This document shows positions 1-64,000 of a DNA stretch of 64,000 nt, piece after piece. The notes beneath the pieces were generated by a model, which worked only from the letters and a program-made list of their open reading frames with translations, did not search any database and was not told the DNA's origin. Made by a program: the position numbers and the translations under genes. Where the stretch lies: positions 10,629,001 to 10,693,000 of the forward strand of contig NC_092563.1 in NCBI RefSeq assembly GCF_037975245.1, given 5' to 3'. The stretch is from Apostichopus japonicus. Lineage: Eukaryota > Echinodermata > Holothuroidea > Aspidochirotida > Stichopodidae. Each line of letters opens with the position of its first letter. Positions within the stretch are counted from its first letter, which is position 1.

Positions 1-318
1 GCATTGCAATACACAATAAATTGATAATTGATATTGGTCATGGAAAATTTAGCATTGCATTTTAACTTGCTTCAAGTTCACTAGGACAACTCTAGGAAAA
101 CTCAAAATCAAATGCATTATAGCGTGATGCTAATAAACATCACATGTTTTCCTTTGCACAGTCTGCCAAATATATGCAATTTCCACCCTTTATATAGCCT
201 GTTTGCACTTCAAAAATTTAAAAAAAAAAAACTAGTTAAATAAACCCCGCGGAATTACCATATTTGTTCTTACGGAATCAGAAAATGCAACAACACAAAA
301 GCATGATCTGATCATTAC

Positions 319-3300
319 CTCTAATCGTGACACTAATTTAGACCATGTGTCTTGTAACTGAACTGCTGATTCACTTAATACTTTACCAGGCCTTAAGCAC
401 CTTGACATAAATTTTGAGCATAGCAGTTTTCCAAGCCTCTGAAAAGAAAATTTTACTTTGTAACACAGAATTGGGCTGTGTACTGTTTTCTCAAGCAAAA
501 TAATGTATATCCAGTTAGCTTGGAAAAATTTCAACTTTTTGTGTAACAACATTAGTTGGCAAATATGGATAGTAGATGCAAACTTTACAATGACCAATAT
601 TGATACTGCATACTTATAAATAAAAAAAGTAATACAATCAAACATAAAGTGTATTGTCCATTGTTCTAGTAACTACAGGTTCCAGCAACACATGTAAAAG
701 ATAATGACAACTTCATACTTACACTTTGAAAAAGACCATGGAGTAATTCTAAACACTTATAGACCAGTTTCTTCCATTTTTCCATCTCTAAAACACAAAT
801 TAATATAGGGAAAACCAATAAAATTTCAAAACACTAAATATACATAAGCTGTATATATAATAAGAAACCCAATACTGCCCTGAGGATAGAAGATATTGAA
901 TATTGCATAGCAATCCTAAAAGTCGAAATTACATGCTCAATGTCACATAAAATTGGATTTCTGAAGTATTCCAGTGGAAATTCAGTTAAAATAACAGATC
1001 AACTGATATAAAATTTATCCCTATTTTCTTCTACATGTACCTGGTTTTACCAACCAGTTCGTACTTTAGTAAAGCTCGCTATAGCTATGTATAATACTGT
1101 TGCAGGCTGGTGCATCACACAAATATAGTAGAGAAATTCATGTCAATGCACACAATATATTCACAAGCTATTGTGCATCATGTACGTGGTTTTAATTATG
1201 ACTTTTTGTACGGTAACTGCCAACTTCATGAGGAATGGATCTGTGGCTTCAACAAAACTTATGGCTAAGAAAAGAGGGACAGAGCAGCATATATGAGGGG
1301 GTGGGGTAATGGCAAGTGTATAGTAAAGCAACAGGAGATGCAAGTTTGGTAAATTACAACCCCCCCCCACCCAAAAAAGAAAAATCTGATGGGAATTGGG
1401 AGGAAAAACTGACATGTGGGAATTATTTGATCCCCTGTAGCAAAGCCACTGGTAAGGGGTATCATTTCCTTCTCTTTTATTATTTATATAAGTTTTTGAT
1501 ACCATGTTTAATGTTTACTTCAATTAATATTTTCTGAAAATTGGTATGTGGGTTGCCCTTTTGCATGTTTTTAGTTCCGTACGTCCATTACTTTCAGATG
1601 TGTACGTCCATAACCATAAATCTGTACGTATATATATTCAATGAGCCAATGAAAGAGATCTAAAACATGCCAAAAGAATTGATAGTTAAACTTACCAGAA
1701 CCTAATCTGCCTGGTCTGTTGGAAGAATCTTTAGGAGGAAAGTAAAATGGCTGGAGAAGGATTCCTACCGTCACCTGTTTTTGTTCAAAGGAATCAATAA
1801 GAGAATACTTTTTATTTACTTTAATCATTTGTAACATTATAAAGTTAACACACTGAAAACCTGTGCCATATTAAAGACCTGAACTAGTTATGGTCTTTTA
1901 TTGATAAAAAGGACTATCTTACAAGAACATCTGAGACTAGAAACAAATGAGCTATTTGTAGCATTTATTGAGTTTAAACCTTGTTGTAGGTAGTAAACCT
2001 CCTAGCAGACTGTTCTAGTTTTGAACTACATTTCCAACTTGTCCAAAATCCAACCTATTGGTTTCGCTATACTCCAAATCTGCATACAGCGTCAAAACAG
2101 ATGGGACAGTGCTGTATTTCAAATTTGTGGCATGTGACTGGCTATCACCTCATCAAATTTTTTCATTTTAACACACCTACACAATGACAGAGTACCACAA
2201 AATACCAACAACTGCATGCCACTGTTATTCCTTTTCATTGATTTAGGCCAAGGAATTGATAAAACAGCAATGAACAAGTTCAAACTCTACTGATGATTTG
2301 GATAACCAAGCTCACATGAAGCCTGCGGGCGTAATATCATCTATAGATCAACTACATACCATAAATGATGTACTCTAATAATGCACTCAACTAGATTGGC
2401 TATAGGTGATTACAGATGACTTATGCGTTTACCACATTGACTTCATCATTATTATTATTAGAGGTTTACTTACTTCAACACCACCGAATAGGTCATAGAC
2501 TTCAGAGTAAACAGATTTGCTGTCTTTTGGTTCTTCACCTGGCTTGCTGGGAAGTAAAAGTTCCGCACTTTCTTCCGACTGGACCTTTTCTATCATTGTC
2601 TGCAATGTAAAGATCAAGCCTTTTGTACCAGATGTGATCAAGAAATAAGAGCTTATGAAGAGTGAAGTTCAATACTTGCTAGCTAACCAACAATGAGGAA
2701 TCACAGTAATACCACAATACATGACCTGTTGCTCAGAACTTCATTCAACCTGGTGCACTGTAGTGACTGTTGCATACTATAAATATCTCAGAATTGTAAC
2801 ACAGTGCAAGGTATGTAACTAAATATAGGTATCTTCAGAAACTATCATAGGTAAAGATTAATGAACTAGAAGTAGTTAGTGCATACATGTACATATGATT
2901 TCAGAGAAAGAAAGAAATAGCAAACTAGAGCAGCAATGCACAGAACCTGAGTACTACCACTGTACTGGTACTTTAATGGGCAGTGCATCTGTTAAGGTAG
3001 ATATTGCAAGGTGTTGTAGGTAGAAGTTGTTTATAAAGGCATGTTTGTTAACAAATATTTTACATGCACACAGCATATTCCAAGTTAGAAAATCATACGA
3101 AATAACACAATCACTTACAGACAAGTTCATCAAGACGAAGCCTTATCATGAAAGTCACTAGTAATAAAAACTTAGATTATAGACTTCTGCTGTCTGCTTG
3201 CTGGTGGGAGAACAGTGACACTAACTATGATTTCACAGTGGAAAATATTGCGTGGAATGAAACTTTAATGAACACACAAGGGAACAATTTTCCTTTCAAG

Positions 3301-5851
3301 AGTGCATTTTGTTAAATTTTTGGATATAATACTCCTCCAAGGTGTCTGATAAATAGCAGGTATCACTGTCAAACTAGTGCAGCTAACCAGTAACAGTCAT
3401 GTAACAGTCTGTTACATGTTACTGTGTGTCAGAGGCACTTTGGTCAATGCTTTAACTTTGTAAATGATACTACATAGTTTATATCTTTCAATCACTACTG
3501 TATGCTTGAAGAACCTGTAGAATGCCAGCAATCATGTTAGGTGGTTACTGTTAACACTATTAAGTTCATTAACCTGCTTGATTTCTCCTTTAGACATTTT
3601 TAGATAGTTGTATGATTCTAGAAATGAGATGCGATGTCACATCAGTGTGCGTTCATAGAAAATTCTTCAGTCTGTGAATACTACATCTTATTCACCTTCA
3701 TGCATTTCAAAATTGTTCTTGAAAATTCGGCTGTTTGAATCTTTGGTGATATGAGCCTGACAGCTGCTTCCTGCATGTCCCTCACAAGAATAGGAATACC
3801 AGTATTTTTTTCTAATCCAATCCTTTTTTCTGAATCTTCTAAAACTTCCACTGGTAACTGCAAACAAATATGAAAATTAGATTATTAACCTTCACTATCA
3901 GACACAGAGAAATATGATGAAGAACAACAAATGAGGTCAGGGACTTTGAAAAGTTGAGGACTCTTTTCTGTCTAATTATTGTGTTGTACTGCAATGAGTG
4001 ATTACAAACTAACAAACTTATAGGATAGTTTGAGTGAATGCTTAGAATATGCTTGTCACTCATCTGTTAGTGATACAATTTCTCCATTTACCATACTTTT
4101 AAGCAGTGATCACAAGACATACTTAGAAATGTACAGTAACATATCAGCTTCGTACAATGATATACTTACAACATTCCAAAACTTACCAGGTTAAGATATT
4201 TATGAGTGACGAGCTTACCTGTGTCCTCACAACCTTAGCACACTCACTACTGTATATATACTGTGTCTACCTAGAGTGAACTGGGAACCTTTTAGCACTG
4301 TGCACCCTCTATCATCAAACTAGTTCTAATTATTTCATAATTTACATCACTTGCAAACATTTCTAAACTGCTATTCAAAACTCTTCATATCTGCTATTTG
4401 AGCTAAATGTGATTTTTGTATAAATGGTCAAAGAATTGGCAGGATTTCCATACCTACTGTACAGGTACCATAAGTCCTATATAATTGTTTTTAGAAAAAT
4501 TATTGGGCTGTTCCCAAAAGCCAAATGTGTATTGTAATTCAGGAAATTGCTAGTGACAACTTGATTTTAGCCGGTAGATTTTAAAACACTTGGCTGATAT
4601 TTTATAGCTAGTGGCCAAAGTTGTGAAATTCTAGGTCTGGCAGACAATAGCTATTTCTGATGACGTTATTGACTCATACTTGACAACAAGCTGTCTGAAA
4701 ATATTCTATATACTGTAATCATTGTATACCAAGTTTTTGGCAGCACTTCAATCACTATTAACATTTACAATTTTACTGGTTTTTATCGATTATAACATAA
4801 AACCGTTTTGGAACTAGCTTTACGTTAGTTAGTTTTAGGAAATAAGTGTTATAATCTGCATGCACAGAGATGGCCTATCCTGAATATCGTTGTACAGTAC
4901 GCGTACAGAGAGTAATCTTACACGCACATTCAGTATAAGGATGCTTACAATGTAGCGATACAGACTGCAGTGTTTGAACTTTGCATTGCTTGTCTGCAGC
5001 AGTCATGCCATAATGCTTGCTTTGTTTTTTGTAATGTCCAAATTAGCTTGGGCTGTTGTGTTGTGAATTGAACATACTGTTATCTAAGGTACATAAAACA
5101 GTACGCAATATGCATCTCTAAATCATAGGCAGAGAGTTGTGGTCATCTTAAAATGGAAGACTGATGTACAGTTACATGTTTAGAATAAGTCTACATTCCC
5201 AATTTCAAAAATTGCCACAATGCATCAGGATGCTGTCCATTTTCTACAAGGAAGTTTATTCTTCAGTCATACTACTGCAAGTCAACGAGTGTATAACTTG
5301 CTAGTTTCAGTTAACTTTTGGACCTGAAAAAGTGCTGATATGTCAAATTTTTCAGGTTCTTCACCCCAGGGTCACTGCTTGACCCCAACATACCTAGGTG
5401 GGCTTGGAGCCTTGATTGGTTGCAGCACAAATTTATAGTATATACGCCATACCTTGTTGCTCATACTCTATGTCTGCTGCATTTCTGAAAATTCTGAGAA
5501 GTTTGTATATTTCATTTTTTTTTAAATACTGATATACTGTAGTTTTAAACAACATAAATTGTTACACTGCATAACTTTATTTCTAGGTTCTATGGAAATT
5601 GTGACACACAAAGAATTATACAAAGTAAACACTGATGGAATAGTCTCATCAGAGTCAGCTACTTACCTTACAAATATCAAGAACTGGTTTGTTTCCCATC
5701 TGGCGGTTGTTGATCATGTGGAATATATTTCTGCTGGTTCTGCATTTTCCTTTCACTACAGTTGTTGCTATTCTCATACTCTTGTGAGAACATACCTTTG
5801 TCCTGGATGTCTCAACCCGCTTTTTCGTTGTCCCACTTTCCATTACTCAGT
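319..5851 (-). CDS. Unrecognised multi-exon protein, 5' part (six coding exons, 243 residues, runs off the left edge)
   Basis: Coding exons on the minus strand, in order: 5843-5667 (start ATG at 5843; exon acceptor just before 5851), 3857-3696, 2599-2474, 1774-1696, 787-723 and 438-319. Each has a pyrimidine-rich AG acceptor and a GT donor (GTAAGT at four of them), and phases 0,0,0,1,0 match across all junctions. An in-frame TGA lies in the same exon directly upstream of the ATG, which fixes the start. The last donor (GTAATG) leads into an intron that continues beyond position 1. The N-terminal 60 residues are rich in Lys and Arg (begins MESGTTKKRVETSRTK), which suggests a nuclear protein. 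Later parts are helix-prone, with an acidic stretch near residues 115-155 and a leucine-rich stretch near 185-205. I see no signal peptide or membrane segment and recognise no family, so no function is proposed. The exon chain is strong; the identity is unknown. Confidence 0.77.
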
Positions 5852-7239
5852 CTTTAGGGAGAAGGACAAAAATATTTCACTGCATAAGTCAAGAATTATT
5901 AGGCTAAGAATTTCATAACACTATTAAAGTGTGCTAGTATGATAATACATAAAAAGGCAAGCTTGCAATAATCAGAAAGTCAGAGGGTTAGGGATTTCTA
6001 TCCACATATGAGAATATTTAATAGAAACTGTGTACAAAAGGCTCTGGCATTTATACAGCAAGGTAGATTTGTGTAGCAACAGGCTTTACTTCCAGGGAAA
6101 ATTTTGTGATCTCAAAATTTTAAGATTTTGATCTCTGTAGACCTCAAATGACCATTGACCAATAACGTGAATTCACATACTACTGAAGTATGAACTTCGT
6201 CCAAGTTTTACTTTGGGTAACAATGTTTACAAGGTTTTCTGTTGACTTCAAATGACCTCTATGGAAATTTGTTGTTACTCACCAAGGGGAATTGGATACA
6301 TTCATTATACAGATACTACAGTACATGAAAATTTTCATTCAAGCATTACTTAGGAAGTAACCATAGTACAGTAGTTCGTGAAGGTTGACAACAACTGACA
6401 AACTTTCAGATTTTGACTTCTGGAAACCTCACATGACTTTGACCACTTTGAAAAACAAGAGAATTCTTTTACTCACTAAGATTAATTGACATACTACATA
6501 CGAAGTTCATCCAATTTTTTTTACTGCATCATATCATGTTTATGTTTTTTAATATTCCACAGATTTTCATGCTAAAATAGTTCATGGTGCTTTTCCAAAT
6601 TTGTCATGATTTGATTGGCTAATAGTCCCTTGCCCATTGTCTGAAATTCTTGCATCTTCAATACTGAACACCAAACATGTTGTTCAAATGCAACTAACGT
6701 TTCTTCCTGTGTAGAGATAGCTATGTTTGTGGTATAGGCAATCACATGTGTGCATGCAAATATAATACCGTTACGCAGGCCTCGACAAATACGGTCTCCA
6801 ACTCGCCATTGGCTGGTAGAAGTTTAACGGTAGGACTCGCTAAGGGCTCGCACACACCTACAGTAGCTATAGGATATGCCTAGTACTAGAGGAGCACTAA
6901 TTTTACAAAAGCCAAGCTACCTTCATCGGTATTTTTGCCGATGTTCTTTGGAATTCTCTGAGATAAAAGACAGTAGGCCAAGCTGCATACTAATAATTCT
7001 GCGACATGTTTTACTTCATCGCTAACTTTTGGTGGAAAAAGTATAAATGTCCTACTGCACAGAAATATCATATTCCAATGTGCAATTACAATATGGAGAC
7101 TTCAAGACAGGTATGACCAAACACCATGGATGAGTGTGCTGTATGTGTGATCTATTTTCTCCCCTTGCATCTTCACAAACAGTCATTTGTTCCTTTGTGA
7201 TAGGATAGGGTGTGCTACAGTAGTTTCTTCAACATCTTA
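5852..7239. other. Region upstream of the left-hand gene, no convincing coding exon
   Basis: Holds degenerate tandem sequence at about 6100-6480 with repeated 'gacctcaaatgacc' words (a diverged relative of the DR1-bearing repeat at 13190 and 38015). It also holds the dispersed repeat at 6836-6931. An open minus-strand stretch at 6886-7071 overlaps that dispersed repeat at one end and has only a weak donor, so I do not call it a gene. A noncoding first exon and promoter of the left-hand gene could lie here but cannot be located by eye. Confidence 0.4.
6836..6931. repeat. Dispersed repeat, copy 1 (others at 39486-39590 and 39912-39955)
   Basis: About 95 bp containing 'atatgcctagtactagag' followed by 'gagcactaat' and 'gccaagctac'. 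A close copy lies at 39486-39590 and a shorter one follows at about 39912. The copies help to define the insertion at 39603-39910, which interrupts one of them. Confidence 0.65.
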
Positions 7240-8665
7240 TGTCGCGCAGCATTCTCGACGTTCATCACATGAGAACTGAACTACTGTACTGTATGCCTAA
7301 TTGTGTAGACAGCTCTAGGCCGAACAAATTGTTGCCCGATTCAGTTACAAAAAACTTAACATTGCTCGCGCGGAAGACAGATGAAGCTTATGGCGTGGGC
7401 CAAAGAGTGCCCTATAGGTGGTGTAGTTCAAAATATTAGCTCTTGCCCCAGTATCAACTTTTGCTTTGAGACGTGGACTCCTGTGTCTGCTTGTGCTTAT
7501 ACCCTGGATACAGCCAAATTTATTCCTTTGAATTTGCGGTCTGGGTATGTTTCGACAGAATCAAAATCAAACCTGTAATTTTCAGGGTTGTCTGGGTGTT
7601 TTCATCTGTTTCTGCATTAACCTTGTGTGCTTGTTTCAACGCTCTGTCATTCTTGGGCTTAGACCTGCATTTCTTTGCCCAGTGGTTGCACTTGTTGCAG
7701 TTCCTACATATTTGACCACAAACCTAGGCACTACGATCCTCCACAATTGGAGCATTCTTTCGTTAGTGTACTATTTTACCCATGTGTTCTCTTGTAGCTT
7801 TTACAGCTCACAGTGTCAACATTATTTGCTGAACTAAATTTAGTGCTGTGTTGGTAAGTGCTCATAGCTGCTAGCTGCCAATTTGTCGCTTCACTTATTC
7901 GTAAGCTCTCTAGCGTCATAGTTACGGTTGCGTCTTTTTTCTGCGAGGCGAAATACACATGCTTTGGCTGTCGCATCTTTACAACCGATCACTAGCTTAT
8001 CACTCAGCATTTCGTTTCCCAGTGGTTGCACTTGTTGCAGTTCCTACATATTTGACCATAAACCTAGTAGGCACTACGATCCTCCACAATTGGAGCATTC
8101 TTTCGTTAGTGTACTATTTTTCCTATCTGTTCTCTTGTAGCTTTTACTGCTCACAGTGTCAACATTATTTGCTGAACTAAATTTAGTGCTGTGTTGGTAA
8201 GTGCTCATAGCTGCTAGCTGCCAATTTGTCGCTTCACTTATTCGTAAGCTCTCTAGCGTCATAGTTACGGTTGCGTCTTTTTTCTGCGAGGCGATATACA
8301 CATGCTTTGTCGCACCTTTATAACCGATCACCAGCTTATCACTCAGCATTTCGTTTCCCATGTCTCCAAATTTGCATTGCTTCGCAAACTGCTTTAGACG
8401 ACATAATACTGATCTATGGATTCACCATGTTCTTGTTTTGACAATAAAAATTGGTGCTTGTCATATAGTACGTTTCTCCGTGGTTGAACCATGGTTTTTA
8501 CCTTTTGCCTCAGACATTCGTATTGACTTAAGTCTTTTTCTACAATCCATTCCCATGATTGTCTTTAGGGTAACGGTCTGAATGTTTTGGTCTTTCTTGT
8601 CTAGGCTTACTGGGATACGATCATCTAACCATGTTTCATTGAATGCGTGCCAGCCTTGCTCCACA
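7240..8665 (-). pseudogene. Ty3/Gypsy-like retrotransposon remnant: gag (capsid end and zinc knuckles) and protease
   Basis: Read on the minus strand, 8664-8461 resembles the start of a Gypsy-type gag (MEQGWHAFNETWLD). A gag-like stretch with 'TMTLESLRISEA' follows, then paired cysteine motifs of zinc-knuckle type (CSNCGG, and CRNCNKCNHW near 7690 and 8035). The aspartic protease motif VDTGARANIL is encoded near 7440-7470. Several frameshifts and stops separate these pieces, so no product is expected. No reverse transcriptase and no LTR could be found. The order gag-knuckle-protease and the protease motif support a Ty3/Gypsy relative over a BEL or Copia element. The capsid and knuckle part is duplicated in tandem (see 7667-8345). 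Confidence 0.75.
7667..8345. repeat. 341-bp tandem duplication inside the gag remnant
   Basis: 7667-8007 and 8008-8345 are near-identical head-to-tail copies. Both contain 'agtggttgcacttgttgcag', 'cactacgatcctccacaat' and 'gtcatagttacggttgcgtc'. The few differences, including a small indel near 8067, suggest a fairly recent duplication after the element had already decayed. Confidence 0.9.
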
Positions 8666-9301
8666 TTCCCTGATAGTACGCTGTATGTATGGTACCTACT
8701 GTACGCTAAATTGCTGAGCTGAGACGAACAGCTTAGGCTATTACACTACAGTAATGTATGTTATCGTTGTCCTTTGCTCGTTTCTCTGTGGTATGTCCGT
8801 GTTGTAACGTTAGGCTTACATTGCAGGTTGCTGACTTCCACGGACTGACGCATCAGACCGGATTACATCAGGTCACCATGATATGTTCTCCATTGGAGAA
8901 ATAATGTACACAGAGAGAGTCTTAAGGAACTACCAGTACTTGTTTATTGCTTTGGTGTACACTGTAAGGTAAGTATCTCGAAACTATCATATGCACAAGG
9001 GTATCTCGTTCATAAGAAGATGGCACTGGTCACCGTTGACGCAGCTCATAACCACTGTAAGGTGGTAGGACGGCAATACTACAGATGACTATAACAATAA
9101 TGTAACAGAGTGGATGCAAACATTTTTGAGATGTGGCATCCCGTGGACGCAAGCATTCAAATCTAACTAGGTTAAGCCTAGTAACAATACTGGTATTAGT
9201 GGTAATAGCCTAGGACTAGAGTGTAGCCTAACATGGTTCCAGTGCCATTCATAGGTACAATGTCATGATGCCATACTGTACTGCACCTTTCTGTCATAGG
9301 T

Positions 9302-9337
9302 TTTTGATCCTTTCCGCCATGGAGGAAAGGATCAAAA
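9302..9337. repeat. Perfect 14-bp hairpin
   Basis: The arms TTTTGATCCTTTCC (9302-9315) and GGAAAGGATCAAAA (9324-9337) flank an 8-base spacer. The words 'atggcggaatg' occur beside it and again near 10510, so it may be the end structure of an older element spanning about 9239-10563. Confidence 0.8.
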
Positions 9338-9567
9338 TCTATGGCGGAATGGTACATTTAAGGAATGGATTTTACACAGGAATGCATCGGTGAAACTTTC
9401 TTTGATTCGCGTGGAAGGATAGGTACACCGTCTTCAAATGTGACTGTTCGCTGGATAGACTGAATTGTAGTTAAGACTTGAGATTGGGGAATAGACAGTC
9501 TTTAATGTCATAGGCGTAGGAGGCGGGGGAGGGCTGGGGGGCTGCAGCCCCCCAACCAAAATTTTTT

Positions 9568-9896
9568 GTGAAAATTCGGGCAATATGCTGAGAATTTTTC
9601 GGGCACCTACTGAAGGAAGAAAATTTGCATTGTGTTTTTCAATTTTGTTTGTGAAATTCGGGCAATATGCTGAGAATTTTTTGGACATCTTCTGAAGGAA
9701 GAAAAATTTGCAGTGTGTTTTTCAATTTTGTTTGTGAAAATTCGGGCAATATGCCGAGAATTTTTCGGGCACCTACTGAAAGAAGAATAATTTGCAGTGT
9801 GTTTTTCATATTTTTTGGTGAAAATGCGGGCAATATGCTGAGAATTTTTCGGGCACCTACTGAAAGAATAATAATTTGCAATGTGTTTTTCAATGG
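9568..9896. repeat. 83-bp tandem repeat, four copies, inside the hAT-like element
   Basis: Units start at 9568, 9651, 9734 and 9818. Each contains 'gggcaatatgctgagaattt', 'gggcacctactgaa' and 'tgtgtttttca'. Because the period is near 84, parts stay open in frame and mimic a repetitive peptide; I do not regard it as coding. Confidence 0.88.
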
Positions 9897-9995
9897 TTAA
9901 ACTGATATTATTATTATCGTTATTATTGTAACAACTTAACCAACCAATATGATCAATATTGAACCAATATGAAAGGGTAATAAGACTGAAAATAT

Positions 9996-10149
9996 AACCA
10001 AAATTTTTCGCGCATTCAACATATTAATGTGCATATGATATAGGCATTCATCGGTTATTGGCATTTGATGTAAAAATCGATGAATGCCAATAGGACATGC
10101 ACATTGAGATGTTGAACGCGCGCGGAGCGTGCGAAAATTTTGGTTTTAC
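9996..10149. repeat. Imperfect inverted repeat of about 150 bp
   Basis: The left arm starts 'aaccaaaatttttcgcgc' and contains 'gcattcatcg'; the right arm has 'cgatgaatgc' and ends 'gcgaaaattttggtttt'. Intermediate blocks ('attcaacat' with 'atgttgaac', 'aatgtgcat' with 'atgcacatt') also pair. Its outer part resembles the core of the small element at 58510-58796. Confidence 0.75.
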
Positions 10150-10214
10150 TTTTCGGGCAAGTCGTTACAGCCCCCCCCCAAATCAAATTAGGCTCCTACG
10201 CCTATGTTTAATGT

Positions 10215-11685
10215 ACATGTTGCTTGAATAGTTATTATAATTTTGTAATCTTGAGTCGATACACTGTCTTCAAATATATAATAGTTGGTTGTATAAGTCA
10301 AATTTTGATTGTTTATAAAAAGGACCAATTCTGATTGTCGATTTAAATGACTGATTTTGTGGATTTGCGGGCCTATATAGGTAGTGTGAAGCGAAGCAAT
10401 ATACAGTGCATATAGGACGACAGTGCACCCACAAAAAATGTGCTCTTCCCACCATACAAAAGTGCTTTACCCTCATCTGGCTAACATGGCGGAGTGGCAC
10501 TTTTTCTATGGCGGAATGAGAGCATTTTCTAGGGCGGGATGTAATGATAGCAGAATGACACTGGCCCTGCCTAACAACATACAGTAGGCCATAATTTCCT
10601 CAAGCCATTTGGTCAATGTGTAGCCTACGCTATGTCTACATTATTTCAAAGACTAGGCCTAGTATGACTATGAGCTAAGTTTAGTATCACAATAGTCAGT
10701 GATTCGCAAATATTATTGTAGAGTAGGAGTTATAGGGCCTCTGAAGCGTGATGGGCTATTACTACTACTACTAGTACTACACTAGTAGCATGGTGACTTC
10801 GAAGTTCGGACACTTAAGACTTAAAACACCCCAAAACTAAATCTTCTGGTATAAATCATTTGAAAATATACTTCATATGGTGGGAGAATTTTGTTATAGT
10901 ACGATACACGGCCAAACTTTCTTTCCTGCAAACTGTTTTCACGTTGTTTTCCAAGAAGATTCTTCGTGATTGTGGAACTGGTATTTCTTTGCTAGAGTAT
11001 TGCGAAGTTCGGACACGCAACCCACAGTGTGGCGCTGGTGATAAAATCGGTGGCGCAGTTGCTCTTTCAGTAATTATAACAGACTTCATAGATCTTCGTC
11101 ATTTTATTGACAAATATGTAAGTAATTTCTTGCACACGGGTCATTTTGGAGAGAAAATAACTGTAGCTTCGTACTTTTTGGTGAAATTTGACTCTTCCTG
11201 TAGATTGTCATGGTGAAATCGTGTATTTCTTAGGGTGTCCGAACTTTCGCAGTATGGCGAACTTCGCAATACTGACTATACTGTACTTGATACACAAATT
11301 TCATATTGATGCATGCATCATTCAGACTACACAGAACAGTATCAGCTGAAGACTTCGCCGACGTTAGGCTAGCGCCTATGCTACGGCCGGGAAGTAGTTT
11401 ATGATTTTTAGTCCTTAAATAGAAAAGTATAAGATAATCACTATCCGAAGACATACCAGAAACACGTACCCTATGCTCGTTCCACTTACTCTTCTCCCAA
11501 GTTATCAACTTAACACACCATATAGGCCTGTGGTACAGGTGATTTTAGCGAAACGTCAGGCAAAATGTCTTAACAGTTGTTATCTCAGGAACCGATGGAC
11601 TCAAAGGTATGGAACGCACCGAGGGTAAAAATAGCTCAATGAAATCACCTTCCAACACCCAAAACGGGAAGACAATTCCAACTTC
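10215..11685. other. Gene-free stretch with a MITE-like unit at about 10801-11250
   Basis: The 13-mer GAAGTTCGGACAC occurs at 10801 and within 11002-11016 (as GCGAAGTTCGGACAC), and its reverse complement at 11235-11250 (GTGTCCGAACTTTCGC). This gives a unit of about 450 bp with inverted ends, probably a MITE. An open plus-strand stretch at 10860-11216 fills its interior and resembles no family I know. I see nothing else. Confidence 0.45.
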
Positions 11686-12093
11686 ATGAATTTAAAGGAT
11701 GACCTTTTGCACAATTTTATTCTTGGCATATCACAGTCCAAGAAACACAGAATCAAAGGTCACCATAGGTTAGTACGCGTTCATGGTCAGGCTCAGATCC
11801 CTATTGACTGCCTAAGAAAGCCTCTGCGTAGGAGTCGGAACATGCACGATATGCATTTCTGCCAACTGTATGCCACTAGTACCAATTGCTATAAGTATAG
11901 TTTTTATCCAAATACAATTAGGGATTGGAATAGTCTGCCTTCAGACCTCATTAGTAGTTCCAGTGGTTCTGTGAATCCTGTCACTTATATCAGTACTCGG
12001 GTCAGATTTAACTAATTACTCTCTTGACGTGTGTGTGGTGAGATAATGTCCCTTTTTGCGGATGTGTCACCGTATCGAAGACGAAGACGAAGA
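11686..12093 (+). pseudogene. 3' end of a non-LTR retrotransposon (CR1/Jockey-type ORF2 tail)
   Basis: The open frame 11686-12015 ends with a segment typical of the last residues of CR1/L2/Jockey-group ORF2: tyrosine-rich spacing, then SFYPNTIRDWNSLPSDLI, a short variable stretch and the stop at 12015. A simple GAAGAC-type repeat follows at 12073-12093, as expected for the 3' tail of such LINEs. Everything upstream (endonuclease, reverse transcriptase) is missing, so this is a 5'-truncated copy. Confidence 0.8.
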
Positions 12094-12510
12094 TAAGAAC
12101 GTATCAAATCCTAAATAGATGTCATGGATTGCACGTATGGTCTTCAGTAATAGACAAAGCTCCTCCCTTACCCCAAAAGTACACAAAGAATAGATAACGG
12201 GACTTACTTGTCATACCGGCTAAGCGTACAGCTATTATCAGTACAGTGTCCTTATACACTGTGGTCTTTCTTTAGTTTGTCCCTGGATTGAAACTTTTGA
12301 GCTAAAAACTGAATCTCATAATTCATAAGCCTGCTAGGGAAGTATCCTTCATAGCCAGGCTTCCTGTTGCTCTATGGTGAAGAACTGAAGAAGAATGTAT
12401 GAATGGATAGTGGAGAACAGCTATAGCACGTTCATAGTTATTATTAGTATTCAAATCACTAAGAATCGTTTCCAAAGCCGACTCTCAGTAATACACTTTT
12501 TAAGAAAAGT

Positions 12511-12689
12511 CACCCAGGAAAGAACCTGGGCACGAAAACCAAACTACCGGACGACTGATCCGCTCTCAACCCCAGTCCCCTTGCATCGAGACTGTGACTG
12601 TGTGCTCATCGTCGGGTCGGTGTATCACCGTTCCCCTCGAAAGAGAACAGATACTACACATGATCTTAGCCAAAAGGCCGAGAAGCGAT
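12511..12689 (-). ncRNA. U2 snRNA-headed unit (46-nt U2 5' domain joined to unrelated, structured sequence)
   Basis: Read on the minus strand from 12689, the first 46 nt (12689-12644) match the 5' end of metazoan U2 snRNA with one substitution. The match includes stem I (CTTCTCGGCCTTTTGGCTAAG) and the branch-site-pairing GTGTAGTA region. After CTGTTCT the similarity stops: the usual stem IIa, Sm site and stem III are not recognisable. The rest can fold, with a UUCG-capped hairpin over about 12627-12648, CGGTG/CACCG near 12620-12632, and a terminal CCCAGG/CCTGGG hairpin at 12513-12530. The total of about 179 nt is close to the length of U2 (about 188). It could be a U2-derived SINE, a chimaeric retropseudogene or a divergent U2-like RNA. 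An AT-rich 'TAAAGTATA' lies about 15-25 nt upstream, but I could not identify a proximal sequence element. Confidence 0.7.
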
Positions 12690-12879
12690 GGTGGTATGCA
12701 CTATACTTTATCTCTACACATTCAGTGTGCCAAAGAATGTGTACAAATGTGTAAGATAAACCCGAAAGGAACGGGTATGGTACATATACAGTGTTGGTTA
12801 TCATGAGTCCGCATTAGTTCCATTTTTTCTTTCATGGACTCGGCTGTGCAGAACCAGGACTCGCATGTGTAGAGCTCGG

Positions 12880-13590
12880 ACTTGACTCGGACAGTCAAAG
12901 TTTAACTGTTTAACTTTAAGTTTCACTAACCAGAATGCAAAATGCATTGTGGTTTCGATGATGTTACATGAGCAGTTTTCTTCATGAATCTGACGTAATG
13001 CATAGTGAGGTGTACAACATACTGAAAAGCAGTGAGAAGCAGTGCAATCTGACAAACAATAAATTCACAATGACACATGCTGTCCTGAAATGACCATTGA
13101 CCACAGCAACAGTCTTCTTATACTAAACGTGGTAGATACATTAACATACATAATATGACATCTGTCCTTGTTTTTCACAATTTGACCCCTGGTGAACTCC
13201 AACGATATTGACCTCCGTCCACAACATTAGGTTTTTTCATTTACTCAATATGGTACAATTATATAGCAAATATGCAATCTGTACAAGCTTTACTTGGGCT
13301 ATTATGTTTAGGAAGGTGTGTTGGTGTAGAGAGACAGGTAAGAGGGCTTTGAAGTAAGTGTTTGGCATTTATTGACTTTAAATGACCTTTGGCCTCCACC
13401 AAAAGCAATTTAGGATCCTTAAATTTGATATGGTACATCTACAAACCAAATATGATATCTGTTCATGGTTCCCTTCTTGCAATATCATGTTTACAAGGCT
13501 TTCACGATTTGACCTGTTGTCCCCAAATGACCTTTGACCTCCATCAATATCAATAGGCTTCTTTTACTCAATGTTATACTTTCTCCTTTT
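12880..13590. repeat. Dispersed repeat with tandem DR1-bearing units, copy 1
   Basis: Related to 26040-27135 over its whole length: shared words include 'gatgatg.tacatga', 'ctgacaaaca', 'caatttgacccctggtga' and 'tgacctccacc'. The right half is tandem, with a unit near 145-150 bp. A perfect direct repeat of nuclear-receptor half sites with one base between (TGACCTTTGACCT) lies at 13528-13540, and a 12/13 version at 13383-13395. Confidence 0.75.
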
Positions 13591-14452
13591 AAGTTGCTTA
13601 TGATCGTGTATTTCTTAATCGGAGTTTGTTTGGGAAGAAACAAGTTAAGATACGCAATACAGAACACACAGTACCACAGGTGATGTCTTAGACTATTCTT
13701 GGAATTCCAACTCTTACAGATGGATTTTCAAAAAAAAAATGGTCGATAAACATGGATTATCAGTCGAAAACATGGATTATCGGTTGAAAGTCTAAATTTT
13801 CCAACGAGAAACCAGGAACGGCTGGTACCCCTCCTGTCGATCGTCACTTTACTTTCCCAAGCTGTACTCCATTATCACTATGTGTGTGACAAATCTTGTC
13901 TCGGCCCCATTGACCAATCCAAGGAAGAGGAACATGATAATAATGTTCAAGCATTTCTATCAACCTTCTACATGCCTTTCAGCCCTATAGGTAAATAATT
14001 GATGTAGACTTCTGATAACCAAAATGAGTGTATGCACACATGGGTAAAACACATGCGGATGCAGGATAGGCCCTAACGTAAGCAGGGCCGTCTTAACGCA
14101 TGGGCCCACTGGGCACTGGCCCAGGGCCCCGCGATGTCAGGGGCCCCGCAATCGTAGTAACCCCATGTCTTAATCTGGGAGGAAAACTTATTGAATAGGC
14201 CATTATGCTTGATTGAATTCGATACTTGACTACTTGTGACGAGAGTTGGTGAAACACTTGAGAGTTTGACATTAAATATTCGAATCTGAGTTTGCAACCC
14301 TTGGAATATACAATGCCCCGAAGGCTTACACAGAGAAACTGTTACTCCGTAACTATAAGAAAGAGGAAACTGCCTCAGCCACGAAAGGCATAAAATTTGA
14401 AAACCGTGGGCAATACCTCACTACCAAACCTAAACAAAAGGAACCACTACTG

Positions 14453-14700
14453 GTGTTCAAGCAAGTTACCTATACATCCCATATCAAAACCACGCATTTG
14501 AAAAAAAACACTTTTGAAACATTGGCACTTAATCACGCGGAATTATCCAAACTGTTTCCAAAAGAACCGATTCTAGCCTACAGAAGGGCCCAAAATCTCA
14601 AAGATTTACTTGTTAACTCAAGGTTTCGTACTAACGAAGAATCAGCTGACTCTCAAGGTTCACACGAAGCTCTTTTAGATGCTCTTATAGCTGCACTATG
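14453..14700 (+). pseudogene. Retroelement protein fragment (Penelope / GIY-YIG-associated type)
   Basis: The 82-residue frame carries 'LFPKEPILAYRRAQNLKDLL', a motif I associate with the region before the Cys-rich and GIY-YIG endonuclease part of Penelope-like polyproteins. It has no ATG at its start, and the frame is broken upstream and stops at 14699-14701, so it is a decayed fragment. It sits inside the outer hAT-like element, either picked up by it or inserted into it. The family assignment rests on that motif alone. Confidence 0.5.
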
Positions 14701-15778
14701 AGTCCATAAAAACTCGTGCACAGAAAATAGATGCATTTTGAGAACGAGGCGCCCAGGCCGAATATAAAATATTCAAAGGCTACTACTGATGAAGCTCCTC
14801 CTATCAAGTTTGAGAGCAGAAACCGGTCTAGTTGGTCATAAGAGCCTACGCTAGTCTCTCCTACTATTAACAGTACACTCAATTCACCTTATAGGTGCAA
14901 TTATGTTTCACCATGAGGAGCATGCTATAAGTTCATGTTCCTCGGGCCCTCCCTTAAAAATACTTCATGTTCTTGGCGACTACGTTACGTTAGATAGTGT
15001 TAAACCGCCTACACCCCCCCCTTCAGTTGAAAGACTCAACACAAGGGTGTTACAATTGGTGAGTCCAGTATTGTAAGGGAAGGGATGGAGGGCAACTGGA
15101 AGATTACTCCTCTATAATGTATTTCAGCTTTTAGATATATCACGTATGTTATTCAGCTAAAGTTTTATGCGCGACATAGGGAGGGGTGCAGTGGCGTAGC
15201 TAGGATTTTTTGAGGGGGGGCCATGGGGGGCTGTTCTTTCTTGTGGGGGGGGGGCCGGAGGTTACTATCTAAGCGGAGCCCTACCTTGGTTGGCGCGGAG
15301 CGTACAGAGAAAATTTGAGATTTCAGCACCCCCCCAGATCGCAGGAGATGGCACCTGTGAGGAAAAATAGCAACCAAAAAGATGTGCAACTTTGGTGACA
15401 GAAATGCAAAAAAAGTTTTTTTCTCTTTCATGCTGACTGGCCTTGCCAACTCAGCCAGACTTTTAACTTGAGGGAAGTTGGCATCATATGTCGTTTCAAG
15501 GTGTCAAGGCCTTTCTCCCAACTCAAACCCCTGTGGGCTACCGGTAGGTTTGCAGGATATGCCCACATGTGGACTTAAATAGCATTAGAGGAAGGGGATG
15601 GAAGACTAACACGCATCGATGTTTCGGTAATGGTCCACATTGGTGGCTCGGTGCTAATTAGGCCATTTATTGGGTTTCTTGAGGCAGCTGTCATCAGAAT
15701 CTGGGTTTTTGTGCCAATCGATGACCGATAACATGTATTGGTATGTAAATTTCTTCTTCATATATCTAGCAACACTCT

Positions 15779-15998
15779 AAAAACAAATGAGTGGATTTCA
15801 TTCCATTGGAGTGATCACTCGGCGCACTTCAAATTAAGAGTGAAATTTAACTCTATTGGAGTTAACCCTCACTCCTAATATGAGTGAATATGACTCTATT
15901 AGGAGTTAAGATTTACTCCAATGGAGTGGAAATTCACTCTTACACCGGAATGTGCTCAGTGATCACTCCCATGGAGTGAAATTCACCTATGTTTTTAT
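15779..15998. mobile_element. Palindromic MITE, about 220 bp
   Basis: The left arm runs from AAAACAAATGAGTGGATTTC to a GTGATCAC block; the right arm has the mirrored GTGATCAC block, CCATGGAGTGAAATTCAC and a final GTTTTT. The middle is built from repeats of GAGTGAA, ACTCC and GGAGT, which also pair across the centre. Almost the whole unit can fold on itself. No clear target duplication could be fixed. Confidence 0.75.
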
Positions 15999-16286
15999 CA
16001 GTACAGTACAGTGCATATCATCATAGACGTACGTACGTACGTACTACGTACGTTCGTATATCAGACGCACTCGATACCCACGATACGATACGGTCCTGGA
16101 GAAACAATTTCCACTCATCATGTTTTAAGGCGATACAGTAGTGAGTAGTGAACAGGCACAGCCGCATGTTTGCAGGAATTTCAGAATTCCCAATATTTTA
16201 TATCTCTACCACTGGTAGTGGAAAATCATGTTTCGACAGTTTCGTGGGCATAAAAAAGTGTTTTTGTGGAATATTCAATGACATTT

Positions 16287-16982
16287 CAGGGGCGGATGCA
16301 GGATTTGTGACGGGGGGGGGGGGGGTCTGACCCGTCCAGCCGCGCCTGAACTTAAGACTATCTAAGCGGAGCGCCATCATCGGTTGGCGCGGAGCGTACA
16401 AGCTTTACAAACCCCCAGATGGCCGGAAACGGCACTTCCCGAGTATTCTAAGCTGCATGTACCTAGCCTGAAAATATGGATCTCATGTCTGCAATTTCTC
16501 AATTGATGAGAAAAAACAATCTATGAAATATGGTATTACACTGTATCAGATGAGTTGAGATGATACAAAAATCATAATGCTTTTAGCCCCCAATACCCTC
16601 CCGTTCCGTCACCACTGTTTGATGCAGGGCCGGATCCAGGATTCTGGAAGGGTGAGGGGTTTGCTCATGAAAAATTCGTTAGCGCATCCTAGCAGCCTAC
16701 CGCTCTGTAACCTCACCGCCCAAAAAAATTCGAACACCACCTCAATTTTGAAACTTTTTGGTCTGAAAATTGAGATTGTTAGGCATTTTTGGCACGTGTA
16801 GCACGCGTGCACACTATAGTTCATTTCACGGAAAAGACACACCTGGCTGACTTGTGAGGATAACCGCTTTTCTGACGTCCTACATGTTTAAAATTGGCGT
16901 TTAATTTAATTATTTTTTTCTCTCTCTCTCTTTTTTTTTCTCTTATTTTTGGCCAAGAGCGACCCCCCTGGATCCGCGCCTG
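16287..16982. mobile_element. hAT-like TIR element copy A (CAGGGGCGGATGCAGG family)
   Basis: Starts CAGGGGCGGATGCAGGATTT and ends CCTGGATCCGCGCCTG, its imperfect complement. A second copy of the same family lies at 53848-54482; the two share the poly-G run, the hairpin module, 'gatgagttgagatgatac', 'gcagggccggatccagg' and 'acatgtttaaaattggcg'. Both have an internal, terminus-like GCAGGGCCGGATCCAGG (16626 and 54088), so the ancestor was already composite. No exact target duplication is seen. Confidence 0.8.
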
Positions 16983-17594
16983 CATATATTCAATTTGACT
17001 CGAGGCAATATATGAATACCTGATACCTCGGCTCAGTACAAACGGAGCCAATCTTTTGATAGATTGTTGCGCTAGGTGGAAGCACTGAACATATTTTCAG
17101 CAGATATCGATATCGCGCAGCACAACAAGCTAGGTTCGTGGTGTATGGTCGCAATCTTCGCATCGACCATTGCCATGCCATGCTGTGTGACCATTCTCAT
17201 GATTACTACAGATATTGTATTATTCTTATTCTGCCAGATGCAGACGAGAAAATTGTGTAACACTATTTCCCAAATTATTGAACAAAAAATATTAGTGAAT
17301 CGCACTTATTTTTATTATTTTTTTTACAACATTTTTTTTTACCCCATTCCCAGTGGGGGGGGGGGCAGTGGGGGGGGGGGCCAGCCGATTTCATTGGGGG
17401 CCTCGGCTCCCCCAGGCCCCCCCCCCGTAGGTAAGCCACTGGAGGGGTGGTAATTGCAGGCATGTCTATGCTTGAGCGATTGTCAAGGATGTCAATTTTT
17501 CACGCAACTTTTTTCGAACTCACTTGATTGAGGGGCCCCGCTCCATTGCCGGGCCCAGGGCCCGGTGATCTCTTAAGACGGCCCTGAACGTAAG

Positions 17595-19220
17595 GTCTCC
17601 AAAGGGGTCCGGTATAGGTTGTATGTTAATCTTTTTGGGCTACCACGTGGCTAATATGTATAGTTGCCTTCTTTTCAAACTAAGTGAAATAATGACCAAT
17701 ATGCTTACTGAAACTCTCATTTTCGAAGTCTCAAATTATTGTTGCTTCAACTTGGACAAACTGGGACGTTCCCAAGTTTGTAAACGCGCTCTCGTAACCT
17801 ACTTCGATAATCCATGTTTATCGATAGACATACATCGCAGGTTTAATTCTCAGACTAACTTAGAGAATATTGTGGTCGTTCTCCAGAGGTCGATATCCAT
17901 CCAATTATTTTGCTGATGTCATTATCTTCACTGGCCTCTGTTGATGTCCTCTTCAGATCACCGATCCACCCAAAGCCCACCTACCCCCTCCCTTGGAGTA
18001 TCTTCCTCCTTAATTGGTGACCCTGTCATGTTCTTTCCCAGTGATACTAAACTGAATATTAGCGGCCAACTGAGCAGGTTCTATCCCCGCCACAGTATTC
18101 TCCCCGTTCGCTCGACTACATCAGTTGGTGCCAAACCCTCTTTAGTTTTACTTCTAAGGGACACCCTCTCCTTTCTCACCGAATCGACTTGCAGTAAACT
18201 CCTCCACATTGTTTTCTACCGCACTTCGTCGCCGTATAAATGTAAACGAAGAGAATGTCTTCTTCAATCCACGTTTGGTCGCCGGGAAAGCGCATCTGCA
18301 TCGCTATTAATTCCCGGGCAGTAGCGAATTTCCAAAAACGTAACATTTCAAGGTATCGGGAACACAGCAAAACGAACATTGCAAACATAACAATATGCGG
18401 TTTTTAAACTCATATTACTTCTCTGAAATACGTAAGGGATTCCGTACCATCCGGTATCATACCAAAGCAATGGTGTGATCAAAGGAGCAGGGTGGGGGGG
18501 GGGGCATGAAAAGTCTTCCTTTCGCCGGCAAGGGCTCGAACCAACGATCTACCCGTTGCTACGTTTCATTGTTCTAATGCCACCGACTGCCACCGATATT
18601 GATAATAACTGCCCTCAAGTTGTCAAATTTAGTTTTTCCAGGTCAATTTCTCATCCAACACAACCTGCAGATATTCGTATGACGCCACTCTCTCCACAAC
18701 TCTGTCCCCAATGTTAACATGATCCAGTGAAAGTGTGGGTTTAGGGGAGGATGGTTTAACTACTAGGTGGACGAAAGGAACATCCTTAACGGAGGAGATG
18801 AACATCTACTGGGGACCAACATCCTGTGTGGCAATTTGCTCAAGTTTCAAACCTTAAAACAGGGAATACTTCAGATTTGCTCAAAGTTTTGGCAATCTTC
18901 TATACCGCCTGTTTTCATTAGAAGTGTAGTAAGTAATGCTATTAGTAGCATCCATAGTGCATACTACCATGGACTGTAGGTGTTCTTGTTTTGTGGAATC
19001 ACTCTTTTTAAATTAAATATAACATCAATAATGACAGGCATTTTAATTGTTTACTCACATCTTTGCAACGTCTGCGCATATATCCTGAGATTTTTTCTTT
19101 ATCTTTATTAAGGTAAATCCAGAGTAAGACAAATTGATTAGGCCCTTGATTGCCTGATGTTCATGTTCTTTACAAAACGACAGTGTAGGCTATTTGTTTG
19201 CACTTCAAATGTTTGAATCC
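17595..19220. other. Gene-free stretch
   Basis: Open stretches at 17623-17916 and 17941-18324 (plus) and 18176-18388 (minus, followed by a donor-like GTGAGA) resemble no protein I know and lack supporting partner exons. A B-box-like 'gggctcgaacc' at 18530-18540 lacks the rest of a tRNA. Runs of G occur at 18493-18502. I make no gene call. Confidence 0.4.
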
Positions 19221-19610
19221 ACACAAGCTAGTACAGGAATGTACACAAAGCATATAAATTATATAAAAGTCAATTTCTAGCTGAAAACATTAGCCCACAC
19301 CTATGTATGTCCTGTGATGTTAATGTATTCAGTGACAGAGATAGAAAGAAGATAGGTTAAACAATACACAAGCTAGTACAGGAATGTATACATGAAGCAT
19401 AGAAATGATATAAAATTCAATTTCTAGCTGAAAACATTAGCCCACACCTATGTATGTCCTGTGATGTTAATGTATTCAGTGACAGAGATAGAAAGAAGAT
19501 AGGTTAAACAATACACAAGCTAGTACAGGAATGTATACATGAAGCATATAGAAATGATATAAAATTCAATTTCTAGCTGAAAACATTAGCCCACACCTAT
19601 GTATGTCATA
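19221..19610. repeat. 146-bp tandem repeat, about 2.7 copies
   Basis: Units begin with 'acacaagctagtacagga' at 19221, 19367 and 19513. Each contains 'caatttctagctgaaaac' and 'cccacacctatgtatgtc'; the third stops at about 19607. The copies are about 95% alike. Confidence 0.92.
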
Positions 19611-21493
19611 TCTCTAAAAAGAAAAAAGGTCTGTGTAGAGGCAATTGTCACCACTTTGTGATGAATTTAATTCTATTTCATATTTGAAGCCAAATGTTAG
19701 ACTGTCTAACATGTTATCCATGTACAATTCTTGATCAACTGATATTATATCCGAAGTATAGTGTGTTCACTGATGTTGAAAATATCATTTGTCTACAACC
19801 ATTTTTTTTTTACTTTCACTGAACATATATTGAAATATAACATGATTTGTTTAACATTGATCCGAATAGTTTATTGTGTTTTCTGGTGTTTGTGTTGAGA
19901 AAAAGACTGAAATTAAGACCACAATAATTCAGAAGCCGTTATGCACCTTTCAGTAAATTCCCCTGTATTAACAGATCATGTAGTTTAGTTTTACCAAAAT
20001 ATAGTTATATTTATTAAAAGTGGTGTAAATCACCGAAGCTGGAAACCCCATTTGAAGCCTTTCCTCTCGCTCTTTATCTTGTGAATTTCCAATAATACAC
20101 ACCCAATACTTTACGCGAACGTATAGCACTATTTAACATTTTCAAGTGTTTGTTAAATGTTTCATTTAGATGTTGGAGTCCCGTTAACCAAAAGAATGAA
20201 ATAGTGTAATATATTTTAACGCTTCTAATTGATTTACTCGAGTCAAAGGCAGCTCGTGACACATTATTAATACAATAACGGTAGGATCCTGCTAATCTCA
20301 AAACAATTAGAAAATTCTGCCTCCACTCTCTGGAGACTACTCACAAGATGACATTCAACCGACCAGAGGGTGATTATTAATTCCTGTACCATGAAATGGG
20401 ATGATGAATTAAGTAATAGCCCGTTTATACCTGTACATATAAAAAGAGACCTGTTCACGGCAACGTTACCCGCAGAATAGAATGGTTAAATATTATATTT
20501 TCTTGTGTTTGCTATCTCACTGTATCTACTGACCATAAGAACTTGCTAAACAGACCATTAGACCGACATTAAAATCTTAACCTTCGACTATTTCGTGATT
20601 TTCGTCTACCGTTTGAAGTATTATAGTCGTAGTCACCACTTTGTACAGCAAAAGTGCCCTATAAATATGTTAAATAAAAATTTCGACATTTCTTCGCAAT
20701 TTCGACTTTTTCAAAATATCCACTGCACAGTCTCGCATCAATTTATATTGAATCGTTTTTGCATTGCAAATGTTCTACTATTTTGTCGCACAATGTCGAA
20801 TTTTCTTAAAAGTTTGAGTTTTCTTTTTCTTTGAAGTTTGTAACTTTAAGGCAAAATTTCCGCAGTTGGGAAATTTTGTTTTTTTGTGGATGTAGAGAAA
20901 AGGGCCGGAATGCGTCGGATACACTTAATGATGATTTGATAATTTTGATGGTCTGGAACTCGTTTTGCTAGTACAAAGAATCCGGTGGAATGATGCTTGT
21001 ACTGACACGGAGTGCATGCCGATAGTTGCAAAGTAGGAAGGGGAAGGACAGATACTCCTTACTCCCAAACTTTCCAAAATGGGGTAAGGGAAGCTTCCCA
21101 TCTGCCCCTGTACCCACGCGAATGATTACACATGCGTCATGAAGCAGGTAGTCGATATGAAACGTGTCAAGATTGGTGATAAACTCATACTTCTAATTGT
21201 ATACGCGTTTACCATCCTGAGCGGGGAAGAGAACAATTCAATAGGATTGGAATCCAAATTGTTTTTTAGCTTGAATGTTTCAACGTAGCAACAATACCCG
21301 CACATCGCGGTAGCCAGCTGTTGAGCATACTGGTTACTAATACTTCGGTGCCGTGGTGTAATTACCATAGATCTGTTTCTGTATGTGCACGATGTAGCAG
21401 ACTCGCCCGAAGTACATCATGTAATACGTAATTGAACCAAGGAGTTCCATATTACTACCTGATTGAACTAGGTTATTCTCCATCTGTGGTATA
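19611..21493. other. Upstream region of the ENPP-like gene
   Basis: No supported exon. The sequence is AT-rich with many short open frames in all phases. The promoter of the ENPP-like gene should lie in its right part, but I see no clear TATA box or initiator. The nearest upstream in-frame context of the ATG at 21494 is 'gtggtataatg'. Confidence 0.4.
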
Positions 21494-24400
21494 ATGACGA
21501 TGTTGTTCACACTGAGTAAACTGGATCTACGTAGGCTTCTATGCCTTCTACTGATGGTAACCGGTGTAAAGCTTACCAGGAATACGTATCGAGAGGAACT
21601 ATTATTGCTGGTTTCTTTCGACGGATTTCGCTGGGACTATCTGGAAAGGGATTTAACGCCTACTCTCAATGATCTGGCAAAACATGGAAGTCGCGGAGGG
21701 TACATTATAAATCCGTTTGCGACCAAAACTTTACCCAGCCACTTCACAACTGTTACGGGTCTCTACGAAGAATCTCATGGACTAGTAGGGACAAAAATGT
21801 ATGATCCTGTACTAAACGAGACGTTTCACAGAAACAACACCTCAATCGAGTGGTGGAGTCAGACTGGTCAAGAGCCTATCTGGATAACTAACCAGAGACA
21901 GGGAGGTAGCAGCGCCGTTATCGAGTATCCCGGTATGGACGTGTCTTTTGGCGGTATGAGGCCAGATTATGAATATTCCCATTTCAGTTACTCCGTACCT
22001 TTTGATAAAAGAAGTGATTTTGCTGTATCTTTACTTGCCAATGGGAGCATCAATTTTGCAGCTATCTACTTTCATGAGCCGGACCTAACCGGTCACCAAC
22101 ATGGACCAGATTCTTTTGAAATGAATGACACGTTAAAACTGTGCGATAATACTGTAAAACATTTGATGAAGGAATTAAAAAAGGTCAATTTGCTCCATGA
22201 AGTGAATATCATTTTTACTTCAGACCATGGCATGATTTCAGTAGATAAAAGCAGAACGATTTACGCAGAGAATTATCTGAATGATACGATATATCCACAC
22301 TTCACTACCGAAGACAACCCGGTTCTCTCGATTTGGCCAAGGAAGGGTAAGTTCGGTACTATTTACTGTCATTGAATGCTGATGGAATGTCATGGTCCGA
22401 GACAATTCAATGTCCAGGCTACTCTGAGTCCAAGTTCCAGTCCAGGCTATCTCCATATTACTGAAGGCGCTTCCCCCGCCCTATGCTCATGTAACATCAT
22501 TTGATGTGTTTATTTGGGGAGGTTGTGGTGGGAAGGGGGTGGGGTATATATACAAACTGCTATAGACAGTGGAACATACAGTATGTCACTGATTTACGGA
22601 AGCAAACCACAAATACGCCTCAATATGGCACTATTTAGAAAACAAGAGGGCAAATACTGGAAAAGGGTAGTGTTCTTTTACAAAAACCGATCACTTGTCA
22701 TTTATGAAATGGGGTACTTATGAGGTATTCACAAAACAGAGGGGTACATGCTACTCAGCAATTGCTCCTGATTGTGTCGCACAGACAGAATACGGTTTGA
22801 AGGAATTTTGATGTCAGAGTATGATGGCCTGTCTGTAACGATCTGCCGTGTATGGAATAGTTTAGGTGCCATAGAAAAGTTATTACATTAAAAGTTTTGT
22901 AGATGTTATAGTGGCCCAGTGCTGCATGGGCTTTCTCAAGAATTCACCGAGGGGGGGGGGGGGGATGTGGGGGCACAATTTAAAGACCTTTAAAGACTTT
23001 TACCCACATAGCTTATATTACAAAATATACATGTCAGAACAGTATGACATTCTTTTGGAATTTATACATGTACAGTAGTATATATCTCAGAATCTGCTGG
23101 ATGTCCAGGAGAGCATGCCAGAAGCTGCAGCAAGTTTAGACATTTGCAAACTCTCAATGCTTCTGTCAAAATTTAGAAGTTTAATCTCTAAATTTTTACT
23201 ATTAGTTTCAAAATTGTAAACTAATAGCTGATAATTTAGCTGCCAACTGTACGTTGTTCTTTGAAAATACAAAGCAATCAAGCTGAATGATTCAGCAATT
23301 AATGCTGTGGTGGCAGAGACCTGATCTTGCCCAACCCACCTTTTCCTCTGCCTATTCCTGGTTCTGCCTCTAAAGAGATACATGTATCCAACACTCTACT
23401 CAAACCTACAGCATATCATTTATATTCCCAAGTGAGAGTTGTTATGCTCCAAGGACTATACCTGAATTAGCACATTATGACAGTCATTACTGTCCCTCCG
23501 ATGTTAAAAACATTGTGTCAGGTAAAGACAGTATGCCGAAATGGGACTGTACATTACAGTACGTCACCTGACACCAGTGGCGTAGCCAGACTTTTCCATC
23601 TGGGGGGGCAAAGGGGGGGGCGAAGGGTCTAATTGGTGGGGCAGACTAAGCTAGTACAAAAGACATACCAAACAGTTTGCATGACAAACTGTGGCAAATC
23701 GGGTATTGTGTCAGCAATGTAGGGTACATATGGTCACTCTAGTTACAGTAGCTGACGTTTTATGTTATTTCCACATAGGTATTATTAACGATAAAACAGA
23801 TCACTGAAAAATTCATCGATAATTCTCTTTAAAAATCTGAATAGACTAAGCTCTTTCTGTCATGTATTCAAAGATGATCAGCATGATATCTGACTTGCCT
23901 GGGAGTGTAACCCCCCCCCCCCCCCCCAATCAACAAAAGATGTTATCATTCCCCCTCCGGGCCCTTCTTTTGCACTTTCTATGGCTCACTCAAACAGTCT
24001 AGCGAAGGTTAATTCGCCTATTCTGATGACTGTCTGCGAACTTATCGACGAATTTCGCGCCCTATTACTGATAACGTGACCATATTTTCGTGACTGAAAT
24101 CGGGAACATTTATTGCGTGGCTGATATGGGGGAGGGGTTTAAGGGGTCCCTTCACCTTTATAACAACAATGAGATCCTTGGAAAATTTTCAAGTGCCTAA
24201 GGTGCTTAGATGTAAAATGGTGATACTTTGAAGCACTTTTTAAATCAATTTTATTTTCAAAAATGTAGCTTTTTCTTAAATGAAATCCACTTACTTTACG
24301 TGGTTCTTTGAGAGCTTGTGATTTGCTCATGCTCACACTATAAGTGTCGTTGTGTCGCCGTAGTTGCCATTTATACGGTCGAAAGAGTGCTAGGCTAGAT

Positions 24401-27400
24401 CGATGTAGCATATTTTTAACAGTGTTTCCACTTTACACTGGCCCACCTGAAATACTGGTTATAAGTTCCATTCTGCGACTGCACACTTGACTAAATTTTG
24501 TTTTTACAATTATTTTAATAATAATGTGGGATATTTTCGAAATTCCTGAACATTTTGACGAATCGGGGACATTTTCGGGGGCACTTGTTCATCGGGGACA
24601 GCACACTGTAATCGGGGACTGTCCCCGAAAATCGGGGACGTCTGGTCACCTCGGACCTATGAGCTCACTACGGAAACACAAACGTATATAGACTACTAGG
24701 CTGTTCTGTGTTGAATGTACCTAACCCAAGAAACACCTCGCGATTGGTCGCGTAGGCGTAGCAAAACATGTTGTAAGTTTCAGTCAAATTGCAAATTGTT
24801 TCTAAATACTGTGATATTCATTCTGCCATGCACGTCACTCACGTGTGAATCATTTTGGAACACAATCCAGGGACCAGGGATAATCATGTGAACATAAACT
24901 GAACGAAGCCTCCGCTTGTGAGTGCCGCGGAGACCGTTTAATTAAATTGCCAACCCGTTTCCACATTTGACAATACAGAGACAGTGGCGTTTTTTGCGCT
25001 GCTGCTTGGGTCAAATTCTTTTTCAAGGCAATTTTCCCATGGAAAAGATTTTTATTTTGGCCACACAATTTCGCAGATAGAGAATTAGGTAAAAGGTAAA
25101 GAATAAAAATTGCATAAAAACCATGGTAATATGCACATAGGCCCAGCAACATATTTAGTGTGCATTCAAGTTTTTTTTTCTCAGTCAATAATTCCATTTG
25201 GGGGGGGGGCAAGTGGGGGGCGAGCACTTCAACTGGGGGGGGGGCTCCCGCCCCCTGCCCCCCCCCCCCCGCTGGCTACGCCACTGCCTGACACAGTGGC
25301 CCTGACAAGTTCTTTTGGAGTGACTAATAACTTGTTATCAAGACTTATATTTGAGGAGTTATAACTCTTTTGTTAGAAACACTGTTCCCAGTTGATTAAT
25401 CTGAACTTCTATGTGGTTGACTGACAACATATACTAACTAGTTTATTATTTCAAATGGCCTAAGCCTATTCCAAAACATATCCCACATCGGCTCTTGTAG
25501 AAAGAGGCTGCCGCGGGAAATAATGTACATAAGCAATGCTTCTAAACTGCACTACTGTAGATGTAGTTTGTTCATACTATAATGATAAGGAGTATATAGC
25601 TTAAACAGGGAGCTGCTACTCTTAGAGTAACAGCTCCGTGGTTGAAACATGACTTTTTTACACACAGAGACATTGCGATATTATGAACAGATCATTAACA
25701 ATGTTCCTGATGATCAAGGATTACAATATTGTGAAGTCAATTGTTTCCCTCGAACTCTTTAATTTAGTCCTCGTGCAAGCCAGTTTGGATACGAACATGA
25801 GCCTGCAGTTCAGATGCTTTAATGGTGGCGACCAAGGCAAGCTAAAGGACCATAATGGCTGTATACCATTGGCAGTAACAAGGAAGGGGTGGGGATTATA
25901 TCATGATGCTTTGCCCTGACTGTCCCCCCCCCCCCCATTACGTCCAAACTTCCTTCATTTGGATAAAATTAGGCTAACAAAATGCTATACTGTCCTGGAA
26001 CTTGGTACCCTGAATCCGACAGGAGTTTGAAACACGTTCCAATGAATTTGTAATCTACAGAATTTCTGCACTTAACTAATGAGACAGCAAAACTGCAGTG
26101 CGGTCTGGATGATGCTACATGAATAATCTTATATAGAATATGACACACTAGGCTGAAGTGTATAGCAGGATGAACAACATACTTCAATCTTAGTAGTACA
26201 ACAAAAAGCCTTAAGATCTGACAAACAGTATTCACATTGGCATCTGATGACCGAGATGGAAACTAGCTTTTCCTGTATTCAGCATACAGATTGGTCTCTA
26301 CCAAAGACAACAGGCTTCTTACACCTACGAGCTGTACATTAAGCAGAAGCAAGGCGATTGTTACCTCCTTGTCCCCAAGATTTTGCACCTGGTTTGCCTC
26401 TAAAACATCTAACAAGGCGACAATTAATTTTAGCAAATGGTGACTGGTCATTTCCCCAACGTTTCTACATCCAAACCTGAAGTTTTAATTTGGCACTGAA
26501 TCTTGACAATTGCAAAATACGACGGAAAAGTTCAACAACGGAAGCAAAAATATGAGCATGATATTAAGCACATGTACAAACAGTACAAACCGTATGTTTC
26601 ATTACACACCTGTGTGAACAGGCATGTATGCAGTTAGCGTCACAAAAGTCAATGGAGATTTGTTCGAGACTTCTTGATTCATATCTAAGGATGCCCTTAA
26701 GCTAATTTCCAATTACCAGCCTCTCCTATTTTTCATGAGGCATAACGCACATGTTATATAACAGGCTGGTCGGTGGGAGATACAATAGATGCCACAATTT
26801 GACCCCTGGTGACTCAAAATGACATTTGACCTCCACAAAAGAACAATGGACTTCTTGTACTTAACGACGTGTCACAACTGTATAATAAATATGAGATTGG
26901 TCCAAGCTTCCCTTCTTGAGATATTGTGTTTACAAGGTTTTCACAATTTGACCTAGTGACCCCAAATTACCTTGACCTCCACCAAAAACAATAGGGGTCT
27001 TGCTCAAAGTTACATGTCACAACTAAATACTAAATATGAGATTGGTCCAAGCTTCCCTTCTTGAGATATCGTGTTAACAATGTTTCCCAATTTGACCCCT
27101 GGTGACTCCAAATGACATTTGCTCTCCACAAGAAACAATAGACTAGGGCCCTAAGATACATTCCAGAGACATGTATTTGTAATTCCTCATTCTGACATGT
27201 AATTTTGCCCTAGAGAATGCTAAAAATGCAATCAAGAACCATCTTAAAGCGCTGCAGCTTCTCTTGGGAGCACTGCATTCCCAGCCAATACAGAGTGTAC
27301 AGTTGCCTCTTTTGTTGGCTAAGTTTGGCAAACTTTACTCAGCTAGTCATGCTGCAGTCTGTCGAATAAAATCCAAGTTCCTCTTGAACAAGAGCTCAAT

Positions 27401-29279
27401 GGGCACTGTGGCTCCTTGCTTAGTAGAATAGTAAACTGTTGTATGTCATCACCCAATATCATAACCAACAACTACATTCAAAGTTTGGAAAATCTGATTT
27501 AAGGTTGTGGAGTTATTGCAATTTTAAAATTTTGGCCCCTCCCCAACAACTTTCAACAGATAAAATTTGGCACCTAAATGGTCCTAAACATATTTGGCCC
27601 AATTATAGTGGCTCAAAACTATATTGCCCCCCCCCCCCCCCTTCAAACCTTTTACATTTAATGCCTTATGTCATTTCTGTCCCCCAATTGTCAGGGATGC
27701 GATCTCATTGTTGTTATAAAGGTGAACGGACCTTTGAGAAATTGAGGGTGCTTAAATGTGAAATGTTGCATTTTAGTTTAAAACTTTGACATAATGTTGA
27801 AGCATAGGAAGATTTAGTTTCTTCCTGGCAAACCATGTTGATCCAACTTTCGTTTGTCCCGCAGAGTCTCATGTTGAACCATTGTACCAATCACTGAAGT
27901 CAGCACCACATGTAACGGTTTACAAGAAAGATGAAATACCAGATGGATACCATTACAAGAACAACATCCGTGTTGCACCAATTGTGGCTGTGGCAGATGA
28001 AGGATGGATGTTGGTAGCTAAAAACTGGGATCCTTGGCAACTCTCATGTAAGATATTGTTGCCTTAGATAACGATTGGGTAAACATATGACAAAATTTAC
28101 TTCCAAATATTTTAATATGTAGGCTACTGGAATACAGTAGCCTATTCAAATTGCACTCAACATCTGTTATTCAACCGGAGAGCACCTTCTAATCCATTGC
28201 TTGATATGTGGGTAAAGTTGGACAACATTCAACTAGCATGTCTGGCAAATTAATATGAAACAGTGTCATAAGTAACTATGTAAATATTAATGTATATATT
28301 CCTGGTAGTGCACCATAGATGCTCTCGAAACTGGTCTTTCATGACAATTTCTGTTATTATCTGTATCTTTCCCAGATAAAGGTAACCATGGTTTCAACAA
28401 TTCTTTGAATAGCATGTTTGGATTTTTTATTGCACACGGGCCAGCTTTCAAGAAGGGAGGACTTGTGGATTCCTTCCCCAGTGTTGATATTTACCCCTTG
28501 ATGTGTCATATCTTGGACATTAAACCAAATTCCAACAATGGCACTATGGCAATAGTAAGCATGCTTCTGCGTACGTCTCCTTCAAGTTGGAAAGTCTTGG
28601 TACTTGGTAAGTATGTCATAATTTACCAACGTTACACACATTTTCCTGTGTCTGTTTTTGAAAAACTAAATGCCCAGGACTTATCAAATCTCAAGGCAGC
28701 ATACTGGTCATATCAAATCCGAACCACACCTGAAGTTCGGGTTTTGACTTACTCCATTGTCCACCGACTTCGGGATCATTGCAATCATTCATTAAAGCCT
28801 GTGTCATAGCTGGCATTTACTGTTACCTGGTAGAAGCACTTTAATAGTATCTTCAGTTATATTTTATCCAGGTAATTGTCAATTAACTTCACTCCTCTCT
28901 TACGTGTCTCTGTTCTACCTATGCACTTAATCTACCTAGCCAACAACAGTTGGTAACATTTTATCACTGTGCCCCCACTGACCTACTTTAGGGTCAACAC
29001 CTACTTCCTCTTCCTTCCAGATCTACCATTCTAAAGACTTACAACTATTTTTCTAGTGTGATTTACATCTATTGGAATCTTGTTTGTTTTACAATTTATG
29101 GTGAAGGCAGCAACTGATAAGGACCTGTATTCAAGATAACATCACTTGTATTAAGCACTGATAAGAATCATGTTAAATTTGGCATTTTATTTTGTTGCTC
29201 ATTAAGTTTATTATAGATTTTTCAACATGCCTGTCTATGTTTTATTTTTTTTACAGGTACCAGTTGTGCAAACTCTTAG
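21494..29279 (+). CDS. ENPP5: ENPP4/5-like ectonucleotide pyrophosphatase/phosphodiesterase (complete, 4 exons, 429 residues)
   Basis: Exons: 21494-22346, 27865-28047, 28376-28606 and 29257-29279. All introns are GT-AG with phase 1, and the stop is TAG at 29277. A Leu-rich segment at residues 12-25 is a probable signal peptide. The NPP phosphodiesterase fold is intact. Metal and catalytic residues are Asp43 (SFDGFRWDY), nucleophile Thr79 (ATKTLPSH), Asp197 and His201 (EPDLTGHQHG), Asp244 and His245 (TSDHGM) and His366 (AHGPAF). ADEGW in exon 2 and DIYPLMCHIL in exon 3 are ENPP4/5-like signatures. Somatomedin-B and nuclease-like domains are absent, as in ENPP4 and ENPP5. The family hydrolyses nucleotide or dinucleotide phosphodiesters outside the cell. 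Several N-glycosylation sequons are present (such as NETF and NNTS). Oddity: vertebrate ENPP4/5 end in a transmembrane helix, but the tiny last exon adds only seven residues and no helix, so this form looks secreted. Reading through the third donor would add about 67 residues and stop at 28807-28809. Intron 1 holds a hAT-like element and a DR1-bearing repeat. The exact paralogue (4 or 5) is uncertain. Confidence 0.92.
23567..25294. mobile_element. hAT-like element, 1712 bp, in ENPP intron 1, with perfect 8-bp target duplication
   Basis: The element 23575-25286 starts CAGTGGCGTAGCCAG and ends CTGGCTACGCCACTG, a perfect inverted repeat. It is flanked by CCTGACAC at 23567-23574 and 25287-25294. 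G-rich and C-rich runs lie just inside the ends. The interior includes several copies of 'atcggggac' (24562-24640) and a block at 24152-24240 related, in inverted orientation, to 27697-27790. No transposase is seen; an open minus-strand stretch at 24850-25227 is proline-rich only because of the C-run and is not credible as a gene. Confidence 0.93.
26040..27135. repeat. Dispersed repeat with tandem DR1-bearing units, copy 2
   Basis: Same family as 12880-13590. From about 26796 it is tandem with a unit of about 147 bp: 'aatttgacc' recurs at 26798, 26945 and 27089, and 'attggtccaagcttcccttc' at 26894 and 27041. The half-site pair TGACATTTGACCT lies at 26820-26832. It lies in ENPP intron 1. Confidence 0.8.
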
Positions 29280-29859
29280 TTGTCGTTACTCATTAGTACT
29301 GTACATGCTTTATATATTCATATACATATGTACTGTATAGTGTATTGTATAAGCTTGTGTCTTTGTCTGGAGCTTTTACTTAAAACCAGGGCGATATTCA
29401 TGCCCAGTCTCTTTGAGTTTGACATCGTGCTTGGTAATCCCTCAGGATAAGTTTCTTGTACAAAAGAATTAAGGACTGTGAGTTGTTATAAGACCCCTTC
29501 CTTGCCTCGAAGGCTTCATTGGCAGAAGCTCTGTCTTTGTGTAAAAGTTGCAGACTTTCCTGTAACATATTCTTACAGATCATTTTTTACATGCCATGGT
29601 GTATGTTCATACTTCGAGAACTCATGGTTTTCATTTTTCTGTCAGGCTATAGTTTGGCCCTGGTGGTTTAACTTGCAGACATCCTTTTAAATCTTGGTTA
29701 GGCCTCAACCCACTAGTCGGGTTGACTCCTTGGTCTAGGCCCATTGCTTTGAGACCGACCATAGTCTTGACCTCAGACCTTGGAGACGTTAGAGTTCTCA
29801 TTTTTCTATTAGTCTTCTCACTTTTCTGCTTCATTTTTTCTCAAATACAAAAAGGACAA
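29280..29859. other. Downstream of the ENPP-like stop codon
   Basis: This stretch presumably includes the 3' UTR. I found no canonical AATAAA close to the stop; AT-rich 'tttatatattcatatacat' follows at about 29310. No other feature is visible before the DIRS-like remnant. Confidence 0.35.
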
Positions 29860-31670
29860 GTCCTGGATGCCAATCCTAAATCTCAGGCCATGAAACAAGG
29901 CGTTTGTAAGGCGAAAACATTTCAGGATGGAGACACTTTCCGTCATTATCGCATCCCCCAAGAGGGGCATGTGGGTGTTGACGGTGGATCCGAAGGACGC
30001 CTACCTACATACCCACATCCATCCAACTAATCAACTAATTTCCTCACGTTCAATTACAATGGGATGGACTTCAAGATCGTTGTGCTTACTTTGGGCCTCT
30101 CCACCTCACTAAAAGTTTTTGACGGAGTGGCCAGTGAAGGACCTACAGTATGATGCAGAGAGGTCCTTCTCTTCGTTGACCTACACCAATGGCTAGTCCT
30201 AGGCGAGTCCTATTAAGATGCCGTCAACAAATGTGGACCTAACTGATCTAGGTTTGGTCATCGACAGTGTAAATTTGAAGTTGGCTCCAATCAAGAGATC
30301 AAAGAGACAGTCTCCTTGTCCTCAGAGAGGGTTGACCACCTAATGCAACTATTGCAACAAATACTCTGCGCCAGTCATCCACAGCAAGGGTCCAGTTAAG
30401 ACTCCTGGATCTTATTGCCCTAAGTTATGGCTCTAATTGCCACTTCAGCTCCTTATCTCCGGGTGGCTTCGTGCACCAGACACTGGCATTCCTTGTGCAC
30501 CGTTTGACTGACCAGTTTTCTGGTGTGGCTCTTGGAACGGTTTCTGTGTCGGTGAAATGTCCTCCAGCTGTTTGGATTTCAGGGCTCTCGTTCGGCCTTT
30601 TCTAGCTGCCGTAGGGGCACTCAACACCCATGACCAAAGGATGCACCGCAGAGTTTCTCTCAGTCTGGAGGGTGCAATCCGAAAAATAGACTCCTCCTAC
30701 AGTAGTACCGGTACAGGCCAGGGGAGGGGCATCCCTTTCGAAAAAGGCCAATCACTAGGCAGTCGATCTTCAGGACACATATCTTCATGTCCCGGTCTTT
30801 GTGGATCACAGCCCCTTGTTGACATTCCGTTACAACGGGCTTCATACCGATATATGGCCCTTCCATTTAACCTGTTCATGGCTCCCCGAACCTTCACCAG
30901 ATTGGTTCGCGCGGTAGCGGCCTTTTTGAGAAGACAGGGAGTCCAGATTGTGGCCGAGTCACAGGAAGACCTTGATTTCGACATCCGGAGGGTCTTGGGC
31001 GTGACGTCATCATTAGGGTAGTTGATCAACAAAGAGAAGTCTTCGTTGGTCCCGTTACAGCAAGTGACTTATCTGGGGGCGGACATAGATCTTTACCAGG
31101 GTCGGACCTTTTGGACGAGAGGGAGGAGGCAGTTCGGAAAGGTCTGTCCATCCTACGCCGCCCCCGCCCATTACCCGCCCATGCGTGGCTGGTTCTGTCT
31201 GGCATGCCGATGACTGTGTGGCAGGTGGACTGCGGTCATTCTGGAGGTTCCAGTTTGATCTGGCGTTGTTTTGCCTGTGATAGGTTTAGGTGAGTTCCCG
31301 GTACCCAGTGCCCACCACCGGTTTCGGTGTGAAGCTGCATAAGTCGTTTTTCCAGAAGGTAAGGAGTTCCTGGTTTAAGTTATCCCCACTTGATTTAGTG
31401 GGGCTACTTATGAGGGAACGACTTACCTTCTGGATCTCGCCCATCCTCCCAACACGCCAGGGTTTTTGGTGGTATTGAATGACCAGGCCAAGGCATGGGA
31501 TCTAGCCAGACGGGACTGGCTAGACTGGCTGTCCTTGGTAGGTTACGGTATAGTTGGTGGTAGTCTCTTTGTGAGTTGAGCGGCGATGGCGCCAGAAAAT
31601 GCATAAGTAATTTGTCCAGAAAGGAAGTCGTTCCCTCGTTAGTAGCCCCACTAATCAAGTGGGGATAAGA
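29860..31670 (+). pseudogene. Decayed DIRS-like retroelement (two partial reverse transcriptase segments)
   Basis: The plus strand near 29927 encodes METLSVIIAS, then a frame-matched segment with KDAYLHTHIHP, which is typical of the DIRS/Ngaro reverse transcriptase. A later segment resembling the RT to RNase H connection of DIRS elements follows (about 30350-30520, frames broken). A second RT segment at about 30720-31120 contains YRYMALPFNLFMAPRTFTRL and, after a stop, INKEKSSLVPLQQVTYLG. The catalytic YxDD is not readable in either. Many stops and shifts make it non-functional. The inverted repeats at 31380-31433 and 31616-31668 fit the odd terminal structure of DIRS elements. No tyrosine recombinase is seen. 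Confidence 0.75.
31380..31668. repeat. Inverted repeat pair (54 and 53 bp) at the end of the DIRS-like remnant
   Basis: The left arm 31380-31433 begins TTATCCCCACTTGA and ends ACTTACCTTCTGG. The right arm 31616-31668 begins CCAGAAAGGAAGTCGTTCCC and ends AAGTGGGGATAA. They are about 90% complementary. The flanks also contain direct copies of 'gcataagt' plus 'ccagaa' (31337 and 31600), so the region mixes direct and inverted repeats. Confidence 0.85.
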
Positions 31671-31775
31671 TTTTTTAGTTTGTGTGCCCACATAACCCCC
31701 TACCCTAGGGATACAGGAGGGTAGATCTGTAAAGAAGAGAAAGTCAGTGTATTCCCTGTTATGTGAAATACAGGC

Positions 31776-31918
31776 GCAGTACTAGAACGCTAGCAGTACT
31801 AGAACACTAGAACGCTAGCAGCACTAGGGCGCTAGCAGCACTAGGGCGCTAGCAGCACTAGGGCGCTAGCAGCACTAGGGCGCTAGCAGTACTAGAACGC
31901 TAGCAGTACTAGAACGCT
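31776..31918. repeat. 17-bp minisatellite
   Basis: About eight units of a 17-mer (gctagcagcactagggc and the variant gctagcagtactagaac). The G/C-rich variant forms a block in the middle, with the A-rich variant on both sides. Confidence 0.92.
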
Positions 31919-33794
31919 TCCGGTCATGTAGTTTAGATTAAATGAATGTACATATGCATATTGATAACTATTTTAATATATATAGAGATAACTATTAACA
32001 TATCGTTGCTTCTAGATTTCAAAACCAGCAAGTTTTTAGTATATACCAATGTGTGGGATGACAAGATTACGGCAACGGAATTCCGGAGAATGCTGTTGTT
32101 GTGTTAATGTTAATTATGTTTGAAATTGAAGCTTTAATGAAGCCCTAACATGTTGTTGAAGTTGGATGACGCATCAACAAACTCATATCCCGTAATTGAA
32201 GAAGGAAACACAGCACTGATTTCTTGTTTCGAGCGCAAGCAGTAGATCAACGTTATGGCCGGTTGACCTGCAATGGATGGCAGACGTTAAGTCGCAAATA
32301 GCGCCTGATCGGTTAATCCATTTGAATCCCATTTTCAGAATGATATATGTTTACTAGAATGCCCCCAACCCACCTACCAAACTAGCAATATGTAATTTTT
32401 ATTGTTTGACAAGTGTCATTAACATGTGTTAGACACGTTTTCCAACTTCCAGAAAAACTTCTCAGCGTACAAGTTTGTCCGCCCATATACAGTATCTTTC
32501 CTCTTCTGAAGCGATAGTTGAATTAATATACAGCATTTGACATACTTTCTTTTCTTTCACATAAAGGTCTTACTTGTGTACTCCTTACTGGATGCTTCCT
32601 TGTTGCGGTCAAATTACTCTTCAGGCAGATTCGTTCTCAAAAGATGGATGTATACCATAGGCTGCATATGAATGATGAAACGAATAGTCAAGTATTCTGA
32701 CATGCATCCAGGAGCAGGAAACATGCTTATTCAACCTTGCTATACAACTGTTCAAGAACCCAATGTGACTTACCTTGGATCCTGCTATCTTTATCACCTG
32801 TTGATCATGAATGCTTATTGAATGACTTGTATGTAGGTGTTCTATGTGACTTAACATGGATCCTATCTTTATCACCTTTTGATCATGAATAGTAATTGAA
32901 TGATTGGTATGTAGGTGTTCGGTTTGTCTTGTAAACACGGCTACAGAACGCCATCTCCTTCAAAAAATCAGTAATAAATGTCGGCATGCCGATATTAACA
33001 TGTTATGTTTCAATGCCATATATATCAGAAAAAAATATCAACATGTTACAACTCTATCAGCATGTCAAGAATAATATCAACAAAACGAGATTCAATTGAG
33101 AAACTTTTGTGGTGACATTTGTTCAAACGTTTGTGGTGACATTCGTTCACTATTTCAGAATTTATATCTACATGATACGAAAATATCATTGTGTTACAAT
33201 ATTACACCAGCATGTCATGGTTGATATTGATTAGTTACACTAAATTATCAGTATGTCAGAAATCTTTTTCTATGGTAATAAACTATAAAGCACAACCCTG
33301 TTGTCATTCGGTAAACACAAAGTACTGTATGTTTGCTTAATACCATTATTTATTGTGTAGAAAGGACATCATATGGACAAAATGTCATGAGTGTGCATAG
33401 AGTGCATATTTTACAATTCATTTGTACAAAACACCACATACGGTAATGCAACGATAGTCGCAACTGTGCGTGTGTTCCACCTCCATAAACCAGTGACTTT
33501 ACACAACAGCTAGATACAGGAAGATACACACACACACACACACAAACTATATGCATTATATTGATAAGTAGTAAACTGACATACAGCAGTGCGTGGTTGA
33601 ACCAGGGTATAGCACATCCATGGTTCAAAGAAAGGCTACACTGTGGTATTAAAGTCAGGAGAATCCGGGGTGATTAAAACTGACTCCCGGGTAGGGGATA
33701 GGATTTCTGGGGTCCTCCCCAGAAAAATTATATATTTAGACGTCAAATGTTGTGTTCTTAGGCATGTTCAGACTAATACTTATGCATATATATA
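31919..33794. other. Gene-free stretch with minor tandem repeats
   Basis: At 32767-32925 a unit of about 78 bp occurs twice (shared words 'atctttatcacc', 'ttgatcatgaat', 'gtatgtaggtgttc'). At about 32985-33260 words such as 'atatcaacatgt' recur at irregular spacing of about 30 bp. A (CA)n microsatellite lies at 33528-33544. No supported exon. Confidence 0.55.
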
Positions 33795-35690
33795 AGTAGC
33801 CGGGGTCCCGATGGATTCACAGTCGAATTATTTAAGTTCTTTCCTTGTAACATTTCTTATTAGATCTTTAAATTTCGACTTTGAAAATTCTCTTTAGTCT
33901 GTGACCCAAAGACATGGCATAACTCTCTTATTCCAAAAAAAAAGACAAGCCAAGAGATGTTTTGCAAAATTGGCGACCTGTTTCCCTCTTAAACATTTCT
34001 TATAAAGTTGCGTCATCTTCCATTGCAAGTCGTATCAAGTGTGTCCTAGGCAATTTAATTTCGTTTGAACAGAAGGGTTTCATTAAGGGAAGATATATAG
34101 ACAATTGCATTCGTACAATGTATGATGCTCTGCACATTCTGGAGGAGGAAAATTTACCAGGTGTTCATTTGCCATTGATTTTGAAAAGGCTTTTGATTGT
34201 GTTTCCTCCAGGTTCATTTCAAAGGTTCTTTATCTATTTCATTTTTGGGCCGTCTATTATCAGGTGGTACAATTCTTTCTATAAGGAGGCGTCTTCTTCT
34301 GTTCTTTTGAATGGGTTTTGTTCTGATTCTTTCAAATCATTTTAACACAATATGCAGATGATACCACTTTTTTATTTGACGGCATTTGATAATTTTGGAA
34401 TTCCGTGGAATAAGGGAGAAAACTTTGTGCTGCTTAGTATTTCCTTTAATGTATTATCTTGTTGAAATGACCACGATTAACTACAGATATGCCCTTTCAA
34501 AAATGATTTCATTGTTGGTTTAAACATTATATAACTACAATAGGCAGAGTAACAGTGTTGAAGTCGCTTATTATTATTACGCATTTGAATTAACCTCAGC
34601 TTACTTTACCTTCACCTAGTGATAAAATTCAAGCTAAATTTAATTCAACGTTTTTCAAATTTATTTGGAATGGCAAACTGGACCGAGTGTGTAGACGACA
34701 AAGTTATACGGAAGGTGGTCTTAAGATGATAGATGTTTCTAAGTATGCAATTTCTATAAAAGTAACATGTCTGAAGCGTATAATTATGAATAATGTTAAG
34801 GAGAAACTGGGTTATTTATCCAGGTGTGATTTTGATCTAAGTGAAATGCTAATGCATGGCGATATCTTTATCAAACCATTTGTTGCTTTCACTTTAAATA
34901 TGTTTTGGAAAGATGTTTTGAAATCTTTAAACTGTTACTTGATTAACTTTGAATATAATAGTAATGATCTTAAATTGATACTTAGCCAACCTGTCTGGAA
35001 TACTAGTTTCATTCAATTTAGTAATTCCCCTGTCATCTATAAACATTGGTTTAATTGGAGTATTACTATTGTTAATGATTTACTGGATGTAAATGGCAAT
35101 ATTTTCCTTCCCTATGAAAACTTTGTGAACACTTTCAATGTTAAGGCAAACTTCTTAGAGTATCACGGTATTGTAAACTCAATTACATTTTCATGGGGAG
35201 TCTCTTTTGTGGGTACAGACATAGGGAAACTTTGCAGTCCAGTTAATAATGTGTATAATATGATGAATGCACTCGGCAATTTAGATTGTAGGGCAGTTCA
35301 TTCAAACTTAGTTCGTTTCATCAATCACTCAAGCAATTAAGGCTTGTGCAAAATGGGGAAATGAGTCGCAGAATGTTCTATCTGAGTAGGATTGGAGATT
35401 ATATTGTGCAGTTCCTTTTCTTTGCACAAATGATATAAAATTAAGATGGTTTCATTACAAAATTCTTCATTATTTCTTCCCTACAAATGTCTTTCTCCAT
35501 AAAAATGAATATCATTGATCATGACCTTTGTTCCTTTTGTGAATCCCATAACGAATTAATCCCACATTTATTTTTTAGTTGTGATTTTGTTAAGCCTCTC
35601 TGGACCTATCGTAAAAGCATACTTGAAGAAAGAAATATCAATATTTTTGTCTTAAATCCTAAATCGATTTTTATTTGGTGGGAAGTTTGA
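33795..35690 (+). pseudogene. L1/Tx1-like non-LTR retrotransposon remnant (reverse transcriptase and C-terminal domain)
   Basis: From about 33795 the plus strand encodes GPDGFTVELF, then a frame-shifted 'LIPKKK', then from 33962 NWRPVSLLNISYKVASS and QKGFIKGRYIDNCIRTMYDA. These are reverse transcriptase blocks of the L1/Tx1 group. The catalytic YADD is at 34351-34362 in another frame. The open frame 34687-35340 corresponds to the region after the RT (contains TEGGLKMIDV). A Cys/His motif (CSFCESHNELIPHLFFSC) lies within 35487-35690. The endonuclease is missing and there are several frameshifts, so it is a dead, 5'-truncated copy. The AT-rich codon use differs from the host exons. Confidence 0.87.
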
Positions 35691-36075
35691 TAAAATCTTT
35701 ATTCCTTATAATAATTTAGGTAAAATATTTCATATTTCTTTCAAGAATTAAGAAGACAAGTCCTTCAGTCAATAACATGAATAATTTTCTTAAAGATGAT
35801 TTTTTTGCTGCAAAAATATATTCTTTCATGCAATATGACTGGGAATAAATGGGATAAGTTCTGGCTCCCATGGTATAACTTTTTGCACTTATATTAACTT
35901 TCATTGTCTTGATGAAAGGTAACCAAACATTCTTCTATTGTTTTGTTTTTGTAATATTTATGTACAAATATGTTATTATAATTATTATTAACAAAGCCTC
36001 GACGGTTGAGTGAGAAAAATAAAGAAGTGTAAAAAAGTAACAATAAAGTGGTAATGAAAGTCATAAAATAGGTGT
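35691..36075. other. Short gene-free stretch after the LINE
   Basis: AT-rich sequence, possibly including the 3' untranslated part of the LINE. No clear poly(A) tail, target duplication or exon was found. Confidence 0.35.
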
Positions 36076-36303
36076 CAGGCCCGTACGGAGAGGGTGGGGG
36101 CAGTGATGACATTTTCAAGGTCAGGGAAGTATCTTCCAGCTACCTCAGGGTTGTTATTAGCAAACAAAAATATGTTGGTGCTCATCACAGATAGTGTCAC
36201 CTTCTTTACAAGACCCCTCCCCATGACACGAATTGATAACTTACCATCCCACCCCTCCCCGCCCCCCCTCCTCCTTGCACACAGACATCTGTGTACGGGC
36301 CTG
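36076..36303. mobile_element. Short TIR element, 228 bp
   Basis: Starts CAGGCCCGTACGGAG and ends CTGTGTACGGGCCTG, complementary at 12 of 15 positions. The ends resemble the hAT-like termini elsewhere in the window. The 8-mers next to it (ATAGGTGT and AGTGTTGT) match only at 5 of 8 positions, so the target duplication is not proven. Confidence 0.6.
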
Positions 36304-36570
36304 AGTGTTGTATACAACATTGCGATTCGTTTAAGATGTAACTTGAAAAAAGACCCTCGGTTCCCGTCCTATAATGAGTTTTATGCACGGATGAAATTTC
36401 ATGTTGGCCAGGCAACTCTCTTAGACCTATAAAGTACAGTTACCATAATTGCTAAATCTTACCCACTGTGTGTCAAGGAAATACAACTACAATGAAGTTT
36501 GAACTCCTTTAAGTAATCTTTTACATCTGCAATTATTTTTTGTTGTAGCTGTTGCCTGCCCTATCCCGTA

Positions 36571-37488
36571 CGCGTAATTTTTTTCCTAGGAGGGTTAGGG
36601 GTAATTATCATATATAGGCGTATCCTAACCCTCGCGCATGCGTGTTACTCATAGACACGCGTTACTCATCGATAGCTGTAATACACGTGTGGGGGCCTGG
36701 GTTTACGTGGGCAGTATGTACGCTGTACAAAGCAATAGATCTCCGCTGTACAGTTTTACACGTAATGCACTTTGCTTTTTGGCCAAGGACTACCAAGTGA
36801 GAATTGAAGAAAATAAGTGATGGGACGCGGGTTAAAGAAATACAAATTAAAGCGCGATCAAATCGTCACCCTCAATATCATCACATAATTATTTTTCACT
36901 TGTACAATTAAAAAATGTTGCAAAGCAGATAAAGTACCGAATGACTGATAGTTCATAGAGCAGGCTTTAGTTTGTATGTAGGCCTACTATATTAGTATCA
37001 TGTACAGAATTTTAAAGTTTACCGTAACATTAATGTTTACCGTGAAGCTAGAAATACATGTAATGTAGGCTAGCAGGTTAACATTAACCAGGGAGTTGTA
37101 ATGGTTCCATAACAACTCCCTGCATTAACCAAACCATTAAATTAATGTCGGTCGCGCACATTGATGACGACAGATGATATCCGTACATTGTGTCTAAAAT
37201 CTAGGTGAGATGATTACTTATTTATATGCAATTGTATCGAGTAACTTTACCTCTAATCTAGGGCAAGATTTCAGCTGAAGATTGTCGCAAGGATTGTCAG
37301 TCGAACAGATCTCCAATGTTGCACGAACGCATATACGTATGCATGTGTGCAAAACGTGAATCGCGTCGCACACTGTATGTACGACTACTAGCTATAAACT
37401 TTTTACGAGTAACACGCATGCGTGAGGGTCTGGATACGCCTACATATGATAATTGCCCCTAACCCTCCTAGGAAAAAAAAATACGCAT
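36571..37488. mobile_element. Long-TIR element, about 918 bp, with arms of about 80 bp
   Basis: The left arm 36571-36650 includes TCCTAGGAGGGTTAGGGG, AATTATCATATATAGGCGTA and GCATGCGTGTTACTC. The right arm 37408-37488 is its complement at about 90% (contains CCCCTAACCCTCCTAGGA). There is no open frame for a transposase. The long arms and high similarity suggest a foldback or MITE-type element. No clear target duplication could be read. Confidence 0.8.
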
Positions 37489-38014
37489 CTCGTACCCGCC
37501 CAACGTTGGAGAGGATGTTTGGTTGATGCGATCTCTCCATCTGTAAAGATGACTATGAACGCAATGTAGTGGCCGAATACAACATGCAACATATACGGAG
37601 GATAAAATAGCAGCAATCACAACAATAACATATAACATCTTTTACAGATGGGAGGCTTGTTAAATTTGTTGTTGTTGTTGTTGTTGCAACGTACGTCTCA
37701 TTTATTTCCTGTAACATGAAACTATGTATGCATCTGCTTTAATGATTGATGTAATGAATAGTTGCCTATTGCATGTCGAATTGCCAAGATTTTAAGGGTT
37801 GACAAAATATAATATAGTACTTTCGGACATTTTGTACCAGGACATTGCGTATTGCCGGTCTGTTTGCTGTGAAGGGGGACACAATTTCAGCAGATAATGT
37901 CCGACCGGACTAAGTGTGCTGGTACAAAGTGTCTCCCGGACACTTTGTACAGGGGGACACTGTACTGTCACACTGGCGTTATGATTGTGTATGTGTGTGT
38001 GACTCCTTGCTTGT
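37489..38014. other. Gene-free stretch
   Basis: Holds a short (TTG)n run at 37668-37686. 'ggacattttgtaccaggaca' (37828) and 'gtacaaagtgtctcccggac' (37922) are related in opposite orientations, so a small TIR element may span about 37820-37970. No exon. Confidence 0.4.
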
Positions 38015-38535
38015 TAACACGATATCTTAAGAAGTTGGACCAATCTCATATTTGGTGAGTAGGTGTACCACATTGAGTAGGATGAAGCCTATTGTTTTTG
38101 GTGGATGTCAAAGGCCATTAAGGGTTACCAGGGGTCAAATTGTGAAAACTCTGCCAACACGATATATCAAGAAGTGAAGCCTGGACCAATCTCATATTTC
38201 GTGTGTAGGAGTAACACATTTAGGAGTAAACACATATTACTTGTAGAGGAGGTATCTCAAGACGGGAAGCTTGGATCAATCTCGTATTTCGCGTGAAAGA
38301 ATGCCACAAAATGTTAAATAAAAGAAGCCTATTATATTTGGTGGAGGTCAAAGTCCATTTGGGGTCAAAAAGTGATCACCTTGTCAATACGATATCTCAA
38401 GATGGGAAGCTTGAACCAATCTCATATTTAGCATGTACTTGTGACACGTTCAGTTCAAGACACCTATCGTTTTTGTGGAGGTCAAAGGTCATTTGGAGTC
38501 ACCAGAGGCCAAATTGTGGAAACCGTGATTTATAA
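38015..38535. repeat. Tandem DR1-bearing repeat, copy 3 (opposite orientation)
   Basis: Three to four units of about 140 bp, related by reverse complement to 13190-13590 and 26796-27135 (words 'accaatctcatattt', 'gatatctcaag', 'ggtggaggtcaaag'). DR1 motifs: AGGTCAAAGTCCA at 38345-38357 and AGGTCAAAGGTCA at 38479-38491, the second a perfect direct repeat of AGGTCA with a one-base spacer. Confidence 0.85.
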
Positions 38536-39485
38536 CGTACCGTATCTCCCACCGACCAGCCAATGAAATAACATGTGCGTTACGTCGCCTCATAAGTAAA
38601 GGAGGCTGATGGCAATTGGATATTAGCTAATGGGCATCCGTATAATCAAATAAATTCTCGCGAACAAAGTTCCGTAAGCCTCATCGTATCGCTACGCAGG
38701 CACTTTTGCTACATATATTGCGTGCAAAAAGGTGTACTCTTTGTACATACAGCGGTGCTATTGGAAGTTTTCCATCGTATTTCGCAATTGTCGAGATTCA
38801 GTGCCAAATAGAAACTTCAGGATTGAATGTAGTTACGTTGGGGAAATGACCTGGCGCTGTTTAAAACTTAACTGTCGCCTAGTTATAAGTTTGACTATCA
38901 CCAATCTCAGTCAATGCGAATTAATTGTGTAAAATGTCTTAGTTTTGCTATGAGTTCACAAGCTGTGTCTAGATTGGCGGTTGATATCATGTTGTGCAGT
39001 CTCTTCCACCGATTTCAGCATAGCTAGGCCTTAACTTAAGTAGCGTTCGACTTTTCGTCACGTTTATGAGACAAAATCGAACAAAACTTTCTAGACCTAT
39101 GAGCAATTGTATGTAGTCTACGCCAGCAACGGTGGGGTAAAAATTGGTTGGATGACACAACGTCAAGAATACCAGTCAGCATACCAATACACTTAATATG
39201 TCAAAACATCTCCTAAATTATTTTTCTACTGGCCATCGTAATTCGCAAAATATACAAAAGAGACAAGTTTGCTGCAAGATTTTTTTTGGAAGATAGATGC
39301 TCTTTTAACCTCAGATTTTCATTGCGTAAAATGTTGCTTGGATTTAAGCAGTGTAATGATGTAATAATGATATTTTTTTCGCGCACCAATCTGCAGCTAT
39401 AAGACAAGATAAATAGTTGGAAAAATATACGAAGTCGCGCTAATCGAGTAGCGGTTCAAAGTACTGTAGCAGTGAGGTACTGTAT
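38536..39485. other. Gene-free stretch
   Basis: No supported exon, repeat or RNA gene seen. Short open frames at 38732-38932 (plus) and 39213-39407 (minus) lack splice partners and known motifs. Confidence 0.4.
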
Positions 39486-39602
39486 AGGCTTAGGACTCGC
39501 GCACACCTAGCTACTGTATAGCATATGCCTAGTACTAGAGGAGCCCTAATGTAACAGTAGCCAAGCTATCTTCGTCACACCTATAGCTACTGCAGGGAGG
39601 TA

Positions 39603-39910
39603 GCCAGAAATTTGAAGAGGGGGGGGGGAGTAACATTTCATAAGGGCACTTCTCACAAAGGGAGCATTGTTACACTTTAACAGCGCCATGTTGCAAAGAA
39701 ATTTTTTTGCCCAAAAATGCCTCCCACGGTGTAGGAAATAAACAATAATAAGAGTATGTATTACGTAGCAGACGCACTTTCAGAAAGATTGCGAAGGGTC
39801 GCTTAGCTTCCTTCAACCTGAAAAGAGGGCTTTAATGATATTTCCTGCTTTTATTTAAATTTTATTTTTTCGGGGTACGATCGCTCCCATTGCTTCCCGT
39901 GGCTACGTCT
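39603..39910. mobile_element. Short hAT-like insertion, about 308 bp, inside a dispersed repeat
   Basis: Starts CAGGGAGGTAGCCAG with a G-run just inside; the right end has CCCGTGGCTACGTC. It interrupts a copy of the repeat at 39486-39590 and 6836-6931: 'ctatagctactg' precedes it and 'ctactgtatag' follows. CTACTG is therefore duplicated, and in the 8-bp frame 6 of 8 positions match. The exact right border is uncertain by a few bases. Confidence 0.6.
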
Positions 39911-40175
39911 TCTACTGTATAGTATATGCCTAGCATATACTAGTGGAGCCCTAATCTCATGTTGCATGTGAGGTCAAATTCTGGACAGAATTTTACATGA
40001 TATCTAACGATGGGAATCGTTGATACAACTCATACTTGGTGTGTGGATGCATCACATCGAGTACTAGACCCCTTTTGTTTTTGGTGGTGTGTATTGCCAC
40101 GTACAGTAGACTGACCTGTCCAAGTTACCATGCCATGTAAGTTTACATCAACATAGTGGTTCGGGCCATTGATAT

Positions 40176-40288
40176 AGTAACATCTATTTCTACGCTACGC
40201 GCCACAGGTTGGCGCGTAGCGTAATGGAGAAAATTTTGAAAAAATGCCTCCCAGATTGCAGGAAATGGCACTTCCCGAGCTTGAAAAC
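40176..40288 (+). repeat. Hairpin module copy with a perfect 14-bp stem
   Basis: The arms TACGCTACGCGCCA (40191-40204) and TGGCGCGTAGCGTA (40210-40223) enclose a 5-base loop. They are followed by 'gagaaaattttgaaaaaatg', 'cctcccagattgcaggaaat' and 'ggcacttcccgagcttgaaa'. It is the longest stem of the seven module copies in the window. Confidence 0.85.
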
Positions 40289-40683
40289 AAGACCCCTGCC
40301 ATGCCAGAGTAGTCACATTTAGCCTACTTGCCGTCGTCATTATTGAAAAATATACCTCCCAGATGCGTTCTCCCTTGTCTGTTTTTGTACCCGATTAATC
40401 TTCTGAAACACATTTTTTAAGTATGTTTCATTTTGGTTCTTTATTTTTTGCCATTTTTTTCTTCTTAGTCCTACTTTTTTTTTTTTTGCGCCGTGAATAT
40501 TGGTCCGGCTTTCGCCGGACCTGCCCCGACGCCCCTGTAATAGGCCTAGCCAAAAAGGTTCGGTATCATTCACAATGATGAGGAAAAGGACCCCCTTTAG
40601 GAAACGTACAAGTTTATGCCGTTTCCGTACAATTCGGTAGGAAATGGAGGACGTCTTTTGCACGGTATGACGCACTTCTCTCA

Positions 40684-41079
40684 TATTATGAATAACGAAC
40701 CTTTTTTTCTCATTATGAATAACGGACCCTTCGCTCCATTATGAATATCGGATCTTTCTTCCTATTATGAATAATGAACCTTTTTGTCTATTAAATTACG
40801 AACCCCTTGTTCTATTATGAATATCGAACCCTTTGTTCTATTATGAATAACGAACCTATTTGTAAATTATGATATCGAACCGTTTTGCCCATTATGAATA
40901 TCGAACCTTTGTTTCCATTATGAATACCGGACCTTATGAATTATGATCCCTTTTTATTAAGAATAACGAACCTTTATTTCCATTATTAATAGCGAACCTT
41001 TTTATCGAAAAAATGCACGTTATGAATAACGAACCTTATGAACAATGACCCTTATGAATAGCGGACCTTATGAATATCG
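40684..41079. repeat. Minisatellite of about 27 bp (ATTATGAATAACGAACC)
   Basis: About 14 degenerate units built on 'attatgaatancgnacctttttgt'. Unit length varies between about 13 and 28 bp, and the last units are shortened. 'Aacgaacc' and 'tatcggacc' variants alternate. Confidence 0.9.
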
Positions 41080-43438
41080 GGTAGACCCCATCTGCCCAAG
41101 TTCCTATAACTTGTGTTCAAAAGAAAGTATTGATGTTGTAGATCTGTCATATGGAGACCTGAACAACAGTCATAGTGGCGAGTGAATGTTTATATTGTAA
41201 CTACTATTTCTGGTTTACAAACAAAAGTCTAGTGCAATGAAGCCATCGAAACCTTAATGCATTTCGTATTCTGGTTATCCATGTAGGGTCATATACGACA
41301 TTGAAACTTATCTAGATAAAAACGATGTCATTCATTCCAAAGGTACGAAACTAGAATTTATTGGCCAAAATTGTTAAGCATTAGTGTTTGTTCCAACGTC
41401 CCTGGTTCCGAAGCATCTCAGTGTTTATTTTTGACGGTAACCTGAGTCAATTGTTTGATACGTTTGAACCGTCTTGTAGCATAATCAGTCAAATTATCTT
41501 TCGTATAGTTTAAAGGGTGTGAAGACTCGCCCAAAAAGAAACGTATAATGCCGGTAATCTGACCTAGTTTCGAATGAGGTGTAACAGAAATGTTAGACAC
41601 CACCATCGATCCCAGAAAATACACACACAGCTTGCTACCGTCGGTAATTGGACACTAGTGTCAGTCAGTACATACAGCTGTGGTCAATACCCACAGCACA
41701 GTGTACAAACGATACAGCGATGGACATCTCAGGTCCAGCTAAAGATAACAAGGTATCAAATTTCATTACTGTCTGCATTTTGTAGCGACAAGAGAAAAAC
41801 TTCACTTGCAAGCAACGTATGTTGGGGCGAGTCTTCAATGCCTTTAAAGGATATTAACATTTCCATAGACGAATATCAATACTGTCAGAGAGTGTGGCAA
41901 GATCGTGGTATTACAGCATTTAGAGATGTGTTAGTCTGATACAACAACAGAGATGTAATAGATCATATCTTTCATGTAAGAAAAATAACCGTCGTAATAA
42001 TTGTGGAGGGGGAGGGCGTGGTACATAGATAACAACAAGGAGATCGATGTAGCAGTTCAGCAACTGTTTCGAAAGGTAAAATAAGCCTATGGTTTTTGTC
42101 AGTGTTCTTGTGCGTTTTTGTGAGCACACATCACTTGTGTGGAGTTTTAACGTTGGTTGTGTTTGTTGAGATATCGTGTTTACAAGCTGTTTTCGACGAT
42201 TTCCCATTAAGCCCCACCCAACCATAAATATTAATGAGGTGAAATTGTTATTGCCAAAAACTGGTAGAAACTATGTAGTTACATACCAAGTATAAACTAA
42301 ACCGAATATGTGGTTGCAGAGATATTGACATTTTAATCAAATTATGGTAAGCCAGCCTATTCATTCATGTTCATGAGATGGGAACTAACAACAATAGCGC
42401 ATGTCTACTCATCACAGGGCATGTACATACCAAGTATCACATCACTTGAGCTGTTTTTCGACGATTTAACATTAAGCCCACCCACTAATGAATATGAACA
42501 CGGTAAAATTTGTTGCTTCAAGTGTTTAGGTCAAAGGTCTATCGAGTTCAACATCAAATTGGTCTAAATTGTGAGAAAAAGTGTTGCAAACTCCTACACC
42601 TTGAGTCGATCAGGTTCAAACTTGGTGGGAAGATGCAAGACCATGTAAACTTGGGTCTGTGTGATTGATCACTTCAGAGGTCAAAGATCAAGAACTTAAA
42701 ACTTGGCTTTGAGCCATTTTCCTTACATGTAGATCGCCTTTCCCTTCACCACAAGGGGCAATATTTGTACATACTGTCAAGAAAGAGAACATTTCAAAGG
42801 TTTTCGAGTAAACACTCTTCCTCCATTACATTGATGGTTCTGCGATTAAAAAATTATTAAAAGGGGATCCAGGCACCACCCTGGATCTGTCTCTGCCTTG
42901 CGGCCTTCAGGTTTACATATTGAAATGCAGGAGGGCTGGATTTAGGTTTTCCACTTCATGTATTTGATTCTTTTTCTGGCTGAATAAAACAAAACCAAAC
43001 AACTTAACACAGCAAGTTTCTTTAGCACCCAGAATACTTTTCCTCATTAAATAACAGCAAACAGTCTCTTGAAAGTGCAATTAAAATACTCTAACTTCTT
43101 CCAGTGAGAGATACCAGGACATCAAAGCTTATGTTTCTTCCACAAAAGGCATTAAGACAAAGCCAAACTTTGTTTGTGGCATTATTTGGGTAGCGGAAAT
43201 ATCTCATATTATCAAACATTAGAAGAAAAACAAGGTTCACTTTGGAAAAAAATGGATCCATGATCAATGCAAACTGAGAATCCTTTTAACCTTGTTACAC
43301 AAAGCCATCATCAGATGAATTAACATCTTCAATTTAAAGCATAGTCGGACTAAGGCTACTGGAAGAAATCTTGACTGGAGTAAACATCAAGCCTGTTCTT
43401 CTTTGAAACCTGACAGTTTCCAAGAAACTAGCACTACA
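41080..43438. other. Gene-free stretch, partly DR1-family repeat
   Basis: 41574-41939 is open on the plus strand, but I recognise no family and no splice partner. From about 42110 to 42720 the sequence is related to the dispersed repeat family: 'atattaatgaggtgaaattg' at 42227 has a diverged relative at 43871. It holds AGGTCAAAGGTCT at 42528-42540, one base from a perfect DR1. The 3' UTR of HAUS4 should occupy part of 43000-43438. Confidence 0.45.
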
Positions 43439-46400
43439 TCAAACTCGCCAGTCTTCTGTTTCTTCTGTCAAAGACTGTTTCAGTTCCTTCAGAGCCCACC
43501 GCTTGCTTGTCAAAGCATTCTGAAGTTGCTCAAACTCCTGTACAATTTCTCCAAATCCCATTCCAGTGGAACGATATGCTTGGAGAGCCTGATCTAATCG
43601 GAACTGTTCAGATTCTTTCTCCTGAATATTATACTTTAAGTGCTCCCTAAAGAAGAAAAGACAAGAACACGTTTAAATAGTGGTTACGATGCCTAACCAT
43701 ATTCAAAGTTTGGTAAGCCATACATGTTAAGATTCATGACCTTGTGCACACCAAATTAAAGAGGATTATCTATTGACTTATTCGGCAACATAGAAAAAGA
43801 AGGTACCAGGAATCAGTTATCATGCTGACAAAGTCTATTTAGGGACATAGTATAGAAACAGATACAAGCATGAATATTAATGAAGTCAAATGTATCTCGT
43901 ATCAATAGACTTACATTTGCATTATCTGAGTACATGTATAAAGCTAATTATAGAGATATCTAGTTGGAACATGGATGCAGAGATATTCAATTTTAATAAA
44001 ATTATGGTACATGGCTGTACATAAACTTTTAAAACAACGTGGTCAGGAAAGTAGTTTCAGAATTTACTTGCCCTGATAATTTTTTACTTGCCCTGAAATC
44101 AATTTCAATAAGGTTCAATAAGTATACACTTCATTCAAACTTGACTCTTGCAGTTATTGTGTTTACAATGTTTTCAGACTTTGACCTCGGTTGACCTTAA
44201 ATGATTTTGATCCTACCGATTATGATAGCTTTCTTGCACGGACTAAGGTAGATTTACATCCAAGTTATACTTCTGTAGTTATTGTACTTAGGTTTTCAGA
44301 CTGACTTATGTTAATTACCTTTGACTCCATCTGTTTTCAAAAGAGTTTTTGCACTCATCAGGGAGATTTGCAAATCTAGTATGAAGTTCAATCGAGCTGT
44401 ACTTTTTAGGTATGATGTTTATAAAACTTTCAGAATTTGACCCTTGTTGAACTAAATGGCATTAAACCTACACCAATTTCAATAGGGTTCTTTTATGATC
44501 ACCAAGGGAGATAGATGTCCCTATTATGAAGTAAGACCATCTTGCACTTTTTGAGTTTTGGTATTTACTAGCCAAGGACATAACATACATATACACACAC
44601 TCACCATCCCACAGATACCTTTTGCCTCATGCAAGGAATAAAACAAATATCAAAGTTTCGATCATTGGTGACTTCACATGATCACCAAGCTGTTTACACT
44701 CACATAGATGAGACAACATACCAAGTGTGAAGTTCAAGCAAGTTTAGTTTTCTAAAGTTTTGAGCCATTGCTCCATGGTATTAACACTGCAACCTCTGTT
44801 TGACATATGACTACCATCTAGATGGAACTAAATAATTCCAAGGAAATTGATTCAGGCTTTACACTGAGTTACAAGTTTACATGTTTCCAGACTTCTGGTG
44901 ACCTTTGACTTCTATGAAAAGCAACACCATCTTGTACTCAGTACAAGCTGGATCAAGTATGTACTGTATTTTAACATACAATCAAGTACTTGAATTACCA
45001 TGTAAACAACCCAAGGCAGTACGCAAACACAACCACACACCACAGGTTCTGCATGCCTTCAGCAAGGAATCCAAGACACAGAAACTGCATTCTCCTAATG
45101 CATATGATATGTTGTACTATCAGGTGTTTGTCAATGCTAAGAGCTGCCAAAGGGAACCTACTGTAAGTTGCAGAACAAACATATGGAAGGAGCCATATTT
45201 TACAAACAGATGGAAGCAACCATATTTTACAAACAGATGGAAGCAACCATATTTTACAAACAGATGGAAGCAACCATATTTTACAAACAGATGGAAGCAA
45301 CCATATTTTTAACAGCTTTTTACTTTTACAGAGAGGGGAATGAGGAGGGGTTGTTGGAAGGAATGAATGCCAATAAAATCATAAGTAGGAGATTCATAAT
45401 TTCTTGTGAAACACATTATCAGGTTGCAAAGTGTTTGACATGCAATAGACTTCACGCACTCACCCATTTTGAACGGGTGCATGAAGATACTTTGACCAAA
45501 TGCTTTTAAGCATGTACAGTAAACAACTGTATTAAACTGGAGTGACTTTCTCACGCTGCTGTACATAACAGTTACAAATGTATTATTCTATAATGTTAAT
45601 GTCTTTGGTGTTGTATGACTATTGTAAGTCTTTTTCTATGCTGTGATCCTTCCATGTTTGATTTAGTTAGGATATAGACCAACTAACACAGCAACGTTAT
45701 TAAAGTAAAATTGATGATTCGTTCAGTGCACACTTTCATTTCTTTGTTGGGGAATAATCAATTTTAAGTCTTACCTTATTTGCTCTAGGGCAGTCACAGC
45801 TTCTGGTCTGTACATGTCACACATGACTCTGCTTCTAAACACCCTGCATAACAATTAGAAAGAATGTTTATTGCACATTATCTCACATCCCACTAGTAAC
45901 TATGTTTTATCTCACAAGATATACTATTTGTAGGCTCACAAACACATCACCTTTTAATGATAGCTTGGGAGATAAATTTAACCAACCATGATGACAGAGA
46001 ACCCTCCAGCGAGTGAAAACTAATGTTCCAGAAGAAGTAATGAAAGTTTCTTATGGAGAAACCCTGTATCACATTCTGTATTACTAACTTACCTTCATGC
46101 TTTGATACAGTAGCACAATGACTAAACCTGGCAGCATTGTTACGAACTCAGTTATCAGATAATGATAAAGTATTGTTTATACTGTGTTATTGAGGGTTTT
46201 CTAGATCAACAGTCTTGCAACATATGAGTTGCAACCAATGCCAATCATTTTGGTTGGGACTAGCATAAAATGGTTGCAGAGCACTTTTCTAGATTGTGAA
46301 GGCTTCAGCATCCCATGGGAAGGGTAGCTGACTTATATTTGAAAGACAATGAATATGCCTGTAAATGACATAAGTTGAAAATGAAAAGCATTAACTCTCA

Positions 46401-49400
46401 AGTACACAGTGAATCTAAATCTATACAGGGCATTGTTCTCCATCTCTAACACCTTTCTGTTTAGACACTGAGGTTGCTAACTTTTCAACAGGAGTGGGTA
46501 CGGAAACTTCATAACACATGCTTGACATGTCAAGGGTAATTTCATAGTACCCAATAAATGATTACAATTTGACAATTAATAATACATGAAACATTCTCTG
46601 CTCAACAAACCATAGAACTCACTTTTTATGAACTAATGTGAATCTGCACAGATTTTGTTAACTCAGAGCAAACTTATAACCAGAATATCAATTGGCTTAG
46701 TGATTCCTTGCCACATTTTACATGAGAACATTCAACAGAAACATGCACACAAGATTGATAAATGTTTACCATTATGTAATCCAAATGATATGCAAGGTAC
46801 TTGCATTAATGTTGACCAACATTTCAACAATCAAGTTCATTTATACTTTTACTTTAGCCATTTGTGTGGTTCCAAGGTTTTCTGACTTGACTTTTGCTGA
46901 CCTCAAATGACATTTGACCTTTACAGAAAGAAAGCAATTTGATTCTTGTACTCACTAATATGGATATTAATACCACAATTATGCAATCTTCTTCTGTTTT
47001 ATTCTAACATATTACTTTAAGGTATCAGATTAACAAGATTTTGACCTCTGTTGACCTCACCTTGGACATTCACCATTGTCAGTAAGGTTTGAGTTTTAAA
47101 GGGTTCTTGGTGATTTGCTGATATTTTATCATACTTGCATGTATATACCTAACCTTGCAATTTTGTCCTATATAAAAGCCCATTGTAAATGGACATGTGT
47201 AGTTTACAGCAATAGCCTATTTTGCACATATGCACAGGGCTCCTATTTTTCTGTGAGATTCTTGCACAGGTTATTGGTTTGAGATATCCCAAACAGCAAG
47301 TTGGCAAGTGCCCCTCAGTCATACCTGATTTTGAGATGCATGGCATGGCATCTAGTACTCAGCCAGTCAGTTGTAACACTGTCCTTCTCAGTTTGGAGTC
47401 GCAGCCTGTGTTTGGTTATTAATTGTTCCAAGATGGATAGGGCTTCAGTCAATGCCTTTCAACGGTGAAGAAAATGGATCATATCAATAGTAAAGAACAA
47501 CATGCAGAGTAGGAATAAGACCAACTTTGAATAAATGTCTAGTGAAAAACACAAAATGAAGCTTGATCAGCAAAAACTGTCTAACAGCCATTTATAGAAC
47601 ATCAGTAAATAGTAGAATATAGACACATGTATTTACCATTGATAGCAGAATTATACCAACTGCTTTAGATACTAATTCTGACTGTGGTACTCACTCCACC
47701 ACAACTAGCGAACAAATAGTTATCAAACATATTGTTTCGTCTTAAATTGCCTTGAAAAGTCTTAGGAAATGACATTAAGAGGGAACTCACATAGCATAAT
47801 TGCCAAAACTGTTTTTTAATGATGGCTTTGTCAAGTCGACTCTTTTCTCTCTCATCTTCCAATTGTGTGCATGCTTGCTTGAGGATATCTGGAAGGCGTG
47901 TGGCTTTGGCAAAAGCTAACTGTTCACTACCACCTGTTAAATCAACCAAGATATTGTTCTTGTAACAAGTACATTATTCAAACTTATCAATTTTTGGAAG
48001 TGAGATGTGAAGCGCTAACATAAATGTAAAAGACCTTTAAACCCTGATTTGTTGGTTGGGTTCCTTTCTCACCAAACATGCTTCCCTGTCCTGTTTGGGT
48101 CTGTTTGGGTCTCCAAACAAACAATAAGTTAATACAGTTTCAAAAGTTTCTGCACAAGTCATGTTATATGACACACGGAACAGACCAGAACGGAAAATAT
48201 ATTCTACATTTATGGTGATTACTATGGGCGGCTATTTGGGCAAAAAAACAACGATGACACAGATAAACAAGAAAGAAAATTGTAAAAGAAGAAATATGCA
48301 AAATGAAACAAACATATGTGATTTGTGAAAAAATGCACTTACAAATAAAAATAAATATAAAAAGACAATCATGTAGCGAAACATATCAAACACATGCAAC
48401 CAAAGGATAAACAAGGAGCACCGGGAATACAAAATTGATCCACTTGTCAGAACAAAAGATCAATCGCCACCATCAAAAGAATATGTATTGTAAGCATATG
48501 AACATTCGCACAATATCAAAATGAACGCTCCCACGCAGAACTAACAAGTGCTCAGAACAAAAAGAACACGCATCACCACAAAAACGAAGATGTAACATAA
48601 TCAAAGGACATTGGCACGAAATCGAAACGAACGTTCACACCAAAAAAAAACTTCTATGAACTTAAAGGGACAGATGCCACTGTTTTGGTACCTTGACCGT
48701 GTTATATTACGAAATTTAGTTACTACATCTTGTATGCACGACACTTCTCTCCAACCATGCTGCACCGTGCTTCACAAAGTCAGTGAACTGTGTGGGCTAA
48801 TCGTTCTGTTGTCTTTGTGCCCACTAGGGAATTTTTAACCGAGCAGACAAGGCTGTTCATTTTGATTCTGTACAAATGTTCATTTTGATTTATGATGAGA
48901 AATTTCAATCGTGGGGGTGAACCTTCATTTAGTTCGTGCAGTCATGTCGTTTATCTACATTCTTATTATTGTTCCTTTTCATCTTTGTTTCATTGTTCTA
49001 TTTTCCCCAAATGGCCGCCCATAGATTACTAATTGTGTATGAAAGATTACAGTACTTATACACCCATCAACTGAACATGCAAGGCTGCTATCTCACCCTT
49101 GAAAGTCATAAAAAATTCCCTGACATCACAGGGTGAAGGAAATAGAAACACTAGTTTCTCGCAAATTCTCTATCAGCAGCACTTGTAGTTTAGCTACCTT
49201 AGGCAATAATTTTGCAACATATGATGTAGTATAGTTAGCAAATTTGTACTTCTATCATCCTATGTGGAGTAGCAATAGAACAGGCCCATCCTTAATGGGG
49301 ATTTCTTCTTCCTCCAGAGTTTCTTTTTCCAAATAAAATGAACTGGAATGAACCACTACCCATATGTGGTAACAAGTCGTCTATTGGATTTTAGTTGAAC

Positions 49401-52400
49401 ATCATATATATGACATCAAGCATGGTTCCATTATTAGACCATGCATACTCTGTATCTGCAGCACTTATTAGTATTAAGTACTTTATATAAGGCAGCAAGT
49501 GAGACTTGTTAGCAGTAGCACCACTTGCAAAACTATGTTCTGCAACCTGACACAAAAATGCTAGACTGCTCTGAGAGATATGTAAATGGTAAATACCTGT
49601 GTGTGATGAAAAGTTGCAACTTGCAATTTCTTCACACTTATGTTTGAGTCTACTTTCAAGCTGGGGAATGAACTGCTGTTGCAACACTGGTAGTCTCTGA
49701 TGAGATAAACACAAAACATGATTTGACTTGTTGCACTCTAATTTCTTCTTCAAAAATTCTCTACTCGATAATAGAACTGCAATCATTTCTTGGTTTAAAG
49801 ATATATACTCCACCAGTCTAAAAGTGAGAGTACAACTGAAATACATTTAAACATTTCTTCCAATGTATATATCAGGACAATGCTCTTGTGCATAAAATAG
49901 TTTCACTTACTTTCATGTTAGGATTAGACTTCATTAGGTCGTCTGGCATCAGGCCCAACAGTGTGGAAGTACCCTCAGCTGTAGTATCTGGCCTGGGATA
50001 CAGGTAGTTGTATGCTTCTGCTGTACTCATACATTCTCTCAGAGCATTATTGTACTAGGAGAAACAATTCATGCAAATTTTCTGCATCAATGCACAATTA
50101 ATTTTCATTCGTTAATGAAGGCAACAAAATCTATGCAATGCTGATGGCATATGTATGTGTGTGTTTGTGGTGTATTTACATGTAAACATGATAACCAAAA
50201 CTCTGGTTTGCTGGAGGTATTTTGAGGTCTTTTGAGCAACTGTTAATCACTTTTCACTTCATTCGACAGTTGACCTCTGACTTTTCATTCTGAAGGTCTT
50301 AAAACATAAGTCAACTTCCTACAAAGGTTGAAGAATATCTTATTGATTCACCCTCATTGGTCATTATTTTAGAAATAAGGCCAAGAGATCAGCCAATTCA
50401 AGTGCAAATGATTGGGAATATTTCGTGGTGATTCTCCATTTCATTCCCTACAGCAGTAAAATCTTGCAGGATTTCACCTGGTATTCATTTTGTGAGGTGG
50501 CCACCTCTCTGTTTGTGCGTATATGCCCATACATGGGCCCAAGCTGGCATCATCATATAACTGAACAAGGAAGACATGTCAAAGAATCATCTGAGACACA
50601 TGCCTATGCTAGCGCACATGTACTGATTATATGACACTTTACATTATCTTGCGTTATACCTATTATAGTTGCATGTCAATTCCATTTTCCCCATTGAGAT
50701 CCCTGAGACCTCATTTTACCACATGTGGTAACTAACAGTTTGATTTAACTTGATACACCCATCCCATCCCATACCTGTCAAGTTGCAGGTAAGTGCAATT
50801 TTTTTTCTATTAAAATTAAAACAAGTTGCCTGCAGTGTGATTGGACCACTGACATTTCATTGAACTTTGACTTCAGTTGCCATGGTAACCACATATTTTG
50901 ATAGAACTTGACCTCACAGAAATACATCACATACAAGCTACTTTGTGCTTGTCTCTTGCAGCAATTTGAACACCAACAGCCCACCCAAATGCATCAAGCC
51001 ATCAACCTACGTACACTGCTACATGGAGTCTCACTGTTAGGCAATAAGGTGCTCCATTAACTTACTGTATTGTAAGAAATTCTTAACGTTAAAAATATAA
51101 AATAAATAAACAGAGATGTGAGCCACATTTTAGTACAGTAAGTGTGTAAACAGCATGGAAATAAAAATGAAAACTTAACATATTTTCATAAAATAATCAT
51201 TGGTTCCACGAAACAGTTTGTTTGTTGAGAGCTGCTAAATCACAATGACAATGTCGACTACTGTATACCTATCTGCAGAAGCATACTGCAGTGTTAATGA
51301 ATTTTTTACGGTGCTAAGAAAATGGAATGCAACTTTAAACTGTGCATATTCTTAGGATATATCAGAAGTTTTCCTGAATCATAAATTTAAATGGTTTTTC
51401 TACATTTTCTTAGCTTAATAGTCAATGAATCCCCAGGGGAAAATTTGTAGTCCACATCAAGCCTCTACCTGACACTACCAGGAGTATCACACCCTTAAAG
51501 CTGACATTATGTATACTGTAGGCAAAATTAATTCCTTCAAGAATAGATTGAAGAACTGAAGTGATGGGTCTATAGGAGTCCAATATGGACTGACATACTG
51601 GAATTAAGGAAAATAAAACTCACCTGCTCTGTTTGGGCTTCTTCTTGCATTTGTTGCTTTGGAATCTGTCCATCAATCATTATTTCATGCAACTCACAGT
51701 GTAGTATATGCTGTTGCAAGTAAAAGTGTTTCTCTTTCTCTAAATTTTCTTCAACCTGCGAAAAGATTATTGTCCAGATAAAAGTACAGGAAAGGAAAGT
51801 AAAGGAAAGTTTGTCTTGGTTTGACAATTGACAGTAAAATAGGTTCTTTTCTCTAAAATTGGTGTCCCTGTTTAATGTAGGTGTGATATATTGTCTATTA
51901 TCTGTAATAACTTTTATACGTGGAACATGGCCACTGAGACAAACATACCATGTTGCTCTGTGTAGTTATTTAAGTATGTTGCATAATGCCTGGCTGTAGT
52001 GCATATTGCTTAGCTATGCAAAAACATTCGGTGAGAATAGCCTACAGTATCAATGTGGTCTGCCAGGCAAAACTTTCCTTTCTAAGATGAACTTAAAGGG
52101 AAAAAAGTAAGATAATGTATCCTGTTTTCCTTATTTTTCAATGTACCACCGGTGTTGTTGAAATACATCATTTCACGACAGCAAATGAGTTGAAATGACA
52201 ATGATAGTTGTTAAAACTAAAGGAAACGACAGAAAAATGGTAAAATGTTTAAAAATACGGTTCTCATTATAAGAGCTAGACCACGTCTAAATGTGAATTT
52301 TGAAATGAATATGCAACACTAAACAGCAACGTTATTGCCAGTGTAACAAATGCATACTATTCAAGTTTAAGATTCCAAATTTGAGTTAAAATGTGAATTG

Positions 52401-55400
52401 GATGCCACCCAGATGTGAAGTTGTAATCTATAAAACCCTTGCAGGCTTCTCCCACATTCATGGTCGTAAAAATAACTGCCTCATGGCTTTTCTTTATTAA
52501 TTGGTCGCATCAGCATTATAATGTATGGGTAAGGAATATACTGTACACTAATCCTGTTTGACAGTAGTACTCTACTAGTAGTGATACTGGTTGTTTCTTC
52601 TCAACTTAATTCTTCCTCTACGTTAGGGTTTATCACTAAACAACTACAGGGGTATTTCAATATCATAGGACTTTGGAAGTGAGATTATTGCTGAATTGAT
52701 ATACAATATAGATGGTAAGCCAGTGCTCTGTTTATCAGCTTCATCGAACATCAGTTGGAACTTGAGCTAACTCTTAGCAGTGTTAGTATAATATTAGTAG
52801 CCTAGTCAGAGACCTAGTTCTAATAAAGTTGTGCTATTAGGCCTAGTCAGAGTGAGTTTGTGAAGATGATGGTCTCTGATACCTAGTGTAGTATTATGTG
52901 TGACGATAGGCTAGGTTTTGCACTTTTATTGTTGTCACTAGTCGCACTGACGTTCAGTTGTTCTTTGAGAAAGGAGAGCTTCATGGTACTAAATGCATTA
53001 AAGTACATTCTCTCAATGGTTTGTTTGAAATCTGTCTTCAACGGATAAATTTTGGATACTTTCAATCAATAATTTCTTCATTGACGACATGTTTTTGGCA
53101 AAATTAGCTTGGTGAAACATTCTCTGATAGGCGGCTTATACGAAGTTCCATTTTTGAAATTGAACAGTTTTATGTATTTCCTTTTTCGAAATGCACAGAA
53201 TCACTAACAGTAAGACCATCACCAGCATGATAAGTGAATGCATTCAGATACAAAATCCCTGATATTTTATTCCTTTTGTTCCGGGACCTATACCTAAATT
53301 AAGCAAATAGCAATGGCAGCAAATTTAGCATATTAAATGCTCCAGTCCTAAAGACTGTGAATCATTATCGTGAACATTTGGAACACTTATTTGCAATTTG
53401 AAAACTTTACACTGAAAATAACTAACTAGTATTTGGTTAAAAGCAGTGTTCATATTTTTGTATTTGTGCTTGAAAGTGTCAGTTCTAGCAATTTATATCA
53501 TTACCAAATTTTTTACCAATTACTTTTAATATGTTCATATATTTATAGACATTAAAGTACCCTGTATTGGCCCAAATATGCTAGATATTCATGGTCACCT
53601 TCGGTCAAAATTCTTGAATTGTTTTTATTACAACCTTGGAAAAATTTTCCTCACTGGGACATTCAGTCATCTTGTGTGTTCCTCGAAATTGTCTGAGAAC
53701 GATTTGGCAAGTAAAGACCTCTAGAAGGAAAGTACATTTTGAAAACTAGCAATTATAGTGTGCCATAGTTTGGGGCCTATACTGACTACCTTTAGAAACT
53801 CGTAAACACAAGTCAAGCGTTGCTGAACTTTATTGTGTACCACACATCAGGGGCGGATGCAGGATTTGTGACAGGGGGGGGGGTCCGACTGGTCCAGCCA
53901 TGCTTGAACGTAAGACTATCTCAGCGGAGCGCCACCATCGGTTGGCACGGAACGTACCAGAGAATTTTTGGCTTTACAAACAATCTATGAAATATGGTAA
54001 TACATATCAGATGAGTTGAGATGATACAAAAATCATAATGCCTTTAGCCCCCAATCCGCCTCCCGTTCCGTCACCACTGTTTGATGCAGGGCCGGATCCA
54101 GGCTTCTGGAAGGGTGAGGGGTTTAGCCTCCAGGGGTTTAGCCATGCAAAGCACCTACAAAAACTCACTCAAAATGGATCTGTATCAGTACGAGTTCCTA
54201 TGCAGCCTACCGCTCTGCCACCTCACCGCCCAAAAAAATTCAAACACCACCTCAATTTTGAAACTTTTCGGTCTGAAAATTGAGATTTTTAGGCATTTTT
54301 AGCACGTGTAGCAAGCGTGCACACTATAGTTCATTTGACGGAAAGACACACCTGGCTGACTTGTAAGGATAACCGCCCTTCTGACGTCCTACATGTTTAA
54401 AATTGGCGTTTAATTTTTTTTGGGGGGGCCAAGAGCAGGGGGGTCCGGACCCCCTGGACACCCCCCTCTGGATCCGCGCCTGCACATATGTTTGATAAAA
54501 ATTGACATACATGTATTGATCCATTGCCTTTGTTAAGTAAAGACTGTTCAGATGTTTAAGACAGTTATTATTCTAAGAAGCTTCATTTCTCAGTGTTAGC
54601 ATCACAAGTGCTAAGGACATGGTTCAAGGCAGAACAATGTGTCTGTTATGATGCTTACAGGGCAAAGAGAAAGTACCTTGACAAGCCTGGGGTGATATGT
54701 TGTCCAAACAAATCTCAAAATTCTCCATGGGGGAGGGCTACTGTAGATACAGTATACCAATAGATTATGGTCGTGTCTATTGGCACGACCGTTATTGTTA
54801 CGTTGACGTACCAATAAGCATCGATATTCGCACGAACATGCTCGTGCTTATAGACAGTGACTTTGCACACGAAGGAGTTCCAATAAGGATTGTTATTCAC
54901 ACGAACGTGTATGTGGGTAGGCATGTAGTGATCATGTAGTGATTAGAAAAGCACTGCCAATAAACATTTATATTCGCACCAACGTGTTCTTACTGAGTAG
55001 GCGGGGAAGGTAAACCATGGCCCCAACCACAGTGTTGGGTGTGCACGGTCGATTTGCCCCCCCCCCCCCCCCCCCTGTCGCCCCCCCCTCAAGATATTGG
55101 TTGATGAAAATTTGCTGATTCTCAAAAAATGGTTATCTTTTTCAAAATCAATAGCCAAATCTGTCAAATGTGAGAGAAATCAAGTAAAGAGGAGTCCTTT
55201 ATTACAAAAATTGAAAAAGTATCCGCAGATAAACTTTGAACATAACCCTGGAAATCCCCAAAGTTATCAAATTCCTGTTCCATTGTCATGCACTGCAGTG
55301 TTATTGTCCATCGATGTCCTGTTCATCCCTCCCGGCCAGCACATATCAGGACAGTTCATTGGTTACATCAACCACAAGCGCTGATTGGTCACGTTACATG

Positions 55401-55841
55401 TGTGCAAATAGTCAATGTTATTCGCACAATTACGTTCGTGCGAATAGCCACAACGATAGATTATTTATTGTACTGTAATTTTTACACTAATGCAATATCA
55501 TATATATTATGTGGGAGGGTTCTAGAAAAATCACTCTGTGGCCGTTGAAAAACATGTACAGTTCCATGTAATTAGTAAGCTATTTGCAAGACCTGCACCA
55601 AAATATGGCACAGAGGAGTATTTCCATCTTTGTACCTTTTAGAATTATTTTGACTTTCTTACAATTTCGATGGAAAAACAAATTCTAGTATTTATATAAC
55701 ATACCTGCTTAATGTCCTCTTCTGAGCTTTTTAACAATCCATTGTTATTCAGATGTTTTGATAAACTTCCAAGAAGGTCAGTGAGGCCAGGATAATTCTC
55801 CAGATCTATGCCAGTCAGATGTGTTGGAAGAGTCATGTTCA
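43439..55841 (-). CDS. HAUS4: HAUS augmin-like complex subunit 4 (complete, 8 coding exons, 352 residues)
   Basis: Coding exons on the minus strand: 55836-55705, 51755-51624, 50054-49911, 49696-49597, 47933-47791, 47455-47325, 45843-45775 and 43646-43439. The first is preceded by a CTCTCAG acceptor at 55842, so a noncoding first exon lies upstream. All junctions are GT-AG, the phases (0,0,0,1,0,2,2) agree, and the frame closes at TGA 43441-43439; vertebrate HAUS4 has about 363 residues. Recognisable similarity runs along the whole length: an N-terminal 'LTGIDLENYPGLTDLL' block, 'STLLGLMPDDL' in the middle, 'LEQLITKHRLRLQTE' in exon 6, and the C-terminal 'SKRWALKEL' before the end. The protein is mostly helical and coiled-coil. 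Augmin binds spindle microtubules and recruits gamma-tubulin for branching nucleation, so this subunit should act at the mitotic spindle and centrosome. The introns are large and hold a TIR element (48223-49023), a 27-bp tandem repeat (45180-45309), a hAT-like copy (53848-54482) and diverged DR1-type repeats. Confidence 0.93.
44140..44915. repeat. Diverged DR1-family tandem sequence in the last HAUS4 intron
   Basis: Repeated blocks of 'tttacaatgttttcagac', 'tttgacctcggttgacc' and 'actcatcagggagattt' recur at about 120-150 bp. TGACCTTTGACTT at 44899-44911 is a 12/13 DR1. A further related stretch lies at 46860-47080, with TGACATTTGACCT at 46908-46920. Confidence 0.6.
45180..45309. repeat. 27-bp tandem repeat, about 4.8 copies, in a HAUS4 intron
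   Basis: The unit 'ccatattttacaaacagatg' plus 'gaagcaa' is repeated almost perfectly. The length is a multiple of three, so both strands stay open and mimic repetitive peptides (plus: KQPYFTNRW; minus: LLPSVCKIW). It lies inside an intron, so I do not treat it as coding. Confidence 0.92.
48217..49029. mobile_element. TIR element, 801 bp, in a HAUS4 intron
   Basis: The element 48223-49023 starts TATGGGCGGCTATTTGGG and ends CCAAATGGCCGCCCATA, its complement with one or two mismatches. Similarity continues inward for about 50 bp (A-rich on the left, T-rich on the right). It is flanked by GATTAC at 48217-48222 and 49024-49029. No transposase is seen. The 6-bp duplication differs from the 8 bp of the hAT-like elements, so it is probably another superfamily. 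Confidence 0.8.
53848..54482. mobile_element. hAT-like TIR element copy B (same family as 16287-16982), in HAUS4 intron 1
   Basis: Starts CAGGGGCGGATGCAGGATTT and ends CTGGATCCGCGCCTG. It is about 85% similar to copy A in shared segments and lacks about 80 bp after the hairpin module. It carries a module copy (53915-53975) in which one stem base pair is lost (GCGCCA against TGGCAC). The flanks CCACACAT and CACATATG are not identical. Confidence 0.82.
54775..55447. repeat. Scattered palindromic CACGAAC/GTTCGTG words
   Basis: 'TATTCGCACGAAC' or variants occur at about 54823, 54893 (TATTCACACGAAC), 54970 (TATTCGCACCAAC) and 55419. Some form hairpins, for example GCACGA...TCGTGC near 54828 and ATTCGCAC...GTGCGAAT at 55420-55446. 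Spacing of the first three is about 70-77 bp, suggesting an old tandem array interrupted near 55050 by a C-run. Confidence 0.55.
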
Positions 55842-57276
55842 CTGAGAGCAAAGAAAGGAAATGGACATGACGAAACAATTAAAGACCAACTATGGTCACA
55901 AAAAATCCTAGCTTACGCTACGTTTCATTTCTATGCCTATTTCGTTTCTTAGGTAAAGATTGGTACATGGGCTATCCTAATTCATTGAGATTTTTTAGCC
56001 TAGGCATAAGTAAATTAGGACTTGCCTAGGCTAACTTAAGTACCATTTACTCTGTTGGTAAAGACTAAGGCCGGGGAGTATGGGTTAGACAAGTAGTAGT
56101 GGTACTACTACTAGTACTACAGTACTACATTTCTTCCTGATTCATTGAGACTTTGACGGGGAATGAAACTGACGATTCGCGATACTGTGCCTTTACGTTA
56201 CCAATCCTGCTTCTGTGGTATAAGCTTTACTTGGGCTAAACGTAACAAGTCTAAGAAAAATTGTACTGTGGATAGAGCCGAGAGAGTGGTGGGGTTAATT
56301 AATAGGCTATAGTATGCTACTGTACTGCCTGGATACTACTCTAGGCCTAACGGTTTGACGAACCGCTAACTGCACTGGGTGCTTGTCCCTGGCCGAAAAC
56401 TTGGTGACGCTCCATTCTCAGAATAAAGCCCTGTTGAACAATTGACAGGATTCTCAACGATTATGTATTTAATCCAATGGAAAGAAAAGACACAGGCGAC
56501 GTGGTAACAATAAGATTGTACTAAGAAACACTACACACTAGCATGACCTGTGGTCTGGCGCCGAAAAAATCTTGAATCAGGGATTCCCCCTGCGAAATGA
56601 TGGCGCTTGGCTTGTACGGCAAGAAAGTACCGGTGCGTAATACAAACACTACGTCTTTGACATAACTATAGTGATAAAGTCGGCATAAACCACTCGGAAT
56701 CATTGTTATCGTGTGCCGCATTTAGGTGCCAAAATCTACAAAAATGTGGTAGGGGACTGCGGTTCCACAGTTAATTCTTAGGAAGCGATAGTAGAAGCAA
56801 TTACATAGGAATCGAATTACTTTACTTGTGTCGTCTGCTCATTTGCTGTATTTTTATTCACTGGACCCTCGGTATAGATAGCCTAGGCCCTAGATCGACT
56901 TCGGCTGTCCTTTCGTATGCGATATGACTAAAGCCTAATAAAAACAATTATCATGTCCTCGTTTTATTTGAAACTGTATTCCAAACGATAGATCCACGTG
57001 CCAGAATAACATGGGTGGACGGTCATGATGTCCTAGGCTTGTCACTAACAATTAGGCCTACTAGGAAAATAGTCTTAGAATAACTTAATTAGGCCTATGA
57101 ACGAAGCCTGACCATTGGTAAAACATAGCTTAGCCTAGGTAATAACTTAAGCCTAGAATATTTTAGTTATCAACATATCTAGAATTGTATAAATATTCAA
57201 ACACATCCTCAAATTGTAACATATTCCCCAACACTGTTAATGTGGCAACATGCAGTATAGCCTATATAGGCCTAGC
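55842..57276. other. Upstream region of HAUS4
   Basis: The promoter and noncoding first exon of HAUS4 are expected here. A CpG-richer stretch at 56520-56730 contains a minus-strand open frame of 66 codons (56721-56521). Its downstream 'ccacag|gtcatg' would be only a weak donor, and joining it in phase 0 to the next exon would give an immediate stop. It could be the first exon (noncoding), an unrelated small ORF or chance. Confidence 0.4.
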
Positions 57277-57611
57277 CATAGGCGTACGAGGCGGGGGGGG
57301 GGGGGAGGCTGCCCCCAAATCTCCAGAGAACAAGAAATTCGGGCAAAAAGCCTGAAAAAATCGGGCAGCCTAAGAGGAAAATATATATATATATATATTG
57401 CGTAGGATTCGGGAAATAAATTAAGAACCGGGTAGTATCGCGTCGGGCGGGTACCTTCGTTATTGCTGTTATCTTCGACCACATGGAAGCCTAACACCAC
57501 ACTAAGTCAATGGGAAATCTGCCTAACCGTCGATTTGCCATTTTTTTTCAATCACACTTTGCGTAGGATTCGGGTAATAAATTAGGAACCGGGTAGTATC
57601 GCGTCGGGCGG
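57277..57611. mobile_element. Partial hAT-like terminus and internal direct repeat
   Basis: CATAGGCGTACGAGGCGG at 57277 matches the terminus class of the elements at 9509 and 58510 and is followed by the usual G-run. A 54-bp direct repeat (57399-57452 and 57558-57611, 'gcgtaggattcggg' to 'cgtcgggcgggta') lies just inside. The matching right end was not found, so the copy is truncated or disrupted. Confidence 0.6.
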
Positions 57612-57643
57612 GTAACCGGGTACCCGGATAACCCGTGCAAACA

Positions 57644-57645
<2 letters not shown>

Positions 57646-57697
<52 letters not shown>

Positions 57698-57810
57698 TAT
57701 ATAAGAAGAAGGGAGAGAAAAAGGGGAGAGAAAAAAAGAGAAGAAAAAGGGAAAAAAGAGGGGGGAAAGAGGAGGAGGAGGAGGAGGAGAGGAAGGAAGG
57801 GAAAAGAAAA
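57646..57810. repeat. (TA)n microsatellite followed by an unbroken 108-base purine run
   Basis: 57646-57702 is (TA)n with one GTA interruption. 57703-57810 contains only A and G, with a (GGA)n block at about 57769-57788, and stays purine-rich to about 57850. Open frames on either strand here are low-complexity artefacts. Confidence 0.95.
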
Positions 57811-58267
57811 CGAAGAAAGAGAGAAAACGGAGGGAAGGAGAAAAAGAAAACTGCCAAGACACCGGGAAGAGAAAGAGGAACAGTGACATCATTACAGCGC
57901 TGATCCCTATTATTTACACATGGCCGGGTAGCTAGTGACGGACTGTCGAAGACTTCGGAAGGGGCGTGCGCCTCACCCTACCCCTTACACCGACAACTCC
58001 ATTTTTGTCGTTTCCATTTTTTACTCTCTCACTAATGTATCTATAAAAAATACTATATATGGTTTATCATAACGTGTGTGTGTGTATGGACGCTTTAAAC
58101 AATTGTGCTATAAAACAACAAATTGTGGCTGGTCTCGAACTCGACCGAGTCGTCGCATTTCGGGAAGGGGGCGACCGCCCCCCCCCCCCGAGCATTTTTT
58201 TATTTTTATGATACCGCTAGTAATTTCAACTTAAATAGAAAATGCTTAGATGCAACTAACAGGGCAC

Positions 58268-58362
58268 ATGGGAGGTGTCATTTCCAGCGATCTGGGAGGC
58301 ATTTTCGGGCAAAATTTTCTTGTACGCTTAGCGCCAACTTGAGGCGCTACGCTAAGGTAGTT
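58268..58362 (-). repeat. Hairpin module copy on the minus strand
   Basis: Reverse complement of the module: TAGCGCC / GGCGCTA arms, then 'gtacaagaaaattttgcccg', 'gcctcccagatcgctgg' and 'aaatgacacctcccatgtg'. The stem differs in sequence from the other copies but still pairs. Confidence 0.8.
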
Positions 58363-58501
58363 TGCCTATAGGCTTCGCCCCTCCCTTGGCAAATTATTCG
58401 CTGCGCACCTGTTCGAATTTGTAAAGCAAACAGCAGATATCCGCATATCAGTGAGCATGGAAATGGCGGTTCCAGGATGAACAGCCTCAAAACTGTCGAT
58501 G

Positions 58502-58804
58502 TGTGAAGTCATAGGAACCCAATTTGATTCGGGTGGCTGTAACGACCTGCCCGATAAATATAACCTAAATTTTTCGCGCGCTCCGCGCGCGTGCAACAAT
58601 ACAATGTAAAAATATCATATAAGCAAGCATCGGTTATTACATCGCATACCATCGTGTACCGTGCGGTACGTGGAAATTGCACAGTATACCGCGGGATGCT
58701 AATGTAAACAACGAAATGTCTTATGTAGATGGAGAAATAGCAATTTATTTTTCTTTCAATAGGAACCCCCCCCCCCCCCCGCCTCATACGCCTATGTGTG
58801 TAGT
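58502..58804. mobile_element. Small hAT-like MITE, 287 bp, with an empty-site counterpart
   Basis: The element 58510-58796 starts CATAGGAACCC and ends CATACGCCTATG. Flanking 8-mers are TGTGAAGT (58502-58509) and TGTGTAGT (58797-58804), 7 of 8 identical. The inverted paralogue at 60235-60385 runs through the same site without the insert (reads CTGTCTATGTGTGTAGTG on the minus strand). This directly shows the borders and the target duplication. Inside is the CGCGCGCTCCGCGCGCG palindrome also present, in part, near 10110. Confidence 0.88.
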
Positions 58805-58880
58805 GTTCGGTTTCGGAAATATCTGGTATTATTTCATTTCCTTCAACCAAGTTTTATAATGGCCGTTATAAGAGGGTTTA

Positions 58881-59030
58881 CAGGGGCGTATCCAGGATTT
58901 TCTAACCCGGGGGGCGCGAATTACTATCTAATCGGAGCGCCACCATCGGTTGGCGCGCAGCATACAAGAAAATTTCTGGTTTTGATACCCCCAGATCACC
59001 GGAAATGGCACTTCTCGGGCTTGAAAAATG
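58881..59030 (+). mobile_element. hAT-like left terminus (CAGGGGCGTATCCAGG) with a hairpin module
   Basis: CAGGGGCGTATCCAGGATTT at 58881 is followed by a G/C-rich run and a module copy at 58922-59030 with the perfect stem GCGCCA/TGGCGC. Its right partner may be the terminus at 60890-60906, but no target duplication links the two, so its extent is unknown. Confidence 0.6.
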
Positions 59031-59419
59031 ACCAACCAGGTGTACACTTTTGCATAGGAACCAAATAATTTTTTTTCATCAATAACCTTTTTTAAGATTT
59101 TCACCAGTCACACATCATGTTTGACCTCATCGCATCTCCTGTGGGTCATTGCTTTTGTAGGTGATTCTACGTCGCGGACCACAATACCCGTCAGCCCCAC
59201 TTTTTAAGGTTTTAAGCCAATTATTTGTTCAGAATTTGAAAATTCACATTTCTCGTGAAATAAATTCACTTAAAATCATACCAATAATGTTGCACAAATT
59301 TTCATCTATGGACAACCAATATAGTAAAATAAACCTCTTCAATCCCTAACATACCGGTCAAAATTGCACAGGTAGAGGGAAGTATGTGTAAGAATTTGGT
59401 CAGGGACAGTCGGTTAATT

Positions 59420-60189
59420 TATTGGTGCATGGGCGCAGTGCAGTCGTGGATAATGATGGGGAGGCTTGTCTGTTCTCTGATACTATCTAAGCGAAGCGCG
59501 ACCACGGGTTCGCGCGTTGCGTACAAGAATTTTTTGGGCAAATATATACCTCCTAGATCGCCGGAAATAACACTTCCCAGACCCAATGTACTCCCAATCC
59601 TCCTCAAATGTTAGATCTCATGGGTTAGAAATTTAGTTTGGGGAAATGCAAAGGCGTCTGCAGAAAAAAATCAGGAGACAAATAATTCAGGTAGACTTTT
59701 GTATACGATGGGTCTGGAGTCCTCTCCCAGAAAACAATTATAGACTGCCGCAAATGCGATTTCCGTCCTATATTTAACAACTGTGGATAAATATAATAAA
59801 CTGAGAACCGTACGTGAATCTAGCTCAAATTGGCAACACACAGTGTGAGTTGTTAACGATTGTTTTGTTCGCACTCAGTCCGTTTTGCTGACCACAATTT
59901 ACCAGTCTCGTGTATAGATTATGTTTCACATGATTTAATGTGTTAATACTTCAGCGGAGAAGTCACGCTTAACAGTGTCAATAGTAATAATTCTCGTCTT
60001 TTATAGTATATCATTTGCACAATTCTGGATCAATTGAACTGCGCCAAAGTTCAATACAAGGGGATTTTAAATGCAACGTTTGGTCAAGACAACTTGGTTG
60101 GGACACGATATATCATGTCCCCACCACTGAAAAAGTTGGTGGGGACGCGTCCCGCTGTCCCCGCCAGAATCTGCGCCCATGTATTGGTG
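59420..60189. mobile_element. hAT-like element, 754 bp, with perfect 8-bp target duplication
   Basis: The element 59428-60181 starts CATGGGCGCAG and ends CTGCGCCCATG. It is flanked by TATTGGTG at 59420-59427 and 60182-60189. It carries a module copy at 59481-59580 whose stem is GCGCGA/TCGCGC, a paired change relative to the usual GCGCCA/TGGCGC. No transposase. Confidence 0.92.
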
Positions 60190-60417
60190 TAAAAATATTA
60201 AAACCTCTTATACTAACGGCTACTATAAAACTTCGTTGAAGGAAATGAAAACAATACCAGATATTTCCGAAACCGAACACTACACACATAGACAGTTTGG
60301 AGGCTGTTCATCCTGGAACGCCATTTTCATACTCACTGAAATGATGTGACATCTGCTGTTTGCTTTACAAATTCGAATAATTGAAATGAGACTGAAATAA
60401 ATAACTTTTATCTGTTT

Positions 60418-60911
60418 CTTGGCAGGGGCGTATCCAGGGGGCGCAACAGGCGCGCGCCCCCCTATTGGCCGTCACCAAAAAAAAAAAGTTTAGCAAAAAA
60501 AAAAAAAAAATTGATGACGACCTTTATGTGAGATGTCGGTGATCGCTCAACCCCCCCCCCCCCCTCCCGTATGCTTTATATTTTGTTTGCCAATAAAAGA
60601 TTCTGGCGAAGTTCGGCGGCATAATAGTTTTAGAAACATAGATGGTAATTGTGTTTGTATTATCACTATAAACACTAAGTGACATGCCAGCCTTACTAAA
60701 TTGTGCATTTTGTGTCCATATTTACTGGAAATGTTGCTTATTATTAAGGTCGAAAAATGGATAACATATGGCACCATTTTGCATTTCAGCCCTTCTTCGA
60801 AAGCAAAAATTGTCCACCCCTCCACTTAGACCCATCCCCCAGGACGGCGATCATTCATGCCTGACGCCCCCCCCCCCCCTAGTGGAAAATCCTGGATACG
60901 CCCCTGCTTGG
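60418..60911. mobile_element. TIR element, 484 bp (CAGGGGCGTATCCAGG family)
   Basis: The element 60423-60906 starts CAGGGGCGTATCCAGG and ends CCTGGATACGCCCCTG, a perfect inverted repeat. CTTGG flanks both sides (60418-60422, 60907-60911), a 5-bp match rather than the 8 bp expected for hAT. A-runs and C-runs lie inside. No open frame of interest. Confidence 0.78.
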
Positions 60912-61005
60912 CAATGCCCCACAATCTTTTCATTTCGAAAGACGCGTGCACAGTTTTAAGTTCATTACACACTGAAGGCTTCGATTCTCTATTTGCCTTC
61001 AGTTT

Positions 61006-61715
61006 TATGGCGGGCCATCAGTCTCAAATCATGGGAGATCGACTTATACCGATTTAAATCGACATATACCAGTTTCCTTCGACATATACCAGTTTCCTTC
61101 GACTTATACCAGTTTCCTTCGACTTATACCAGTTTCATTCTACATATCATCGATTTAAATCGACATATACCAGTTTCATTCTACATATCATCGATTTAAA
61201 TCGACATATACCAGTTTACTTCGACATATCATCGATTTAGTTTACTTATCATCGATTTAAATCGATGATAAGTAAAATAAATCGATGATATGTCGAAGTA
61301 AACTGGTATATGTCGATTTAAATCGATGATATGTAGAATGAAACTGGTATATGTCAATTTAAATCGACATATCATCGATTTATTCTACATATCATCGATT
61401 TATTTTACTTATCATCGATTTAAATCGATGATAAGTAGAATAAATCGATGATATGTCGAAGTAAACTGGTATATGTCGATTTAAATCGATGATATGTAGA
61501 AGTAAACTGGTATATGTCGATTTAAATCGATGATATGTAGAATGAAACTGGTATATGTCGATTTAAATCGATGATATGTAGAATGAAACTGGTATAAGTC
61601 GAAGGAAACTGGTATAAGTCGAAGGAAACTGGTATATGTCGAAGGAAACTGGTATATGTCGATTTAAATCGGTATAAGTCGATCTCCCATGATTTGAGAC
61701 TGATGGCCCGCCATA
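61006..61715. repeat. 706-bp palindrome built of a short satellite, flanked by TA
   Basis: 61008-61713 is one large inverted repeat. Both ends carry TGGCGGGCCATCAGTCTC, ATCATGGGAGATCGACTTAT and onward, perfectly complementary for at least 65 bp. The interior is made of short units ('cgacatataccagtttcctt') and the self-complementary word ATCGATTTAAATCGAT, also mirrored about a centre near 61360. TA lies on each side (61006-61007, 61714-61715), as with Tc1/mariner-type insertion. No protein is encoded. It should extrude as a cruciform or fold as a long RNA hairpin if transcribed. Confidence 0.9.
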
Positions 61716-63228
61716 CAGTTTATGGAAGATCTTGGGATTTTCATCCCTATATAGATATCGCTAGATATCCATACAGTTCAGTGTCTTTGGGATTTTCGGG
61801 CCTGATCTTAGGAAATTGCAAAATTGGGAGTGGTCACACTCCATGTAGGTCAGTACACGACCTTTACACGTCACTAAAACGCAACCCGATCACTTGTTAT
61901 CGATGAGGTGGTGTGTTGCCGGATTTTGTCAAAGTCTGGGTACTATACGGGCGAAGGTAATTAAATAAGATTCGTAACTCATCGGGAAGCCATTAAAGGG
62001 GTGGGCGTAGGGTTGTGGGGCGCGCGTTTTCATGCAGATGGGAACAATCTCAAGAAGTGATGCTTACGTCCACCCCCCTCCCCGGCAATGATACGCCCTT
62101 GGATCCACTACATGATATTAGCAGGAAATGTGCTCAATTCTCAAATCGCATGCGGAATTTAATTTTTAGATTCATTGTATGAGTTACGGTACTAGGTTTG
62201 GGGTAACAATTAGCATCCAAGTCGGGGTGTATAACATTGTTATCTCTAGATGGCAGTGTTGCATCGAAGGACCTCCGTCTATAGTACATATAGCTACACG
62301 CTCACTTTAACGTGGGGAGGAACTTATAACGGGTTTATCTCCATATTACTACTGGACCTATTTTCTTCTACATGAAGTCTAATGAAGAAAATAGTTTATA
62401 ACATCCCTGGATAAAATACTTTAGGCAAGGATTTTACTTAATTCTAAACTGATATACGACCATCCAGTGTAAAACAAAATGGAGGGTCACCGGTTTAGAA
62501 GTGTTTTTGTTGTCATCATTCTTCCTCTATCCTTCTTACGTCCACTAGTCAATTAGTGTCATAAACCACGCTGATTTCGTTTCCGATTTTGAGATTGATT
62601 TTGTATAGAGTTTAGAACTACTTATGATATTCTCCCCTCCCACATCCACCCTACGTATATAGTAATTAGGCCCTATCATGCATATGCATGACCGAATGAC
62701 GTAACGATGCATGTGTATGCCAACATAATACTTTAGAGCACCGAGCTGGTTATACAGACTTGAACTGCTCTCATAGCGCCGATATCTGCATGCGATAACC
62801 ATATGCACAAGTGTTGTGTACAGTATATAACAGTTAAAGGGACGTATACGCGTAAAGAGTTGCCGGTGCGCAGGTCATCGCTATATAATGCACGCGCTCG
62901 ACATATAATGTAACGCCTTGTATATTACTAGGGAAGACGAAATAAATTCTGGTAAACGCTATTGCGTATAACACGTGAGCTTTTTGCGTCATATGTCCTG
63001 GTAACTTAGCGACTTACACAAAACATTTAACGCGCATATCACGCAAGTTTGTTCAATATACAATTTGATTGGTCAACTGGGCTATGTGACGACATATGTT
63101 ATACCTGGATACATTATTCCTCGATAACACAGCAACCCCTATATCATTAGTTGACTAGTTCAGCATTAATACGCATCGCATTGCAATCTACGCTACTAAA
63201 GCTTACTTCTATTGGATCAATTCCTTGA
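61716..63228. other. Gene-free stretch upstream of the last gene
   Basis: No supported exon or repeat. A 'tatataa' at 62824 and AT-rich sequence near 63140 could be promoter elements of the gene at 63229, but neither has the usual spacing to the ATG. Confidence 0.35.
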
Positions 63229-63402
63229 ATGATTCGCTTCACTTCAATCCTTGGAGCGATCTTCCTCCTGTTATTGGCGGTGGGACCGCGAGGTTCTGCT
63301 GCCATAACTGTCCCTGACGTGTGCTTAAGTGTCACTCCGGATGGGATTAGGATTCGTCTCGAGTTGAAACCATCGTTGAACGCAACCAGTAACCTCCACA
63401 AG
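63229..63402 (+). CDS. Probable first coding exon of a secreted protein (58 residues, runs off the right edge)
   Basis: ATG at 63229 opens a frame with a typical signal peptide: Arg near the N-terminus, then AIFLLLLAVG, then a small-residue cleavage region (GSAA, residues 22-25). A mature part begins around ITVPDVCLSV, with one Cys and one N-glycosylation sequon (NATS). The exon would end at 63402 with AAG|GTGAGA, a good donor, in phase 0. No further exon is visible before the window ends, where a 74-bp satellite begins. I recognise no family. The signal peptide plus donor make it credible; it remains a single-exon inference. Confidence 0.5.
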
Positions 63403-63656
63403 GTGAGAGTAATTCAACTTCCGGTCAATGTTTGCATGCACAGTAGGTTAGGTCCTGTTGGGAGGGGACGGGAGGCGCCCGCTCTGCAAGATAAATTTAC
63501 AAGTGCATGTTATTCATGTTGTTTGTAAGTTAAGGTCCTTTTCACCGTGTTTAAGCCTAAGTTGGTAACATAAGGTAAGTCAGGCAGGTCCCTGAATATT
63601 GATACATTTGATGTTGTTCATTTGCATAATCTCTTTATTTACTGTACGCAATAAAC

Positions 63657-64000
63657 ATTATCATATAAGTATCATGTACTGTTATGTTATCGTTGTATTT
63701 GTATATACTATAATCCTGGATTTATATATCATTATCATATAAGTATCATGTACTGTTATGTTATCGTTGTATTTGTATATACTATAATCCTGGATTTATA
63801 TATCATTATCATATAAGTATCATGTACTGTTATGTTATCGTTGTATTTGTATATACTATAATCCTGGATTTATATATCATTATCATATAAGTATCATGTA
63901 CTGTTATGTTATCGTTGTATTTGTATATACTATAATCCTGGATTTATATATCATTATTATATAAGTATCATGTACTGTTATGTTATCGTTGTATTTGTAT
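63657..64000. repeat. 74-bp satellite, at least 4.6 copies, runs off the right edge
   Basis: Units begin with 'tcatataagtatcatgtact' at 63661, 63735, 63809, 63883 and 63957 (the last with C to T), exactly 74 bp apart. They are almost identical, so the array is young or homogenised. It would lie in the first intron of the gene at 63229. Confidence 0.96.

Follow-up and report, generated by a model that had tools for sequence, protein, structure and literature searches.

A hairpin-bearing core common to small DNA transposons with different ends in the genome of Apostichopus japonicus

How does one short sequence come to lie just inside one end of transposons whose ends are not the same? The question is raised by a 64,000-nucleotide stretch of the Apostichopus japonicus genome (contig NC_092563.1, positions 10,629,001 to 10,693,000; here called the window). 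In this echinoderm genome, a hairpin module of about 95 bp is common to many small DNA transposons that have differing ends and insertion habits, and its position is just inside one element end. Mitochondrial codon usage likewise identifies the host as an echinoderm. With about even confidence, we propose that the module belongs to a putative cis-acting subterminal core that was kept while the ends around it were exchanged, the caps being swapped at the motif ACTATC. The term cap denotes the outer end type, that is, the terminal inverted repeat plus 40 to 95 bp.

Module copies in the window and in the genome

All seven copies predicted in the window were refound by homology, using blastn, a hidden Markov model (HMM), and a covariance model (Table 1). 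In blastn comparisons among the seven, each copy matches several others, though not every pair matches; the copy at 53915, which has the first half only, matches neither that at 40176 nor that at 58268. The covariance model, trained on 24 rows of which three are window copies, ranks the seven as its top window matches (E values of 1.3e-23 to 1.3e-10) and adds a weak eighth candidate on the minus strand. An HMM built from the seven copies had no match at E<=1 in reversed sequences. The true core extends further than the roughly 100 bp first described, with about 95 bp well conserved and weaker similarity reaching to about position +150 in several families.

Genome-wide, a 27-mer of the module's right half occurs at 11,579 sites with up to three mismatches, a degenerate 23-mer at 4,347 exact sites, and a TAGAT variant at 2,887 sites, while the control count was zero in each search. 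Since the reversed controls were zero, an artefact of low-complexity or palindromic motifs is ruled out. The window is richer in modules than the genome average, because 20 regular 5-kb samples (100 kb) gave best E values of only 0.12 (HMM, L020) and 0.21 (covariance model, L032). A search of a plasmid collection returned no match, as expected. Of 111 hits, 94 were left for the family alignment once duplicate contexts had been dropped, and 7 of the 94, which were truncated or rearranged, were excluded.

Table 1. Module copies and the elements that carry them in the window (window coordinates)
Feature	Position	Strand	Basis
Module copy, left-subterminal in element H	15264..15357	+	blastn, covariance model
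Element H, cap CAGTGGCGTAGCTAGG from 15189, interrupted by nested E	15189..17441	+	right limit from alignment to L068/L109
Element E nested in H, cap CAGGGGCGGATGCAGG, right end GGATCCGCGCCTG	16287..16982	+	5-bp duplication, one mismatch
Module copy of nested E, short deletion past hairpin	16357..16442	+	blastn, covariance model
Possible decayed module copy	36124..36195	-	covariance model only, E 0.012
Element G without its left cap, right end CGACGCCCCTG	40190..40537	+	alignment
Module copy of G, 14-bp perfect stem	40190..40288	+	blastn, covariance model
Element E	53848..54482	+	target duplication CACAT (5 bp)
Module copy in element E, first half only	53915..53976	+	blastn, covariance model
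Reversed A-like interior, gapped, own left part missing, holds nested B-like MITE	57716..58880	-	
Module copy of nested B-like MITE	58268..58362	-	blastn, covariance model
Element A, cap CAGGGGCGTATCCAGGATTTTC, split by nested O	58881..60374	+	
Module copy of A, 42 bp from left end of element	58922..59030	+	blastn, covariance model
Element O (CATGGGCGCAG...CTGCGCCCATG), inside A	59428..60181	+	target duplication TATTGGTG (8 bp)
Module copy of O, compensatory stem GCGCGA/TCGCGC	59481..59580	+	blastn, covariance model

Several of these elements are nested. The copies at 16357 and 53915 represent one family, E, and the element around the former is nested in H, whose alignment identity is 97.9% over 15189-15965 and 91.5% over 16325-17441. 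The modules at 58922 and 59481 belong to different elements, A and O, with O nested in A; the right end of this A element was not found there. The reversed A-like interior aligns at 81.8% over 57716-58742, with further pieces to 58880. The idea that A and H hold further modules in their interiors as an intrinsic tandem feature was rejected, since these copies belong to nested MITEs of the B-like and E kinds. The G copy, first placed at 40176, is without a left end, and its matches begin at 40190. Elsewhere, some copies have a module but no readable cap, namely the two diverged internal copies of D and those at L077 and L084.

Caps, border, and target duplications

Among the loci read (three sets of 20 plus incidental copies) there are 15 to 17 cap types, of which J, M, N, and O are known from one copy each and P from two; 16 of the 20 TAGAT-type loci are K. 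When copies were mapped relative to element ends, the module lay 41 to 95 bp inside one end in all 15 cap types measured, and in each of these the ACTATC side faces the nearby cap. The left border is sharp to one base, with pairwise identity rising from 0.24-0.36 upstream to 1.00 at ACTATC in 14 families (G, with its diverged arm, was excluded). At L089, L092, and L074, ACTATC or its surroundings are rearranged directly before the hairpin.

Such a border, together with a hairpin some 10 to 14 nt before the fixed end on the other strand, is what an inserted SINE-, snRNA-, or Helitron-like mobile element might leave after entering many transposons. We regard this as very improbable, given that the ACTATC side faces the nearby cap in all types measured and that the right side of the core is ragged. 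Helitrons make no target duplication and have TC...CTRR ends; a Helitron end was not supported, as the elements have inverted repeats and duplications and the opposite strand of the core terminates in ATAG rather than CTRR.

Two lengths of target duplication accompany the module: 5 bp in families A, G, and E and 8 bp in families A', B, F, H, I, K, and O. For A, the duplication is exact at five of nine copies; one copy has a single mismatch, one reads 6 bp, one lies in a TA repeat, and for one the right end was not found. It is exact in four of nine for G, where one further case is a duplicate locus, and in one of two for E. Exact 8-bp duplications flank the B type at 5 of 10 loci in one set and 3 of 13 in another, and were found for F (4/7), I (2/2), K (2/2), H (1/2), A' (1/2), and O (1/1); that of H at L068 is CAATAGAA. 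The inverted repeats start with CAG in most caps, the exceptions being F (CCATACTGG), I (CATAGG), and J, N, and O (CATGGG). The two duplication lengths and the non-CAG end of F bear out the original prediction that the module is common to elements with different ends.

Plain descent from a single hAT lineage, whose ends would have drifted apart little by little around a module that is conserved interior sequence of one family, would agree with the resemblance among most caps (CAGNGGCG with a G-run). It is nevertheless a doubtful account at best. A and A' share an interior of 583 to 603 alignment columns at 86 to 88% identity, yet their caps differ on both sides beyond CAGGGGCG and their duplications are 5 and 8 bp, respectively; C, D, and E are 95 to 97% identical in positions 1-95 under unrelated caps; and the end of F is quite different. 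The recurrence of the A interior between A' caps also runs counter to the refuting case that had been named in advance, a conserved interior of a single element family. Since the A and A' interiors are alike between different cap pairs, the core moves between caps. The two possibilities first offered, a shared subterminal site and a module moving between elements, are both live and may be true together.

Conservation differs along the core. Between families, identity is 84.1% in positions 1-95 and 66.7% in positions 96-150, where the value was obtained by forcing the sequences into a global alignment, for which the random floor is high, and where a single copy stands for some of the families. 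Within families, G excluded, there are 85 differences in 3,133 positions (1-95) and 39 in 1,810 (96-150); these copies were picked by motifs inside 1-95, which lowers the apparent decay there, and including G (89/3,699 versus 98/2,134) would weaken the contrast. Better conservation of 1-95 between families, but not within them (G aside), suggests constraint.

We return to the exchange of caps around a retained core. The module would be the left edge of a core common to many non-autonomous, mostly hAT-like DNA transposons, and new families would arise by exchanging outer caps around it, the break falling at ACTATC, immediately 5' of the hairpin. If caps are exchanged in this way, the core would consequently be mobilized by different transposases, leaving 5- or 8-bp duplications. 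The first ~95 bp, we infer, act in cis near one end, most likely as a site that transposase or a host factor would bind, as an enhancer for either, or as a foldback that would aid end pairing or escape from silencing. The exchange itself may proceed by template switching in gap repair after excision, and the sharpness of the border suggests that the palindrome or ACTATC microhomology fixes the switch point. A bolder reading, which we consider unlikely, treats the ~95-150 bp core as a hitchhiker indifferent to the transposase that moves it, a cis-element that, via folded DNA or RNA, would time and again acquire its ends from transposon families that are not related to one another. If so, it would allow each new chimera to amplify, and the unit of selection would be the core and not any transposon family.

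The hairpin and its possible fold

The proposal that base changes preserve the stem held in part: 5 of 14 arm pairs show a double change, but the inner stem is mostly invariant. Double changes fill 13 cells in 24 rows, a count slightly lowered by one row (Gw) misaligned in the loop, and 8 of the 13 fall at one position; the two within the inner six pairs are those of family O (59481) and the nested copy L007. The covariation score was reached in 0 of 500 shuffles, in a test inflated by related rows, and RNAalifold gives covariation a contribution near zero. Many of the stem changes seen in single copies resemble CpG decay when inspected by eye.

The perfect stem of G (40176) has a left arm unlike that of other families and a right arm that is the one found in I and J, a pattern that, at the sequence level, looks like that expected with one arm rewritten from the other. 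Such rewriting would suit a neutral passenger, whose hairpin base makes repair or replication switch templates, so that the core is copied under many caps with no benefit. The borders at the hairpin base, the local duplications or inserts at the border in L089, L092, L074, and L075, and a hairpin deletion in L073 are consistent with this explanation as well. Still, a passenger would not be expected to differ less between families in 1-95 than in 96-150 while the two parts decay alike within families (G excluded), nor to keep its ACTATC side toward a cap 41 to 95 bp off in all cap types measured, and we hold the passenger to be possible but somewhat unlikely.

Hairpin 1 is present in nearly all families. 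The halves of a second stem fit their own family better than those of others (p 0.022 by pairing score and 0.015 by energy, 11 families); this stem does not hold in G, H, or O, nor, by eye, in P, and a rerun on 9 families gave p 0.009-0.012 with failing families removed beforehand. The linker resembles what we take to be an Sm-type site. These features would fit a transcribed core, consisting of a stem, the single strand AAAATTTTGG, and second and third stems, that is exploited by the elements, for instance in nuclear retention, protein binding, or small-RNA evasion; such a structured RNA we judge improbable. Besides the failing second stems and the near-zero RNAalifold term, only one of eight folded sequences is far better than its shuffles (G, z -4.1; the other seven, z -0.3 to -1.7). 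Rfam 15 gave no gathering-score match over the window modules and, around the E and G copies, sub-threshold matches at chance level only. A pol III box promoter was unsupported by eye.

Transposase source and comparison with known systems

The usual explanation of a MITE family is that it derived by deletion from one autonomous element. By contrast, one short core here lies under 15 to 17 end types, with two duplication lengths, thousands of copies, and a one-base-exact border by a palindrome. It thus offers a concrete system for testing how new MITE families form, whether a palindrome is a preferred breakpoint for end exchange, and whether several transposases can exploit one internal cis-element. 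Abortive gap repair is a MITE origin that creates chimeras by template switching, and it is mostly invoked for shared ends with shortened or new interiors; the module-bearing elements, in contrast, share the interior, and their ends are new.

Many hAT frames are present in the genome (150 of 633 candidates scored). In 20 regions upstream of such frames, with positions estimated from frame length, two pairs being copies of one element, and few having recognizable ends, no hAT frame was linked to a module-bearing element; the only two module matches at E<=0.001, both in L116, came from a neighbouring A' element. The hAT transposase search and these 20 regions thus yielded no autonomous partner.

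The hAT superfamily is recognized by 8-bp target duplications and by inverted repeats starting with CAG. CAG-type ends with 8-bp duplications in B, H, and K resemble it, and 8 bp is also the length in A', F, I, and O; F, which starts CCATACTGG, and I, J, N, and O, which start CAT, depart from it. The hAT5 group makes 5-bp duplications (Kapitonov and Jurka 2007, cited in PMC12730594), and CAG-type ends with 5-bp duplications in A, G, and E resemble that group. The hAT and hAT5 passages of PMC12730594 say nothing of a core that spans 5- and 8-bp duplications alike.

Among the matches listed in a search of open-access literature, the sole close precedent is the CMITEs of Acropora corals. In the passages of PMC2872659 that describe them, CMITEs are non-autonomous elements of ~100 bp whose terminal inverted repeats differ and whose core is 75 bp long, and they have TTAA duplications, piggyBac-like ends, and an estimated ~1,600 copies in A. 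millepora; their internal region is more conserved than the ends, and a role for it in transposition is suggested and left open. As compared with that description, the sea cucumber core is one-sided, bears a palindrome, occurs with target duplications of both 5 and 8 bp, and has 11,579 near-matches of its right half. The elements bearing it have neither TTAA duplications nor CCYT ends. What the two systems have in common is a conserved interior under different ends.

Module copies and their caps

The 671.6-Mb genome (35 contigs) was surveyed, and the window was located on contig C3 (10,629,001-10,693,000). As the original prediction held, the seven window copies, named here by their start positions, share one module: each was matched by blastn to several of the others (53915, which has the first half only, matched neither 40176 nor 58268), and all seven were the top window matches of a covariance model trained on 24 rows, three of which are window copies. 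Across the genome, 11,579 sites fit a 27-base pattern taken from the module's right half with up to three mismatches (reversed control, 0), and exact degenerate patterns found 4,347 and 2,887 sites, the latter of TAGAT type (controls zero for both). The best E value in 100 kb sampled at regular places was only 0.12 (HMM) or 0.21 (covariance model); thus, the module is common genome-wide, yet the window is unusually rich in it.

Three sets of 20 loci were read: one picked by subtype among 100 listed places with at most one mismatch, one taken from 100 listed exact places with the CACCGG class excluded, and one picked for variety among 100 listed TAGAT-type places. Together with the window and incidental copies, they confirm that termini differ around the module, with 15 to 17 types of cap, the element's outer end with its terminal inverted repeat (see table). 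The distance from cap start to module start is 41 to 95 bp (15 cap types measured). Module copies within the A and H interiors are nested B-like and E MITEs, and in L077 and L084 the module is present with no readable cap.

Cap types, target duplications, and other features
Feature	Sequence or position	Target duplication	Remark
Cap A	CAGGGGCGTATCC	5 bp; exact in L009 AACAC, L010 ATGAT, L011 GATTT, L006 ATTGT, C2:7831250 CTATA; L012 one mismatch; C1:10812365 reads 6 bp; C16:35323301 within TA repeat; L008 right end sought, not found	9 copies examined; holds 58922
Cap A'	CAKGGGCGGCGAT	8 bp; ATTGCCAT in L116/L154; 6/8 in L047/L155	
Cap N	CATGGGCGGCGATCC		close to A'; single copy
Cap B	CAGGCGCGTAGCC	8 bp; first 10 loci: exact in L033, L035, L036, L037, L038; L044 one off; L034, L043, L045, L046 unreadable or unmatched; further 13 loci: exact in L075, L087, L092; L078 one off; others unreadable, cut or unclear	B-like MITE holds 58268 (minus)
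Cap Bp	CAGGCGCCTTGCGA		variant of B
Cap C	CAGGCGCGGCGGAAC		
Cap D	CAGGGRCGGGATTTG		
Cap E	CAGGGGCGGATGC	5 bp; 53848 exact (CACAT); 16287 one mismatch	holds 16357 and 53915
Cap F	CCATACTGGAAAGTAC	8 bp; exact in L053-L056; L057, L059 one off; L058 unclear	7 loci
Cap G	CAGGGGCGTCGGAAGC	5 bp; exact in L060, L063, L064, L066; L061, L065 one mismatch; L071 same flanks as L066; L062, L088 right end sought, not found	9 examined; holds 40176
Cap H	CAGTGGCGTAGCTAGG	8 bp; L068 exact; L069 6/8	holds 15264
Cap I	CATAGGCGTACGG	8 bp; L082, L086	
Cap J	CATGGGCGTCAGC		single copy
Cap K	CAGTGGCGGAGCTAGG	8 bp; L134, L135	16/20 loci of TAGAT-type set
Cap M	CAGTGGCGGAGATTTC		single copy
Cap O	CATGGGCGCAG	8 bp; TATTGGTG	single copy; holds 59481
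Cap P	CAGGGCCT		two copies
Further, diverged inner module copies of D (L040, L041)	876-957, 1068-1156		TATACGTC before them; no readable cap
I-type ends CATAGGCGTACGAGG ... CCTCATACGCCTATG	57277-58796	matching one sought, none seen	flank most of a reversed A-like interior and its nested B-like MITE
Inverted ends CAGGGGCGTATCCAGG / CCTGGATACGCCCCTG	60423-60906		484 bp apart; possibly a short relative of A
Tandem units ~84 bp apart	9548-9886		match part of the A interior (~711-801), which would fit a satellite arising from element A
U2 spliceosomal RNA-like	12600-12689 (minus)		56.3 bits; window's only match at Rfam gathering score
293-aa open frame	21494-22375		presumably resembles ectonucleotide pyrophosphatase

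Target duplications were read in A, G, and E (5 bp) and in B, F, I, K, H, O, and A' (8 bp), so the same module occurs under both lengths. Elements of the hAT type with 5-bp duplications are called hAT5 (PMC12730594).

Elsewhere in the assembly, AAA stands for asparagine at conserved positions of the COX1 gene on contig C35, which is the echinoderm mitochondrial code. A second contig, C29, carries fragments of COX1 at two or more sites (about 14745-31219), possibly a mitochondrial insertion or an assembly artefact.

A core very probably exchanged between caps

Across 14 families, mean pairwise identity is 0.24 to 0.36 upstream of ACTATC, at the module's left border (5-base windows), and 1.00 in the first five module bases, in a comparison that leaves out G (diverged left arm) and includes C, D, and E, close relatives in the core. 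From just before ACTATC, A and A' are 86 to 88% identical over 583 to 603 alignment columns, while their ends differ on both sides and their duplications are 5 versus 8 bp. Similarly, C, D, and E share 95 to 97% identity in positions 1-95 under unrelated caps. Gradual divergence of the ends does not account for such likeness under different caps. The proposal that elements with different ends share the module stands, and A/A' and C/D/E argue against its alternative, the conserved interior of one family. Very probably, a common core has been exchanged between caps.

The right side is ragged: by eye in the alignment, C, D, E, F, I, J, O, and P are weakly similar to about +150, ending near GATCTCATG...AATTT, and A, G, and H depart earlier. 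Separately, three loci (L092, L089, and L074) repeat ACTATC or its surroundings around a 20- to 30-bp insert just before the hairpin, which suggests rearrangement at the module start.

Frames for hAT transposase are plentiful in the genome. The sequence upstream of such frames was examined in 20 regions, placed by estimate; two pairs of them are copies of one element, and few had recognisable ends. The only clear module matches were two within a single region, L116, and both belong to a neighbouring A' element in reverse orientation.

Hairpin and possible constraint

Hairpin 1 has two 14-base arms in register across 22 family sequences, with breaks in some (e.g., D2 and D3). Outside the inner six pairs, GCGCCA/TGGCGC, are A.G, variable N.N', and G.A positions, all Watson-Crick in G only. 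The predicted stem-preserving changes were found in part: in 24 rows, 5 of 14 pairs show double changes (13 cells, 8 at N.N'), but the inner stem is nearly invariant, with two such changes, in O (59481) and the nested copy of L007. In the covariation test, 0 of 500 shuffles reached the score and slid registers scored lower; the RNAalifold covariation energy was almost nil. The variable middle offers a further stem, whose own-family halves fit better than swapped ones (P = 0.022 and 0.015; 11 families) but which does not hold in G, H, or O or, judged by eye, in P. A rerun on nine families (P = 0.009 to 0.012) is not independent support because failing families were dropped beforehand. Most sequences folded singly do not stand out (z, -0.3 to -1.7; G, -4.1), and an Rfam search of the module copies returned nothing convincing. 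Selection on the fold is possible.

Between families, identity is 84.1% in positions 1-95 versus 66.7% in 96-150 (11 family sequences, 55 pairs), from a set in which J and O are single copies and D and P two, and global alignment gives 96-150 a high random floor. Within six families (39 copies), differences from the majority number 89/3699 in 1-95 and 98/2134 in 96-150, or 85/3133 and 39/1810 when G is set aside, a family with two subtypes mixed in its positions 96-150. By the latter counts, biased since copies were chosen by motif, positions 1-95 do not appear intrinsically slow to mutate. They contain six to eight CpGs in the seven families counted. The best reading, we infer, is that the first 95 bp act in cis in mobilisation; for this together with exchange of the core, we put the chances at about even.

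Relation to known elements

Searches of the open-access literature turned up no account of this module. A precedent comes from coral CMITEs, in which a conserved interior of 75 bp lies between differing inverted repeats and the duplications are TTAA (PMC2872659). The echinoderm module extends this kind of conserved-interior element: its elements make duplications of two lengths, it sits near one end only, it contains a palindrome, and its copy number is far higher.
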